64,000 nucleotides of DNA from Balnearium lithotrophicum. Its GTDB lineage: Bacteria; Aquificota; Aquificia; Desulfurobacteriales; Desulfurobacteriaceae. The notes beneath the pieces were generated by a model, which worked only from the letters and a program-made list of their open reading frames with translations, ran no database searches and had not been told where the DNA came from. Position numbers and translations under genes: made by a program. Below are positions 1-64,000 of this stretch, piece after piece (positions within the stretch are counted from its first letter, which is position 1; each line of letters opens with the position of its first letter). Location: NCBI RefSeq assembly GCF_900182585.1, contig NZ_FXTM01000001.1, positions 1-64,000 of the forward strand, given 5' to 3'.

Positions 1-29
1 AGATTAAGCAAGATGTTGGGAGCTATGAG

Positions 30-54
30 AGAACAAAGAGCTTTTATATAGCTC
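30..54 (-). terminator. Possible weak terminator after the helicase gene
   Basis: Read on the minus strand, GAGCT (54-50) and AGCTC (42-38) can pair around an ATATAAA loop and are followed by TTTGTTCT. It lies about 70 bases past the helicase stop codon. The stem is only five pairs and the T tract is interrupted, so this is a weak candidate. The rest of the left edge (1-121) shows no gene. Confidence 0.2.
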
Positions 55-121
55 AGTTATTTGTTTTGACTAAGTTCTGTCTCTTTAACTTGTGGCTTCT
101 CCTTTTGGTCATATGGATTTT

Positions 122-2293
122 TCAAACAGGCTCAGTTTTAAATATACTTCCTACTTCCATTATATAACTAATGAACCTCTCGTACACAGGATGGGAAGAG
201 AGTGTTTTTGTATTTCCTATCAGGATGAGCTTTCTCCTTGGGCGGGTTATTGCAACGTTCAACCGCCTTAAATCCCTTAAGAACCCTATCTCCCCCTCAT
301 CGTTTGAGCGTACAAATGAAACTACTATTACTTCTTTTTCCCTTCCCTGGAATCCATCAACGGAGTTGACCTCCACCTTAAAATCCCTCTCAATCAGCAT
401 CTGCTTTATGAGCTTGACCTGAGCTGCATAGGGAGTAATTATTCCAATTTCCCTCCTATCGAGTCCCATTCTGTGGAGCTCTAAAGCCACCTCAACGGCA
501 ATCTTTGCCTCCTCGTAGTTCTCGTACGACGTTGAACCTGAAGGCTGAAACTCGTAGGCATTTATTTTGGACGTATCAATGAAACCAATTGGGATTTCGC
601 AAGATAAAACGCTTTCAAACTTTTTTGGTTTGGAGAGATTAAAGTCTGCCAACGTTCTATCCTTTACCTCAGGGGCAGCAATGAGCTTACCCTCGTAGAA
701 CTCCCTGTTTGGAAACTCCATTATTCTTTCGTTCATCCTGTACTGAACCCGAAGCATTGAAGAGAGCTCCGGTTCCCTTTCTATCAGCTTCTCAAAGAGA
801 GTCCTTTCCAACTCTTTGGCCTCTTCGCTAACAACGGTGGGAGGAAGCTGTTTGTGGTCTCCTGCAATGTAGAACCTATCGGCTCTCATTATTGGAATTA
901 ACGTCGAAGGTTCAACCTGTTGGCTTCCCTCATCAATAACAGCAATGTCAAAGTGGAATCCTTCAAGGAGCTCCGATTTAACCATTGAGTTTGTGGAGAT
1001 TACAACATCAGCATCGGAAACAATTTCTCTGAGTATAGAGCTTTCCATTTCCTTTAGTGTTTTTATCCTCATATCAATTTCGTAGTTTGTCAGTATCCAT
1101 TCTGCCATTGACCTCATGACCTTCTTTGGAATTCCCCTGAAGCTCTTTCCCTTTCTTCCAAAGTAAACGATTTCTTCATCGCTCATTCCCCTTCTAAGCT
1201 GTGGAACAGGTTTTGTAAACTTCTCCCTCTTCTCTATGAGTTCCTTTACCTTCTCCCAACCCTCTTTAATCTTCTTGCTCTTTTCGTGCTCCTCGTAGAG
1301 AGCATATATGGAAAATCTCTCCAACTCCTCAAGAACCCTTGCAGGATGGCCAATCCTTACAAGTTTTAACTCAGGATACTTGCTCAGGTTTAAGAGAATG
1401 TTGTCTGCAGCTATGTTTGAGTCTGCAGTGGCCAGTACCTTTTTACCCCTCTTAACAAACTGGACAATTAGCTCCGTTACAGTACTCGTCTTTCCCGTTC
1501 CGGGAGGTCCGTGAATGAGGAAAAAGTCTGAGGAACCTAAAGCCAGACTTACGGCCCTCCTTTGAGTCTCATTTAGCCTTTTATCGACCAAATCAAACTC
1601 GAAAGGTTCTGCCCTTTCTGGTATTTTTAGTCCAAGAATGATGTTTCTCAGCTCCCTCTGCCTTCCAACTGCGTGGCGGAGCTCCTCTAAATTCTCCTCC
1701 ATCCTCTTAAACGTAACGTCGTTTACGTAAAGGTCTATCCTTACTCCCTTTTTATAGACCCAGTTAGGAGGTCTATTGTCAAAGGCAACAGTTATCGTCT
1801 TTTCAGTTATTCTCACAACGGTTCCCAAAAGGTCACTCTTAAGGGGATTTCCCTTACTTATCAGGACTATATCTCCCGTTGAAATCTCTGTCTCTATCGG
1901 TTTTTCCCTCCAGAACCTCACAAGGTGAAGGTGGAACTTTGTTCCGGCCTTTGTTCCCTTTAAGTCCAAAACGGCCCTTCCCAAGAGCTCCCTCTCCCTT
2001 CCAGAGAGCTTCCTTATCTCCTCCTCCTGTGCCTCTATCTCTGCTAACCTTTCAAGGTCTATCAGGTACTTAAACTTCTCCACGTAGCGATGTACTGTAC
2101 ATATTTCAACTTCCTCCTCCTTAGAGGGGATGAACTCCTCAAAAAGCTTACACAGACTCTCATCCTTCAAGTAGATAAGCGTTTTCCCGTTTGCAGTGCA
2201 GGTTTCTCTAACATCCCCCTTCTTAAGTCCAAACTTCTTTAGTTCCCTCTGTAATCTCTTACCCTCAAAAATTCCATCTATCAGAATTGGCAA
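122..2293 (-). CDS. Superfamily 1 DNA/RNA helicase (IGHMBP2/Upf1-like)
   Basis: A 723-aa P-loop helicase expected to unwind nucleic acid using ATP. The Walker A motif GPPGTGKTS lies near residue 262, the DEGSQ motif II near 451, GDHKQLPPT (motif III) near 482, and a motif VI region RRLNVAITRPRR near 676. An N-terminal region of about 200 residues precedes the core, as in IGHMBP2-type helicases. The start is TTG, with GGAGTGA seven bases upstream. It diverges from murC across a 73-base gap and looks monocistronic. Membership of the SF1B Upf1-like group is clear from the motifs; the biological substrate is not. Confidence 0.9.
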   Translation of the reverse strand: MPILIDGIFEGKRLQRELKKFGLKKGDVRETCTANGKTLIYLKDESLCKLFEEFIPSKEEEVEICTVHRYVEKFKYLIDLERLAEIEAQEEEIRKLSGRERELLGRAVLDLKGTKAGTKFHLHLVRFWREKPIETEISTGDIVLISKGNPLKSDLLGTVVRITEKTITVAFDNRPPNWVYKKGVRIDLYVNDVTFKRMEENLEELRHAVGRQRELRNIILGLKIPERAEPFEFDLVDKRLNETQRRAVSLALGSSDFFLIHGPPGTGKTSTVTELIVQFVKRGKKVLATADSNIAADNILLNLSKYPELKLVRIGHPARVLEELERFSIYALYEEHEKSKKIKEGWEKVKELIEKREKFTKPVPQLRRGMSDEEIVYFGRKGKSFRGIPKKVMRSMAEWILTNYEIDMRIKTLKEMESSILREIVSDADVVISTNSMVKSELLEGFHFDIAVIDEGSQQVEPSTLIPIMRADRFYIAGDHKQLPPTVVSEEAKELERTLFEKLIEREPELSSMLRVQYRMNERIMEFPNREFYEGKLIAAPEVKDRTLADFNLSKPKKFESVLSCEIPIGFIDTSKINAYEFQPSGSTSYENYEEAKIAVEVALELHRMGLDRREIGIITPYAAQVKLIKQMLIERDFKVEVNSVDGFQGREKEVIVVSFVRSNDEGEIGFLRDLRRLNVAITRPRRKLILIGNTKTLSSHPVYERFISYIMEVGSIFKTEPV

Positions 2294-2308
2294 CTTTTCA
2301 CTCCAAAT

Positions 2309-2337
2309 TTGAAATTTTCACTTTACGAATTTAAACT
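2309..2337 (+). promoter_or_regulatory. Sigma70-type promoter for murC-polA
   Basis: TTGAAA (2309-2314) and TAAACT (2332-2337) are separated by 17 bases. They sit in the divergent gap and would start transcription near 2344, just before the AAAGGAGGG ribosome site (2354-2362) of murC. Predicted by consensus only. Confidence 0.55.
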
Positions 2338-2366
2338 TTTGTAGAGTTTGGGCAAAGGAGGGAGTT

Positions 2367-3722
2367 TTGGTCATTCACATTGTAGGAATTGGCGGAATTG
2401 GAATGTCTGGAATTGCTCTCGTTCTAAAGTCAGAAGGGTATTCTGTTCAGGGTTCAGACATCAGAAGGAGCTCCATGGTGGACAAACTTGAGGAGAGTGG
2501 TATTAGGGTTTTTATAGGGCACAAAAAGGAAAATGTAATGGGTGCTGACATTGTCATTCACTCATCTGCCGTCAAAGAGGATAACCCCGAAATAGTTGCA
2601 GCGAGGGAGATGGGGATTCCCATTATTCCGAGGGCTGACGTCCTATCGGATTTAATGAAGCTGAAGGAGGGAATAGCCGTTGCCGGAACGCACGGAAAGA
2701 CTACAACAAGTTCTATGGTTTCAAAAATACTCTACGGTGCAGGACTAAAGCCGACAATTTTGGTTGGAGGAAAGCTCTCGTTTTTAGGAGGAGTAAATGC
2801 CCTGAAGGGAGAGGGAAACTGGATAGTTGCAGAGGCCGATGAGAGCGATGGAACGTTTTTGAGGTTAAATCCTACCTTTTCAGTAGTTACAAACATAGAT
2901 GCTGACCACTTAGACCACTACGGAAGTTTTGAAAACCTAAAGAGGGCCTTTTTAGATTTTGCAAACAGGGTTTCTTTCTACGGAAGGGTTTTTTTGTGTA
3001 CTGAGTGTCAGAACGTTAGGGAAATCGTTCCAAAGATTTACAAGAGAAAGGCAACTTACGGATTCAAGAATGCGGATTTCACAGCTGAAAACTTAACGTT
3101 TTTAAAGCTTGGAAGTCTTTTTGATGTGAAGTACAAGGGTGAAAAACTTGGAAGAGTTAAGCTCAACGTTCCTGGGAAACACAACGTTTTAAACGCATTG
3201 GGAGCTCTATCCGTTTCTTTAGAGGTAGGAGTTCCCTTTAGTGAGATTTCTGAAAACTTGGAGGAGTTTAGAAATGCAAGCAGGAGAATGGAACTCAAGG
3301 GAACTGTAGGAGGTGTTACGTTCATCGACGATTACGGCCACCACCCTACGGAGATTGAAGCATCCTACGAGGCTCTTAAAAACTCCTTTCCAGACAGGAG
3401 ATTGGTCGTCCTATTTCAGCCCCATAGGTACACGAGAACCGCTCTCCTGTGGAACGAATTTGTAAAAGTTTTAAGGGAAATAGACAACCTCTACATTTGC
3501 GATATATATTCTGCCGGTGAAGTTCCTATTCCAGACGTTTCCGCTGAAAAGTTAGCAAGGGAGTGTGGAGCTCTCTACTGTGGAAGTCTCGAGGATGCCT
3601 GTAGAACCCTGAGGAGGGAGCTAAAGCCCGGAGATGTGTTCTTATCCCTTGGTGCAGGTAGCGTAACGAATGCCTTTGAACTAATCACAGGAGAGGTTAA
3701 TGGAGAGAGTCTTTCTGTTTGA
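2367..3722 (+). CDS. murC: UDP-N-acetylmuramate--L-alanine ligase
   Basis: MurC adds the first amino acid of the peptidoglycan stem peptide to UDP-MurNAc in the cytoplasm, using ATP. The 451-aa length is normal. The N-terminal Rossmann-like domain starts HIVGIGGIGMSG. The ATP loop GTHGKTTTSSM is near residue 108, the central domain has VTNIDADHLDHY, and the C-terminal Mur ligase domain carries the DDYGHHPTEI motif. The start is TTG behind AAAGGAGGG. Its end overlaps the polA start by 23 bases, so the two are co-transcribed. No other mur gene lies nearby, so it is separated from any dcw cluster. Confidence 0.97.
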   Translation: MVIHIVGIGGIGMSGIALVLKSEGYSVQGSDIRRSSMVDKLEESGIRVFIGHKKENVMGADIVIHSSAVKEDNPEIVAAREMGIPIIPRADVLSDLMKLKEGIAVAGTHGKTTTSSMVSKILYGAGLKPTILVGGKLSFLGGVNALKGEGNWIVAEADESDGTFLRLNPTFSVVTNIDADHLDHYGSFENLKRAFLDFANRVSFYGRVFLCTECQNVREIVPKIYKRKATYGFKNADFTAENLTFLKLGSLFDVKYKGEKLGRVKLNVPGKHNVLNALGALSVSLEVGVPFSEISENLEEFRNASRRMELKGTVGGVTFIDDYGHHPTEIEASYEALKNSFPDRRLVVLFQPHRYTRTALLWNEFVKVLREIDNLYICDIYSAGEVPIPDVSAEKLARECGALYCGSLEDACRTLRRELKPGDVFLSLGAGSVTNAFELITGEVNGESLSV

Positions 3723-6210
3723 TGGGAGCAGTCTTGCATACAGGGCTTACTATGCCCTTAAAAATAAGGGATTTAAAACGACTAAGGGATTCCCTACAAC
3801 GGCGGTTTACGGGTTCATAAGGATATTTTTAAAGCTCCTGAAAGACTACAAACCTGAGTATTTGGCAGTTGTCTTCGATGCCGGAAAGAGAACATTTAGA
3901 ACAAAACTGATGAAAAGTTACAAGGCTAACAGGAAGCCAACTCCGGATGAGTTTAAAGTTCAGCTTCCATACATAAAGAGATTTTTAGAGTGTCTGGGAG
4001 TAAGGGTTTTAGAAAAGGAGGGTTACGAGGCTGACGACATTATAGGTACTCTTTCAAAAAAGTTTTCAAAGGAGGGAGCTCAGGTAGTAATTGTTACTCC
4101 AGACAAGGATATGAGGCAGTTGATAGATGAGAACACCGTTGTAGTAGCAATATCCAACAAAACTGGTAAATCAAAAACTTACGACCTCAAAACATTCAAG
4201 GAGGAGTACGGTATAGAGCCTGAGCAGATTCCCGATGTTTTTGGACTTTCTGGAGACACTATAGACAACATTCCAGGAGTTCCAGGAATCGGTGAGAAAA
4301 CAGCCCTTGACCTCATCAGGAAATTCGGCTCCCTTGAGAACATTTATCAAAATTTAGATAAATTGACTCCAAAGAGGAGGGAGCTCCTTGAGAAGTTCAA
4401 GGAGCAGGCATTTTTAAGCAGGGAACTTGCAAGAATAAAGACAGACGTTCCTTTAGACGTCACTATTAAAGACCTTAAATTGGAAAAGCCAAACGGAGAC
4501 TGTTTGAGGGAGCTCTTATCAGAGCTTGAAATGAGGAGCGTTGCAGTTGAACTTAAAAAGCTCTTTCCAGACCTTGACTTTGGAAAAGAGATTGAGAGAG
4601 GGAGGGAGCTCTCGGAAGAGGAGTTGGAAAGGTACTTATCAGTTGGAGATCTCTTTACCAGACCTTCAGTTACGGTAGTTCCAATTGATGGGAAATTCCT
4701 AATTTCTACCCCTAAGGGTTTTTTAAAAGTTGATAGAGAAAAAGCCCTTGAAATTGTAAAAAAGTCTGGGAAAATCTTTACCTACAACTTGAAGGAGCTC
4801 TACCACAGTTTAGGGGAAGAAATCTCTAAAAGGGATGTTGAAGACCTTTCTCTTCTATACTACTTAAAGAATCCACTTTTGAAAAACTACACACCTGAAA
4901 CCCTTCTTAAGGAGTTCTTGGAAAGTGTAGACCTTTCGCCGATTGAGGACTATATCCACTATACCTTTAACCTATTTGAAAAGCTCAACAGCGAGGTGAA
5001 AAAAAAGGGACTATCTGAAATTTATAAAAAGATGGAACTTCCCCTGTCCTACGTCCTTTACAAAATGGAAAAGAGGGGAGTCCTCTTTGATGTCAGTTAC
5101 TTGGAAAACCTTGGAGGTGAAATAGTTGATGAGACGGAGAGTTTAAAGGAGAAAATTTACGAAGAGGCCGGAGAGGTTTTTAATATAAACTCCCCGAAAC
5201 AGCTTTCCTACGTCCTATTTGAAAAATTGAAATTAAAGCCCCTTAAGAAGACAAAGTCTGGTTACTCAACGGACGTTGAAACCCTGACGACTTTAGCCCT
5301 TGAAGGAAGCAGAATAGCTGAGTATCTACTTGAATATAGGAAATTAACAAAGCTCTACGGAACTTTTGTTAAGGGAATACTCAAGCACGTTGGAGAGGAT
5401 GGAAGGGTTCACGGGAAGTTTCTCCAAACGGCAACGGCAACGGGAAGGCTCTCTTCCGTAGAACCTAACCTTCAGAACCTTCCGGCTTTCGATGAGTTTT
5501 CAAAGAAAGTGAGACAGGCCGTAACGTCTTCGGAAGGTTATACCCTTGTTTGGGCAGACTACTCTCAAATAGAGCTCAGAATTCTTGCTCACCTCTCCGG
5601 AGATGAAAAATTGATAGAGGCTTTTAGAACGGGAAGGGACATACATACAGAAACGGCAAGGTACCTTTTTGGAAAGGAAGAGATAGGCGAAGGAGAGAGG
5701 AGGATAGCGAAAACCGTTAACTTTGGAATCATCTACGGCATGAGTCCCCATGGCCTTTCTGAGAGGTTGGGAATACCAATAAAGGAGGCCGAAGAGTACA
5801 TAGAGAACTACTTCAACCAGTTCCCAAGGGTAAAGGAGTACATAGAGAGGACTCTGAAGGAAGCCTACGAGAAAGGTTACGTGAGGACACTTTTTGGAAG
5901 AATTAGACCCCTTCCAGAGTTAAAGGACAGGAGCTACCAGGTAAGGAGCTTTGGAGAGAGAGCTGCCGTAAATGCAATAATTCAGGGGACTGCGGCTGAC
6001 ATAATGAAGCTGGCTATGGTGGAACTTTACAGGAAATTGGAGGAAGAGGACAGTTACTTAATTTTACAGGTTCACGACGAAGTTGTGATTGAGGTTCCCG
6101 AGGAAAAAAAGGATAAGGTAGTTCAATTGGTAAAGGAAACTATGGAAAACTGTATAAATCTATCAGTTCCCCTCACGGCAAAGGTAGAATCTGGAAAGAG
6201 GTGGAGCTAA
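3700..6210 (+). CDS. polA: DNA polymerase I
   Basis: An 836-aa family A polymerase for repair and Okazaki-fragment processing. Residues 1 to about 290 form a complete 5'-3' nuclease domain (LFDGSSLAYRAYYAL, EADDIIGTL, TPDKDMRQL, SGDTIDNIPGVPGIGEKTA). The middle region, where a 3'-5' exonuclease should lie, lacks the usual DxE motif: the equivalent stretch reads VVPIDGKFL. Proofreading is therefore probably lost, as in Taq polymerase. The polymerase domain carries motif A (WADYSQIELR, near 616), the O-helix (RRIAKTVNFGIIYG, near 668) and motif C (VHDEV, near 790). The start is an ATG inside the 3' end of murC. Confidence 0.97.
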   Translation: MERVFLFDGSSLAYRAYYALKNKGFKTTKGFPTTAVYGFIRIFLKLLKDYKPEYLAVVFDAGKRTFRTKLMKSYKANRKPTPDEFKVQLPYIKRFLECLGVRVLEKEGYEADDIIGTLSKKFSKEGAQVVIVTPDKDMRQLIDENTVVVAISNKTGKSKTYDLKTFKEEYGIEPEQIPDVFGLSGDTIDNIPGVPGIGEKTALDLIRKFGSLENIYQNLDKLTPKRRELLEKFKEQAFLSRELARIKTDVPLDVTIKDLKLEKPNGDCLRELLSELEMRSVAVELKKLFPDLDFGKEIERGRELSEEELERYLSVGDLFTRPSVTVVPIDGKFLISTPKGFLKVDREKALEIVKKSGKIFTYNLKELYHSLGEEISKRDVEDLSLLYYLKNPLLKNYTPETLLKEFLESVDLSPIEDYIHYTFNLFEKLNSEVKKKGLSEIYKKMELPLSYVLYKMEKRGVLFDVSYLENLGGEIVDETESLKEKIYEEAGEVFNINSPKQLSYVLFEKLKLKPLKKTKSGYSTDVETLTTLALEGSRIAEYLLEYRKLTKLYGTFVKGILKHVGEDGRVHGKFLQTATATGRLSSVEPNLQNLPAFDEFSKKVRQAVTSSEGYTLVWADYSQIELRILAHLSGDEKLIEAFRTGRDIHTETARYLFGKEEIGEGERRIAKTVNFGIIYGMSPHGLSERLGIPIKEAEEYIENYFNQFPRVKEYIERTLKEAYEKGYVRTLFGRIRPLPELKDRSYQVRSFGERAAVNAIIQGTAADIMKLAMVELYRKLEEEDSYLILQVHDEVVIEVPEEKKDKVVQLVKETMENCINLSVPLTAKVESGKRWS

Positions 6211-6340
6211 ATCGATAGCAAAGAAACTGTATAAACATTTGCTCCATGTCTACATAGCAGAAAAGGGAAAAAAGGGTGATAGTTTTCTAGCTTTGAAAAT
6301 AGATATTTTTCACTTTTCCAGAAAAAATCAAAGCAATACT

Positions 6341-6373
6341 AAATTGTAATTTAAGGTAATTTTGTTACAATTT
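6341..6373. repeat. 9-bp inverted repeat before the lipoprotein gene
   Basis: AAATTGTAA (6341-6349) and TTACAATTT (6365-6373) are perfect inverted copies separated by 15 bases. The right arm runs into a T tract and ends eight bases before the ATG at 6381. It could be an operator, or a weak AU-rich hairpin closing polA transcription. The remainder of the 6211-6380 gap is AT-rich with nothing else I can assign. Confidence 0.4.
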
Positions 6374-6380
6374 TTTTGCA

Positions 6381-6863
6381 ATGAATATTAGAAAGTTATT
6401 TATAAATTTATTGTTATTAACAATCTTAGTGGATTCCTGTTTATTGAAAGAGGAAGTCTTTGTTATAACATTCAATTCAGCTCTCACCATTCCTTTTAAA
6501 ATTGCAGAAGTTTTTGGGAAATTTGAAAGTACTGATTTTAGTATTAAGATTGATATTGTAAATAAGAAAGATTTTATAAAGTTTCTCAATCTGAGTAAGT
6601 ACTCTGTAGTTATTGCAGATAAGGATACTGCCAATAAATTGGTAGAATTACTACCAAATTGGTATAGAATTTGTAAAGTTGCTGAAGGAAAAAATGATAC
6701 TTATTATTTACTTGCAAAGAAAAAATTTATTCTTAATAAAAAGGAATTTTCCTATTTGATAAAATCATGGAATTTTGGAGTAGATGAATTAAAGGACCCT
6801 GCAGTTCTTAAAATGATGGAGATTAAGGATTTGAACTTAAAGTTTTTTCATTGTAAAGGTTAA
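6381..6863 (+). CDS. Putative periplasmic lipoprotein, partner of the downstream sensor
   Basis: I do not recognise a named family in this 160-aa protein. It has a short basic N-terminus, a hydrophobic stretch, then VDSC (Cys about residue 20). This resembles a lipobox, although Asp at -2 is atypical and could favour inner-membrane retention. The remainder has alternating strands and helices that could be a small periplasmic solute-binding-like fold, for example SALTIPFKIAEVF and KYSVVIADKDTA. No Shine-Dalgarno sequence is visible. The gene ends 7 bases before the HD-GYP/GGDEF sensor, so it may encode an external input subunit. Both genes are more AT-rich than their neighbours. Confidence 0.6.
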   Translation: MNIRKLFINLLLLTILVDSCLLKEEVFVITFNSALTIPFKIAEVFGKFESTDFSIKIDIVNKKDFIKFLNLSKYSVVIADKDTANKLVELLPNWYRICKVAEGKNDTYYLLAKKKFILNKKEFSYLIKSWNFGVDELKDPAVLKMMEIKDLNLKFFHCKG

Positions 6864-6870
6864 CTATATT

Positions 6871-8985
6871 ATGAAATTGGATAAATACTGGCTACTAACG
6901 ATAATAAGCATTCTTGAGTTCATTTTACTACCGATTTTATCCTATTTCGTCACAAAGAAATCATTTGAGGGGCACATCCTTAATACCTTAATTGGAAGTG
7001 CCGAAAGTTATGTTGAAGTTTCAGCAGTTTCTGTTGGTTCAAAAAAGAGAGTTAACGAACTTATAGGTATTCTTGAGAGAGCTCCCTACATAGAAAAAGT
7101 TTATCTTAAACAACCTCCTTCTTTGGAAGGGGAATTTCTTATAAAAAAGAACTTAATTTTCCCCGATGGAAAAAAGGAAATATACATAGCCTTAGATAAA
7201 AACTTTATTGAAAGTAAATCTCAATTAATAGCTTTGAAAACATCTTTATTACTACTTTTAATCATAGTTCCTGGTAATATTGTAATCTTATACTTTATTC
7301 AAAAGTTATACTTAAAACCTTTAGATAGAATAAGACAGGACATAAAAAAAATTTCCAAAGGTCAGTTAAATAAACTTCCATACTCAAAGAATAACGATGA
7401 ATTTGACCGTATTAGAATCAGTATTAATAATATGATTGAGAAAATTGAGCAAAAGAATATAAAAGAGGAGATAATATCTCAATTCATACATTTGTTAACA
7501 ATAGGCAAGGGATTTAACGGAGAGTTCGTATCGTTAATTAAAAAGGTTCTTTCAATGGCTGGGTGTGATGGAGCTATTATAGGAATAAAAGATTTTGATG
7601 ATTCAAATCAAGTAAGCTTGAGATTGATTATTACAAGTGAAGGGTCAAAAGTTTTTAGAAAAAAAGTAGACGATTTGGAAGGTATAGAACCTCTTCTTCT
7701 TGAAGCAAACAGAGAAATAGAAACAGATAAAGAAAATATTTTATCATCTTTTGAAAGGGAAATAGGAATAAAACATGTCTTTGCCATACCACTATCATCT
7801 TTTTCTGAAATTTTAGGCTTTACCATTTTCTTTAAGAAGTCAAAAGAACCTTTATCTGAGGAAAATAAAAATTTTTTAAGAAACATTTCTCGTTCTATAG
7901 CTATATCTACCCAAATTAGAAAGTTAATTTATAACTTAGAGAGAAAACTCCAAGAGGAAAAAGAACTAACCAAGGGAATTGTTGAGAGCTTTGTACGAGG
8001 AATTGAAATAAGGGACGCCTATACAAGAGGACATTCAGAGAGAGTTGCTTACTACTCAAAGAGAATAGCAGAAGAGTTGGGACTTACTCCAAAAGAGGTA
8101 GAAGCTACGTATATAGCGGGACTTTTACACGACATTGGAAAAATAGGAATACCGGACAGTATACTTTTAAAACCTTCAAAGTTAACAGATGAAGAGTACG
8201 AAATTATCAAAATCCATCCGGAGTTAAGCTATGAATTACTTAAGCATATAGAGCCCTTAAAGGATTCGCTTCCCGGTATTAGATATCACCATGAAAGGTG
8301 GAATGGTTCCGGATATCCTGAAGGGCTTAAAGAAAACAAGATACCCATTCAAGCGAGAATTCTAGCTATTGCAGACTCTTTTGATGCTATGACAAGCAAC
8401 AGAATATACAGAAAAGGAATGGAGAAGAGAGAGGCCTTAAAAGAAATTTCTTCAAAAGCTGGGAAATTCTACGACCCCGATGTTGTAAACGTTGCTTTAA
8501 GGGTTTTCATGTACGAGACCCCTCCTGTCACTTCAGAGGAGTATTACCTGTCCTCGGAACTTTTCAAAACTTTAGAGGAAAGAAGACTCGACTACTTTTT
8601 AAGGGACCATTTAACCGGAGTATTTAGTAGAACCGCTTTAGAGTTTGCATTCTCTGTTGCAAGGGAAAGGTTTCCTCATCTGTTTGCCTTTACAGTAGAT
8701 ATTAGAAAGTTAAGAGAAATTAACATCAAAGAGGGTTGGAAAAGAGGAGATTACATTCTTAAAAAGACGGTAGAGCTGCTGAACTCTGAACTTCAGAATG
8801 CTGTTATTGTGAGATACTCAGGAGACAATTTCCTTGTATTTACAAATAAATTTGATTCACTCGATAGTGTAATAAGGAAGTTGGAAGCCGAACTTCAAGT
8901 AGAACTTACCTATAACGTCCTAACCCAGATAAATGATATTGAGCAGTTAAAGAAGGAGTTAACTAAGCTGGAGTTTGAAACCTAA
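6871..8985 (+). CDS. Membrane sensor with HAMP, GAF-like, HD-GYP and degenerate GGDEF domains
   Basis: A 704-aa signalling protein. Two membrane segments (about 8-28 and 112-132) flank a periplasmic region of about 80 residues. They are followed by a HAMP-like linker ([18 protein letters not shown]), a GAF-like region (about 195-350) and an HD-GYP domain. The HD-GYP residues are present: HDIGK near 420 and [13 protein letters not shown] near 475. This predicts cyclic-di-GMP phosphodiesterase activity. A C-terminal GGDEF-like domain (about 585-690) has YSGDNF in place of GGDEF, so cyclase activity is doubtful and it may act as a GTP- or ligand-sensing regulatory domain. HD-GYP before GGDEF is a less common order. 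It follows the lipoprotein-like gene closely. Confidence 0.88.
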
Positions 8986-8996
8986 TATTTCTCTTA

Positions 8997-9029
8997 TGTA
9001 AAAATTCTGTAAAAATTTTGTTAAAATTT
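8997..9029 (+). repeat. Three tandem 11-bp repeats upstream of sucC
   Basis: TGTAAAAATTC (8997-9007), TGTAAAAATTT (9008-9018) and TGTTAAAATTT (9019-9029) lie head to tail with no gap. They sit 28 bases before the sucC start codon. The period is close to one helical turn, so the repeats would lie on one DNA face. They may be operator half-sites, a phased A-tract promoter element, or both. Confidence 0.5.
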
Positions 9030-9056
9030 TTCCAACTTACGTGGCGGGAGGATAGG

Positions 9057-10226
9057 ATGAAAATCCATGAGTATCAGGCAAAGGAGATTTTTAAGAAGTA
9101 CGGTTTACCAATTCCAAGAGGAATAGTTGCCCACAATGCTCATGAAGCGGAGTGTGCTGCAAAGGAACTTGGAACACCAGTTGTAGTAGTAAAGGCTCAG
9201 GTTCATGCCGGTGGAAGGGGAAAAGCTGGAGGAGTTAAGCTTGCAAAGTCTCCTGAAGAAGCCGGAGAAATTGCAGCTCAAATGATTGGGAGTAGACTTA
9301 AAACCTACCAGAACCCTGAAGGCCTTCCCATAAACTGCGTCCTTATAGAGGAAGGAGTAAACATTGATAAGGAGTTTTACGTAGGGTTAACTCTGGATAG
9401 AGAAGTTTCTAAACCTGTTTTCATGGTTTCAGCTGCTGGTGGTATGGAAATTGAGGAGATAGCAAAGACAAATCCTGAATTGATAATAAAGGAGCACGTT
9501 GACCCCGCAATAGGTCTCCTACCGTATCAGGCGAGAAAGATTGCATTTAAAATAGGATTGACAGATAGAAAATTGATAAGTCAATTTGTAAAAATCCTTA
9601 TGACCCTTTCAAATATGTACTTTGAGTTGGATGCCTCTTTGATTGAAATAAATCCCCTTGTTAAAACAAAAGAGGATTCTTTTGTTTGCTTAGATGCCAA
9701 AATAGACTTTGACGATAATGCTCTATTTAGACATCCCGATGTTCAGGAACTTGAGGATGTAACTCAGATAGACCCGTTGGAGCTTGAAGCTAAAAAATGG
9801 GATTTGAACTATGTAAAGTTGGATGGAAACATAGGATGTATGGTTAACGGTGCCGGTCTTGCAATGGCAACCATGGACACAATTAAGTTCTACGGCGGAG
9901 AGCCGGCAAACTTCTTGGATGTTGGGGGAACTGCAACTGTAGAGAGAGTCGCAGCTGCATTTAAACTCCTCCTTTCAGACCCTAAAGTAAAGGCAATCTT
10001 TGTAAACATATTCGGTGGAATTGTTAGGTGCGATAGAATTGCTGGAGGAATCATAGAGGCCGCAAAACAGGTGGAGTTGGATAGGCCTCTAATCGTAAGA
10101 CTTGAGGGAACAAACGTTGAGTTAGGTAGAAAGATGCTTGAAGAGAGTGGACTCAACATCATCCCTGCAAAGGATATGGCCGACGGTGCTCAAAAAGCTG
10201 TAAAAGCTGCAAAAGGAGAACTATAA
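9057..10226 (+). CDS. sucC: Succinate--CoA ligase, beta subunit
   Basis: The beta subunit of succinyl-CoA synthetase, here expected to make succinyl-CoA from succinate in the reductive TCA cycle. It is 389 aa, the usual length. It starts [16 protein letters not shown] and has the ATP-grasp domain ([26 protein letters not shown]) and the C-terminal CoA-ligase domain with the GGIVRCDRI turn. The reading frame stays open 13 codons further upstream, but ATG at 9057 has a GGGAGGAT ribosome site at the right distance, so I chose it. It is first in an operon running to korC. Confidence 0.96.
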
Positions 10227-10236
10227 GGAGGGGAAA

Positions 10237-11139
10237 ATGAGCGTTTTAGTAGATAAAAATACCAAAGTTGTTGTTCAGGGATTAACAGGAAAAGAGGGGT
10301 CCTTCCATGCAAAGCAGTGTTTGGAGTACGGAACAAAAATAGTTGCTGGAGTTACTCCTGGAAAGGGAGGAATGAACTGGAGCGATGATGAGGGGAAGTT
10401 TATCGTTCCTGTTTTTAACACCGTTGAGGAGGCGGTAAAGGAGACAGGAGCCAATGCTTCTCTAATATTTGTTCCACCGGCCTTTGCTGCAGATGCCATT
10501 ATGGAGGCAGCTGATGCAGGAATAAAACTTATTGTTTGTATTACTGAGGGAATACCTGTAAACGATATGGTAAAGGTAAAGAGAGCTCTCCAGGGAACAG
10601 GAGTGAGGTATATAGGGCCAAACTGTCCTGGGATTATAACTCCAGAAGAGTGTAAAATGGGAATTATGCCCGGTCACATATTTAAAAAGGGAAGAGTCGG
10701 AATAGTATCCCGTTCTGGTACATTAACATACGAAGCGGCATATCAATTGACAACGAGGGGAATTGGACAGTCAACGGTCATCGGAATCGGCGGAGACCCC
10801 GTACCGGGAACAACCCACAGGGAAGCTGTAGAAATGTTTAACAACGACCCAGATACGGATGCGATTGTTCTAATCGGAGAGATTGGTGGAACCATGGAGG
10901 AGGAAGCTGCTGAGTACATAAAGGAAAAGGTTGAAAAGCCTGTTGTTGCTTACATTGCTGGAGTTACAGCTCCTCCGGGTAGGAGAATGGGACACGCAGG
11001 AGCAATCATTACCGGAGGGAAGGGAGACGCCAAGAGCAAAATGGAAGCACTAAGGGAAGCAGGTGCCTACGTCTGTAACACTCCTGCTGAAATTGGCGAA
11101 ATGATGGAGAGAGCTCTAAAGGAGAGAGGAATTATCTAA
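10237..11139 (+). CDS. sucD: Succinate--CoA ligase, alpha subunit
   Basis: A 300-aa CoA-binding subunit. The N-terminal Rossmann CoA-binding domain includes [13 protein letters not shown]. The phosphohistidine region [10 protein letters not shown] places the catalytic His near residue 252. It starts 10 bases after sucC behind AAGGAGGGG and is followed, 11 bases on, by the 2-oxoglutarate:ferredoxin oxidoreductase genes. This order couples succinyl-CoA formation to its reductive carboxylation. Confidence 0.97.
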
Positions 11140-11150
11140 AGGAGGAAAAT

Positions 11151-11378
11151 ATGGCTGCAAAGGGTGTAGTTGTTGTTAGAGAGGATTGGTGCAAAGGGTG
11201 CAACATCTGTGCTTCAGTTTGTCCAACAAAGGTTTTAGAGCTTGACAAGGTTAGGGCAATAATGACAGTTGCCCATCCTGAAAAGTGTATTGGCTGTAAG
11301 CAGTGTGAAATGATATGTCCAGACTTCTGTATCTACGTTTTTACTCCAGAAGAGTACGAAGAAGTAGCAAACGCTTAA
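11151..11378 (+). CDS. korD: 2-oxoglutarate:ferredoxin oxidoreductase, delta (ferredoxin-like) subunit
   Basis: A 75-aa 2[4Fe-4S] ferredoxin-like protein. Both cluster motifs are intact: CKGCNICASVCP and CIGCKQCEMICP. Such delta subunits pass electrons between external ferredoxin and the TPP-containing core. It is the first of four kor genes, each behind a GGAGG site with very short spacers. The order delta-alpha-beta-gamma is typical of four-subunit Kor enzymes. The call rests on motif and context. Confidence 0.93.
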   Translation: MAAKGVVVVREDWCKGCNICASVCPTKVLELDKVRAIMTVAHPEKCIGCKQCEMICPDFCIYVFTPEEYEEVANA

Positions 11379-11388
11379 GGAGGAAACT

Positions 11389-12540
11389 ATGGCTAAGCTT
11401 GAACTAAAGTATGGAAACCACGCCTGTGCAGAGGCTGCAATTTTAGCAGGTTGCAGATTTTACGCCGGCTATCCCATTACTCCATCCTCAGAGATTGCAG
11501 AGAGGATGGCAGAGCTCCTTCCAAAATACGGAGGAGCCTTTATCCAGATGGAGGATGAGATTGCCTCAATGGCAGCAATTGTCGGAGCATCATTTGCAGG
11601 TGCGAAAGCAATGACGGCAACCTCCGGACCGGGCTTTTCACTGAAGCAGGAGAACTTAGGTTATGCATTTATGACAGAAGCTCCCTGTGTAGTTGTTAAC
11701 GTCCAAAGGGGAGGCCCATCAACAGGTCTTCCAACACAGATTGGACAGCAGGAGATTATGCAGTCCCTATGGGGAACCCACGGCGACAAACTCATTCCGG
11801 TCTTCTATCCGGGGAACGTTCAGGAGATTATGGAGGAAACAATCAGAGCCTTCAACTGGGCCGAGAGGTTAAGGACTCCTGTTGTTCTCCTCCTCGATGA
11901 GGTCTTAGGCCACATGAGGGAAACTGTGGATATGGAGCTCTTTACTCCCGATAAAGTAGAAATCTGGAACAGAAAGATGCCCGAAGTTCCTCCCGAGGAA
12001 TACCTTCCTTACAAACCTGGAGAGGACGATGTTCCTGCAATTGCTCCCTACGGGACACCAGGTTACAGGGGACATGCAACGGGACTTCACCACGACTATA
12101 CAGGTTTTCCAACAACAAACCCGGAAATGTGTGAGGAGCTCATAGAGAGACTCATCAGAAAGGTCAAGAGAAATCAGCCCGAAATGGAGAAAAACGAAGA
12201 GTATAAGTTGGACGATGCCGAATTTGCAATTGTTGCCTTCGGAACAACGGCAAGGGCAGCCAAAACAGCTGTAGACATTGCAAGGGAAAAGGGAATTAAA
12301 GTTGGACTCTTAAGGGTTGTAACAATATGGCCATCCCCTGAGGAAACACTAAACAAGCTTGCAAAACAGGTCAATGCAATACTCGTTCCGGAGCTCAACA
12401 TGGGACAGTACGTATTAGAGGTTGAAAGGTGTTCCAAGGGAGAAGCTCCTGTTTACAGGCTAAACAGGGCAAACGGAAAGGTTATCTTCCCTTCAGAGAT
12501 TGTTGAAAGGATAGAGGAAATAGCAAAAGCTAAAGTTTAA
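11389..12540 (+). CDS. korA: 2-oxoglutarate:ferredoxin oxidoreductase, alpha subunit
   Basis: A 383-aa alpha subunit of the 2-oxoacid:ferredoxin oxidoreductase family. The N-terminal domain contains AGYPITPSSEIAE. The region QMEDEIASMAAIVGASFAGAKA and TSGPGFSLKQENLGYA is characteristic of the family. In an autotroph this enzyme carboxylates succinyl-CoA to 2-oxoglutarate using reduced ferredoxin. Substrate assignment is inferred mainly from the position directly after sucCD; a different 2-oxoacid cannot be excluded from sequence alone. Confidence 0.93.
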   Translation: MAKLELKYGNHACAEAAILAGCRFYAGYPITPSSEIAERMAELLPKYGGAFIQMEDEIASMAAIVGASFAGAKAMTATSGPGFSLKQENLGYAFMTEAPCVVVNVQRGGPSTGLPTQIGQQEIMQSLWGTHGDKLIPVFYPGNVQEIMEETIRAFNWAERLRTPVVLLLDEVLGHMRETVDMELFTPDKVEIWNRKMPEVPPEEYLPYKPGEDDVPAIAPYGTPGYRGHATGLHHDYTGFPTTNPEMCEELIERLIRKVKRNQPEMEKNEEYKLDDAEFAIVAFGTTARAAKTAVDIAREKGIKVGLLRVVTIWPSPEETLNKLAKQVNAILVPELNMGQYVLEVERCSKGEAPVYRLNRANGKVIFPSEIVERIEEIAKAKV

Positions 12541-12550
12541 GGAGGAAGTT

Positions 12551-13402
12551 ATGGCTGTTTCATTTGAAAAGATAATTGAGAAGAAGGAGTCCTACTTTAA
12601 ATACTTGAGGCTTGATAAGCTCCCCACTATCTGGTGTCCAGGGTGTGGAATAGGACAGGCCTTAAAGGCAACCTGTATGGCCCTCTACGACTTAGGAATA
12701 GACAACGACCAGGTTTCAATGGTATCAGGAATCGGGTGTTCATCAAGAACTCCAGGTTACTTTGACGGTTTCACACTCCATACAACCCACGGTAGAGCTC
12801 TCGCCTTTGCAACTGGATTGAAGCTCTACAAACCTGAGCTAACAACAATCGTATTTACAGGTGACGGAGACTGTTTTGCCATTGGTGGTAACCACTTTAT
12901 CCATGCTGCCCGTAGAAACATAGATATTACAGTTGTAATGATTAACAACTGGATTTATGGTATGACCCACGGACAGGTATCACCAACAACACCAACGGGA
13001 GCTCAAACAACAACAACTCCCGGCGGTAACTACGAGCCGAACTTTGACGTTGCAGAGCTTGCAAAGGCTGCCGGTGCAACTTACGTAGCAAGGGGAACGG
13101 CTTACCACGTTACAGAGCTTAAAAAACTGATTCAGGACGGTATAAAACACAAGGGATTTTCGTTCATTGAGGTCCTTTCACCCTGTACGATAATTTACGG
13201 TAGAAAGAACAGAATGACATTTGAAGAGATGTACATGTGGTTGAAGGAAAACACCATACCCCTTAAGGCCTGGGAGAAACTTCCTGAGGAGAAGAGGGCA
13301 GGAAAACTTCCAAGGGGAGTTCTCTACCATGATGACTCAAGGCCTGAGTATACAGAGGTTTACTGGAACAGGGTAAAGCAGCTTTCTGGAGGTGAAAAAT
13401 GA
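12551..13402 (+). CDS. korB: 2-oxoglutarate:ferredoxin oxidoreductase, beta subunit (TPP-binding)
   Basis: A 283-aa subunit carrying the thiamine pyrophosphate site. The TPP motif begins GDGDCFAIGGNH and ends MINNWIYGMT. An N-terminal WCPGCGIGQ motif and CSSR loop are typical of Kor beta chains. The last four bases of the gene overlap the korC start (ATGA), indicating translational coupling. It is preceded by AAGGAGGAAG. Confidence 0.95.
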   Translation: MAVSFEKIIEKKESYFKYLRLDKLPTIWCPGCGIGQALKATCMALYDLGIDNDQVSMVSGIGCSSRTPGYFDGFTLHTTHGRALAFATGLKLYKPELTTIVFTGDGDCFAIGGNHFIHAARRNIDITVVMINNWIYGMTHGQVSPTTPTGAQTTTTPGGNYEPNFDVAELAKAAGATYVARGTAYHVTELKKLIQDGIKHKGFSFIEVLSPCTIIYGRKNRMTFEEMYMWLKENTIPLKAWEKLPEEKRAGKLPRGVLYHDDSRPEYTEVYWNRVKQLSGGEK

Positions 13403-14025
13403 GATACGAAGTTAGGGTTATAGGTTCTGCTGGTCAGGGTTCCATTCTGGCTGCCGTTGTTCTTGCAACAGCAGCAGCCGAAGAGGGGCTCTGGGCTACC
13501 CAAACGGCAGCTTACGGTGCTGCTATGAGAAGCGGAACATCCTTAGGTGACGTTGTTATATCCGACCAGCAGATAGACTTTCCCCAGGCTACAGAGCTTG
13601 ATGCAGTTATTATTCAATCACAAGAGGCATACGACGAGATGGTAAAGGGTAAACCTATAAGATTAGACCCTGAGTGTAGTGAGGGCTCTGCAGATATACT
13701 TGCAAATGTGAAGCCGGGAGCTCTCGTAATTGTTGATGAGGACTTGGTTCAGTGTGATCTTGACTGTAACCTCTACAGGGTTGTTTCTGCCCCAATTGCA
13801 AGAACTGCTGCAGAGGTTCTCGGAAGGCGTCAGGTTATGAACATCGTTGCTCTTGGTGTTTTTCAGGTTGCAACGTCACTCCAGTTTGATGGAAAACCCC
13901 TCATATCCGAGGAGTCCTTCCTGAAGGCAATTGAGAAGAGCGTTCCAAAGAGGTTTATTGACCTTAACAAAACGGCATTCCAAGAAGGGGTTAAAATAGG
14001 AAAGGCTGCTTTAGAAAGAGTTTAG
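13399..14025 (+). CDS. korC: 2-oxoglutarate:ferredoxin oxidoreductase, gamma subunit
   Basis: A 208-aa gamma subunit with the family N-terminus VRVIGSAGQGSILAA and the loop QTAAYGAAMRSGTSLGDVVISD. It is the last gene of the sucCD-kor operon; its stop codon runs directly into a GC-rich hairpin and T tract. At roughly residues 80-105 a stretch (LDPECSEGSADILANVK) may be a small lineage insertion. Confidence 0.93.
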   Translation: MRYEVRVIGSAGQGSILAAVVLATAAAEEGLWATQTAAYGAAMRSGTSLGDVVISDQQIDFPQATELDAVIIQSQEAYDEMVKGKPIRLDPECSEGSADILANVKPGALVIVDEDLVQCDLDCNLYRVVSAPIARTAAEVLGRRQVMNIVALGVFQVATSLQFDGKPLISEESFLKAIEKSVPKRFIDLNKTAFQEGVKIGKAALERV

Positions 14026-14049
14026 GGGGCTCTGGCCCCTTTTCTTTTT
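14025..14049 (+). terminator. Rho-independent terminator of the sucCD-kor operon
   Basis: GGGGC (14026-14030) pairs with GCCCC (14035-14039) across a TCTG loop and is followed by TTTTCTTTTT. The hairpin starts at the korC stop codon. The next ribosome binding site follows the T tract at once, so some readthrough into the thioesterase gene is possible. Confidence 0.8.
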
Positions 14050-14059
14050 GGGGGAGGAA

Positions 14060-14470
14060 ATGTCGCCGAGAGAAATAGCCTCATTTATGGAGAAAAATGA
14101 CAAGATAGCCAAGAACTTTAACATGAAGGTTACTCATGTAGAGGAGGGGAAAGCAACTGTTGAAATGGTAGTAAGTAAGGAAATGCTGAATGCAGCGGGA
14201 GTTTGTCAGGGAGGAGCAATCTTTTCATTGGCAGACTTTGCCTTTGCAGTTGCATCGAACAGCTACGGAAATGTAGCCTTAGCGGTTCAAGCAAACATCT
14301 ACTTCTTAAATCCTGCCTTTGAGGGTGAAAAGCTAACGGCCCTTGCCTACGAAAAGGAGAGAAAGAAAAAGACGGGACTCTACTGTGTAGAGGTCAAAAA
14401 GGAAGATGGAACCTTGGTTGCACTATTTACAGGACAGGTTGTCATTAAGGAAAGTAAAATAGTTGTATAA
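14060..14470 (+). CDS. PaaI-family thioesterase (hotdog fold)
   Basis: A 136-aa single-domain acyl-CoA thioesterase-like protein. The hotdog core GGAIFSLADFAFAVASNSYGN matches the PaaI pattern, with the active-site Asp in SLAD. The usual HGG is QGG here (GVCQGG), so the His side chain is replaced. The substrate is unknown. The start is uncertain: ATG at 14060 has GGAGG only two bases upstream, while a TTG at 14048 lies inside the terminator T tract. Confidence 0.85.
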   Translation: MSPREIASFMEKNDKIAKNFNMKVTHVEEGKATVEMVVSKEMLNAAGVCQGGAIFSLADFAFAVASNSYGNVALAVQANIYFLNPAFEGEKLTALAYEKERKKKTGLYCVEVKKEDGTLVALFTGQVVIKESKIVV

Positions 14471-14500
14471 TACAATTAATCTTTGATTTTGGAGGTCAGT

Positions 14501-14629
14501 GTGGCCAGAGCTCTAAGAACAGTTTTTGGCTTTAGAAAGTGGATAGCCTCAGTTGAGATTATTCTCTACATATTTATGTTTATAACCCTCATAATGACGG
14601 CCTACCACCACATTTTTGGAGGACACTAA
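14501..14629 (+). CDS. Small membrane protein (42 aa), unknown
   Basis: A short ORF, GTG start to TAA, with GGAGG six bases upstream of the start. It encodes a basic N-terminus (MARALRTVFGFRKW) followed by one hydrophobic helix (about 15-34) and a His-rich end (YHHIFGGH). Its stop codon is directly followed by the TTG start of the deaminase gene, and its last codons carry that gene's GGAGG. Tight spacing and a proper ribosome site support expression. I recognise no family; the terminal histidines could bind metal or haem, but that is speculation. Confidence 0.65.
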   Translation: MARALRTVFGFRKWIASVEIILYIFMFITLIMTAYHHIFGGH

Positions 14630-15079
14630 TTGTCAAGACCATCCTGGGACCAGTACTTTATGTCCATTGCCCAGATGGTCTCAACGAGGTCAACCTGCCT
14701 CAGAAGAAAGGTTGGAGCGGTTTTAGTAAAAGATAAAAGAATAATATCAACGGGGTACAACGGCCCCCCTTCAGGTTTAAAACACCCTGAGGAAGTTGGT
14801 TGTTTAAGGGAAAAATTAGGAGTTCCAAGTGGAGAGAGGCACGAGCTCTGCAGGGGACTCCATGCAGAGCAGAATGCAATAATACAGGCAGCTCTCCACG
14901 GAGTTTCAACGAAGGGTTCCGTTTTGTACTGTACTCACTGTCCATGCTCCCTCTGTGTAAAAATGTTAATAAATGCAGGGATTGTTAAGGTCATTTACAG
15001 GGAGGGATATCCCGACTGGCTTGCAAAGGAAATAGCAAAGGAAGCTGGTCTTCCACTCATCCAATTTGAGGATAAATAA
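14630..15079 (+). CDS. dCMP/cytidine deaminase family protein (ComEB-like)
   Basis: A 149-aa zinc-dependent deaminase. The zinc ligands are visible: HAEQNAI and PCSLC. The N-terminal part ([31 protein letters not shown]) is typical of dCMP deaminases, which make dUMP for thymidylate synthesis. This fits with thyX lying just downstream. The start is TTG with GGAGG (14619-14623) six bases upstream. Confidence 0.93.
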
Positions 15080-15120
15080 TCATATAATTAAGTTCCAACT
15101 TCACCACTGGAGGAAAGGTT

Positions 15121-15735
15121 TTGAGGGTAATTCTCTTATCCTGTAATACTCCCGATTTGAAAGAGATTTCCGAAAAACACAGACACTTTTCATTTACCTT
15201 TCTCGTGGATGGAATATCAAGGGCCTGTTCTCACCAACTTGTAAGGCATAGACCAGCTTCCTACAGTCAGCAGTCCCAAAGGTATGTAAGTATGGAAAAT
15301 TTCCCTTACGTTAAGCCAAAATCCCTTGAGGGAATTGAAGTTTCAATGGAGGGAAGGAATTACAACTACGATGAAGTAATGGAATTTTTAGGAAAAGTTT
15401 ACAGTAAGTTTGTCGAGGCTGGGGCTCCCAAAGAGGATGCGAGGTTCGTTCTTCCAAATGCCTGTGCTACAAGGGTTCTCTTTACTATGAACGGAGAGGA
15501 GTTGGTTCACTTCCTAAGGCTTAGAACCTGTTCCCGAGCCCAGTGGGAGATAAGGGAAATGGCTATTAAGATGTTAATTGAGCTGAGGAGGAAATTTCCG
15601 GAGCTCTTTAAGAACGTTGGTCCCAACTGCTACTACTTGGGTTACTGTACAGAGGGTAAAAAGAGCTGCGGAAGGCCTGATGAGGTGAGGAAATTCTTTA
15701 AAAACCTGGAGGAAGTAAATGTTCAAAATAATTGA
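15121..15735 (+). CDS. thyX: Flavin-dependent thymidylate synthase
   Basis: ThyX methylates dUMP to dTMP using methylene-tetrahydrofolate and FAD. The 204-aa protein has the diagnostic RHRxxSxxxxSxR motif as RHRPASYSQQSQRY near residue 40 and the C-terminal LRLRTCSRAQWEIR region. The start is TTG behind CTGGAGGAAAGG. Its end overlaps the tldE start by 17 bases. Together with the deaminase upstream it forms a dTMP supply pair. Confidence 0.96.
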   Translation: MRVILLSCNTPDLKEISEKHRHFSFTFLVDGISRACSHQLVRHRPASYSQQSQRYVSMENFPYVKPKSLEGIEVSMEGRNYNYDEVMEFLGKVYSKFVEAGAPKEDARFVLPNACATRVLFTMNGEELVHFLRLRTCSRAQWEIREMAIKMLIELRRKFPELFKNVGPNCYYLGYCTEGKKSCGRPDEVRKFFKNLEEVNVQNN

Positions 15736-17047
15736 AAAAGCAGCAGGGTTAATCGAAAAGTTGGGAGTTGAAAACTACGATATTTATGCTGTGGAGGGTA
15801 TAGGAACTTCTGTAGAGGTTAAGGAGAGAGAGGTAAACAGAATAAAGAGCTCGATAACAAAGGGCTTAGCCATCAGACTTGTGTCAGAGGGAAGGTTAGG
15901 GTTTGCCTATACGAACGATGTTTCCGACGATGGAGTTAGAATAGCGATTGAGTGTGCTAAGGAAAATGCAAAAATATCGGAGCCGGATGAGTACGCTTTT
16001 TCTATGCCCCAGAAGAGTGAATTGGACTTTCCCCTCTTTGATGAAACCTTTGATGAAATACCCATAGAAAAAAAGATTGAAATTGCGAAACAGTTAGAGG
16101 AGGAGGCACTAAGTTACAGCAGCAAGATTAAAAGGGTAAGGAAAGCCTCCTATTCAGACTCTAAGGGAACTGTTTACTACTACAACTCAAACGAGAACTC
16201 CTTTTCCTATACAACTTCAAACTTTTCATTGAGCATCCTGTTGGCTGCTGAGGAGGATGGGAGCTCCCAAATGGGTTGGGATTACCAGTCAAGCAGGTTC
16301 TTCCAAAATCTCAATCCCAAACTTGTAGCTGTAACGGCAGGTAGTAGCGCTGTTGAGCTCCTTGGAGCAAAACCAATAAAGACAAAGAGGGTTCCCGTAA
16401 TATTTAAAAATACGGTCTTTGCAGAGCTGATAAGCACCCTCTCTTCGGCATTCTTGGGAAACAACGTTTTAAGGGGAAAGTCCCTATTCAAGGACAGGTT
16501 GGGCTACGAGGTTGCAAGCCACGTACTAACGGTTTACGATGACCCACTAAACTTGGATGGAGCTGGAAGTTGCCCGTACGACGATGAAGGAGTAGCTACG
16601 AAGAAAAAGGCAGTTATAGAGAGGGGAGTTTTGAAGAACTTCCTGGTTGACATGTACTCTGCTAAAAAGTTGGGACTAAAGCCTACGGGAAATGGAATAA
16701 GGAGCTCGATATCATCTCTACCTACATCGGGAGTTACAAACTTGGTTGTTGAGAGGGGAGCTCTCAACCTCCAGGAGTTGGTTAAAACACCAAAAGAGGT
16801 TATTTTAGTTACGGATGCAATGGGTCTCCATACAATTAATCCAATTTCTGGAGAGTTCTCAATCGGCATAAGTGGAATTTACTTTGTTGATGGTGAAAGG
16901 GTAACTCCTGTTACAGGGATGACAGTTGCGGGAAATGTTAAAGAGCTCCTCAGTGGAATAACTGAGGTTGGTGCCGACCAGAAGTGGCTTGGAAACGTTT
17001 GTTCACCTTCTGTTTTAGTAAAAGAACTAACGGTTAGTGGAGAGTAA
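15719..17047 (+). CDS. pmbA: TldE/PmbA-like metalloprotease partner subunit
   Basis: A 442-aa member of the TldD/PmbA family. TldD-TldE heterodimers are cytoplasmic peptidases that process small peptides. As expected for the TldE partner, the family's zinc-binding HExxxH motif is absent. Family stretches such as SCPYDDEGVATKKK and GANxNRSSISSLPTSG-like GNGIRSSISSLPTSG are present. The catalytic TldD homologue lies separately at 33.9 kb in this window. The ATG lies within the thyX end, with GGAGG upstream. Confidence 0.92.
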   Translation: MFKIIEKAAGLIEKLGVENYDIYAVEGIGTSVEVKEREVNRIKSSITKGLAIRLVSEGRLGFAYTNDVSDDGVRIAIECAKENAKISEPDEYAFSMPQKSELDFPLFDETFDEIPIEKKIEIAKQLEEEALSYSSKIKRVRKASYSDSKGTVYYYNSNENSFSYTTSNFSLSILLAAEEDGSSQMGWDYQSSRFFQNLNPKLVAVTAGSSAVELLGAKPIKTKRVPVIFKNTVFAELISTLSSAFLGNNVLRGKSLFKDRLGYEVASHVLTVYDDPLNLDGAGSCPYDDEGVATKKKAVIERGVLKNFLVDMYSAKKLGLKPTGNGIRSSISSLPTSGVTNLVVERGALNLQELVKTPKEVILVTDAMGLHTINPISGEFSIGISGIYFVDGERVTPVTGMTVAGNVKELLSGITEVGADQKWLGNVCSPSVLVKELTVSGE

Positions 17048-17347
17048 ATGAAAAGTATTAGAAGGGAGAAATTAAAGTCGACACTTGTAAGGGAAATATC
17101 GGACATTGTAAGAAGGGAGATAGACTTACCGGAGGGAATCTTTATTACCGTTCAAGGGGTTGAACTCTCAAAGGACGGCTCAAAGGCTACAGTTTTTATT
17201 TCGGGACTTAAAAAAGAGGATGTTTTAACGGCGGTTGAAAGGCTAAACAGAGCAAGTGGATACATTCACCACCTTTTGGGCAAGAGGATTAGAGTGAGAA
17301 CGGTTCCAAGACCTGAGTTTGTAGTATCTCCAGAGGTAATGTTATGA
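17048..17347 (+). CDS. rbfA: Ribosome-binding factor A
   Basis: A 99-aa KH-type protein that helps mature the 30S subunit. The N-terminus (IRREKLKSTLVREISDIVRREI) and the end (LGKRIRVRTVPRPEFVVSPEV) fit RbfA. It starts directly at the end of the tldE gene and overlaps the nrnA-like gene by four bases. An rbfA-nrnA pair is a common bacterial arrangement. Confidence 0.93.
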   Translation: MKSIRREKLKSTLVREISDIVRREIDLPEGIFITVQGVELSKDGSKATVFISGLKKEDVLTAVERLNRASGYIHHLLGKRIRVRTVPRPEFVVSPEVML

Positions 17348-18330
17348 AGTTAAATAGAAAGGAAACGGCAGAGCTTATAAAAGCTATGGAAGGTGACATT
17401 CTCATAACAACCCATAAAAATCCAGATGGTGATGCCGTTGGAAGCTCGTTGGGCTGGTACAACTTCTTAAAGAAGTTGGGAAAGAGTGTAAAAATTGTTT
17501 ACAGGGATAGAATCCCCTACTTCTTTGACTACCTTCCAAATGTTAACGAAGTAGAAGTGGCTGAAGAAATAAGGAGGGAGTTTGACTGGGTAATAATAAC
17601 CGACGTTTCTGAGCCTAAAAGAACGGGATTCGAGGAAATACCTGCCAAGAGGTCGCTCGTTATAGACCACCACATAACTGCAGAGCCCTTTACAAACTAT
17701 TTCATTGTTGAGCCAGATATATCAAGTACGTGTGAGCTCTCATACTACATAATGAAGCTTATTTCTGAGGAGCTTATAGACAGGAGTGTTGCACTTCCCA
17801 TATACACTGGAATCTTAACCGATACCGGCAGCTTTAACTATTCAAACACTTCACTTGATACTCACTTGGTGGCAGCAGAACTTCTAAAAAAGGGAGTTGA
17901 GCCCTATACAGTCTATACAAGCATCTTTGAAAGAAACAGGATTAACAGGTACAAGCTCTTAGAACTTGTTCTTAAAACTCTAAAGTTTGCCCTTGACCAA
18001 AGAGTGGCCCATATAACACTCTTCAGGAAATTTTTGGAGGAAACAGGAGCGTATCCTGAGGAGTCTGAGGGGTTTATAAACTATCCGAGGTCAATAGATG
18101 GTGTTGAGGTGGCAGTCTTTTTTAAGGAAATTGAGGAAAACTTCTGGAAGGTTTCGTTAAGGTCAAAAGGGAAGATAAACGTAGCTGAAGTAGCCAAGAA
18201 CTTGGGAGGTGGTGGCCACAGGATGGCTGCCGGTTATGAGAAAAGGGGGAGTATAGACAAGGTGAAGGAGGAGCTCTTTAAGGAGCTTGAACTGGCCTTT
18301 GAAAAGGAGTACTACGAAAGTATCTCTTAG
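17344..18330 (+). CDS. DHH-family phosphoesterase (NrnA-like nano-RNase/pAp phosphatase)
   Basis: A 328-aa DHH/DHHA1 protein. The DHH motifs are HKNPDGDAVGS, the Asp in IITDVSE, and VIDHHIT; the DHHA1 domain carries GGGGHRMAAGY. NrnA-type enzymes degrade 2-4 nt RNA fragments and dephosphorylate pAp. Its ATGA overlap with rbfA indicates coupling. It converges on the Omp85 gene, overlapping by four bases tail to tail. Confidence 0.93.
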   Translation: MKLNRKETAELIKAMEGDILITTHKNPDGDAVGSSLGWYNFLKKLGKSVKIVYRDRIPYFFDYLPNVNEVEVAEEIRREFDWVIITDVSEPKRTGFEEIPAKRSLVIDHHITAEPFTNYFIVEPDISSTCELSYYIMKLISEELIDRSVALPIYTGILTDTGSFNYSNTSLDTHLVAAELLKKGVEPYTVYTSIFERNRINRYKLLELVLKTLKFALDQRVAHITLFRKFLEETGAYPEESEGFINYPRSIDGVEVAVFFKEIEENFWKVSLRSKGKINVAEVAKNLGGGGHRMAAGYEKRGSIDKVKEELFKELELAFEKEYYESIS

Positions 18331-20912
18331 AAGGGAAAGCCGAAGGATATGTGAAATCTACCCCTTCCCTGACCGGGAACTTTCTTAAGCTTGTAACCGT
18401 AATCAAACCTTAAAGGCCCAACTGGAGTAAGGTAACGAATTCCAAAACCTACAGATGAGTACCAGTTGGAAAGTTTAAACCGGGAAGGTTCTCTAAATAC
18501 CCTTCCTGAATCGTAGAAGAGAGCTCCCTCCAAATTCTTGGTTAGACTTCTTCTAACCTCTAAACTAAAAAGTCCGTAAGCTTTACCGCCTATGTAGTTG
18601 CCCTTCTCATCCGTAGGTGATACTGTTCCGTACTTGTATCCCCTAATGCTCTCTGCACCACCTAAAAAGAACCGGTCCTGAACGGGAACTGGCTTTCCCC
18701 CTATGGAGTTAATAATACCTCCATTTAACCTTACTACAAATATTTCCTCTCCAATGGGAAAGAGGTAGAGAAACTTTTCCTCTGCCATAACGTAGTCTGT
18801 ATCACCTCCTAAGAGAAATCCTGATAGGGAGAGATTTAAAAATGAAAGGAAACCCCTTTTAGGGTTTGATTTGTTATCCCTCCTGTCGTAAGTCTGAGAA
18901 TAGACAAAGCTTCTCTTTAAAAAGGAACTTTTAGCCCTTATTGAGGTGTTACTAATTCTCTCCCTTGAAACTTCAATCCTAAAGGTTTGAAAGAAGGATT
19001 TACTCTTTCTCCTTAAAAGTTCAAAGTTGTAAGTAGTTTTGTCAGTCTTAAAACTCTCGTATATCTGCTCCTTCTTGACTATGGAGTAGGAAGTGTCCCA
19101 TTTCCTGAAGGGGAATTGAGGTTTCATCACTTTAAAAACGGCATCGTAGCCCTCTTTCTGTCTGTACTTTCCAAAGAGGAAGTACTTCAGACCATAACCA
19201 AAGGGGGATGTAGAGCTTAAGAAACCATTTGTAACTATTCCAGAATCCGTTCCGTATCCTACAAACCCCTTAGTTTTTAAAAGACTTCCCTCTTGGAGAG
19301 TTATAATCTCAGAGATTGCAGAATCTGTCTTGAATTCCTTAATGTCTATCTTGGAAAAGAGCCTGCTGTCCATTAAAAGGGAGTACTGTTTCGTTACTTT
19401 CTCTTTTGAGTAAATTTGGGATGGTTTAATCAATACAAGGTTCTTTATGTACTTTAATTTTGTTCTTTTAAGGCCCTGAAAGATTACGTATCCAAATCTA
19501 TACTCCTTTCCAGGAAAAATTCTAATAAAGACCCCCATTAAAACCTCATTTCCCCTCCTTCTTAACTCCTTCTTTCTGTAAATAACTTTAACATCGGGAA
19601 ATCCCTTAAATCCATAGCAGTCGGAAATTTTGTTTAAGATATCTTCTAAAACTCTATCACTGTAGACAGTGGGAAGTTTTATTTCCTTGAAGCAGTTGAG
19701 TGTGTCTCCTTCAACCTTTAGTGAAACGATTCTGTAAATTGGCCCCTTTTCCACTATAAACTTAACAGTTCCTTCTTTAGAAACAGAAACATTGACCTTA
19801 GCAGATAGGTAACCTTTCCTCTTTAGATTGCTAACGAGTTCCAATTTTATAGAATTAACATCCCTTTGAGAGAAAGGTTTTCCTGTTAGCTTCTCTATTT
19901 TTCTTCTATCAACCAAATTTTCATCGATTCCCAGGAATTTAAACTCCTTAAAGAAAACTTCTGGTCCTTCGTATATTTTAAATTCAACAATTTCCTCACC
20001 ATCAACTGCCCTCGTAGTTGCCTTTACAGATACAAAAGGGAACCCGTTATTTTGGTAGAAAGTTTTTATGTTCCTTACAGAGTTTTCAATCTCAAATGGG
20101 TCAACAGCAGCTGCTCTACGAAAAGTTAACAGTTTTGAGAGTTTTTTTTCTGAAAAGTGCCTGTTTCCATCAAATTTTACAATGTACTTTTTCCCAGTCT
20201 GAACAGAGATTAAGAGTTTCACCAAACCTCTATTTCCTTCAATCGGCTCAAGTCTTAGATTAACCCTTCCATTGTAGTACCCTCTATTCAGCATTAAATC
20301 AACGATTTTTTCCTTAAGTTTAGATAGAAAGGAGTACTCAGGAGTTTCTCCTGTAAGCTCCCTAATCTCATTCTCTACCTCTGATTTGATGGATGTATCA
20401 CCATTAAAATTCAGTTCTATCTTTGATATTCTGTAGAGAATTAAATTCTTGACAGTGAACAGAACCACATAACCGCACTCTGTTTTTTTTACAGCATAAC
20501 TGATATCGGGTTTCGAGTATCCCAGTGAGCGAATCTTCAAAAAGAGTATGTACTTGGCATTTTCTATATCGCTCTTGTTTACAGGTTTTCCAAGAAGCAA
20601 GAAGGAGACCACCTTCTTTACATTATTTACATTAGTGAGATTTCCAACATTTCCCCTAATTTCTACCTTTTTGATTAACCTATAGTCTACAATTTTTAAC
20701 GTATCTCCTTTCCTTTTTACAATGTACCCTAAACTCTCGAGGAGACTTTTGGCAGAGGAAACACAGTCTGTAAATGTACAAATTCGGGAGGATTCCTTTT
20801 CTATTTGGTAGGCAATCGATTCGTCAAAACAGACCCCCTTTTCTACTTCTATTTCAAGTCCATAAGCGTTGGCAAATAGAAGAAAGACTAACCAGAAATA
20901 CCCTTTACGTAT
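18327..20912 (-). CDS. Omp85/BamA-like outer membrane assembly protein with apparent ATA start
   Basis: An outer-membrane protein of the Omp85 family, which inserts or exports other envelope proteins. The C-terminal barrel shows the LGGAESIRGY motif and the GPLRFDYG strand; POTRA-like repeats fill the N-terminal half. The first GTG in this frame (20612) would leave the protein without a signal peptide. The same frame stays open 100 codons further, to a hydrophobic segment (GYFWLVFLLF then ANAYG) typical of a signal sequence. No ATG, GTG or TTG lies between the preceding stop codon and that segment. ATA at 20912-20910, five bases after GGAGGA, is the best start (861 aa). It overlaps the radical SAM gene by 25 bases. 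BamA or TamA role is not decided. Confidence 0.85.
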   Translation of the reverse strand: MRKGYFWLVFLLFANAYGLEIEVEKGVCFDESIAYQIEKESSRICTFTDCVSSAKSLLESLGYIVKRKGDTLKIVDYRLIKKVEIRGNVGNLTNVNNVKKVVSFLLLGKPVNKSDIENAKYILFLKIRSLGYSKPDISYAVKKTECGYVVLFTVKNLILYRISKIELNFNGDTSIKSEVENEIRELTGETPEYSFLSKLKEKIVDLMLNRGYYNGRVNLRLEPIEGNRGLVKLLISVQTGKKYIVKFDGNRHFSEKKLSKLLTFRRAAAVDPFEIENSVRNIKTFYQNNGFPFVSVKATTRAVDGEEIVEFKIYEGPEVFFKEFKFLGIDENLVDRRKIEKLTGKPFSQRDVNSIKLELVSNLKRKGYLSAKVNVSVSKEGTVKFIVEKGPIYRIVSLKVEGDTLNCFKEIKLPTVYSDRVLEDILNKISDCYGFKGFPDVKVIYRKKELRRRGNEVLMGVFIRIFPGKEYRFGYVIFQGLKRTKLKYIKNLVLIKPSQIYSKEKVTKQYSLLMDSRLFSKIDIKEFKTDSAISEIITLQEGSLLKTKGFVGYGTDSGIVTNGFLSSTSPFGYGLKYFLFGKYRQKEGYDAVFKVMKPQFPFRKWDTSYSIVKKEQIYESFKTDKTTYNFELLRRKSKSFFQTFRIEVSRERISNTSIRAKSSFLKRSFVYSQTYDRRDNKSNPKRGFLSFLNLSLSGFLLGGDTDYVMAEEKFLYLFPIGEEIFVVRLNGGIINSIGGKPVPVQDRFFLGGAESIRGYKYGTVSPTDEKGNYIGGKAYGLFSLEVRRSLTKNLEGALFYDSGRVFREPSRFKLSNWYSSVGFGIRYLTPVGPLRFDYGYKLKKVPGQGRGRFHISFGFPF

Positions 20913-21817
20913 GGTTCTCCTCCGTAGAAAACAGTCTTGACTTTCCCTTCCTCTTCCAATTTTTCAACTATACTTTCAACCTCTTCCTTCAGGACTCCTA
21001 AGGCATCAGCAATTTCATCAACGGGACACGGCCTCCTTACAACTATTTGATAAATCTCCTCTCTAAGTTCATTTACCGGCATTTTTCTCTTCTTAGCAAC
21101 AGACTTTGCAATGATTTCTGTGTTTGGATAGTTAACTGTTTTGGCTATCTCGGAGAGCTCCTCGTACGATAGCCCCTCTACTCCGTAAGCCGGAGGCCTT
21201 ACCACCGTGTTTAAATGCCACTTATCGGGGGAAATTTTATAGACCAACTCTCCTAACCTTTCAACTTCTTCCTTTTTATCGTTTATTCCCCTTACAAATA
21301 GAGTTTCTAACCATATTTTTGATTCTGTTTCACTCTTTAATCTCAAAATTCCCTCAACTACTCTGTTCACAGTTAATCCAGAAACAGGTCTGTTCAACTT
21401 TTTAAACGTTTCATCAGTTGCAGCATCAAGTGAGGGAAGAATTAAATCGATTTCCCTAACGTCGTTTATAACATCGTCCCTATGAAGAAGGGAACTGTTT
21501 GTTAAAAGTGCTAATTTAAACTGGGGAAACTCGTCCTTTATCCACTTAACCAGATCTCCCAACCTTGAAAAGAGAGTAGGTTCTCCATAACCTGAGAATG
21601 TTATATAGTCTATGTCAGGATTTCCCTTCAGGAATTCCGAAAGTTCTGACTTAACTTCATCGAATGGAACGTACTCAGCCCTGTTTAACGTCTTCTCGGT
21701 TGTGGCTCCAACTTCACAGTACAGGCAGTCCATACTGCAGACTTTGAAGGGAACGAGGTCTACTCCTAACGAAAATCCTAACCTCCTGGAAAATACAGGT
21801 CCAAAGACGTATTTCAT
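20888..21817 (-). CDS. Radical SAM protein with C-terminal winged-helix-like region
   Basis: A 309-aa radical SAM enzyme. The cluster motif CxxxCxxC is CSMDCLYC, followed by FSGYGEPTLF. The last 60 residues (VRRPCPVDEIADALGVLKEEVESIVEKLEEEGKV) look like a winged helix. It resembles the COG0731-type MoaA-like group; the substrate is unknown. The frame is open further upstream, but ATG at 21817 has TAGGAGGA just before it and the conserved GPVFSRRLG follows, so I chose it. It is upstream of and overlaps the Omp85 gene. Confidence 0.88.
   Translation of the reverse strand: MKYVFGPVFSRRLGFSLGVDLVPFKVCSMDCLYCEVGATTEKTLNRAEYVPFDEVKSELSEFLKGNPDIDYITFSGYGEPTLFSRLGDLVKWIKDEFPQFKLALLTNSSLLHRDDVINDVREIDLILPSLDAATDETFKKLNRPVSGLTVNRVVEGILRLKSETESKIWLETLFVRGINDKKEEVERLGELVYKISPDKWHLNTVVRPPAYGVEGLSYEELSEIAKTVNYPNTEIIAKSVAKKRKMPVNELREEIYQIVVRRPCPVDEIADALGVLKEEVESIVEKLEEEGKVKTVFYGGEPYVKGISG
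20918..20923 (-). promoter_or_regulatory. Ribosome binding site deciding the ATA start of the Omp85 gene
   Basis: GGAGGA on the minus strand lies inside the 3' end of the radical SAM gene, five bases before ATA (20912-20910). This is the spacing seen at other starts in the window, for example sucD and the Rad52-like gene. It supports initiation at or next to that codon. Confidence 0.6.
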
Positions 21818-21873
21818 AATTCCTCCTATTTTAAAATAAACACTCAATTTATACAAATTATCGGAGGAGGAAA

Positions 21874-23376
21874 ATGGAATCAAGGGAACACTGGAGCTCC
21901 CGGATAGGCCTAATCCTTGCTATGGCTGGAAATGCAGTAGGCCTTGGGAACTTCCTCAGATTTCCTACTCAGGCAGCCCAAAACGGCGGTGGAGCCTTTA
22001 TGATACCTTACATGATTGCCATGCTTTTAATAGCAATACCCTTAATGTGGACCGAGTGGGCAATAGGTAGGTACGGAGGAGCAAAGGGGCATGGAACGAC
22101 CCCTGCAATCTTTCGGCTACTCTGGAAGAATCCGATTTCAAAGTACATAGGCGTTTTGGGTCTATTTGTTCCCTTTGTTGTCCTCTGCTACTACATATAC
22201 ATTGAATCCTGGACTTTAGGATACTCTTTCTATGCCCTTTTGGGACTTCTCCCCCACCCAGACCCAAGTCTGACACAGAGCGAATTTCTAAAGCCATTTG
22301 AAAACCTATTAAGGGAGTACACAAAACCGTCGGTCACAGCTTACATATTTTTTCTTATTACAGTTGCTTTTAACGGATTCATTCTCTACAGGGGAATCAG
22401 TGGAGGTATTGAAAAGTTTGCAAAAATAGCAATGCCTACGCTCTTTATACTGGCTCTGTTTTTAATGGTTAGGGTAATTCTAATAGAGACACCTCACGGA
22501 ACAGCTGTTCAAGGATTGGACTTCCTATGGCATCCTAATCTGTCGGAGCTCTCAAACCCAAAGGTTTGGCTTGCAGCAGCAGGACAGGTATTCTTTACGT
22601 TGAGTTTAGGATTTGGAGCAATAATTACCTATGCTTCATACATAAAAAAGGACGATGATATAGTGGCCTCAGGGCTCTCTGCAGCTTCCCTCAACGAGCT
22701 TGCCGAGGTTATTTTAGGGGGGTCGATAGCAATTCCTGCAGCTGTTGCATTCTTCGGTGTAATTAATGCAACGTCGGTTGCAAGTAGTGGTGCCTTCAAC
22801 CTTGCCTTTGTAACGCTCCCTGCACTCTTTTCTCAACTGACGGGAGGAGATATATTAGGATTCTTCTGGTTCTTTTTGCTGTTTTTTGCAGGAGCTACAT
22901 CCTCTGTTGCCATAACGATGCCCATAGTTGCCTTTTTAGAGGACGAGTTTGGTCTATCGAGGAAGATTGCCGTAACTGTAACTGTAATTTTCACCTTTTT
23001 GGTGGCTCAGATACCAATTTTTATGCCAAAGGCCCTTGATGAGATGGACTTCTGGGCAGGAACGTTCTTTGTAGTTCTCTTTGCACTCCTTGAGGTTGTT
23101 GTTTTCTTTTGGCTCTTTGGAGGAGAGAGGGCATGGGAGGAGATTAACAGGGGAGCTCTCTTCAAAGTTCCTAAACTTTTCTATTACATCCTAAAGTACG
23201 TGACTCCCCTTTCTCTCTTTGCAATCCTTTCAGCCTGGACCTTAAGCCAGCTTCCTCAGAAATTAGTTACTGGTGATTTTCAGGTATGGGCAGCCCGCTT
23301 TGTAATGATTTTCATCCTTGCCCTTCAGGCTTTTATGGTTTACTTAGCAGATAGGAGGAGGAGAAATGAAGGGTAG
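21874..23376 (+). CDS. Sodium-dependent transporter, neurotransmitter:sodium symporter (NSS/LeuT) family
   Basis: A 500-aa inner-membrane symporter with about 12 hydrophobic helices. The first helix has the family signature [21 protein letters not shown], including the unwound sodium and substrate site. Such proteins import amino acids with sodium; the substrate cannot be read from the sequence. The ATG follows CGGAGGAGG. The next ORF starts inside its last codons and encodes a tiny membrane protein, as in MetP-MetS pairs. Confidence 0.93.
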
Positions 23377-23515
23377 TTCACTTCTCTTTATGGTCTTTTC
23401 CTGGATGACAGTTTTTGGATTTGTCGTTTTCTGCTTTACCGTTATTTTAAGGGAAGGGAAAAATTTGAAGGGGAAGGATAAGGAGGAGTTTGAAGAGTTT
23501 GAGGAGATAACATGA
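23366..23515 (+). CDS. Small membrane subunit of the NSS transporter (MetS-like), 49 aa
   Basis: A 49-aa protein: one hydrophobic helix (about 5-28, [24 protein letters not shown]) followed by a charged tail rich in Glu and Lys. It starts with ATG behind AGGAGGAG, 11 bases before the transporter stop, and ends in an ATGA overlap with the rad50-like gene. Some bacterial NSS transporters such as MetP need a small single-helix partner, MetS. Size, topology and position fit that role. Homology is inferred, not demonstrated. Confidence 0.7.
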
Positions 23516-26202
23516 TAAGACTGAGGAACTTAAGGTTAAAGAACTTCCTTTCCCACGTTCAGACAGAAATAAACTTCAACGACGAGACCTACGTTGTATT
23601 GGGAGAGAATGCCTCGGGAAAGACTTCTATCTTAAGGGGAATATTCTTTGGTCTTTTTGGTGAGGATTTGAGAAAGAGTAGGTTGGAAAAGCTCATAAAC
23701 AGAAGGTCAAACAGTGGGGAGATTGAGCTGACATTTATCCACAGGGGCAACGAGTATACAGTTTTGAGGGAATTTTCTGTAAGGAGAAATACTGCAACTC
23801 TGTTTAAAAACGGAAAGCTTGAGGCAACCGGAGTGAATCAGGTTAAGGAAGTAGTCAGAAATTCACTGGGTTTGATGCCTGAAATATTCAAGAACACAGT
23901 TTTTGTTCCTCAGGGAGAAATAGTTGGGCTTTTAAAGGGAAGTCCTTTGGACAGGAGAAAAGTTCTAAATAGGCTTTTGGGGCTTGAGGAGTACGAAAAG
24001 AAACATGAGATGATAAAGAAGGAGAGGAAGGAAATTGAGGGCTTTAAGAAGCACTTAGAGGCTTCAATTGTTGGAGTGGAGAAGGAAAAGGAGGAAGGAA
24101 AAAAGTTAGAAAAGAGGATAGAAGTTTTAAACGAGAGAATAGGGACACTATCAGATGAAGTCAAAAATGAAAAGGGTGAAGTGGAGAGGATTCAAAAGGA
24201 GTTGGAAAAGTTAGAGGAGAAGAAGAATGTTTACACTCAAATCTCAACAGAATTAAGTAGTGTCCAATTAAATATTGGAAAAATCAATGAGAAAATAAAG
24301 AAGTTAAATGAAAAACTTAAGGAATTAAAAGAAAAGAAAGGAAATATTTTGAAACTTAGAGATGAGATTAGACCTCTAAAGGGAGCTGAAGAGTTAAGTG
24401 AAGTCGTTCAAGAGTTAAAGCTTTTAACTAAGGAGCATGAAAATCTGAGGAAAACTTTAGATGAAAAAAGCAAATTGTTAAGTGAAAAGGAAAGGATAAA
24501 GGAAAATTTACCAAAGTTGGAAGCTGAATTAAATAACTTAATCAGGAAAGAAGAAGAGCTAATAAAAAATAAAGAATTATTGGTAGAAAAATTTAACGAT
24601 TTAAACAGGCTGAAGGATGAATTTACAAAAGTAACATCCGAAATTGAAATGAAAAAAGCCCAACTCTTAAAGCTCAGGGAAGAGATTCCAGAGGTGGACC
24701 TAAGTGAATTTGAGAAATTGAGATTCAACTTTGAGGAAAAACTCAGTAAGCTTAAGGATTTACAGGAAAAACTGAATTTAATAAGGAAGGAGAAAGAGGA
24801 ACTCTCTGATAGAGTTAAACTACTGCAGAAAGGAAACTCTAAGTGCCCCGTTTGTAACGGAGATTTGACTGAGGAGAAGAGGTTAAATCTGATAGAGGAA
24901 TCTAAAAATAGGTTAATCAAGGTCAGTAATGAGGAGGAGAAACTTTTAAATGAAATTGAGAAGCTGAATGGTGAAATCAAAAGTCTGGAAAAGGAAGTTA
25001 AGTTAAAGGAAAACTTAATCGTTAAAAAAGAAACTTTAGAATCTGAAATTAGAGAAATTGAAAAAGAGATAGAGGTACTATCGGGGAAAATCCCTAAGTT
25101 TAATCAGGATGAGATTAAGCAGTTAGAAATTTCAATTTCGGATTTGGAAAAATCAAGATTGGAAGTTTTAAAGAGAAAAACAGAGCTATCCCAAGAAATT
25201 AAGAGTTTAAGGGAATTTATTGAGAGACAACCTAAGGAGCAAGTTCTCCAACTAAAGAAAAAGCTCAATGAGCTTGAAGGGGAAATTTCCAAACTGAAGC
25301 AAAGGGCAAAGGAATTAAAGGAGAAGTACGAAATTCCAGTTTCAAACGGTAAGGAACTTTCAGAGTTCTTGAGAAAACTAAAGGAGAAGGAGAACCTCCT
25401 TAAGAGGTTAGAGGGTGAAGTTAGCTCAGAGGGGGATTTAAGGAAGGAACTTTCAGAACTTGAAGAGGAGTTGTTGAGACTTCGGGAAAGGGAATCCTCC
25501 CTCAGGAGGAGGTTGGAGGAACTTTCATTCGAAGAGGGACTCTACAGAGCATTTAAGAAGAGCTCCAAAGAGTTAATATCCCAGTTTCAGAAGAAGAAGG
25601 AGGAGCTGAGTAAATTAATTGGAGAAAAGGCCGGTTTGGAGGAAAGCCTTAAGAGGTTAAAGAGGAGAATTGAGGAGGGGGAAAGGATAAAAGAAAACTT
25701 TTTAAAAGTTCGTCAGGCTGTGAACCTTCTTTCAGAGGTAGAAAGGAGTATGCACCCGGGGGAGGGATTTTTAAAGTTTGTAAGAACGATGCTGCTTCCC
25801 CAAATAGCATACTACTGTAAGGAGTTCTTCTCCATTTTTGATTTTGAGTTTGGAGACCTCTACATAGATGAGAACCTTACAGTAACTTTCGGAATTCCCG
25901 GTCAGGGAACGATGAGCTTGGATGAGCTTTCTGGAGGACAACAGGTTGCATTTGCCCTTGCTCTGCGATTTGCAATGGCAAGGAACTTTTCTCAGAGGAT
26001 GGAGCTCCTAATTTTGGACGAGCCGACCGTTCATTTGGATGCCCAGAGGAGAATGGGGCTCACAGAACTCCTTACAGCTTTAAAGACCAAACTTCCTCAG
26101 ATGCTCATTGTTACCCACGACCCTGAACTTGAGGTTGTGGGAGATAGGGTAATCAGGGTAAGGAACCACGGAGGGAGCTCCTTTGTTGAAGTTGGAAGTT
26201 AA
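23512..26202 (+). CDS. Rad50/SbcC-like SMC-family ATPase
   Basis: An 896-aa DNA-repair ATPase. The Walker A motif GENASGKTS lies near residue 33. Two long coiled-coil arms (about 170-440 and 455-760) flank a zinc hook CPVC (Cys 445 and 448). The C-terminal lobe carries the signature LSGGQQVAFALALR and Walker B LLILDEPTVHLD. Rad50 works with the Mre11/SbcD nuclease on DNA ends. No mre11/sbcD gene adjoins it here, which is unusual. Its start overlaps the small MetS-like gene; its end overlaps the MscS-like gene. Confidence 0.93.
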   Translation: MIRLRNLRLKNFLSHVQTEINFNDETYVVLGENASGKTSILRGIFFGLFGEDLRKSRLEKLINRRSNSGEIELTFIHRGNEYTVLREFSVRRNTATLFKNGKLEATGVNQVKEVVRNSLGLMPEIFKNTVFVPQGEIVGLLKGSPLDRRKVLNRLLGLEEYEKKHEMIKKERKEIEGFKKHLEASIVGVEKEKEEGKKLEKRIEVLNERIGTLSDEVKNEKGEVERIQKELEKLEEKKNVYTQISTELSSVQLNIGKINEKIKKLNEKLKELKEKKGNILKLRDEIRPLKGAEELSEVVQELKLLTKEHENLRKTLDEKSKLLSEKERIKENLPKLEAELNNLIRKEEELIKNKELLVEKFNDLNRLKDEFTKVTSEIEMKKAQLLKLREEIPEVDLSEFEKLRFNFEEKLSKLKDLQEKLNLIRKEKEELSDRVKLLQKGNSKCPVCNGDLTEEKRLNLIEESKNRLIKVSNEEEKLLNEIEKLNGEIKSLEKEVKLKENLIVKKETLESEIREIEKEIEVLSGKIPKFNQDEIKQLEISISDLEKSRLEVLKRKTELSQEIKSLREFIERQPKEQVLQLKKKLNELEGEISKLKQRAKELKEKYEIPVSNGKELSEFLRKLKEKENLLKRLEGEVSSEGDLRKELSELEEELLRLRERESSLRRRLEELSFEEGLYRAFKKSSKELISQFQKKKEELSKLIGEKAGLEESLKRLKRRIEEGERIKENFLKVRQAVNLLSEVERSMHPGEGFLKFVRTMLLPQIAYYCKEFFSIFDFEFGDLYIDENLTVTFGIPGQGTMSLDELSGGQQVAFALALRFAMARNFSQRMELLILDEPTVHLDAQRRMGLTELLTALKTKLPQMLIVTHDPELEVVGDRVIRVRNHGGSSFVEVGS

Positions 26203-27859
26203 CGTTTATCTACCTGTTCTCCTTTACGTTGTAGTTCTTATTATTTCAATTATTTCTGAAGTTTTAATTAGGAAATTCATCAGTAATAAGTTTGAGAAAA
26301 CAGTAGTTGATGTAACTCTGCTCGTTCTATTTTCCCTAATTCTCTTTTTCCTTGGATGGAATCTCTCTGAAAGTTTAACAAACTGGAATTACAGGGAATT
26401 ATTCAAGGATACTGCTGTATTGATTTCCTCCCTCTATATGGTAAGGGCTGTTCATATTCTTTCTCAAAGAAAAGTTATTAAGTATATTCCTTATCTAACT
26501 TTTCTAATTGCTTACGTTTTATCCTTGATTTATATATTTTCGCCCAATCTTTCAGACTTCTATTTAACACTGATATTAAAGTTAAGGAAGTTATTTGTGT
26601 CGCTTGGAGTCATTATAATATTTTTGGAATTCTGCTCTGCAGTAAAATCTGAAAAAAATAGAAGAATACTTAGAATATCGGGTTTATTTACCTTAATAAC
26701 AATTTTCACTATGTGGATTTTTAATTATTTAACATTCAGTTCTCAAACAATAGTTGGTGTAGCAATAGTTTTAATACTTACTTCATTACTAATTTTAGTA
26801 TATTCAAAGTTAATACCTAAACTTAGTGAATTTCTGCAGAATAAAATCTCAGATAGAGATGTAGAAGTAGTCGAATCAAACTTAAAGTTGTTATCTTTTG
26901 TGATTTACATTATTTTGTTTATTAAATCACTATCTAATTTTTCCAACTTATATAAAGTTATCAATAAGCTCTACTTGATTTACATAATAAAAACAGATTT
27001 AATAAAGATATCCCTCGGAAATATTTTAAACGTCTTAATTTTAGGGTTGATTCTCTTCTCTCTTCTAAATGTAGGGAAGAAACTCATAAAACTAACATTT
27101 CCTAAGGAGAGGAGGGAGGTAGAGGGAGGTTCAGCAGAAGCATTGATATTCAACTTAGGTGTTCTATTCAATTTAATTATTTTGCTTTCAGCATTAGGAA
27201 TAACCTGGAAGGTTCTCCTTCCAATAGCTGGAACTTTAGGTGTTGGCATTGGGTTTGGCCTTCAAACAATAATGAACAACTACATTAGTGGTTTTATACT
27301 CCTGTTCAGCAAAAAGTTAAAGGTTGGAGATATTATAGAGCTCCCCTCAATATCGGTGTCTACGCTTGGAAGGGAGGTTCCGAGTGTTTTTGGAAAGGTA
27401 AGCGATATAGGAATACTTTCAACAATCGTAAGGACGAACGATGGAGTTGAAATTTCCATCCCAAACTCATCATTTATAAACTCACCCATAGTAAATTTCT
27501 CCTTTAGAGACCCGTACGTTAGAATGAAAATTCCCGTTGGTGTTTCGTACTCCTCAGACCCCTTAAAAGTTAAGGAGATACTTTCCTCTGTAATTGAGGA
27601 AATTCCACACGTGGTCAAATTTCTCCCTAAGAGTGTAAGATTTGAGGAATTGGGAGATAGTGCAATTGTTTTTACAGCAATTTTCTGGATAGATGTAAGA
27701 AAACACATAAGAGTAAGAGATGTTGTAAGTGAGTTTTACTACAGAGCTTGGTATAAATTGAAGGAGAGCGGAATAGAGATTCCATTTTCTCAGAGGGATG
27801 TTTGGTTTAGAAACCCTCTAAAGGTTGAGGTTGAAAACTTAAAAGAGGAGGAGAATTGA
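26183..27859 (+). CDS. MscS-family mechanosensitive channel protein, large form
   Basis: A 558-aa membrane protein. The first 330 residues contain roughly eight hydrophobic segments. They are followed by the MscS core: pore helix GTLGVGIGFGLQTIMNNYISGF, then the beta domain (KLKVGDIIEL, VRTNDGVEISIPNSSFI). MscS channels release solutes on osmotic downshift; large forms may gate other signals. The start is TTG (26183), with a second TTG directly after, both behind GGAGGGAGCTCC. It overlaps the ends of both neighbours, so the run from the transporter to phoH is probably one operon. Confidence 0.9.
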   Translation: MLKLEVNVYLPVLLYVVVLIISIISEVLIRKFISNKFEKTVVDVTLLVLFSLILFFLGWNLSESLTNWNYRELFKDTAVLISSLYMVRAVHILSQRKVIKYIPYLTFLIAYVLSLIYIFSPNLSDFYLTLILKLRKLFVSLGVIIIFLEFCSAVKSEKNRRILRISGLFTLITIFTMWIFNYLTFSSQTIVGVAIVLILTSLLILVYSKLIPKLSEFLQNKISDRDVEVVESNLKLLSFVIYIILFIKSLSNFSNLYKVINKLYLIYIIKTDLIKISLGNILNVLILGLILFSLLNVGKKLIKLTFPKERREVEGGSAEALIFNLGVLFNLIILLSALGITWKVLLPIAGTLGVGIGFGLQTIMNNYISGFILLFSKKLKVGDIIELPSISVSTLGREVPSVFGKVSDIGILSTIVRTNDGVEISIPNSSFINSPIVNFSFRDPYVRMKIPVGVSYSSDPLKVKEILSSVIEEIPHVVKFLPKSVRFEELGDSAIVFTAIFWIDVRKHIRVRDVVSEFYYRAWYKLKESGIEIPFSQRDVWFRNPLKVEVENLKEEEN

Positions 27860-28815
27860 TAAAGGTCATTTTAGAGCTTGAACCGGAGGACTTTTACACA
27901 ATTGTTGGACACCACGAGGAGAACCTTAAAAAGCTTGCAGAGATACTCAACGTAAGGTTAGGTTCCCGCGGAAACGAGATAATGATAAACGGGAGCTCCG
28001 AGGGCGAGGAGAAGGCAAGGAAATTTCTAAAGGACTTAGAAGGACTTGTAAAGTCAGGCCATAAGCTTACGAAGTCAGACGTTGATATGTACATTACCCA
28101 GCTCTCTGCAAGGAAGGAACCAAGGATTAAGGAATCTGCAGGAGAAGTAATAGTAACAACCTACCGTGGAAAGAGGATTGTTGCAAAAACCCCTACACAG
28201 AGGAGGTACTACGAAGCAATAAAGAACAACGACATAGTTTTCGGTGTAGGACCTGCAGGAACGGGAAAGACCTACTTAGCAGTAGCAATGGCAGTCTCCT
28301 ACTTTAAAAAGGGGCTTATTAACCGCCTTATTCTCACAAGGCCTGCAGTAGAGGCCGGAGAGAAGTTGGGCTTCCTACCGGGAACCCTTCAGGAAAAGAT
28401 AGACCCTTACCTTAAACCGCTCTACGATGCCCTCTTTGAAATGATAGAGCCTGAGAAGGTCAATTCGTACCTTGAGAGGAACATTTTTGAAATAGCCCCT
28501 CTTGCCTACATGAGGGGAAGGACTCTGAACGATGCCTTTATCATTCTCGATGAAGCTCAAAATACTACAAGGGAACAGATGAAGATGTTTTTAACGAGGT
28601 TAGGATTTGGTTCTAAGGTTGTGATAACTGGAGACGTTACACAGATTGACCTTCCATCAAATAAGACATCTGGACTTGTCGAAGCTACGAGGATTTTAAG
28701 GGGTATAAAGGGAATAGAGATTGTTGAATTCTCAAGGGAAGACGTTGTGAGACACAGACTGGTTCAGGAGATTATAAAGGCCTATGAAGAGTTTGAGTCA
28801 AGAAAGGAAGAATAG
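27856..28815 (+). CDS. phoH: PhoH-like P-loop ATPase
   Basis: A 319-aa PhoH/PhoL family protein. An N-terminal KH-like region (about 1-100) precedes the ATPase domain with Walker A GVGPAGTGKTYLA and Walker B AFIILDEAQNT. PhoH-like proteins are linked to RNA metabolism and often cluster with ybeY and pgpH. Here pgpH follows but no ybeY is in the window. The start is TTG overlapping the previous stop, behind AGAGGAGGAGAA. Confidence 0.94.
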   Translation: MIKVILELEPEDFYTIVGHHEENLKKLAEILNVRLGSRGNEIMINGSSEGEEKARKFLKDLEGLVKSGHKLTKSDVDMYITQLSARKEPRIKESAGEVIVTTYRGKRIVAKTPTQRRYYEAIKNNDIVFGVGPAGTGKTYLAVAMAVSYFKKGLINRLILTRPAVEAGEKLGFLPGTLQEKIDPYLKPLYDALFEMIEPEKVNSYLERNIFEIAPLAYMRGRTLNDAFIILDEAQNTTREQMKMFLTRLGFGSKVVITGDVTQIDLPSNKTSGLVEATRILRGIKGIEIVEFSREDVVRHRLVQEIIKAYEEFESRKEE

Positions 28816-30814
28816 TTTAATTGTTTATTCCCTAGTTCTCCTACTGAGTCTTCTATCGACCCTATTTCTACTTCCACTCAACTTTGTAAATATTCCCCTT
28901 TTAAAGCCGGGAGAGGTTAGCCCTGTTGATATCAGATCTCCGGTGTCGGTCAATGCGGTAGACGAGGAGGAGACAGAGAGGGAGAGGGAGAGGATAAGGG
29001 AAAAGTACCTTCCGATATTTTCCTACAGGGAAAGGGCTTACGAAGAGGTACTGGAAAAGTTAAACAGTCTTACATACCTAACCCCAGAACAGAAGAAGCT
29101 TGTTCGGGATGTACTGAACTCTTACTACAAGAGGGGAATAATATCTGAGGTTCCAAAGGGTTTTAACGAAATAACAGTGGTTACTTATGGTAGAAGGAAA
29201 AAAGAAAACCCTCAAAATTTCTTAAAGGTTGAAACCATCCGTAAGGAGTTTAAAAAGGACTTAACAAAGGTTCTAAGGGATGAAAATCTCGCAGAAAGGG
29301 TGTCTGAAGACTTAAAAATTAAGCCAAATTATGTTTTCCTTAAGGAGGAGAGTGAAAAGCAATGGAAGGAAGCTGAATCGAAGGTTAAGCCTATTTACAT
29401 TAAAATTAGAAAGGGAGAAGTAGTAGTTAGAAAGGGTGAGAAAGTATCACCTAAGGCGTCAAAAGAATTAAAGTTAATAAGGAAAGAAGTTTTAAAAAAC
29501 AAAACTCTAAATAAATATTTCTCAATTTTTTTACTTTCTTTAGTTTCATACCTGTCAGTAATAAGACTCTATAAGGTCATAAGTCCATCTGCGTACAGCT
29601 TAAAGAACTTAATTTTTTCAATGTCTGTAATTACTATAGATATCTTTCTCATAAAGTTCTTTACATTTCTCTCAAAATTGATAATTGAGACACTAAACTT
29701 ACCGGTTAATGAAAGCTTAATCTACATTCCGATTGTGACGTCTGTTATTTTTGGCTCAATGTTCATAAACAAGAAAGTTGCACTTATACACATTCTTCCA
29801 GTAACAGCTCTCTCGGGATTTGTCATTTCAAAACCTGAGTTTTTAATAGTTCCCGTCAGTATAGGAGCTCTCTTCTCAGCCTTTGATTCGAGAAAGTTCA
29901 AAAGCAGGGAAGTCATTTACAAATCCGCATTTAGGGGAGCTCTCGTAACAGTTATCCTACAGGAAATCTTTCTAATTTACTACAGTGGTTTCAACTTAAG
30001 GAGTGAAAACTGGATAGAGCCTGTACTCACGATAGCAGGAGCTCTAATTGCGGCCGTTTTTGTCAACGGACTAAGCCCATTGATAATCAGTCTTTTTAAC
30101 TTTACAACCGATTACATCTACATGGAACTCATAAACTTAAACCACCCCCTCCTTAGGAAGTTAATCTTAAAGGCTCCCGGAACTTACAGCCACTCTGTAA
30201 TGGTAGCTACCCTTGCAGAGGCAGCAGCCGAGGCAATAGGAGCAAACGCTCTACTGGCAAAGGCAGGAGGGCTTTTCCACGACATAGGTAAACTGAAAAA
30301 TCCTCAAGCGTTTATAGAGAATCAATTTAACGGAGTGAACATCCACGATAAACTTCCCCCTGAAAAGAGTGCTGCAATTTTGAGGTCTCACGTTGAGTAC
30401 GGAGAGGAGTTAGGAAGGAAGTACAAACTTCCAAAGAGAATAATTGACATAATAAGGCAGCACCACGGAACAAAGTTAATGAAGTACTTCTACCACAAGG
30501 CTAAGGAACTCTACGGTGAGGACAAGGTTGATGAAAAGGTGTACAGGTATCCCGGGCCAAAGCCTCAGTTTAAGGAGTCTGGAATCGTAATGTTGGCAGA
30601 TACCGTTGAAGCTGCCGTTAGGTCTATGAAGGATAAGAACATAGACCTTGATTCCTTTATACACAAACTGATAATGGATACTATAGAGGAGGGACAGTTG
30701 AACCAGAGCGGTCTATCTTTAAACGAGATAGGAATTATTGAGAAGGTCTTTAAGAAGGTCTTATCCGGGGTTTACCACAGTAGAATAGAGTATCCGGAGG
30801 AGAAGAAGGAGTAG
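28784..30814 (+). CDS. PgpH-like 7TM-HD family cyclic dinucleotide phosphodiesterase
   Basis: A 676-aa membrane protein. One N-terminal helix is followed by an extracytoplasmic 7TMR-HDED region (to about 235), then several membrane helices, then a C-terminal HD domain. The HD residues are seen in APGTYSHSVMVATL, LFHDIGKLKNP and RQHHGT. Homologues such as Listeria PgpH hydrolyse cyclic-di-AMP; that activity is inferred here. It starts inside the phoH 3' end. The phoH-pgpH order is widely conserved. Confidence 0.9.
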   Translation: MKSLSQERKNSLIVYSLVLLLSLLSTLFLLPLNFVNIPLLKPGEVSPVDIRSPVSVNAVDEEETERERERIREKYLPIFSYRERAYEEVLEKLNSLTYLTPEQKKLVRDVLNSYYKRGIISEVPKGFNEITVVTYGRRKKENPQNFLKVETIRKEFKKDLTKVLRDENLAERVSEDLKIKPNYVFLKEESEKQWKEAESKVKPIYIKIRKGEVVVRKGEKVSPKASKELKLIRKEVLKNKTLNKYFSIFLLSLVSYLSVIRLYKVISPSAYSLKNLIFSMSVITIDIFLIKFFTFLSKLIIETLNLPVNESLIYIPIVTSVIFGSMFINKKVALIHILPVTALSGFVISKPEFLIVPVSIGALFSAFDSRKFKSREVIYKSAFRGALVTVILQEIFLIYYSGFNLRSENWIEPVLTIAGALIAAVFVNGLSPLIISLFNFTTDYIYMELINLNHPLLRKLILKAPGTYSHSVMVATLAEAAAEAIGANALLAKAGGLFHDIGKLKNPQAFIENQFNGVNIHDKLPPEKSAAILRSHVEYGEELGRKYKLPKRIIDIIRQHHGTKLMKYFYHKAKELYGEDKVDEKVYRYPGPKPQFKESGIVMLADTVEAAVRSMKDKNIDLDSFIHKLIMDTIEEGQLNQSGLSLNEIGIIEKVFKKVLSGVYHSRIEYPEEKKE

Positions 30815-30816
30815 TC

Positions 30817-31056
30817 ATGTTTGAAGATGTTGGAAAAACACTTGTTTTTCTGGGTCTAATACTGGTCGTCCTTGGAGTTACGTTGGTTCTACTCTCAAAA
30901 TTTGGAGGCTCAATCCCCTTAGGAAGGCTTCCTGGAGATATTTACATTAAAAGGGACAACTTTGTTTTCTTCTTTCCTTTGGCAAGTAGCATCCTAATAA
31001 GTATCTTGCTCTCACTACTTTTCTTCGTAATAACTGTTTTATCGAGAAAGCAATGA
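30817..31056 (+). CDS. DUF2905 family small membrane protein
   Basis: A 79-aa protein with two hydrophobic helices (about 7-27 and 50-75) separated by the conserved loop GRLPGDIYIKR and FFFPLASSILIS. These match the DUF2905 pattern. The function is unknown. It begins 3 bases after the pgpH-like gene, with GGAGGAGAAGGAG upstream, and overlaps the following outer-membrane protein gene by four bases. Confidence 0.85.
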   Translation: MFEDVGKTLVFLGLILVVLGVTLVLLSKFGGSIPLGRLPGDIYIKRDNFVFFFPLASSILISILLSLLFFVITVLSRKQ

Positions 31057-32234
31057 AAAAATTACTTCTCTCAGTTCTTTTAATTCTAATTCCCAACCTC
31101 TGTTTCGGAGAGGTTGTTAAGGAAGTACAGATTGAGGGGCTGAAGTGGACTAAAAAAAGGTTTGTTTTAAGGGAGCTCCTTTTTAAATCGGGGGATGAGT
31201 TTTCAGAAAGGAAACTCAAAGAGTCCATAAGGAACCTCCTAAATACCCACCTTTTCTACGAAATCAGACCGGTAGTTAAGAGGACTAAGGACGGGGTAAT
31301 TGTTAAGCTAAAAATAAAGGAGAGATTTCCAATAGTTCCACTTCCAAAGCTTAGGTTGAAGAGCTCCGGCTCCTACAGAGCCGGAATGGAAGTCAGGGAC
31401 TACAACCTGTTGGGAATGGGACACAGGCTCTACACAGGGTACGTTAAGTGGTTCAATACGAGTTCTGAAAGTTACTCTGTTTTTACATACTTTGACCTGT
31501 ACAGGGTAATAGAAAACAGGGGAAACATTTATGGGGGGATTTACTACTCCTCTGAGGAGGAGAGTTCAGAGAGTGAAAGCTACAGGGTAAAGAAAATTGA
31601 CCTACCCATTGGAGTTCACTTCTTTTTAGATGAAAGAAAAATAAGCCAGATAAGGTTTGGAATAACTCCTTCATTTTCAAGGTATACCGATGTCTTAAGC
31701 GATAAGAAAATATACTATGCAAACCTTTCATATACAAGGGACCTTTCAACCGACATGGTCTACTTTGTAAAGGGCGGAATTTTCAACGTTTCTATAAATC
31801 AAGCTGTTCCAAAGGTTTCTGATTTAACAACTGGGAGAGTTGACTTCAGCTTTTCAAGGTCCGTTCAAGTGTCCGGAACAGAAACCAGGAACTACTGGTT
31901 AGGTATGGGAACAAAGTTAGGCTACTCAGGTAAGGGATATAAGATAGTAGCTCCCGTTCCAGGATACAGGAGCCGATTAACCGAATCCAAAAGGTATATA
32001 GCAGGAAGTTATGGAATAAGAGCTCCAATAATTGACAAGAGCGTCTACTTCTTCCCGAAGGTATACTTGGGTAACACGTTCAAGGGAACCGATGGTGTTT
32101 TGCTCTCTACAGGATTTGAGGTTACTGCATTCTGGGCTAAGCTTACTGATGGTATCATAAGATTTAAAGTTTTCAGGGGTTTGGGAAAGGATGGAGATAC
32201 TCAAACCTTACTAAAACTCACTTTTAGGTGGTAG
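31053..32234 (+). CDS. Small Omp85-like outer membrane protein with one POTRA-like domain
   Basis: A 393-aa predicted outer-membrane protein. A signal peptide (about 1-19, cleavage after CFG) is followed by a POTRA-like module (KEVQIEGLKWTKKRFVLREL to VKLKIKERF, about 22-92). The rest is a beta-barrel rich in alternating aromatic strands and ends in LLKLTFRW, a typical C-terminal outer-membrane signal. It is much shorter than BamA and resembles one-POTRA Omp85 forms. It sits in the phoH-pgpH operon; its cargo is unknown. Confidence 0.8.
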   Translation: MKKLLLSVLLILIPNLCFGEVVKEVQIEGLKWTKKRFVLRELLFKSGDEFSERKLKESIRNLLNTHLFYEIRPVVKRTKDGVIVKLKIKERFPIVPLPKLRLKSSGSYRAGMEVRDYNLLGMGHRLYTGYVKWFNTSSESYSVFTYFDLYRVIENRGNIYGGIYYSSEEESSESESYRVKKIDLPIGVHFFLDERKISQIRFGITPSFSRYTDVLSDKKIYYANLSYTRDLSTDMVYFVKGGIFNVSINQAVPKVSDLTTGRVDFSFSRSVQVSGTETRNYWLGMGTKLGYSGKGYKIVAPVPGYRSRLTESKRYIAGSYGIRAPIIDKSVYFFPKVYLGNTFKGTDGVLLSTGFEVTAFWAKLTDGIIRFKVFRGLGKDGDTQTLLKLTFRW

Positions 32235-32236
32235 AT

Positions 32237-33076
32237 ATGAAGGTATCCTTAGTTCAGTTTTCCTCAAAGTTGGGAGAGTTTGACTACAACCTTGAGAGAA
32301 CAGTCGAGTTTGCAGAAAGAGCAAGGAAGGAGGGCTCCTCCATCTGTATATTTCCGGAGCTCTCACTGACAGGGTACAACGTTTGGGACTTAACATTTGA
32401 AGTTGCAATAAGGCTTGATTCCCCAAAGTTCTCTCCCCTTTTAGAGCTAAGCAGGGAGATAGATATAGTTGTTGGATTCGTTGAGGAGAGTCCCGAGTAC
32501 GTCTTTTACAACAGTGCCGTTTACCTTTCAGATGGAAAAATTAAGCACCTTCACAGGAAGGTATACCTCCCAACCTACGGGATGTTTGACGAGGGAAGAT
32601 TCTTCGGAAGGGGAAACAGAGTAGAGTCATTTAATTCTGCTCTCGGGAGGAGCTCCATCCTCATATGTGAGGATTTGTGGCACATGTCAACCGTTTACCT
32701 CTCCTTCCTTCAAGGGGTAAAGTTTATATTTGCCCTCTCATCAAGCCCCGGAAGGGGTTATAAGGAAGAGAGAATGTTTGGAAATGCGGAAATTTGGCAA
32801 AACATGGGAGAGTTCTACTCTCGAATGACGGGCAGTTACTTCTTTTTTGTAAACAGGGTGGGAACCGAGGATGGATTTGTCTTTTCAGGGAAGTCCTTCG
32901 TTTCAAATCCCTTCGGTGAAATAGTGGCAGAGGCATCTCCCTTTGAGGAGGAGATTTTGACGGTTGAAGTAAAAGAGGAGCTTGTAAGGTCTGCAAGAAT
33001 AGGCCTTCCTCTCCTGAGGGACGAAAGGCCGGAAATTGTACTTGAAGCTCTAAGGAGGCTAAAAGATGAGATTTAA
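32237..33076 (+). CDS. Nitrilase-superfamily amidohydrolase, probable glutaminase subunit of NAD synthetase
   Basis: A 279-aa carbon-nitrogen hydrolase. The catalytic triad is visible: Glu in FPELSLTGYN, Lys in HRKVYLPTYGMFDEGRFF, and Cys in ILICEDLWH. The FDEGR pattern is typical of the glutaminase domain of glutamine-dependent NAD synthetases. The adjacent gene is the synthetase itself, overlapping by 11 bases, so the pair probably replaces the fused enzyme. I chose ATG at 32237; GTG at 32228 is also possible. Confidence 0.87.
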   Translation: MKVSLVQFSSKLGEFDYNLERTVEFAERARKEGSSICIFPELSLTGYNVWDLTFEVAIRLDSPKFSPLLELSREIDIVVGFVEESPEYVFYNSAVYLSDGKIKHLHRKVYLPTYGMFDEGRFFGRGNRVESFNSALGRSSILICEDLWHMSTVYLSFLQGVKFIFALSSSPGRGYKEERMFGNAEIWQNMGEFYSRMTGSYFFFVNRVGTEDGFVFSGKSFVSNPFGEIVAEASPFEEEILTVEVKEELVRSARIGLPLLRDERPEIVLEALRRLKDEI

Positions 33077-33905
33077 GTTAGAAAAAGCTTTAGAGATAAA
33101 GGATAAAGAGTTTATAAAAAATGCCCTGGCAAGATTTATTAAGGAGGAGGTTGAAAAGGCCGGTTTCAGGAAAGTTGTTGTTGGAATTTCTGGAGGAGTT
33201 GATTCAGCACTATCTGCCTTTTTGGGAGTTGAAGCCTTAGGTAGGGAAAATGTAATAGGAATTTCAATGCCCTATAGAACGTCCTCTAAAGAGTCCATTG
33301 AGGATGCAAGGACCGTTGCCGAGGTTTTAGGTATTGAGTTCTACGAGATAGATATAACCCCTCAGATAGATGCATACTACGAAAAGCTCCCGGAAGCCGA
33401 CAGAATAAGAAAGGGAAACAAGATGGCTCGGGAGAGGATGAGTATCCTGTACGATTTTGCCCACTGGAAAAATGGCCTCGTCCTTGGAACGAGCAACAAG
33501 AGCGAAATTTTCATAGGTTACTCAACAAGGTGGGGAGATAGTGCCCACGATATTAACCCGATAGGTGACCTCTACAAAACTCAGGTTTGGGAAATGGCCG
33601 AGTTTGTGGGTGTTCCTGAAAAAATAGTTAGGAAAAAGCCATCTGCTGACCTCTGGCCGGGACAAACCGACGAGGGTGAAATAGGAATTACGTACAGGGA
33701 GCTTGACTTGATTCTTGTCGGCTACGTGGACTTAAGGTTGAGAAAGGAGGACTTAGTATCCTACGGTTTTGAGGAGAAAAAGGTTGAAAGAGTCCTGAGT
33801 ATGGTTAAAGGAAGCCAGTACAAGAGAAAGTTACCTATAATTTGTAAAATTTCCCAGCGGACGGCAGATAAGGATTTCCTCTACTTAAGAGATTGGGGGC
33901 TTTGA
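33066..33905 (+). CDS. nadE: NAD+ synthetase (ammonia-ligase subunit)
   Basis: A 279-aa N-type ATP pyrophosphatase that amidates deamido-NAD to NAD. The PP-loop is GISGGVDSALSAFLG; TSNKSEIFIGYSTRWGDSAHDINPIGDLYKTQV is the conserved substrate region. It lacks its own glutaminase domain, which is supplied by the gene just upstream. A nicotinate phosphoribosyltransferase gene at 59.1 kb serves the same pathway. Confidence 0.95.
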   Translation: MRFKLEKALEIKDKEFIKNALARFIKEEVEKAGFRKVVVGISGGVDSALSAFLGVEALGRENVIGISMPYRTSSKESIEDARTVAEVLGIEFYEIDITPQIDAYYEKLPEADRIRKGNKMARERMSILYDFAHWKNGLVLGTSNKSEIFIGYSTRWGDSAHDINPIGDLYKTQVWEMAEFVGVPEKIVRKKPSADLWPGQTDEGEIGITYRELDLILVGYVDLRLRKEDLVSYGFEEKKVERVLSMVKGSQYKRKLPIICKISQRTADKDFLYLRDWGL

Positions 33906-35287
33906 TGATTGTCGATTTTAAGGAGTTAGGTGTTTTTGGAGCTAAGGAACTGAAGAAGAGAGGGGCTGACTACGGAGACCTGTTCTTTGAGAGGCGCTTT
34001 ACCTTCAGCGGAAAGTGTGAGGATAACAGGATAGAGAACATATCCACCGGCCTTGAGATGGGAGTAGGGATAAGGTTTGTTAAGAACTTTAAAACCTACT
34101 ACGGATTTACAAATGAAATTTCAAAAAAGGCCATTCTAAACATAATTGAGAATCTATCCTCTGCAGCCAAGGGGGAAGAGGTCATCCTAGACTTTACAGA
34201 AAAGAAGAAAAGGTACGAGGAAATTGTTGAAGGGCTTGATTTTGACATTCCAACAGAAAGGAAGGTTGAATTTCTTAAAAGGGCAAACGAAAAGGCCAGA
34301 AGCTTCGGGGATAGGGTAAAACAGGTTACGGTTGTTCTGAGGGACCAGATTCAGGAGGTCTGCATTGTAAATACAAACGGGAAAATCGTTGAGGATGTGA
34401 GGCCAAGGGTTGTTTTCTATACCCTTGTTGTTGCATCTGACGGTGTGGAGCTCCAAACAGGCTATGAGCCCGTAGGGCACCTCGGTGACTACTCCCTATT
34501 TGAAAGGGTGACACCTGAGGAAGTTGCAAGTGTAGCTGCAGAGAGAGCTCTAAAAATGTTAAAGGCAAAGCCTGCCCCTGCAGGAGCATTTACAGTTGTT
34601 ATCTCCTCTAAAGCTGGCGGAACAATGATTCACGAAGCTGTAGGCCACGGACTTGAGGCAGATTTGGCAAACCTGGGACTTTCGGTCTACTCAGGAAAGG
34701 TAGGTCAAAAGGTTGCATCTGAGTTGATTACCGTTGTTGATAACGGCTTTATGAAGGGAAAGTATGGAAGCTCAGGATACGACGATGAGGGTATTCCTAC
34801 CGGCAAAAATGTTTTAATAGAGAACGGCATCTTAAAGGGTTACATGTACGACCTCATAGAGGCAATGAAATCAGGAGACGAACCTACAGGAAATGGAAGG
34901 AGGCAGTCTTACAAGCACGTCCCCATACCGAGAATGACGAATACCTACATAGCTCCAGGTGATACAAACCCTGAGGAGATTATTGAGGACACGAAGAGCG
35001 GAATTTTGGTTGTGAAGATGGGGGGAGGTCAGGTCAACACGGTAAACGGCGATTTTATTTTTGAAGTCTCCGAGGGCTACTTAATAGAGAACGGCCAGAT
35101 AACTGAGCCCATAAAGGGGGTTTCACTAATAGGTAACGGTCCAAAGGTTTTAGAGGAGATAGATGCAGTTGGGAACGACATAGGTTTTGCGATAGGGACC
35201 TGTGGAAAGGATGGTCAGGGAGTTCCCGTGTCTGATGGAATGCCCACCGTTCGAATTCCAAAGATAACGGTTGGAGGGACTAAGTGA
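33905..35287 (+). CDS. tldD: TldD metalloprotease
   Basis: A 460-aa zinc peptidase subunit of the TldD/TldE pair. The zinc motif HExxxH is intact: MIHEAVGHGLEAD. It is followed by GKYGSSGYDDEGIPT and a C-terminal domain ending in GMPTVRIPKITVGG. The partner TldE/PmbA is encoded separately at 15.7 kb. I chose ATG at 33905, which shares its A with the nadE stop codon; a TTG four codons upstream is also open. Confidence 0.94.
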   Translation: MIVDFKELGVFGAKELKKRGADYGDLFFERRFTFSGKCEDNRIENISTGLEMGVGIRFVKNFKTYYGFTNEISKKAILNIIENLSSAAKGEEVILDFTEKKKRYEEIVEGLDFDIPTERKVEFLKRANEKARSFGDRVKQVTVVLRDQIQEVCIVNTNGKIVEDVRPRVVFYTLVVASDGVELQTGYEPVGHLGDYSLFERVTPEEVASVAAERALKMLKAKPAPAGAFTVVISSKAGGTMIHEAVGHGLEADLANLGLSVYSGKVGQKVASELITVVDNGFMKGKYGSSGYDDEGIPTGKNVLIENGILKGYMYDLIEAMKSGDEPTGNGRRQSYKHVPIPRMTNTYIAPGDTNPEEIIEDTKSGILVVKMGGGQVNTVNGDFIFEVSEGYLIENGQITEPIKGVSLIGNGPKVLEEIDAVGNDIGFAIGTCGKDGQGVPVSDGMPTVRIPKITVGGTK

Positions 35288-35955
35288 GGGCTGTCGCTTT
35301 AAAGAATGTAGAAGTGGAAGGACTTGGAAACTTGAGGGAGTCCTTAGAGAGGAGAGGAGTTAGTGTTGAGGAGCTCCCTGCCTATAAAGGTGAATTTCCA
35401 GAAATTAGCGACTTTGACCTCCTTATAGTTTTAGGTGGTCCTATTGGTGTTTACGAGGAGGATAGGTTCCCGTTTTTAAGGAAGGAGAAGGAACTTCTAA
35501 GGGAAAGTCTATCTCAGGGAAAGAAGATTTTAGGAATCTGTTTGGGAGCTCAGCTCCTAGCTGAAGTTTTAGGGGGGAAGGTACAAAAGGGAGAATGGGG
35601 AAAGGAGATAGGTTGGAAACCGATATATCCTCAGGACCACCTTGAAATTCTCTACAAGGATGAAGTTACCGTTTTTCACTGGCACGGTGACACGTTTGAA
35701 ATTCCCCAAGGATGCGTAAAAATGGCATCCTCACAGATGTACAAGAATCAAGCATTTAGGTTAGGTAACCAAGCAGTTGGCCTTCAGTTTCACATAGAGG
35801 TAACTCCTGAGGATATAGAGGGTTGGATTTCAGCTTACAGGGATGAGCTTAAAAGTGAAGGACTCAACGAAAGTGAAATACTTGGGAACGAATCCCTATG
35901 GAAGAGATTGAAAATTTACTGTGACGTCTTTACAGAGTACCTTTTGAAGTTATAA
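35284..35955 (+). CDS. Class I glutamine amidotransferase-like protein
   Basis: A 223-aa GATase1 domain protein resembling the amidotransferase part of GMP synthase but standing alone. The nucleophile elbow GICLGAQLLAE places Cys near residue 82; the His-Glu pair is in GLQFHIEVT. GTG start overlaps the tldD stop (GTGA). Such stand-alone proteins have varied or unknown partners; nothing nearby identifies the acceptor. Confidence 0.88.
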   Translation: MRAVALKNVEVEGLGNLRESLERRGVSVEELPAYKGEFPEISDFDLLIVLGGPIGVYEEDRFPFLRKEKELLRESLSQGKKILGICLGAQLLAEVLGGKVQKGEWGKEIGWKPIYPQDHLEILYKDEVTVFHWHGDTFEIPQGCVKMASSQMYKNQAFRLGNQAVGLQFHIEVTPEDIEGWISAYRDELKSEGLNESEILGNESLWKRLKIYCDVFTEYLLKL

Positions 35956-35963
35956 AGCTAATC

Positions 35964-35994
35964 TTGACATCATAATAAATTCTAATAATATAAT
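35964..35994 (+). promoter_or_regulatory. Sigma70-type promoter for the RND efflux operon
   Basis: A perfect -35 TTGACA (35964-35969) is followed by AT-rich sequence. Two -10 options exist: TAATAT at 35986-35991 (16-base spacer) and TATAAT at 35989-35994 (19-base spacer). The adaptor gene starts at 36024. Confidence 0.5.
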
Positions 35995-36023
35995 TGACAC
36001 CTGAAAACGTAGAGAGGTCTGCT

Positions 36024-37193
36024 ATGGTAAAGAGAGGAGTTCTTCTTCTAACACTTCTATTAATAACTGCCTCCTGTGGTAGTGAAAAAGCGGCAGAACC
36101 CGTTAAAGTTAAAAGTGTCTCTGGAATAAAAACTGAAACTGTTAAGGCAAACCAGGTAGTTGAGGAAGCTTCATTTTCAGGCTATGTAATTCCAAAGAAG
36201 GAAATTCTCCTATCCCCCAAAGTTGTTGGTTACCTTATTAGAGTAAATGTGGCTCCTGGAGATAGGGTAAAGAGAAATCAAGTACTGGCGCTTATTGATA
36301 ACTCGGATATAAAGCCTGACGTTGAAAAAGCCTCTGCAGGAATCAAGGAAATAAATGAGACTCTAAAGGAACTTGACAGGGCTTTGGAGGAAGTAAAGGC
36401 AAGGAAAGAAGCTGCTGAGGCCAACTACATTCTTGCAGAGAGAACGTTTGAGAGATTTAAAAACCTATTAAGAGAAGATGCTGTATCAAAGCAAAAGTTT
36501 GATGAGGTAAGGGCTCAGTACAAGGCAGCAAAGGCAAACTTGGAAGCAGTTAAAGCCAAGGAACTACAAATATTACAGAAAAAGAAGGTACTACTTGCAA
36601 AGAGAGAACAGATAGAGGCTGGGTTGAGGAAAGCAGAGGCCTATCTCTCCTACACCAAGTTAAAATCCCCGGTTAACGGCCTCGTTCTCCAGAAACTTGT
36701 AGACCCTGGAAATTTGGTTTCCCCTCAGACCCCCGTACTTAAGGTGGGGGAGTTTCCACTTTTAGTGAGGGCTTTTGTTGATAATAACTACATTAATAAG
36801 GTAAGGGTTGGAAGTAAAGTAAACGTTGTTGTAAAGGGTAAATCCTACGAGGGAAAGATTGTCGAGGTTGACGAGAGTTCTGACCCTGTTTCACATAAAT
36901 TCGGAATTAAGGTTTTAGTTCCTGAATTGAAGGAAATTCCTGGAACCTACGCCGTTGTTAAGTTTCCTGAAAAAGTAGTAAACACAATAACTGTTCCAGA
37001 ATCGGCCATTTACAGGTTAGGAGCTCTCGAGTATGTTTTTGTCATTAAGGACGGAATAGCCCACCTCAGATTGGTTAAAACCGGAGAGAGAATAGGAAGC
37101 AGGGTTGTTGTTCTGTCAGGACTAAATCCTGGAGAGAGGATTGCTGTAAGTAACGTTAACAACTTAGTAGACGGTGCAAGGGTAGAGGGGTAA
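36024..37193 (+). CDS. RND efflux periplasmic adaptor (HlyD/MFP family), probable lipoprotein
   Basis: A 389-aa membrane fusion protein linking an RND pump to an outer-membrane channel. The signal peptide ends ITASC, a slightly non-standard lipobox. The barrel-sandwich hybrid lipoyl halves (ILLSPKVVGYLIRVNVAPGDRVKRNQVLA and LSYTKLKSPVNGLV) flank a long alpha-hairpin (about 95-200). I chose ATG at 36024; the frame is open ten codons upstream. The pump gene follows after 3 bases. No TolC-like gene is adjacent. Confidence 0.9.
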   Translation: MVKRGVLLLTLLLITASCGSEKAAEPVKVKSVSGIKTETVKANQVVEEASFSGYVIPKKEILLSPKVVGYLIRVNVAPGDRVKRNQVLALIDNSDIKPDVEKASAGIKEINETLKELDRALEEVKARKEAAEANYILAERTFERFKNLLREDAVSKQKFDEVRAQYKAAKANLEAVKAKELQILQKKKVLLAKREQIEAGLRKAEAYLSYTKLKSPVNGLVLQKLVDPGNLVSPQTPVLKVGEFPLLVRAFVDNNYINKVRVGSKVNVVVKGKSYEGKIVEVDESSDPVSHKFGIKVLVPELKEIPGTYAVVKFPEKVVNTITVPESAIYRLGALEYVFVIKDGIAHLRLVKTGERIGSRVVVLSGLNPGERIAVSNVNNLVDGARVEG

Positions 37194-37196
37194 CAC

Positions 37197-40100
37197 ATGA
37201 AAAATATCAATTTGGGAATAGCAGGAAACATCACTAAAAGGTTCATAACATCAAAACTCACTCCCCTTTTTCTTGTTGCATCACTGATAATTGGAGTATT
37301 TGCAGCCGTTCTTACTCCAAAGGAAGAGGACCCACAGATTGTTGTTCCAATGATTGATATATTCATTCCCTATCCGGGAGCTTCCTCAAAGGAGGTTGAA
37401 AGAAAAGTTTCAACGAGATTTGAAAAGTTAATCTGGGAGATAAAGGGAATCGACTACGTCTATTCGGTTTCAAAACCGGGAATGTCCCTTATTGTTGCCA
37501 GATTTAAAGTCAACGAGGACATGGAGGACTCTCTCGTTAAGCTCTACAACAAGCTAATGTCAAACATGGACAAACTACCTCCTGGAGCTCTCCATCCCCT
37601 CGTAAAGCCAAAGGATATTAACGATGTTCCAATAGTAACTCTAACACTTTGGAGTGAGGATAAGAGCCCTTATGAGTTGAGGAAGATAGCTAAGGAGCTC
37701 TGCTTACAGTTAAAACAGATTAATGATGTTTCAAAGTCCTGGATAATCGGTGGAGATGTAAAGAGATTTAAAGTTATCGTTGATAAAAATAAGTTGAAGA
37801 ACTACCACTTATCTCTACTGCAGGTAGCTCAAGCGATAAAGTCAGCTAATGCCCAGGTTAATGCAGGAAAGATAACTGAAAACAACACAGAGTACCCGGT
37901 AGAGGCCGGAGAGTTCATAAAGACAATAGACGACCTTAAGAACTTAGTAGTTGCTGTTTACAGGAACAAACCAGTTTACCTAAGGGACGTAGCAAATGTA
38001 ACGGAAGCTCCAATAGACCCTGATAATTACGTTTTCATAGGTTTCGGTCCCCACTCTGAGGAGAAGGGGGTAAGTAAAGAATTTATCGAAAAGCACGGCA
38101 ATCAGTTCCCTGCAGTAACAGTTGCCATTGCTAAGAAAAAGGGGACAAACGCCGTAGTTGTTGCAGATAAGATTCTTGATAAGGTTAAGGAGATAAAGGG
38201 AAGGATTCTTCCAAGTGACGTTCACATAACAGTAACGAGGAACTACGGTAAGACGGCAGAGGACAAGTTTGATGAACTAATGTTCCACTTAGGTGTCGCC
38301 ATATTTGCAGTTGTTATCTTTATCGGTATAACGCTCGGTGTAAAGGAAGCTCTCGTCGTTTCACTTGCAATTCCAACGACATTAGCTCTAACCCTATTCG
38401 TTGACCTCCTTACAGGATACACTCTAAACAGAGTTACGCTCTTTGCTCTCATCTTTACCTTGGGTCTTTTGGTTGACGATGCTATTGTTGTAGTTGAAAA
38501 CATACATAGACACCTTAAACTTAAAGAAATGCCTCCTCTTCAAGCTGCCATTTATGCAGTAGCTGAAGTTGGAAACCCCACAATTTTAGCAACGTTTACA
38601 GTAATCGCAGCTCTCCTTCCCATGGCCTTTGTTAGGGGGCTTATGGGACCTTACATGAGGCCAATTCCTGTTAACTCATCAATTGCAATGTTCTTCTCCC
38701 TCATAGTTGCATTTGTAATTTCTCCCTGGGCTGCATACTACCTCCTCAGGAAGGAATCGGAGAAAGAAGGGAAAAAGGTTGTACTTGAAGAAACAAGAAC
38801 CTACAAGATTTACAATAGATTGATCCGTCCTCTCCTCGATTCAGCTTTAAAGAGATGGGCCTTCTTAGGAACCATTGTTCTACTAATGGTGGGTTCTGTG
38901 GCTCTCTTTTTCACAAAGACCGTTGTTGTCAAGCTCCTTCCATTTGACAACAAGAGTGAATTTCAGGTCGTTGTAGACATGCCGGAAGGAACGTCATTAG
39001 AGGAGACAGCAAGGGTTGCAAAAGCTATTGCAAACTACGTCCAGACGATTCCAGAGGTAACCGACTTTGAAGCCTACGTTGGAACTGCCAGTCCCTTTGA
39101 CTTTAACGGCCTTGTAAGGCACTACTACTTGAGAAGGGGAGGAAATGTAGCAGACATTAGGATAAACCTTATTGACAAACACGAGAGGAAGAGGCAATCC
39201 CACGATATAGCTAAGGAGGAAAGACCTAAAATTCAAGCTGTTGCAAGGTCTGTAGATCCAGGGGCAAATGTAAAGATTGTTGAGGTTCCTCCAGGTCCAC
39301 CTGTTCTTGCAACTTTGGTTGCTGAGATATACGGTAAGGACGATAGCGTTAGAAGGAGAATTGCAAAGGAAGTTGAGGAAATTTTCAAGAAAACACCTGG
39401 AGTTGTTGATGTTGATACACTTGTTGATGATGACTACTACAAGTACAAGATAGAGGTTGACAGGGAAAAAGCGAGAAAGTCTGGAGTAACAGAAGAACAG
39501 ATTGCCCAGACTGTTAGGATTGCACTAAACGGGGCTTCCGTTTCTGAAGCTCACACGAAGTACGATTCTGACCCGGTTCCGATTTTTGTAAGACTCCCAA
39601 GAAATCAAAGGGACGACATTAATAAGTTGTTGGACCTTGCTGTAATGAATAAACAGGGGAAATTAATACCTCTGAGAGAAGTAGTGAAGGTTAAGAGAGT
39701 CTTAGCCGATAAGACTATCTATCACAAGAACCTTCATCCTGTATCCTACGTAATAGCTGATGTATCAGGAAAGTACGAAGCTCCCATATATCCTATACTT
39801 GCTATAAATAGCTACCTTAAAAATCACCCTCTTCCTGACGGTTACAAACTTGAGTACTCCTTTATTCCTCCTTCCATTCCAAAGACCGACTTTAAACCTA
39901 AGATGAAGTGGGACGGAGAATGGCAGATAACCTACGAAACGTTCAGGGATATGGGAGCAGCGTTCATTGTTGCTTTGATGCTAATATACCTACTTATCGT
40001 TGGTCAGTTCCAATCCTTTGTTATTCCTATGGTTATTATGGCTCCCATTCCTTTAACCATGATAGGAATAATACCTGGACACTGGATAATGAGCCAAATA

Positions 40101-40448
40101 TTTGGAAAGACAGCCTACTTTACTGCAACTTCAATGATAGGTTTTATAGCACTTGCAGGTATTGTCGTTAGAAACTCTATCATCCTTGTTGACTTTATTC
40201 TCATGAGGAAGAGGGAGGGAGCTCCCCTCAAAGATTCCATAATTGAGGCAGGGGCTGTTAGGTTAAGGCCTATTGTTTTAACTGCTGCAGCAGCCATGGT
40301 AGGTTCAGCGGTTATTCTCTTAGACCCTATTTTTCAGGGTTTAGCAATCTCTATACTCTTTGGCGTTTTTGCGTCAACTACATTAACCTTAGGAGTCATA
40401 CCTGTGTTATATTACATTTTTGAAAAGAGAAATTGGGAAAATAGATGA
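37197..40448 (+). CDS. RND efflux transporter (AcrB-like, HAE1 family)
   Basis: A 1083-aa inner-membrane proton-driven pump. Topology fits RND: one N-terminal helix, a large periplasmic loop, six helices, a second loop, and five further helices. The helix-4 proton relay Asp pair is present in LLVDDAIVVVENIHRH. The other half has IALAGIVVRNSIILVDFI. The strongest similarity by eye is to efflux pumps for organic compounds rather than CusA-type metal pumps; substrates are unknown. Confidence 0.93.
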   Translation: MKNINLGIAGNITKRFITSKLTPLFLVASLIIGVFAAVLTPKEEDPQIVVPMIDIFIPYPGASSKEVERKVSTRFEKLIWEIKGIDYVYSVSKPGMSLIVARFKVNEDMEDSLVKLYNKLMSNMDKLPPGALHPLVKPKDINDVPIVTLTLWSEDKSPYELRKIAKELCLQLKQINDVSKSWIIGGDVKRFKVIVDKNKLKNYHLSLLQVAQAIKSANAQVNAGKITENNTEYPVEAGEFIKTIDDLKNLVVAVYRNKPVYLRDVANVTEAPIDPDNYVFIGFGPHSEEKGVSKEFIEKHGNQFPAVTVAIAKKKGTNAVVVADKILDKVKEIKGRILPSDVHITVTRNYGKTAEDKFDELMFHLGVAIFAVVIFIGITLGVKEALVVSLAIPTTLALTLFVDLLTGYTLNRVTLFALIFTLGLLVDDAIVVVENIHRHLKLKEMPPLQAAIYAVAEVGNPTILATFTVIAALLPMAFVRGLMGPYMRPIPVNSSIAMFFSLIVAFVISPWAAYYLLRKESEKEGKKVVLEETRTYKIYNRLIRPLLDSALKRWAFLGTIVLLMVGSVALFFTKTVVVKLLPFDNKSEFQVVVDMPEGTSLEETARVAKAIANYVQTIPEVTDFEAYVGTASPFDFNGLVRHYYLRRGGNVADIRINLIDKHERKRQSHDIAKEERPKIQAVARSVDPGANVKIVEVPPGPPVLATLVAEIYGKDDSVRRRIAKEVEEIFKKTPGVVDVDTLVDDDYYKYKIEVDREKARKSGVTEEQIAQTVRIALNGASVSEAHTKYDSDPVPIFVRLPRNQRDDINKLLDLAVMNKQGKLIPLREVVKVKRVLADKTIYHKNLHPVSYVIADVSGKYEAPIYPILAINSYLKNHPLPDGYKLEYSFIPPSIPKTDFKPKMKWDGEWQITYETFRDMGAAFIVALMLIYLLIVGQFQSFVIPMVIMAPIPLTMIGIIPGHWIMSQIFGKTAYFTATSMIGFIALAGIVVRNSIILVDFILMRKREGAPLKDSIIEAGAVRLRPIVLTAAAAMVGSAVILLDPIFQGLAISILFGVFASTTLTLGVIPVLYYIFEKRNWENR

Positions 40449-40493
40449 AAATTATGATAAACTAAAAGTTAAGTTAGATTGAGGGAGGTAAGA

Positions 40494-40838
40494 ATGAAGA
40501 TAGATAAATCAATACTTATATTGGCTTTCTTCTTAGGTTTTTCAGTACCTTCATTTGCGGGAGATATCTGTTCAACAAAACTGGAAGCTGAATCTGTGAA
40601 AAATCCCCTTCCTGTTAAGTACCAACAATTAAAAGCACAAAACGAGGAACTCAAGAGGAAGTTAGAAGACTGTAAAGCAGAAAAGGAAAGAGTGAAAGAA
40701 GAGATTTCACGTTTAAATGAAGAAATCTCTACTCTTGAATCTAAAGAAGCAAGGCTTAGGATACAACTTTTACAGTTACCTTCAAAGGAGAGCTTAGAGG
40801 AGCAGATAAGGAAGCTTGAAAGCGAGGAGGGAAGGTAA
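40494..40838 (+). CDS. Secreted coiled-coil protein, unknown
   Basis: A 114-aa protein with a clear signal peptide ([22 protein letters not shown]) and a mature part dominated by a charged heptad-like helix (about 45-112). Two Cys occur (DICSTK and EDCKAEK). ATG at 40494 follows GAGGGAGG. It is two bases before the LysM protein gene, which has the same layout of leader, short Cys-containing head and coiled coil. The two could form a periplasmic complex. I recognise no family. Confidence 0.7.
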
Positions 40839-40839
40839 A

Positions 40840-41541
40840 ATGAGGAAAATGATAGCAGCATTTTCAATAGCAGTTTTAACAGGAGTTGGAATCGCTCAAG
40901 CAGGTTGTCCTTCTCCAACGGAAAAGTACGTTCTCTGCTCTCCCGATTTTGCCTTCTACCCTGAATCACTAATAAAGGCCTATAACCAGGCAAAGAAGGA
41001 AAAGGAGGAGTTAGAGGCAAAACTCAAAAAATGTAGAGAGGAACTTTCCCTTTTAAGGGCAAAGGAATCAGAACTTAAATCTCGTTATGGCATCCTTTCT
41101 AACCAGGTAGAAGCTTTGAAAAGTAAGATAGCAGAAATACAGGCTCTCCAGAGGAAGCTCGAGGAGCTGAAGAGAAAAATGGGTAAGTGTGAGGAGCTCC
41201 TCAAAAAGTGGAGAGGTTTACCTAAAAGGTATACTGTTAAGAGAGGAGATACTCTCTGGGGAATTGCTTCTAAGGATTACATCTATGGAGACCCATGGCA
41301 GTGGCCACTCATTTACAGAGCGAACAGGGATAAAATCAAGAACCCCCACCTTATTTATCCAAAACAAACCCTCAAAATACCGAGGGATATTAACTGTCAG
41401 GACATAATTAACGCAAGGAAGGAAGCTTTAAGAACTCCTCCTCCAAAAGGGGTGAAACCCAAAAAAGTGGGTCCTGTTAAGGCTGAGGATGTTCCCAAAA
41501 CAGCGACTGACTACTTCTTATGTAAGGGATGCAAAAGATGA
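40840..41541 (+). CDS. Secreted LysM-domain protein with coiled coil
   Basis: A 233-aa envelope protein. A signal peptide (ends AQA before [12 protein letters not shown]) precedes a coiled coil (about 45-120) and a LysM domain ([21 protein letters not shown], ending PKQTLKIP), which binds peptidoglycan. The C-terminus ends CKGCKR. ATG at 40840 has GGAGGGAAGG upstream. It likely anchors an assembly to the cell wall. Its stop overlaps the next ORF by ATGA. Confidence 0.85.
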
Positions 41542-41864
41542 AAGTAAAAGAAAGTAAGGAAATAAGATTACAGAAGGTTGTAACCAAAACTGGTGTGGAG
41601 CTGCTACGAATTGTGGTAGCTCCCAACCACTTTTTTCTTGAACAGAACCCAGAAAAACCCAGCAAGTATGGAGTGGCCTACAAGAAATTGAAGGAAATGT
41701 ATCCCGATTTCTTCATGTTCTGGGAAATAAAGAACGATGAATACACAGGAAGGTTGTTGACGGGAGCTCTCCTTGAAAGGGGGGAAATTGATAAATTCAT
41801 AGATTCTATTCTAAACTCCGAAGAGTATAAGGAATTTGAAGATTCGAAAGATGACCTATCTTAA
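41538..41864 (+). CDS. Conserved-looking hypothetical protein, 108 aa
   Basis: A soluble 108-aa protein with no signal peptide or membrane segment. It is rich in Lys and Glu, with an aromatic centre ([16 protein letters not shown]). I recognise no family. I chose ATG at 41538 because it makes an ATGA overlap with the LysM gene; ATG at 41529 is also in frame. It is the last gene before the CRISPR array and closes a three-gene set with the two secreted proteins. Confidence 0.6.
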
Positions 41865-41903
41865 GCAAACCATTCCATCATAAGGAAGGAGTCTCTACGA
41901 TAA

Positions 41904-42195
41904 ATTTCCATCCCGCTACGTTCAGATAAAACATAACCATTAGAGAGGCAAATGTATGCCTTAAATCGCTTTATATCCCACTACGTTCAGATAAAACTTA
42001 TGTGGAACAGAGAAAGCCCCAGCCCGAACTCAACTTTATATCCCACTACGTTCAGATAAAACTTCTCCAAGCTCCTCCTTTCCCTTCCCGAATATAACTT
42101 TATATCCCACTACGTTCAGATAAAACAACTTGACGATGCACGTAGGGGGTATGCTTTGATAAAGGGCTTTATATCCCACTACGTTCAGATAAAAC
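41904..42195 (-). CRISPR. Short CRISPR array, 5 repeats and 4 spacers
   Basis: Repeats of 29 bases lie at 41904-41932, 41969-41997, 42034-42062, 42098-42126 and 42167-42195; spacers are 36, 36, 35 and 40 bases. On the minus strand the repeat begins GTTTTATCTG and ends GGGATATAAAG, resembling type I-B repeats of Clostridium and Fusobacterium. The four repeats nearest cas2 are identical. The leftmost has four mismatches, marking the leader-distal end, so the leader is at 42196-42379 and transcription is leftward. The array is very short for a complete cas operon. Confidence 0.97.
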
Positions 42196-42379
42196 CTTGA
42201 AATCCATATTCTCTGAATTCAAAGAGCGACAACTACTTGTTACATTATATCATATACTGAAGAGGTAACTTTTTACAGCAAATCGGCAGTAGCAATTTTA
42301 GAATTTTCTAAAAATTCGACTTAATTGACTGTCTTGTAAAGCCTTTCTGCTACTGCATATAAAATTCGATTTGCTGCAA
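42196..42379 (-). promoter_or_regulatory. CRISPR leader region
   Basis: AT-rich, non-coding DNA between the cas2 stop codon and the first perfect repeat, in the position of a leader. Besides the large inverted repeat listed separately, it contains GTTAC (42239-42243) and GTAAC (42265-42269) as a weak inverted pair. I could not assign a definite promoter. Confidence 0.6.
42276..42376. repeat. Large interrupted inverted repeat in the CRISPR leader
   Basis: The left arm 42276-42294 reads CAGCAAATCGGCAGTAGCA. Its full 19-base reverse complement is present on the right as TGCTACTGC (42348-42356) plus CGATTTGCTG (42367-42376), split by a 10-base insertion. Inside the loop is a second palindrome, TTTTAGAA (42296-42303) and TTCTAAAA (42306-42313). 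The right arm ends four bases from the cas2 stop. It could fold as an RNA hairpin ending the cas transcript, or serve as a protein-binding leader element. Confidence 0.7.
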
Positions 42380-42640
42380 CTATAGAAAATTATCTGTTAC
42401 ATTTTTATCTTCGCCTATGACAGTTTTTGTTACTGCATAAGGGCTCTTAAGTTCGTAAAAATAAATGGAGTCATTTTCCTCTATGATTTTTTCTAATTCA
42501 GCTTTACATTTGGCCAAGTTAGATATGCTTATTTCTCCCTCAAACACAGAGTTTTGAACCCAGTTTAAATATTTTCTTAGTGTTTTTCTTACCTTATCAA
42601 TCCTTTTTACATCTACATCATAGGTTACAATGATGAACAT
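42380..42640 (-). CDS. cas2: CRISPR-associated endonuclease Cas2
   Basis: An 86-aa ferredoxin-fold protein starting MFIIVTYDVDVKRIDKVRKTLRKYL, with the Cas2 Asp in YDV and the typical VQNSVFEGEIS strand. Cas2 forms the spacer-integration complex with Cas1. It lies directly after cas1 and is the last gene before the leader. Confidence 0.96.
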   Translation of the reverse strand: MFIIVTYDVDVKRIDKVRKTLRKYLNWVQNSVFEGEISISNLAKCKAELEKIIEENDSIYFYELKSPYAVTKTVIGEDKNVTDNFL

Positions 42641-43621
42641 TTACCACCACGCCTTCAAAGGAGTATAAACTTTATCTCCTGATAGATGTTTAATTAATTT
42701 ATAACATTCAAGGCGTATCAAATAACGGTAAGAAACATTTCTTTTAAGACTTCTATGCTTAATTGTGGAATTCAATTTTTCATCAAAAGCTTTTAAAAAC
42801 TTCTTTCTTCCCGATTCGGATAAGTATGTATAATTTAAATCGATATCAAAATCCTTTTTTCTTAAAATATTTTTGTTAACTAATGAGAAAATAATTGAAT
42901 CTACGATTAGTGGTTTAAAAATTTCAGAAATATCTAAAGACAGAGAAAATCTGCTTGTGGAAGGTTCATGAAGATAACTAATAGTTGGATCAAGCTGTGT
43001 TTTATAAATCTCCGATAAAACTACCGAGTACATTAAGGAATTTCCATATGATATAAGGGCATTTATAGCATTTGATGGTGGTCTCTTTTCCCTTTTTATC
43101 ATCCGAAAGAAATCGTCCCTTAGAATATTAGGAAATCTATTGTAATAGAATTCTCTAATCCTACCCTCTGTATTCATAAGGGAAGGTATGTCTTTGTGGC
43201 TATAAATGTCGCTTAGGAGCTCCTCAATATAATCTGTGCTAATTCCTCTCTTTCTTAAATTTCTTGCTATATGAAAAGAGGCTCCCACCACAAAGGAGGA
43301 TGCAAGAAACAAACGGTTTTCAGGAATGAGATAGTGTTTTACCTGATTAACTACTAAATAGCCAGAAACATTCCTCTTTTTCGGCAAAATGCTTCCAGAA
43401 TAAAATCCATGGTAATTGAAGTAATGAACGACTATCCCTTTTTGAGACAAGAAATTAAGGAGTGATGTATTTATATTAATCTGTCCAAAAAGGTAAATGT
43501 CGCAGATATTTTCTACTGGGAAATATCTCTTCTTTGTTTCATCACCATCCAAGTATTCAAAAACAAGTGTATTGTCTTTTCGTTTTAATGTTCCCGATTT
43601 AAACAGATATAATCGTGTCAA
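42641..43621 (-). CDS. cas1: CRISPR-associated integrase Cas1
   Basis: A 326-aa Cas1 integrase that inserts spacers at the leader end. It has the strand-rich N-terminal domain (YLFKSGTLKRKDNTLVFEY) and the all-helical domain with NAINALISYGNSLMYSVVLSEI and the LHEPSTSRFSLSLDISEIFKP metal-site region. The frame is open further upstream, but TTG at 43621 follows GGAGGGAGG and matches the usual Cas1 N-terminus. It starts a few bases after the cas4 stop. Confidence 0.96.
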   Translation of the reverse strand: MTRLYLFKSGTLKRKDNTLVFEYLDGDETKKRYFPVENICDIYLFGQININTSLLNFLSQKGIVVHYFNYHGFYSGSILPKKRNVSGYLVVNQVKHYLIPENRLFLASSFVVGASFHIARNLRKRGISTDYIEELLSDIYSHKDIPSLMNTEGRIREFYYNRFPNILRDDFFRMIKREKRPPSNAINALISYGNSLMYSVVLSEIYKTQLDPTISYLHEPSTSRFSLSLDISEIFKPLIVDSIIFSLVNKNILRKKDFDIDLNYTYLSESGRKKFLKAFDEKLNSTIKHRSLKRNVSYRYLIRLECYKLIKHLSGDKVYTPLKAWW

Positions 43622-43632
43622 TCCCTCCCTCC

Positions 43633-44148
43633 TTAATCGGAAAAACAAAATGTATAGTAGGCACACTTCTTACAGTAAGGTAACTTCTTCACTGGTGGTG
43701 GTTTAGGCGAGGAAAGTATATTTTTAATGTCTTTCAAAATTTCTATCATTTGTTTTCTTATACTGTCAGTTAGTTCAATAAATTCCCTCTTTCTTTGTCT
43801 TGGATAGTTAATTATTCCCTTCTTCTTTATACCAAATTGTTCCAAGTAAAAGAGATAATAGTAAAGTTGCCAGCGGTCAGCCTCTTCCATCTTTCTTGAA
43901 TATTTGATTTCTCTAATATTTCCTCCAGAAACAATATCAATAGAAATTAAATTGTCGATAATAATGTCCCTTTTTGCATCTGAAGGATATGCTGTATCAT
44001 GGAGAAGTTTTCCTAAAGTTATTTTCTCTGAGTTCTCCTCTAACTGAATTCCCCTATCAAAGAGCCACAGTTTCCTCTTACATACAAAGTAGTAATTAAC
44101 TTTAATTCCATTCGTTCTAAGTTCATCAAAATCCACCTGACCTATCAA
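43633..44148 (-). CDS. cas4: CRISPR-associated exonuclease Cas4
   Basis: A 171-aa RecB-like nuclease. One Cys of the iron-sulphur site is near residue 23 (YYFVCKRKLW) and the other three are C-terminal (CKKCAYYTFC). Nuclease residues include the D in IDNLISIDIVSG and the EIKYS motif. Cas4 trims and selects prespacers for Cas1-Cas2. It overlaps the cas3 end by four bases. Confidence 0.95.
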   Translation of the reverse strand: MIGQVDFDELRTNGIKVNYYFVCKRKLWLFDRGIQLEENSEKITLGKLLHDTAYPSDAKRDIIIDNLISIDIVSGGNIREIKYSRKMEEADRWQLYYYLFYLEQFGIKKKGIINYPRQRKREFIELTDSIRKQMIEILKDIKNILSSPKPPPVKKLPYCKKCAYYTFCFSD

Positions 44149-46412
44149 ATAATTTCTCCAAAATTGGGTTCTGTACTTGTATCTAATCCAAGTTCGCTAT
44201 CATAATCAAAGTCAACAGTGAGAATTTCCTTCCCGAATTTACCAGAAACAATTTGAGTTGGAATGACTTGTTTTAATTTATAAATAGGCATACTTAATGT
44301 AAACTTATTTACATTATAAATTGCTCTAAGCCTTTCAAGATGATTTCTTGTTTTATCCAGTACAATCTCTATTGCTTTTTGTATTTCATCAAAATTCTCA
44401 TCGTAAACTTTTTTCGGTATAACGTTTACATTCAAGATTTCTCTAAAAAGTTTCTGAGCATCTCTTTTCGTATCAGCTTCAAATCCTGCATCCAATAATT
44501 CCATATTTTCAGTAAATTTCTTATAAAAGCTTGTATTTGATATTTTTCTAATATCATAAACACTCATCATCAAATCCTGCTTTTTATCATCAGTTAAGAT
44601 TTGACAATTAAACTCTCTTAAAGCTTCTAATGTGAAATTTACAATTTCTTTGTTATAAATCTTTCCCTTATCTGAAGGCTCTTGCGTAGCGATTACAACA
44701 TTAGGCTCGCTATCTTCATTAATAACTCTCCCTTGTTTCCTATAAACTCTCCCCATTCTCTGGATTATAGAATCTAAAGAAGATATCTCTGTAAACAGAA
44801 CGTCGTAATCTATATCTAAGGAGGCTTCCACAAGCTGAGTTGAAATCCACACAATAGGCTTATCAGGAATTTTTATCTGCTTCTCCTTCTCTATTCTATC
44901 CTTTTGAATGAAAAGAGAATGTAAAAGCTTAACATTAACATCCTTATTTTCGCTTAAACGCTTAAAGAGTTCTTGAGCTTTTCTTACGGTATTTGTAATT
45001 ACCAAAACTTTCTTACCTCTATTAAACTGAGAAACGATTTCACTTAAAAGTTCTTCTATTGACCTGTCTTCCAGTTTGATTTTATGCTTCTTTTCGGGAT
45101 TAAAAACCGGTTCTAATTCCTCAGCGTAATCTTTCAAATATTCATTAATAAAGGGATGGATTGTTGCACTCATAAAGCAGAATTTTCCGCCGTAAATAGC
45201 TATTTCTTGAAGTCCCTTTATTATCACTGCAAGGGTATCTGGCGAATAACTCTGCGGTTCGTCCAACACTATTTTTGAATACATTAAAGTAGCATAAATC
45301 CTTTCGTATCCCGGATATTTAAAAACAGCCGTAAATAGCTGATCAGCCGTTGTTACAGTAATTGCCATGGAAAATTGCCTTGCAGCTTGAGTTCTTACAA
45401 TGTGTTCTTCTATAGAAAGCGAATCTTCTATTTCTTCACTTTTCCCCATTCCATAAAACAGAGCATCACTATGCAAAAGCCCTATTTTTTCCTGTTCTCC
45501 TTTAAAAACACTGATGAGCCTGTCATACATGGCATTAACAGAAACTCTAACAGGAAGAGTATAAAAAGCTTTATCCCCTCCAATCCAGTTAATAGCAAAT
45601 TCTGTTTTCCCTACACCTGTCGAAGCAGTGAGTAATACGCTCTTATTTCTTAAATCTTTTGCTTTTTTCTGAAATGGTTTCAAATCTCTAAAATTACTCT
45701 TCTTGGAAAGATAGGATATCAGTTTTTCTTCAAGGTTACAGATTTTTCCTTCCTCAACAGGCAAATGTGCCGATGCTGAATAGTCTAATCTATGGAGAAT
45801 TCCTTTCAGTAAGATAAAAATTCTATTCCTTTTAATATTTTTCACCTTATTAGAGGAGTTGAAGTAGTAATTTTGCAACTTTTTATAAAGGATTCCTGCT
45901 TTATCTGTGAGCACAGACGATATGGAAAATCCATATTTTTTTAACCAATTCAAATCATATATTTTGTTCTTTATATCCAGCTCAATAACTTTCCGAAAAT
46001 ATTCCGGCGAGAAATCTAAGTTTCTATTGTGATGAAATAAGACGGAAAAAAGAACATAATCAAAATATCCTTTAGGAATAGTCCTTTTTATTTCAGGAGC
46101 GTACAAAAATATACCTGAAAGGTAATTATGAGGAATTTCTTTATTCAAAGCTCGAGGAATTCTTGCAGTTTCATTCAAATATTTTCTTATCTTTCTCTGA
46201 AAATGAGAAGAAACTTTACCTAAATCATGAAATAGACAAGCAATTTTTAAAGCATTCCAGAAATCTTCATTAACTCCAGAATTTTTTAAATCTTCTCCGT
46301 ATATTTCCCTTATTCTTTCCAGTTCCCTTAAGAGATTCTCCGTATGCTCTTCTAAAGTTTCCGGAACCGCTTTGTTTTTATCAAAGTAAATTTTTGCATA
46401 AACATTTCCCAT
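44145..46412 (-). CDS. cas3: CRISPR-associated helicase-nuclease Cas3
   Basis: A 755-aa fused HD nuclease and SF2 helicase that degrades DNA recognised by Cascade. HD residues: EHTENLL, LFHDLGKVSSHF and FHHNRN in the first 150 residues. Helicase motifs: TASTGVGKTEFA (Walker A), VLDEPQSYSPD (motif II, DEPQ), MSATIHP, and QRMGRVYRKQGR (motif VI). All key residues look intact. It starts one base after the MNT-like gene fragment. Confidence 0.95.
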   Translation of the reverse strand: MGNVYAKIYFDKNKAVPETLEEHTENLLRELERIREIYGEDLKNSGVNEDFWNALKIACLFHDLGKVSSHFQRKIRKYLNETARIPRALNKEIPHNYLSGIFLYAPEIKRTIPKGYFDYVLFSVLFHHNRNLDFSPEYFRKVIELDIKNKIYDLNWLKKYGFSISSVLTDKAGILYKKLQNYYFNSSNKVKNIKRNRIFILLKGILHRLDYSASAHLPVEEGKICNLEEKLISYLSKKSNFRDLKPFQKKAKDLRNKSVLLTASTGVGKTEFAINWIGGDKAFYTLPVRVSVNAMYDRLISVFKGEQEKIGLLHSDALFYGMGKSEEIEDSLSIEEHIVRTQAARQFSMAITVTTADQLFTAVFKYPGYERIYATLMYSKIVLDEPQSYSPDTLAVIIKGLQEIAIYGGKFCFMSATIHPFINEYLKDYAEELEPVFNPEKKHKIKLEDRSIEELLSEIVSQFNRGKKVLVITNTVRKAQELFKRLSENKDVNVKLLHSLFIQKDRIEKEKQIKIPDKPIVWISTQLVEASLDIDYDVLFTEISSLDSIIQRMGRVYRKQGRVINEDSEPNVVIATQEPSDKGKIYNKEIVNFTLEALREFNCQILTDDKKQDLMMSVYDIRKISNTSFYKKFTENMELLDAGFEADTKRDAQKLFREILNVNVIPKKVYDENFDEIQKAIEIVLDKTRNHLERLRAIYNVNKFTLSMPIYKLKQVIPTQIVSGKFGKEILTVDFDYDSELGLDTSTEPNFGEII

Positions 46413-46413
46413 T

Positions 46414-46783
46414 CTAAATACTCTTCTTTATTTCGTCTAAAGGATTTTTCATAGCTTTGTTATAAATAAGAACACTCAAATTTCTATCTTCCAATATCAA
46501 AAGCCATTCATCCTCATCATTATCAATTTTTCTCAATGTCTTTAAATTATTAAGTTTTCTCTTTATTCTCATCAATTGCATATCTAACAACTCTTCTTTT
46601 ACTGTTTCAACTGCTGTATCTAAAATCTGAAAAATAAGTTGCTTTTCTAGTTGCAAAAGAGCCAAAGATAGAAAATTTAAAAGGAATTTTTATGTTTTTC
46701 CATAAAATTTTCACTTTATATTTAATCAAATCTTGAATTTCAGGATATTTATAGTTTAACTGTTGCACAATCTCGTTACACAT
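46414..46783 (-). pseudogene. Frameshifted MNT-type nucleotidyltransferase gene inside the cas operon
   Basis: Two overlapping frames together make one gene. The first (ATG at 46783, GGAGA upstream, overlapping the cas5 end) encodes a helical lead and FSIFGSFATRKATYFSDF, then runs to a TGA at 46607. Moving by one base within TTTTA (46625-46621) continues as DTAVETVKEELLDM to the stop at 46414. The joined protein (about 122 aa) has an exact GSx10DxD signature, GSFATRKATYFSDFD, typical of minimal nucleotidyltransferases. The shift may be a disabling mutation, a slippage site or a sequencing error. Its position between cas5 and cas3 is not standard. Confidence 0.7.
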
Positions 46784-47507
46784 TAACGTCTCCAACTAAA
46801 TCAATAATCCTGCTATCCTCTCTATCAAAAAGGAGCTCCCCGTCCTCTATAAGAGCGTCATCAATGTAAACCACTTCCCTTTTTTCAAAATATCTAAGAC
46901 CAGTTTTTTCCAGTAACTCCTTGTTATATTTAAAATTCATCCTATAATTTATGCCTGCAATTCCCAAACTCTGGGCTGTTTCCTTATTCAAATAAATACC
47001 GTAATCAATATCGTGTTCATCTTCGGAAAAATCCCTAATTTCAGGTTCAATAAAATCTATATGATCAATCCTGACTAAATCTTCTTTCCTTCCGAGAGAA
47101 GGATACTCATTCTTTAGAACGTTTTCCTTAAACAACTTTAAGTATTTTTCATCTGCATGAATGTATATATTTAAACTAACATCGTAAATATTAGCCACAT
47201 AAGTTGGAGACTTTGAGAATGATTTATTAAATCCTTCCAAAAACGGATATCCTTTTTCTTTAACTCTTGATTTCCTATCAAACTTCACAAGCATCTGCAA
47301 ATCATAAACAACAGATGAAAATTTCCCCTGTATGCTCACAGCCATAGGGATATACTCGCTTGCACCAATCACAGTATGAAACCAACCCCTAACGGTAGAT
47401 AGAGGAGGTAGGGGATAACTGTCCCAGAAATTAAAACTCATAGGTTTTCTATAGTTTGCAAAAGCTTGATAGGCCTTTATTTTAAGAAGTTTCACTTTTA
47501 ACTCCAT
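46776..47507 (-). CDS. cas5: CRISPR Cascade subunit Cas5 (type I-B, Cas5t-like)
   Basis: A 243-aa RAMP protein that caps the 5' handle of crRNA in Cascade. The N-terminus (KLLKIKAYQAFANYRKPMSF, YPLPPLSTVRGWFHTVIGA) matches the Cas5 family. It overlaps cas7 upstream by 26 bases and the MNT-like gene downstream by 8. Confidence 0.92.
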   Translation of the reverse strand: MELKVKLLKIKAYQAFANYRKPMSFNFWDSYPLPPLSTVRGWFHTVIGASEYIPMAVSIQGKFSSVVYDLQMLVKFDRKSRVKEKGYPFLEGFNKSFSKSPTYVANIYDVSLNIYIHADEKYLKLFKENVLKNEYPSLGRKEDLVRIDHIDFIEPEIRDFSEDEHDIDYGIYLNKETAQSLGIAGINYRMNFKYNKELLEKTGLRYFEKREVVYIDDALIEDGELLFDREDSRIIDLVGDVNV

Positions 47508-48420
47508 AGTATTGATTTACTTGATTTTTTAGAGTTTCAAAGAAATCATTAACATTAAGAACCTTTTCAGGCAAAAGTTCCTTTATTTCTTCTTCATTTT
47601 CCCAGTATCCATCCACAATACCTATGTAAGAATTATCCTTAACTTTCTTTCCGTTAAAACTCATATCAAGAACTGACGAAATAATTGATGTTTCCAAAAG
47701 ATATTTCCTCATTTCACGATTATATCTTACCTTCAATCTTCCCAAGAAAAACGGATTTTTAACATTGTAAACTCCTCCAATGGAGAAGAGAGGATTCAAA
47801 TTCTCCATCCTACCCTTAATATTTCTGTTTAACACCTTCAATACATCTAAAACCATATTAACTCTTCTTGCCTTTTCGGAAGGTTCAAGTGAGATATTAT
47901 CATTCGGATCTTCTCCAACCCTATCTAACTCTATCGTGACTGTATAGGAATACAGAGATAAGTGATGCTCAAATTGAAACGGATTCGGAGTAGTTCCTGC
48001 TCTTTGAGCAAATTTTAAATTTATTCCGAATTCTACATCTAAGAACATAGGTTCAAGGGATATAGCGGGCGTTATTCTTACGACTGCAGGACGTGTTAAA
48101 GCTCCCCGGTCTTTTTCTGTTTTCATATAACCAAATAAGTCAGCCTCTACGTAGTCTTTTATATTGGCTTCAGGTTTAAACTGAACAACATCTTGCTCTG
48201 CCGTTAAAGGCTCTTCCTTACCGCTATCCACGGAAAACAATTCCTTCAACATTCTGTAGATATCGTATCTAATCGCCTGTCTTGATTCGTACGACAAAAG
48301 TTCGCCTGAACGGGAAAGCTTTTTAAGTTCTGAGATATTTCCTACTCCCTCTCCATAGTTCAAACTCATAGCCTCAAAGATTACTGAAACCGTTAACCCC
48401 TTTGGTTGTAAGTTAACCAT
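47482..48420 (-). CDS. cas7: CRISPR Cascade backbone subunit Cas7 (Cst2/DevR family)
   Basis: A 312-aa Cas7 protein, the repeated backbone unit that coats the crRNA spacer. Typical stretches are LTVSVIFEAMSLNYGEG, YESRQAIRYDIYRML and the FGINLKFAQRAGTTPNPFQFEHHLSLYSYTVTIELDRVG core. The Cst2 subgroup is inferred from these and from the adjacent Cst1-like Cas8. It overlaps both neighbours. Confidence 0.93.
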   Translation of the reverse strand: MVNLQPKGLTVSVIFEAMSLNYGEGVGNISELKKLSRSGELLSYESRQAIRYDIYRMLKELFSVDSGKEEPLTAEQDVVQFKPEANIKDYVEADLFGYMKTEKDRGALTRPAVVRITPAISLEPMFLDVEFGINLKFAQRAGTTPNPFQFEHHLSLYSYTVTIELDRVGEDPNDNISLEPSEKARRVNMVLDVLKVLNRNIKGRMENLNPLFSIGGVYNVKNPFFLGRLKVRYNREMRKYLLETSIISSVLDMSFNGKKVKDNSYIGIVDGYWENEEEIKELLPEKVLNVNDFFETLKNQVNQYYGVKSETS

Positions 48421-50113
48421 TGCTTGTTACCTCCTCTCCAAGTAATCCGTTTAAAAAACTGTATCCGATACAGTAAAAATTCTCCTTATTTTGCAAAGTC
48501 TTAACAAAAGAAGAGGGAATCTCTTCACCATAAGCCATATAAGTCCTAAGCAAAACATCCATAAACTGTGAAGTGTTTCCTATTCTAAGAGAATTTAAAA
48601 GCTTGTAGGAAATTGACTGTATTTTGTTTTCCGCATTTTTATTTCTTAGAAGCTCTGCAAGTTTTCTACCTTCGTCATAAACGTCCCACATTTCTTTTTT
48701 CGACACGCTCATCTTTTTATCCCCTATTTCGTTAATAAACTTTGAAATAACTAGAGTTAAAAGTTGAAGCCTATACGGATTTATATTTGTTTCGTAATTT
48801 CTTGAACCACCCTGATAAGCCATGAATATTTTTGCAATCTTATTCAAGTAATCAAAATAAAGTTTATTTTCTAAAAACAAATGGATAACTTCTAGAAGAA
48901 TCGAAATTTTCGTATCTTTTATTTTGTAATAACTCTTAGAAAACTGTTCTAGAATCTCTTTATTTTTTTGTTCCCTTAAGAACTCTGCTTTTTCTCTTGA
49001 TAAATTAAAGGAATAAACCTTTGGAATTGTTTCATTATTCAAGTCAAGTTCTAAAACGGCAATATTTTGAAGAGTAAAACGAGCCTTCTCATAAGATGCT
49101 TTTAAAACAAGTTGAGTAAAGAAATCTAAAAGAACATTCTGCGTTAAATTCGGATTCAATACTTTCATTAGTAACCTGTTTTCACTAACTAAATCAACAA
49201 CAGAACTGTCTGAATTAACAAAATAGAAAATCTTTCGTCCATCTTTTTGAACAGGAGTCAGACCTGCAAAATAAGAAAAATAGATAATTTCACAGATTTC
49301 GCATAAAGGAAGTTTGGGAACAAAGTTCCATACAAAGTTTACAGAGTCTGGATTGAGACCATAGAACTTAGAAATTCCAGTGTCAAATACCGTATTCTTT
49401 TTTGCTTTTCTTTCCATACATGATATACATATGAACTTTTTGTCTTTTTTTACTTTGTTTTGTCTTAGGGGTTCCTCAAAATCTGTATAAAACTTTTTAA
49501 ATATGTCTTTATTCACACTAAGATTCAAGAAACTTTTTTGACCGTAGATATTCCTTAGATAAATCTGAACATCCGTTTCCCAAAATTCTTTCTTGTCTCT
49601 TTCTAATATTTCTATAGCTTTCCGAAGAATATTTATTAAAAGATCTATATCCTTTCTTATTTTATTTTTTGAAGGAAGCTTCCCCAATTTGTTTTTTAAC
49701 AGTTTAAATCCCTGAAGTATCTTCTTAAATCTATCAAAAATCTCAACTAAAACTTTTTGAGAAGTTTCATTATTCTGAACTCTACTACGAAAGTACTTTC
49801 TATTTAAATAATCTAAATTTCTTTCAGCTTTCAGATATTCTAAATCGCTAACATATTCCTTAAAAAGCTTTATCAAATTTTCATACCTACCATACTGATT
49901 AAAAGCGTAATTAAAAAACTTCTCAGAAAACCCTTCAAAGATTTTTCTATCAAACTCTATGTAGTTATCTCCGAACCTTAGCAAACTCTCGTCTTTTGAA
50001 ATAAGTTCCTGATTATCTCCAACAGTTCTTAATTTCCACAAATGGGAATTTATATTTAAAAAACCGAGAATTCCTGCATTATAAAGCCAATCTCCGAGAT
50101 ATACTCTTTCCAT
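48413..50113 (-). CDS. cas8: CRISPR Cascade large subunit Cas8 (Cst1-type, CXXC-CXXC)
   Basis: A 566-aa large subunit expected to recognise the PAM. The N-terminus VYLGDWLYNAGILGFLNI and two zinc-ribbon pairs, CISC (about residue 225) and CEIC (about 267), fit the Cst1 CXXC-CXXC family of type I-B (Tneap) systems. Between them lies KNTVFDTGISKFYGLNPDSVNFVWNF. It is Lys-rich and AT-rich. It overlaps cas6 by one base. Confidence 0.9.
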   Translation of the reverse strand: MERVYLGDWLYNAGILGFLNINSHLWKLRTVGDNQELISKDESLLRFGDNYIEFDRKIFEGFSEKFFNYAFNQYGRYENLIKLFKEYVSDLEYLKAERNLDYLNRKYFRSRVQNNETSQKVLVEIFDRFKKILQGFKLLKNKLGKLPSKNKIRKDIDLLINILRKAIEILERDKKEFWETDVQIYLRNIYGQKSFLNLSVNKDIFKKFYTDFEEPLRQNKVKKDKKFICISCMERKAKKNTVFDTGISKFYGLNPDSVNFVWNFVPKLPLCEICEIIYFSYFAGLTPVQKDGRKIFYFVNSDSSVVDLVSENRLLMKVLNPNLTQNVLLDFFTQLVLKASYEKARFTLQNIAVLELDLNNETIPKVYSFNLSREKAEFLREQKNKEILEQFSKSYYKIKDTKISILLEVIHLFLENKLYFDYLNKIAKIFMAYQGGSRNYETNINPYRLQLLTLVISKFINEIGDKKMSVSKKEMWDVYDEGRKLAELLRNKNAENKIQSISYKLLNSLRIGNTSQFMDVLLRTYMAYGEEIPSSFVKTLQNKENFYCIGYSFLNGLLGEEVTSNG

Positions 50114-50934
50114 TACTTTACCTCTACCATTCCAAATCCCTGTCCTGTTCTGTTTCCAATACCTATCTTAACGATGTAATTAATATCTTCCGGATGACCT
50201 TGAAGCTGGAAAATCCCTCTATTTCCTGTTAAAGTCATAAATGGAATGCCCGTTTTCTCCCTAAATTCTTTCAGAGTATGTTTTACCTTTTGAACACTCA
50301 TTTTTATTTCTTTAAAGGAAAGAGGCTCTCTTAAACCGTACCCTCTTAAAGTAGAAAGAATCTTATTCATTGTGAAGTTAAGTTCCTTTTCAAAATTGTC
50401 ATCTGTAAATAAAATTGGTTTCTTCTTTCCATTTATGTTTTTCTCAATTAGAATCGGAGAACAGGTTTTCAAGGTAACTGTTCTTTTGGTTACCAACCTA
50501 TCGTTAACAGGAGCTATCCTCTTTATTTTCCAGTTTATTTTTTCTCCATTTACTAACATTGTGTCATCCGTACTAAATCTGAACGTCTCTAAATTTCTAA
50601 GGCCGTTGTACAGGGAAATTATGAACCGATAGTCAGCTGAACTTATCCATAAGCTTAAAAATGAGTTTTCTGGAAGGTAGAAGGTTTCTACGTTTTGGAG
50701 CTCCCTAAATTTCTCTGGAGTAAATTGACTGTCTATCTGTAAAGGTTCTTTTCTTATAGTGAAGCCCTGAGGAAAGGACAGGTTGAATGTAAAGGCTTTA
50801 GGAACGCACGAATCGTAGAGAGAATGTTTGTATTCTAAGTCCGATAATTTTAAAGCCTCTTTAAATAAAGAAACAATTCTATGTCTATAAATTATTGGAA
50901 CCTTTGATGTATGAATCAAGATTTTAATCTTCAC
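50113..50934 (-). CDS. cas6: CRISPR pre-crRNA endonuclease Cas6
   Basis: A 273-aa double-RRM RNase that cuts repeats. The C-terminal Gly-rich loop GIGNRTGQGFGMVEV is diagnostic; a probable catalytic His is near the N-terminus (IYRHRIVSLF). GTG start behind AAGAGGAAAG. It is the first gene of the cas operon. Confidence 0.94.
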   Translation of the reverse strand: MKIKILIHTSKVPIIYRHRIVSLFKEALKLSDLEYKHSLYDSCVPKAFTFNLSFPQGFTIRKEPLQIDSQFTPEKFRELQNVETFYLPENSFLSLWISSADYRFIISLYNGLRNLETFRFSTDDTMLVNGEKINWKIKRIAPVNDRLVTKRTVTLKTCSPILIEKNINGKKKPILFTDDNFEKELNFTMNKILSTLRGYGLREPLSFKEIKMSVQKVKHTLKEFREKTGIPFMTLTGNRGIFQLQGHPEDINYIVKIGIGNRTGQGFGMVEVK

Positions 50935-51011
50935 TGCTTTCCTCTTATTAGTGTTCTTAAATGATAAGTTTGCTATAAAATCTCCAAGTTCCCCTCAAAA
51001 TTATTAAAATC

Positions 51012-51040
51012 AATATACGAAATTTTTTAATTTTTGTAAA
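51012..51040 (-). promoter_or_regulatory. Promoter of the cas operon
   Basis: On the minus strand TTTACA (51040-51035) and TATATT (51017-51012) are separated by 17 bases. They lie directly after the end of the preceding gene and give a leader of about 70 bases before cas6. Confidence 0.5.
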
Positions 51041-51045
51041 GAAAA

Positions 51046-51459
51046 TTACATTCTCAGGAATTTTTTCAGAAACTCTTTCCAGTTTCCAAAGGGAACTTCT
51101 GTAAAGTCCAGGTCTGAAAGTAAGGAAGGATTTAAGAAGTAAACCCAAGCTTCTACAAACTCACTCATTGGTATTAACCTTACATATTTCTTCTTTCTTA
51201 TGTAGTAACTCTCTTCAGGAAAAAGCTCGTTAAAGTCTTCAAACATATCAATGGCTCTTAATGTTAAATCATCAACCCTGTAAACCTCTCCAAATACCCT
51301 TCCCTCCCCCTCAATAATCCCGGGATAACCATCGTTAAGATGGACTAACTTTGCGCCGTACAGAACTCCGTGGGAAACAAAAACGGAATCAACTAAAAAG
51401 GCATGGGCGGAAAACCCAGACATCAAAGTTCCGTAAACAAAGAGGAGCTGATACCTCAT
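51046..51459 (-). CDS. Gamma-glutamylcyclotransferase-like (AIG2/GGCT fold) protein
   Basis: A 137-aa protein with the GGCT substrate loop FVYGTLMSG at the N-terminus and GEVYRVDDLTLRAIDMFEDF, typical of the family. A candidate catalytic Glu lies in IIEGEGRVFGEVY. Such enzymes release 5-oxoproline from gamma-glutamyl compounds, but many members are unassigned. It starts 12 bases after gyrB and is probably co-transcribed with it. Confidence 0.85.
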   Translation of the reverse strand: MRYQLLFVYGTLMSGFSAHAFLVDSVFVSHGVLYGAKLVHLNDGYPGIIEGEGRVFGEVYRVDDLTLRAIDMFEDFNELFPEESYYIRKKKYVRLIPMSEFVEAWVYFLNPSLLSDLDFTEVPFGNWKEFLKKFLRM

Positions 51460-51471
51460 AGGAGCTCCCCT

Positions 51472-53886
<2,415 letters not shown>

Positions 53887-53915
53887 TTAAAGCTCCCTCT
53901 ATTTTATGTCTTAGA

Positions 53916-53921
53916 ATTATA
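53916..53921 (-). promoter_or_regulatory. -10 element of gyrB, next to an inverted-repeat copy
   Basis: TATAAT on the minus strand lies 30 bases before the gyrB ATG. The bases where the -35 spacer would lie are filled by the GC-rich 14-base repeat TGCGGGGCACCAGA (53938-53925), and no good -35 is visible. The repeat may replace the -35 as a factor-binding site. Confidence 0.45.
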
Positions 53922-53924
53922 CAG

Positions 53925-53938
53925 TCTGGTGCCCCGCA
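53925..53938 (+). repeat. 14-bp inverted repeat, left copy
   Basis: TCTGGTGCCCCGCA. A perfect reverse complement lies at 54571-54584. It sits between the Rad52-like gene end and the gyrB -10 element. Far more GC-rich than its surroundings. Confidence 0.85.
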
Positions 53939-53946
53939 CTATTAAT

Positions 53947-54543
53947 TTAACTTGCCTTTTTCTTGCCTATCAGTTCATTTATAATTTTTGATGCCCTATC
54001 GGAGGTAAGGAGATTAAAGTTGACCTTTGATACATCCGTTCCCGTCTCTGCTGCTAACTTCTTTATGAGTTCTATCTGTTTTGCCGTTGCTCTCTGGTTT
54101 CTCTCCACCTCCTTTTTAGGTAAGAGCTCCTTCAGTTCACCCCTGTAAGCTTTTCTACCTATAGAAAAGAGTGATAGCCCTTTCTGTATTGCATCTGTTA
54201 CCGCTCCCTTAAGAGCATCACCGGGAGTGTAGTTTTCACTTCCTCCAAAAACCTCCTTGAAAGCCTCCGTTTCTAAAATCCATATCCTTAACTTTACCCA
54301 TGCAACGTATCTCTTTTCTCCCTTCCTTTCTACCCCATCTATAGAATGTTCAAGGATTTTGAATCCCCAGTTCTTTGCTCCAACAACCTTGTTGAGAGCA
54401 TCAATTACAGATTGGGGTTTGTATCCATAGAGAGTCCTTCCTCTACCTGGAACTTCCTGAACGGCGGAAGCCCCTTCACTTTCTAAAATTTGGTCTATTT
54501 TTTCTACAATATCCTTCCAGTATTTTAGATTTTGGGAGTTCAA
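53947..54543 (-). CDS. Rad52-like single-strand annealing protein
   Basis: A 198-aa protein of the Rad52/Sak-type annealing family. The core contains LYGYKPQSVIDALNKVVGAKNWGF and the diagnostic GDALKGAVTDAIQKGLSLFSIGRKAYRG. The C-terminal 60 residues are Lys-rich and may bind DNA or a partner. Such proteins pair complementary single strands and are most often phage-borne in bacteria. TTG start, GGAGG five bases upstream. It is bracketed by perfect 14-bp inverted repeats and lies directly upstream of gyrB. It could be a small mobile cassette. Confidence 0.85.
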   Translation of the reverse strand: MNSQNLKYWKDIVEKIDQILESEGASAVQEVPGRGRTLYGYKPQSVIDALNKVVGAKNWGFKILEHSIDGVERKGEKRYVAWVKLRIWILETEAFKEVFGGSENYTPGDALKGAVTDAIQKGLSLFSIGRKAYRGELKELLPKKEVERNQRATAKQIELIKKLAAETGTDVSKVNFNLLTSDRASKIINELIGKKKAS

Positions 54544-54570
54544 GGAAACCTCCTGAAGATTTGGTTAGAT

Positions 54571-54584
54571 TGCGGGGCACCAGA
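54571..54584 (+). repeat. 14-bp inverted repeat, right copy
   Basis: TGCGGGGCACCAGA, the perfect reverse complement of 53925-53938. It is followed at once by TAGAAT (54585-54590), a possible -10 for the rightward solute-binding protein gene. Relative to the outward genes both copies have the same orientation. Confidence 0.85.
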
Positions 54585-54608
54585 TAGAATTTAGCTATAA
54601 GTAAATAT

Positions 54609-56423
54609 ATGAATTTTCTAAAACAATTCAATGGAGAAAAGCTATTGAATATCAAAGGCTTCAGTGAGGAAAGGAGAATTCTCTTAAAGTGTGTTTTAGG
54701 TGTCGGAGCTCTCTCTCTAACCCCTTTCTGTGGAGCTCTAATCTACCCTGAGCCTGAAGGAAAGGGGAATAGAGGAGAAATAGGAAGAAAGGTTGATTTA
54801 AACAGTGCAAGTTTTTTGCCGGGAATCTACGGTGGAACGCTCTACTCCTCCACATCCTCAGACCCTAAAACGTTCAACTTGGTTCTGGCCAACGAAACTT
54901 CCTCAACAGATGCCGTTGGAGAGCTCTTTGAGGGATTGACTGATGTTGATTTGAAAACTTTAAAACCTAAAGGCTGCTTATCCAAAAGGTGGGAATTTAA
55001 GGATGGCGGTTTAAGGTGGATTTTCAAGTTGAGAAGAAACGTTAGATGGTTTGATGGAAGGTTGTTTACTGCCGATGACGTTGTTTTTACATTTAACAGA
55101 ATTTACTTCAACGAGAAAATTCCAAACTCTACGAGGGATTCATTTTTAGTTGATGGAAAGCTCCCGAAAGTCAGGAAAATTGATGGGTTTACAGTTGAGT
55201 TTTTACTCCCCGTTCCCTTTGCCCCCCTCCTATACTCCCTGTCCGCTCCAATTTTTCCAAAGCACGTTGTTGAAGTGGCAGTGGAGAGTGGAAAGTTCAT
55301 GGAGTTCTGGAACGTTTCAACCCCTCCTGAAAAACTGGTTGGAACGGGCCCTTACAGACTCGTTAAGTACCTCCCCGGCCAATACTTAATCTACGAGAGA
55401 AACAGGAAATACTGGAAAGTTGATAACTACGGGAAAAGACTCCCCTACGTTGATAAAAAGGTAAAGTTCATAGTTCCCGATAAGAATACGGAGCTCCTTA
55501 AGTTCAAAGTAGATGAAATAGACTTTTACTCCATGAGGGGAAACGACTATCCAGCGCTCTCAAAGGGTAAAGGTGACTATACAATCTACAACTTGGGGCC
55601 CTCTCTAACTGCCGATTTTATATCCTTCAACCAGAAGAGGGGAACTATTCCGGAGTGGAAAGTAAAACTCTTCAGGAACAGGCTCTTCCGGTGGGCAATC
55701 TCACATTCGGTTGACAGGAAGGGCATAGTTCTAACGGTTTACAACGGACTCGGTTATCCTGTTTACTCTCCAGTTACTCCGGCAAACAGACTCTACTGGG
55801 ATGAGAACTATCCTAAGTTTCCCTACAACTTGAGAAAAGCCAAAGAGCTCTTAGAGAAAGTAGGCCTTAGGGACAGGAATGGAGATGGTTGGTTGGAAAC
55901 CCCCGATGGACACAGAGTTGAAATTAACCTGCTTACGAACTCAAACAACCCGGCAAGGGTCCAGATTGGTGCAATTCTAAAGTACGACTTAAAACGAATA
56001 GGAATAAAGGTAAACTTCCAGCCTTTGGACTTTAACAACTTGGTTGAAAAGTTGCTCCATACTCACGACTTTGATGCTGTAATAATTGGCTTAACAGGTT
56101 CAATAGACCCAAACGGTGGGAAGAACGTCTGGATGAGTAGCGGCCAACTCCATCTATGGAATCCGAATCAAAAGAAACCTGAAACCGATTGGGAAGCTGA
56201 AGTAGACAGACTTTTTGAACTCGGAGCTAAAACACTTGACTTTAAGAAAAGAGTGGAAATTTATAAAAAGGCCTACTGGATAGTATCCTACGAACAGCCT
56301 TTAATCTACATTGCAGCTCCTATTGTCTTAGAGGCTGCAAGGAACAGAGTGAAGAACTTTTACCCGACGGTTTGGGGAACTTACGAGCCTGAGAGAATTT
56401 TCATCAACGAAAAATCAGTGTAG
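54609..56423 (+). CDS. ABC transporter solute-binding protein, family 5 (peptide/nickel type)
   Basis: A 604-aa extracytoplasmic binding protein of the DppA/OppA family. The leader has ERRILLKCVLGVGALSLTPFC, resembling a twin-arginine signal. The mature part shows family landmarks: GTLYSSTSSDPKTFN, LSKRWEFKDGGLRWIFKLRRNVRWFDGRLFTADDVVF, GTGPYRLVKY. No permease or ATPase gene adjoins it. The start is uncertain: ATG 54609 lacks a Shine-Dalgarno sequence, while TTG 54645 has GGAGA upstream and would give a compact Tat leader. Confidence 0.9.
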   Translation: MNFLKQFNGEKLLNIKGFSEERRILLKCVLGVGALSLTPFCGALIYPEPEGKGNRGEIGRKVDLNSASFLPGIYGGTLYSSTSSDPKTFNLVLANETSSTDAVGELFEGLTDVDLKTLKPKGCLSKRWEFKDGGLRWIFKLRRNVRWFDGRLFTADDVVFTFNRIYFNEKIPNSTRDSFLVDGKLPKVRKIDGFTVEFLLPVPFAPLLYSLSAPIFPKHVVEVAVESGKFMEFWNVSTPPEKLVGTGPYRLVKYLPGQYLIYERNRKYWKVDNYGKRLPYVDKKVKFIVPDKNTELLKFKVDEIDFYSMRGNDYPALSKGKGDYTIYNLGPSLTADFISFNQKRGTIPEWKVKLFRNRLFRWAISHSVDRKGIVLTVYNGLGYPVYSPVTPANRLYWDENYPKFPYNLRKAKELLEKVGLRDRNGDGWLETPDGHRVEINLLTNSNNPARVQIGAILKYDLKRIGIKVNFQPLDFNNLVEKLLHTHDFDAVIIGLTGSIDPNGGKNVWMSSGQLHLWNPNQKKPETDWEAEVDRLFELGAKTLDFKKRVEIYKKAYWIVSYEQPLIYIAAPIVLEAARNRVKNFYPTVWGTYEPERIFINEKSV

Positions 56424-56657
56424 AAAGAACTTTTTTATTAAGTATGTTGAAACGGCAACTTCTAAAAGCTTAATGGCCGCCGAATAGAGGATGAGTTTCC
56501 TCTTCGGCAGCTTCTTAAATTTTAGGTACAGATTCTTTATCCTCTCCTTCAAAGCTTTGCTCCAAACATGATTATCTTTCGCGGGCGAAAAGACCCTACG
56601 CCAAAAGGAGGGGATAAAAGCCCGCAGGTGCGTATAACTTACCAAAAGATATAACAT
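56415..56657 (-). CDS. Doubtful small ORF overlapping the GC-rich hairpin
   Basis: An 80-aa frame. Its first third runs through the GC-rich hairpin and looks non-protein-like. Its second part (KERIKNLYLKFKKLPKRKLILYSAAIKLLEVAVSTYLIKKFF) resembles a short basic and membrane-seeking peptide. It may be the remnant of a gene cut by an insertion, or chance. It overlaps the binding-protein gene tail to tail by 9 bases. Confidence 0.25.
   Translation of the reverse strand: MLYLLVSYTHLRAFIPSFWRRVFSPAKDNHVWSKALKERIKNLYLKFKKLPKRKLILYSAAIKLLEVAVSTYLIKKFFLH
56576..56632. other. GC-rich structured hairpin, unidentified
   Basis: An outer stem GCGGGC (56581-56586) with GCCCGC (56620-56625) encloses a near-symmetrical internal loop (GAAAAGA and GATAAAA). 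An inner stem CCCT (56594-56597) with AGGG (56609-56612) follows, with an apical loop of 11 bases. Its composition contrasts with the AT-rich surroundings. It is 30 bases before a probable transposase remnant, so a transposon-end hairpin is one reading; an unrecognised structured RNA is another. Confidence 0.45.
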
Positions 56658-56661
56658 AAAA

Positions 56662-56934
56662 CCGGTGAAAGCAAAAAGAGTAATAGTTAATAGATACCTT
56701 ATCCATCATGCAGGAAGGCTCTGGAATCAAGTAAACTACCTCATAAAGAATTAGGTCAGCAAAACCTGTCTAGAAAATCCTCACAGAGTAGTAACATAGG
56801 AAAAACAGGATTCAGGATAGAAGAAAATGGAATTAGATTCTCATCCGAATATCTCTGAATAGATGCAGGATACAAGAAAATCAAAGCTTTAGTGAGGAAA
56901 GGAAGTTATACTACTTTAAGCATCCTGAACTGAT
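56662..56934 (+). pseudogene. Decayed ORF, possible IS605-type transposase (TnpB-like) remnant
   Basis: Broken reading frames suggest an eroded gene. The first piece from GTG 56662 reads VKAKRVIVNRYLIHHAGRLW then NQVNYLIKN and stops. After a frame change a second piece includes SNIGKTGFRIEENGIRFSSEYL, a TGA, then IDAGYKKIKALVRKGSY. The first piece recalls the N-terminus of OrfB/TnpB transposases (xxAGxLWNxVNYL). The identification is by eye and weak. No catalytic motif is left. The rest of 56935-57050 is AT-rich and shows nothing. Confidence 0.35.
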
Positions 56935-57050
56935 AGATTGTTGCTTGAATTAAACCCTAATTACTTTTTTCTTAGACTTCATAAATTAACAAAATAATTT
57001 TAATATTTGCAGTGATTAAAAAGGAATCATTTTAATTGACGTGGGAAATC

Positions 57051-59122
<2,072 letters not shown>

Positions 59123-59126
<4 letters not shown>

Positions 59127-60466
59127 TGAAGAGTTCACCCCTTTTTACAGACCTATACGAATTAACGATGCTCTACGCCTATTTAGAAAACGGTAAAAAA
59201 GAGTGGGCTTCCTTTGAACTTTTTGTAAGGGAGCTCCCAAAAAACAGAAACTATTTGGTATTTTCAGGCCTTAACGATGTTGTTGAACTGATTGAGAACT
59301 TAAGGTTTTCGAAAGAGGACGTTGACTACCTTTACTCTCTAAACCTCTTTCCAAACTGGTTCTTGGACTTTCTAAAGGAGTTTGAGTTTACGGGAAAAGT
59401 TTACTCAATGAGGGAAGGTGAGGTTTTCTTTCAAAATGAACCCGTTTTAAGGGTAGAGGCTCCCATCTACGAGGCTCAGCTTTTGGAAACTGCAGTTATG
59501 AACCAAATTCACATATCCTCTCTCATAGCAACAAAGGCTGCAAGGATTTTCTCCGTTTCGAGGGGAAGGGGACTTTCAGACTTTTCTCTGAGGAGAACCC
59601 ACGGCTTTGATGCCGGAATGAAGGTTGCAAGAAACTCGTACTTGGCAGGATTTAACTCTACCTCGAACGTTTTAGCGGGAAAGGTCTACGGGATGCCGGT
59701 AGTTGGAACCGTTGCTCACTCTTTCATAATGTCCTTTGAAAGTGAGGAGGAAGCCTTCAGAGCGTTTTTAAAGGCATTTCCGGAAAAGGCAGTTTTGCTG
59801 ATTGATACGTACGATACGGTTGAGGGAGCAAAAAAGGCAGTTAAGGTATCTAAAGAGATGGGAGTTAAACTCAGGGGAGTGAGGCTTGACAGCGGAAACG
59901 TTGTAGAGCTCTCCAAAGAGGTCAGGAGAATTTTAGACGGAGCTGGATTTACAGAGACGAAAATAATTGTCAGTGGAGGATTGGACGAGTATAGGATAGA
60001 TGAGATTTTGAAGGAAGGAGCTCCCGTTGATGCTTTTGGAGTTGGAACGAAGTTTGGAACATCTGCAGACTCTCCCTATATAGACTTTGTCTACAAGTTG
60101 GTTGAGTACGATGGAAAACCTGTTATGAAGCTGAGTCCCGGAAAGAGAATGTACCCCGGAAGAAAACAGGTTTTCAGGAGGGAAGGAGAGGACGTTGTTT
60201 CCCTGTTTGATGAGAAGTTAAAGGGAGAACCACTTTTAGAAAAGGTAATTGAGAACGGAAAGCCTGTCAAAAAACTTCCCGAACTGAAAGAGAGCAGGGA
60301 GTTCTTCCTTAGGAGGTTTTCGGAGCTCCCCGATGAAATTAAAGACATCCATAGAAAAGTAGAATATCCCGTTCATGTAAGTGAAAAATTGAAGAAACTA
60401 TACAAGTCGCTTGAGAGGGAGTTAGAGGAGGAAGAGATTGAAGGAGCCGAAAATAATAACAATTGA
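59123..60466 (+). CDS. pncB: Nicotinate phosphoribosyltransferase
   Basis: A 447-aa enzyme making nicotinate mononucleotide from nicotinate in NAD salvage. Family stretches: [30 protein letters not shown] with the phosphorylated-His region, [14 protein letters not shown], and [17 protein letters not shown] precedes the ATG. It connects functionally to the NAD synthetase pair at 32.2-33.9 kb. It overlaps the nth end and the cmk start. Confidence 0.93.
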
Positions 60467-61094
60467 CGGACCAGCAGGTGCAGGAAAGAGTACTGTTGCA
60501 AAGGAGATTGCAAAGAGGTTTGGCTACGTTCACCTTGATTCTGGAGCTCTCTACAGGGCTATTGGTTACTTCTGCAAGTTAAAGGGAGTTAATCTAACAA
60601 AAAAGGAAGAAGTTTTGGGGGCCATAAAAAACATAAATGTTGAGCTTTTACCAAATGGAAGAGTTCTGCTAAACGGAAAGGATGTAACGAAAGAAATAAG
60701 AACACCTGAGGGAGGAGTTCTTGCATCTCAGGTTGCTCAGTTCCCGGAGGTTAGGGAGTTCGTTGTTAAGCTCTTGAGGGAAATGGCTGTCGGAAAAAAG
60801 ATTGTTATAGACGGAAGGGATGCAGGAACGTACATATTCCCAGAGGCCGACCTGAAAATCTACCTAACAGCCTTCCCTGAGGAGAGGGCAAGAAGGAGGT
60901 ATAAGGAACTAAAGGAGAAGGGATTTAACGTGACCTTTGAGGAAGTTTTAAAGGAAGTCATAGAGAGGGATAAAAAGGACGAAAGCAGGGAGTTTGCTCC
61001 CCTAAAAGTTCCGGAGGGAGCGGTTATTGTTGATACAACGGGAAAAAGTTTAGAGGAAGTTTTAAAAACAATATCAAATTTAATCAATAATTAA
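60438..61094 (+). CDS. cmk: Cytidylate kinase
   Basis: A 218-aa CMP/dCMP kinase. The P-loop is [30 protein letters not shown] and VIDGRDAGTYIFPEADLKIYLTA are diagnostic. TTG start behind AGAGGAGGAAG, within the pncB 3' end. The usual partner genes (rpsA, ispH) are not adjacent. Confidence 0.95.
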   Translation: MKEPKIITIDGPAGAGKSTVAKEIAKRFGYVHLDSGALYRAIGYFCKLKGVNLTKKEEVLGAIKNINVELLPNGRVLLNGKDVTKEIRTPEGGVLASQVAQFPEVREFVVKLLREMAVGKKIVIDGRDAGTYIFPEADLKIYLTAFPEERARRRYKELKEKGFNVTFEEVLKEVIERDKKDESREFAPLKVPEGAVIVDTTGKSLEEVLKTISNLINN

Positions 61095-61111
61095 GTTTAG
61101 GAAACAATTCA

Positions 61112-64000
61112 ATGAACGATTTAACGTTTTTTACAAACGAAAAGGGAAGAAGATTAATAGACAGGTTTAAAACACTATTTAAAGATACAAAAGAATTAGA
61201 CATTATCGTCGGTTACTTTTACCTATCCGGCCTTTATGAGCTTCAAGATGAACTTGAAAAGGTTGATAGAATAAGAATCATTGTTGGAATGCAGGTTGGA
61301 AAAGAGGTATTTAATCTATTAGAAAGGGCAAAAAATATATCTGATTTAAAAGAAGAGTACCTTAATAATGTAGTGGTAGAACTCTCAAGCGGAGAATACG
61401 AGGATTTCCCCGAAAGAGAGAGGGCAATAAGGAAGTTTATCGACTGGATAAGAGAAGGAAAATTGGAAATAAGGTACTATCCCCATTCCCCTTTACATGC
61501 CAAGGTCTACATATTCAAGAGCAGAACCGGGATAGACTTAGGAAGAGTCATAACAGGTTCTTCAAACTTTACCTTTTCAGGGCTTAAGGAAAATTTGGAG
61601 TTTAACGTAGAACTAAAAAATCGGGCAGATGTTGAATTTGCAATAGACAGGTTTGAATCCCTCTGGAGAGAGTCTGTTGAAATTTCTGAGGAAGTTGTTA
61701 AAACAGTTAGGGAAAAAACGTGGCTCAACGATACGATTTCCCCCTACGAACTCTACTTAAAGTTCCTCTACGAGTTTCTCTACGACCAGATTGACTACGA
61801 TAAGAAGGATGAATTTCTCTTCCTTCCACCCGGGTTTAAAAAGCTTCAGTACCAGTTGGAGGCTGTTGTTGATGCCGAGTCAAAACTCAAAAGGTACGGA
61901 GGAGTTTTCCTTTCAGACGTTGTAGGGCTTGGAAAAACAGTAATTGCAGCTATGCTTACAGCAAAACTTCGGAAGAAGGTTTTGGTCTTTTCACCGCCTC
62001 ACCTAATTGATTACTGGGAAGATGTACTGAGGGAATTTAGAGTTCCGGCAAAGGTAATCTCCTCAGGACGTCTATCAAGGCTTTCCCCGAAGGAATTTGA
62101 GGATTATCCCGTTGTTATTGTTGATGAGGCCCACAGGTTTAGAAACGAGGATACCCAAAGCTATAAAAACTTACACTCAATATGTCAGGGTAAGGAGGTT
62201 ATCCTCTTAACAGCTACGCCTTACAACAACAGACCTTCCGATATAAAGAGCCAGCTTTTACTCTTTCAGGAGAGGTACAGTTCAAACATACCGGGAGTTA
62301 CAAACCTTGAGGACTTTTTCTCCCAGTTGGAGAGGAGAATAAAGGAGGTTGATAGAAAAAAAGACCCGAAGAGATTTAAAGAAGTTCTAAAGGAGTGCGG
62401 AAAAGAAATCAGGAGTAAAATCCTGACGTATGTCATGGTAAGGAGGACAAGAAAAGAGGTAGAGAAGTACTTTAAGGAGGATTTAAAAACGCAAAAAGTT
62501 TCCTTTCCAAGGATTAATCCTCCGAAAAGAATTTACTACCTACTTGATAGAGAATTAGAAAAACTCTACGATGAAACGATAGAGACGATTAAAGACCTAT
62601 CCTATGCAAGGTACAGACCTGCCCTTTACCTAAAGAAAAAACTTAAGAGTAACGACCCGGAACTCCTTTCACAGATGAACCTCTCCGGCCTCATGAAAAC
62701 GCTCCTTTTAAAGAGGTTAGAGAGCAGTTTTGAAGCGTTCAAGAGGAGTTTAGATAGATTTTTGGACTCCCACGAAAAGTTTTTAAGAATGTTTGAGGAG
62801 AAGGGAAAGGTTTACGTTAGTAAGGAAGTTGATGTATACCAGCTTTTAGACGAGGATAACCTTGAAGAGCTCTTAGAACTTGTAGAGAAAGGAAAGGTTA
62901 AGGAGTATAAAAAGGAGGAGCTCTCAAAAGAGTTTGAAGAAAACCTAAGGTCTGACACGGAAAAAATAAGGCTTTTAAGGAACAGGTGGTATGGAATAGA
63001 AAAGGACCCCAAGTTGGAGGAGTTCCTTAAACTCCTGAAGAAGGATTCCGTTCTCAAAAATTCCAAAAAGCTCCTCATCTTTACAGAGTCGTCAGAAACT
63101 GCAGATTACGTTGGAGAAAAGCTAAAGGAAACATTTGGAGATTGTGTTCTAATTTACTCGTCAAAGTCAAAATCCTCACTAAGGGAAGAGATAATTTCTA
63201 ACTTTGACCCAAATGCAAAGAGGAAGGAAGACAACATTAGATTTCTCGTAACCACCGATGTTCTGGCAGAGGGAATAAACCTCCACCGTTCAAACGTTAT
63301 AGTCAACTACGATATTCCCTGGAATCCGACGAGGGTTTTACAGAGGGTAGGGAGAATCAACAGAGTAGGAACAGAGTTTAAGGAAATTTACATCTACAAC
63401 TTTTTCCCCGTAGGAGCAACTGAAAAGGAAATAGGTCTTGAAGCTGCAGCTGTGGCAAAACTGCAAGCGTTCCATGAAGCCTTAGGGGAGGATGCAAAGT
63501 ACCTAACAGAGGAAGAGGAAGTAGATGCCCACGGTCTGTTTGAGAGGATTAACACTATAGAGGAGGATGAGGAGGAATCTTTCCTGAAATACGTGAAGCT
63601 TTTGAGGAAAATTAGGGAAGAGGAGCCGGAGCTCTTTGAGAGAATAAAGAAACTACCTAAAAAGGCTCGCTCAGGGAGGAGATTTAAGAGGGAGTTCCTG
63701 ATAACCCTATTTAAAAAGGGAAAACTTAAAAAGATTTACATATCCTACAGGGATAGGGAACCTCAGGAGATAGACTTTTTAAAAGCAGTGGAGCTCTTAG
63801 AAACGGAACCATCGGAAAAAAGAGTGAAGATTCCAGATACCGTTTACTACGAACTTTTAAATAAAAACAGGAAAGCCTTTGAGAAATCCCTTGAGAGGGA
63901 AAGGGAAAAGTCAAGGAGCAGAAAGAGCTTTTCAAGGACTGAGAAAAATTTGATTAATAGTTTAAGAGCTCTAAAAAGTTCACTCAAGAATTCCTCAGAA
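61112..64000 (+). CDS. PLD-nuclease/SNF2 helicase fusion, incomplete at the right edge
   Basis: An open frame from ATG 61112 through the window end (963 codons, no stop). The N-terminal PLD-like domain has HAKVYIFKS (near 129) and GSSNFT (near 149), a single HKD-like motif. The SNF2 helicase follows: DVVGLGKT (Walker A, near 269), VDEAHRF (near 338), LTATPYNN (near 367), and LVTTDVLAEGINLHRSNVIVNYDIPW with RVGRINR (near 745). Such fusions occur in restriction-like and other antiphage loci, often beside a methyltransferase, which would lie beyond the window. GAGCTC motifs are frequent, so it looks host-adapted. Confidence 0.9.
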   Translation, partial: MNDLTFFTNEKGRRLIDRFKTLFKDTKELDIIVGYFYLSGLYELQDELEKVDRIRIIVGMQVGKEVFNLLERAKNISDLKEEYLNNVVVELSSGEYEDFPERERAIRKFIDWIREGKLEIRYYPHSPLHAKVYIFKSRTGIDLGRVITGSSNFTFSGLKENLEFNVELKNRADVEFAIDRFESLWRESVEISEEVVKTVREKTWLNDTISPYELYLKFLYEFLYDQIDYDKKDEFLFLPPGFKKLQYQLEAVVDAESKLKRYGGVFLSDVVGLGKTVIAAMLTAKLRKKVLVFSPPHLIDYWEDVLREFRVPAKVISSGRLSRLSPKEFEDYPVVIVDEAHRFRNEDTQSYKNLHSICQGKEVILLTATPYNNRPSDIKSQLLLFQERYSSNIPGVTNLEDFFSQLERRIKEVDRKKDPKRFKEVLKECGKEIRSKILTYVMVRRTRKEVEKYFKEDLKTQKVSFPRINPPKRIYYLLDRELEKLYDETIETIKDLSYARYRPALYLKKKLKSNDPELLSQMNLSGLMKTLLLKRLESSFEAFKRSLDRFLDSHEKFLRMFEEKGKVYVSKEVDVYQLLDEDNLEELLELVEKGKVKEYKKEELSKEFEENLRSDTEKIRLLRNRWYGIEKDPKLEEFLKLLKKDSVLKNSKKLLIFTESSETADYVGEKLKETFGDCVLIYSSKSKSSLREEIISNFDPNAKRKEDNIRFLVTTDVLAEGINLHRSNVIVNYDIPWNPTRVLQRVGRINRVGTEFKEIYIYNFFPVGATEKEIGLEAAAVAKLQAFHEALGEDAKYLTEEEEVDAHGLFERINTIEEDEEESFLKYVKLLRKIREEEPELFERIKKLPKKARSGRRFKREFLITLFKKGKLKKIYISYRDREPQEIDFLKAVELLETEPSEKRVKIPDTVYYELLNKNRKAFEKSLEREREKSRSRKSFSRTEKNLINSLRALKSSLKNSSE

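Follow-up and report, generated by a model that had tools for sequence, protein, structure and literature searches.

The window, the whole 64,000-nt stretch of DNA analysed here, includes a murC-like ORF (2367-3722), a DNA polymerase I-like ORF (3700-6210) and, within a motif-poor stretch at 42.6-51 kb, a CRISPR-Cas block (44144..50113, minus strand; genes assigned by eye from ORF translations). The host belongs to the Desulfurobacteriaceae (Aquificota), judged by its ORF-encoded genes and by relatives of the window's PolA, which come from a Desulfurobacteriaceae bacterium, Thermovibrio sp. and Desulfurobacterium sp. GAGCTC is present 91 times against 8.9 expected from base composition; the original prediction had called this palindrome frequent, and the count makes the case more strongly than was claimed. 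Most copies were also said to extend to RGAGCTCY (R = A/G, Y = C/T), as 79 of the 91 do. Four of the five examples then given are full octamers: GGAGCTCC at 2467..2474 in the murC-like ORF (codons AGG-AGC-TCC, frame offset 1), GGAGCTCT at 3567..3574 in the same ORF (GGA-GCT-CTC, frame offset 0), GGAGCTCC at 4380..4387 in the DNA polymerase I-like ORF (core codons GAG-CTC, frame offset 2) and GGAGCTCT at 16757..16764, found by the window search. The fifth, a GAGCTC core at 12391..12396, lies within GGAGCTCA; it has no 3' Y and so is no full RGAGCTCY, and its flank class is not strongly enriched (O/E 1.43). The ORFs agree with the statement that the cited copies fall in three codon frames.

The 79 octamers, found at the same places by the window search and the whole-genome search, start at 475, 763, 967, 1678, 1984, 2467, 3201, 3567, 4380, 4509, 4605, 4794, 7078, 10582, 11110, 11511, 11934, 12794, 13717, 14507, 15600, 16260, 16757, 16942, 18270, 18520, 21154, 21893, 22545, 23152, 25559, 26001, 26174, 27337, 27992, 29864, 29936, 30038, 31172, 31360, 32019, 32356, 32649, 34447, 34544, 35370, 37020, 37584, 37694, 40218, 41193, 41763, 43216, 46832, 50697, 51461, 52026, 52617, 54123, 54705, 54732, 54920, 55490, 55844, 57760, 57825, 57871, 58456, 58814, 59230, 59905, 60017, 60322, 60543, 62866, 62917, 63628, 63790 and 63965. 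Across the whole genome (1.73 Mb, 49 contigs), for which the prediction had proposed a count, RGAGCTCY occurs 2142 times (1.24/kb) against 45 for the reversed control. Copies are nearly equal on both strands and uniformly placed within genes, and their density along the genome is uneven, foreign islands being poor in them.

As a codon-aware null, synonymous codons were shuffled within each gene (longest ORFs, not curated calls), keeping protein and per-gene codon usage. A 464-kb sample holds 528 copies where the shuffle gives 80.0 ± 7.9 (z 56; 6.6-fold), far from a match to the null, and the enrichment, instead of being confined to one frame, extends to all three (186/35/307 observed vs 33/3/44 shuffled). 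The same is seen in a 1.55 Mb set joined from stretches (89.8% of the genome, the missing ~10% including parts of small contigs), with 734/151/1014 observed vs 124/12.6/153 shuffled (5.9, 12 and 6.6-fold); from shuffle and occupancy data, the gain in odds is alike across the three frames, at about 13-20. Noncoding DNA (75.6 kb) carries 50 copies where dinucleotide frequencies predict 4.5 (11-fold), with one YGAGCTCR and two GAGCTC of mixed flank. Dipeptide or codon preference is ruled out by the synonymous shuffle and the noncoding enrichment; with frames and occupancy, these strongly support the predicted DNA-level motif, and likewise its resemblance, as a palindrome, to HIP1.

Recognition is strict at both ends. 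The four R...Y octamers are 4.7-9.05-fold enriched in the 1.55 Mb set and the 12 other flanks stand at 0.11-1.53, which, with the noncoding counts, identifies the recognised unit as exactly an 8-bp duplex with symmetric R/Y ends; AGAGCTCC and its complement GGAGCTCT are both enriched (5.3 and 7.1-fold). RGAGCTCY acts at the DNA level, and all 8 bp are required, both outer R/Y letters included. Its single-mismatch forms are neither depleted nor over-represented (O/E 1.07 overall; 0.50 and 1.11 for variants of the outer letters, as much as 1.54 for those at inner positions 2 and 4). Recognition of the type GWGCWC, tried on the model of the Calothrix case (PMC4390886), proved unspecific: GTGCAC (0.17) and GAGCAC (0.55) are low, and AAGCAC and TAGCAC are equally avoided. 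GATC, CTAG and many six-base palindromes are strongly avoided in this genome, GAGCTC going the opposite way. Words containing AGCT or GAGC are mildly enriched in general, as would suit a motif that arises from codon, dipeptide or oligonucleotide composition alone, without a process specific to it, but the 6.6-fold excess over the shuffle, the noncoding enrichment, the lack of the motif in relatives with orthologous proteins and a ceiling of 1.95-fold on all other palindromic hexamers make that reading extremely improbable.

The share of positions spellable as RGAGCTCY by synonymous codons that actually carry the motif, here termed occupancy, is 53% in the host genome (1900/3587; 75, 27 and 50% by frame) and 1.9% in 420 kb of a motif-less relative, G009 (11/589). 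Ortholog pairs between the two (n = 295; mean identity 70%, fourfold-site identity 0.37) contain 155 shared positions that are occupied in the host, six of them occupied in G009 as well. Among motif-bearing relatives ~70% of shared positions are occupied, close to what independent high occupancy predicts, so the constraint looks global and not tied to particular sites; site conservation between relatives is mostly the product of high occupancy alone.

Occupancy marks foreign DNA sharply. The host's own prophage contig (C25, 16.7 kb), identical to an IMG/VR viral contig and encoding contractile-tail proteins (translations read by eye), has 1 of its 28 permitted sites occupied, and a related viral contig, L305, has zero RGAGCTCY copies. 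The prophage shares the host avoidance of GATC (2 vs 52 expected) and CTAG (0 vs 59 expected); its low occupancy despite this is most simply read as occupancy that builds up slowly. The CRISPR-Cas block of the window, where the motif is almost missing (1/12 permitted sites occupied), is read as later-acquired DNA. A 76.6-kb contig of the relative G013 has at least 51 copies, a rate similar to that elsewhere in its genome, so a small replicon can carry the motif too.

Gaps between copies are close to exponential, as for a Poisson process (CV 1.19), and the 1.55 Mb gap analysis found neither helical phase (10-11 bp) nor regular spacing. Over all sites, occupancy drops at long distance from other copies and, slightly, at very short distance; in native neighbourhoods it stays at 0.44-0.63 without trend as the number of further copies within 1 kb goes from 0 to 6, and in no frame is there a significant difference between sites <100 bp and sites >400 bp from a neighbour. 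Saturation at about 1 per kb is ruled out by the native neighbourhoods, where copy number within 1 kb has no such effect. Sites act independently of one another, which argues against functions for which one copy per kilobase suffices. Segregation and uptake, both named in the original prediction, are disfavoured as density signals by the near-random spacing, the neighbour-independent occupancy and the lack of enrichment of near-matches. Uptake could still have spread the motif if competent cells preferred fragments with RGAGCTCY, which is like uptake sequences in its density and in its rarity in foreign DNA, and two pilin-like genes without counterpart in 420 kb of G009 lend this faint encouragement. 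One copy per fragment should do, yet additional copies close by occur as often as isolated ones; the single-mismatch excess expected of uptake sequences (PMC1939737) is not matched by an O/E of 1.07, and the symmetric R/Y degeneracy points to duplex recognition. We regard an uptake signal as improbable.

The same independence bears on accumulation of the cyanobacterial kind, in which a methyltransferase would mark the motif and direct mismatch repair within about 1 kb, giving up to about one copy per kilobase. The motif is palindromic and its 1.24/kb falls in the cyanobacterial HIP range (PMC4390886), but this model predicts saturation, and the enzymes follow no common pattern. Five families were searched: PF00145, PF01555, PF02086, PF02384 and PF07669. 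PF00145 has no match in the host genus or in G010, PF01555 none in G002, and PF02086 only scattered matches, with none in G002 or G013 (G000-G013 covered), so that each of the three is missing from some motif-bearing genome. In G000-G021 strong matches to PF02384 and PF07669 are scattered, type I HsdM and type IIG enzymes being patchy, and the weak matches found in every genome look by their length like housekeeping methyltransferases. When the candidates were clustered, no cluster united the motif-bearing genomes; within the five families, cytosine-5, N6/N4, D12, type I and type IIG methyltransferases alike yielded none in common. A modification signal, another of the predicted functions, is disfavoured because no searched methyltransferase family is common to motif-bearing genomes, and methylation-dependent accumulation is unlikely, if a little less so than uptake. 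The SacI endonuclease family, PF09566, is absent from the host and all motif-bearing genomes, its single weak match lying in motif-less G006 beside a D12 methyltransferase. Synteny with 420 kb of G009, a comparison that takes in about one quarter of the candidate space, singles out 21 candidate genes, with no obvious DNA-repair or DNA-binding protein among them apart from a toxin-antitoxin-like pair. The two pilin-like genes occupy a syntenic spot of that comparison.

The distribution among relatives is patchy. Among the Desulfurobacteriaceae, genera g1, g4 and g6 have high counts, g3 has intermediate ones and g2, g5 and g7 are at background; per million bases the counts amount to 1240 in the host (G000), about 510 to 1950 in clearly motif-bearing relatives and less than that in G012 and G017, two weak genomes. 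YGAGCTCR serves as a rough internal control only, the ratio to it being 60 in G000 and just 3.4 in G013, and this ratio is high in motif-bearing genomes yet variable among motif-less ones too. In GyrB trees the motif-bearing genera are interleaved with motif-less ones, and a single motif-bearing clade is rejected (p-AU 0.014; one gene, many weak branches). Repeated gain and repeated loss are both possible and compatible with these trees. Outside the family some Aquificota genomes are high as well, for example G076 (1783 in 1.2 Mb). Our literature search found no paper that names GAGCTC together with Desulfurobacterium, nor one that links an over-represented palindrome to Thermovibrio. Close genera with and without the motif provide a natural presence/absence experiment for the responsible gene.

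Our leading reading, tentatively held and a little short of an even chance, is that RGAGCTCY is a HIP-class motif of several Desulfurobacteriaceae genera, kept by a chromosomal, methylation-independent factor through local repair or retention bias. In its favour are the independence of sites, the exact 8-bp recognition, the occupancy of 1900/3587 against 11/589 in G009 and 1/28 in the prophage, the lack of a common methyltransferase cluster, the patchy distribution (p-AU 0.014) and the fact that copies are not bound to particular places. From this pattern we infer a mechanism centred on a putative protein: chromosomally encoded, sequence-specific, independent of DNA methylation, acting locally at each site and probably a homodimer that reads the duplex. 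When a mismatch arises and one strand is still RGAGCTCY, the factor would restore or protect that strand, slowing the loss of copies and letting new ones persist. Such a mutation-limited ratchet would leave old DNA filled and recent foreign DNA (the prophage, the CRISPR-Cas block) empty; gain or loss of the factor between genera would let the motif pool build up or decay. A further version, to which we attach a lower probability, is a cell-encoded molecular drive: a repair or protection factor, sequence-specific and independent of methylation, would write RGAGCTCY into the chromosome site by site, replacing synonymous letters up to the point where roughly half of the permitted sites bear it. 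Against the leading reading count the small replicon of G013, which carries the motif too, and the single-mismatch forms, which, not being depleted, exclude a recent massive conversion, not an equilibrium.

Additive selection predicts almost the same pattern. Here each RGAGCTCY would bring a small independent benefit, with a scaled per-site advantage of about 2.5-3; an abundant nucleoid-associated protein, folding or stabilising the DNA of a heat-loving host, might for instance bind there. Per-site independence, comparable strength across the frames and in noncoding DNA, uniform placement in genes and foreign DNA that is still unfilled would all follow, but about 2000 sites would have to be under selection at once, the outer letters are all-or-none with no credit for a one-sided R/Y, which is sharper than usual for nucleoid proteins, and periodic spacing is absent. 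We consider additive selection possible though rather doubtful. Local repair or retention bias is placed slightly ahead of it because recognition is all-or-none and the filling looks mutation-limited; repair, which the prediction had listed among the functions, is thus slightly favoured in the form of a local, site-by-site bias.

Since the 1990s no function of HIP1 has, to our knowledge, won agreement; the most prominent proposal links it with DNA methylation, and selection on it was reportedly studied by Xu and colleagues in 2018. Like Chi, RGAGCTCY is an over-represented, octamer-scale motif of the host chromosome, but known Chi sites are asymmetric, oriented and recognised by RecBCD/AddAB, whereas RGAGCTCY is a strict palindrome with symmetric degeneracy. 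With the uptake sequences of Pasteurellaceae and Neisseriaceae it shares shortness, a density of about 1 per kb and absence from foreign DNA; those sequences are longer, are not such palindromes and over-represent their single-mismatch forms (PMC1939737), an excess that RGAGCTCY does not have. Type II site avoidance is seen in the host genome for GATC, CTAG and many six-base palindromes, with GAGCTC opposite, and absence of PF09566 from motif-bearing genomes speaks against a SacI-type (GAGCTC) restriction-modification system.

The closest likeness is to HIP1 (GCGATCGC) and the alternate HIPs. RGAGCTCY too is palindromic, over-represented genome-wide and present at about 1000-2000 copies per million bases, within the roughly 500-2500 of the HIP class (PMC4390886); it too is patchy among related genomes, with wholesale loss or gain, and foreign genes stand out by its scarcity, as cyanobacterial foreign genes do by oligomer content (PMC3497702). 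It differs in being a new sequence with degenerate ends and 50-75% GC, in another phylum, so that the common motif and host group that would mark descent with HIP1 are replaced by a host in the Desulfurobacteriaceae. For cyanobacterial HIPs a cognate methyltransferase is reported from all genomes that have them, repair is proposed to direct their accumulation to a level of about one copy per kb, and their one-off sequences are biased to the first and last letters (Elhai 2015, PMC4390886); RGAGCTCY has no common cognate methyltransferase in the five families searched, shows no saturation at about one per kb and does not have its one-off variants gathered at the outer position. The occurrence of such a motif in a distant phylum, with no common methyltransferase in those families and no dependence on local density, separates the HIP phenomenon both from methylation and from once-per-kilobase models.

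GATC and CTAG are almost eliminated from the coding sequence of B. lithotrophicum, with 147 and 205 copies observed against 3716 and 2818, respectively, in a synonymous shuffle (1.55 Mb of sequence). A family search of the genome found no D12-family methyltransferase. Contig C25 of the same assembly (locus L246; 16.7 kb, prophage-like with a contractile tail), which is identical in sequence to IMG/VR UViG_2724679708_000002, avoids both tetramers as the host chromosome does, yet the iterated palindrome RGAGCTCY is lacking there. Within the window, the CRISPR-Cas gene block (42641–50934, minus strand; cas genes assigned by eye) is AT-rich and carries few copies of RGAGCTCY.

Among the relatives, TCGA is nearly absent from G001, G004, G008, G009, G010, G015, G018, G019 and G020 (observed/expected 0.00–0.03 on a dinucleotide expectation, each value taken from a sample of at most 20 kb); the B. 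lithotrophicum sample gives a ratio of ~0.47 on the same expectation. A further relative, G006, which is without RGAGCTCY enrichment, encodes a D12 methyltransferase followed by a gene weakly matching the SacI endonuclease (contig C7, locus L303, 180–2235).

The reversed control YCTCGAGR is itself common in some genomes, namely G006 (135 copies), G013 (310) and several members of f4, a family outside the Desulfurobacteriaceae (G054, 875), and a separate, CTCGAG-type enrichment may therefore occur in them. RGAGCTCY counts are also elevated in f4, in G072–G074 and in G076, whose 1.2 Mb genome holds 1783 copies, and this rise is possibly an independent case of the enrichment.
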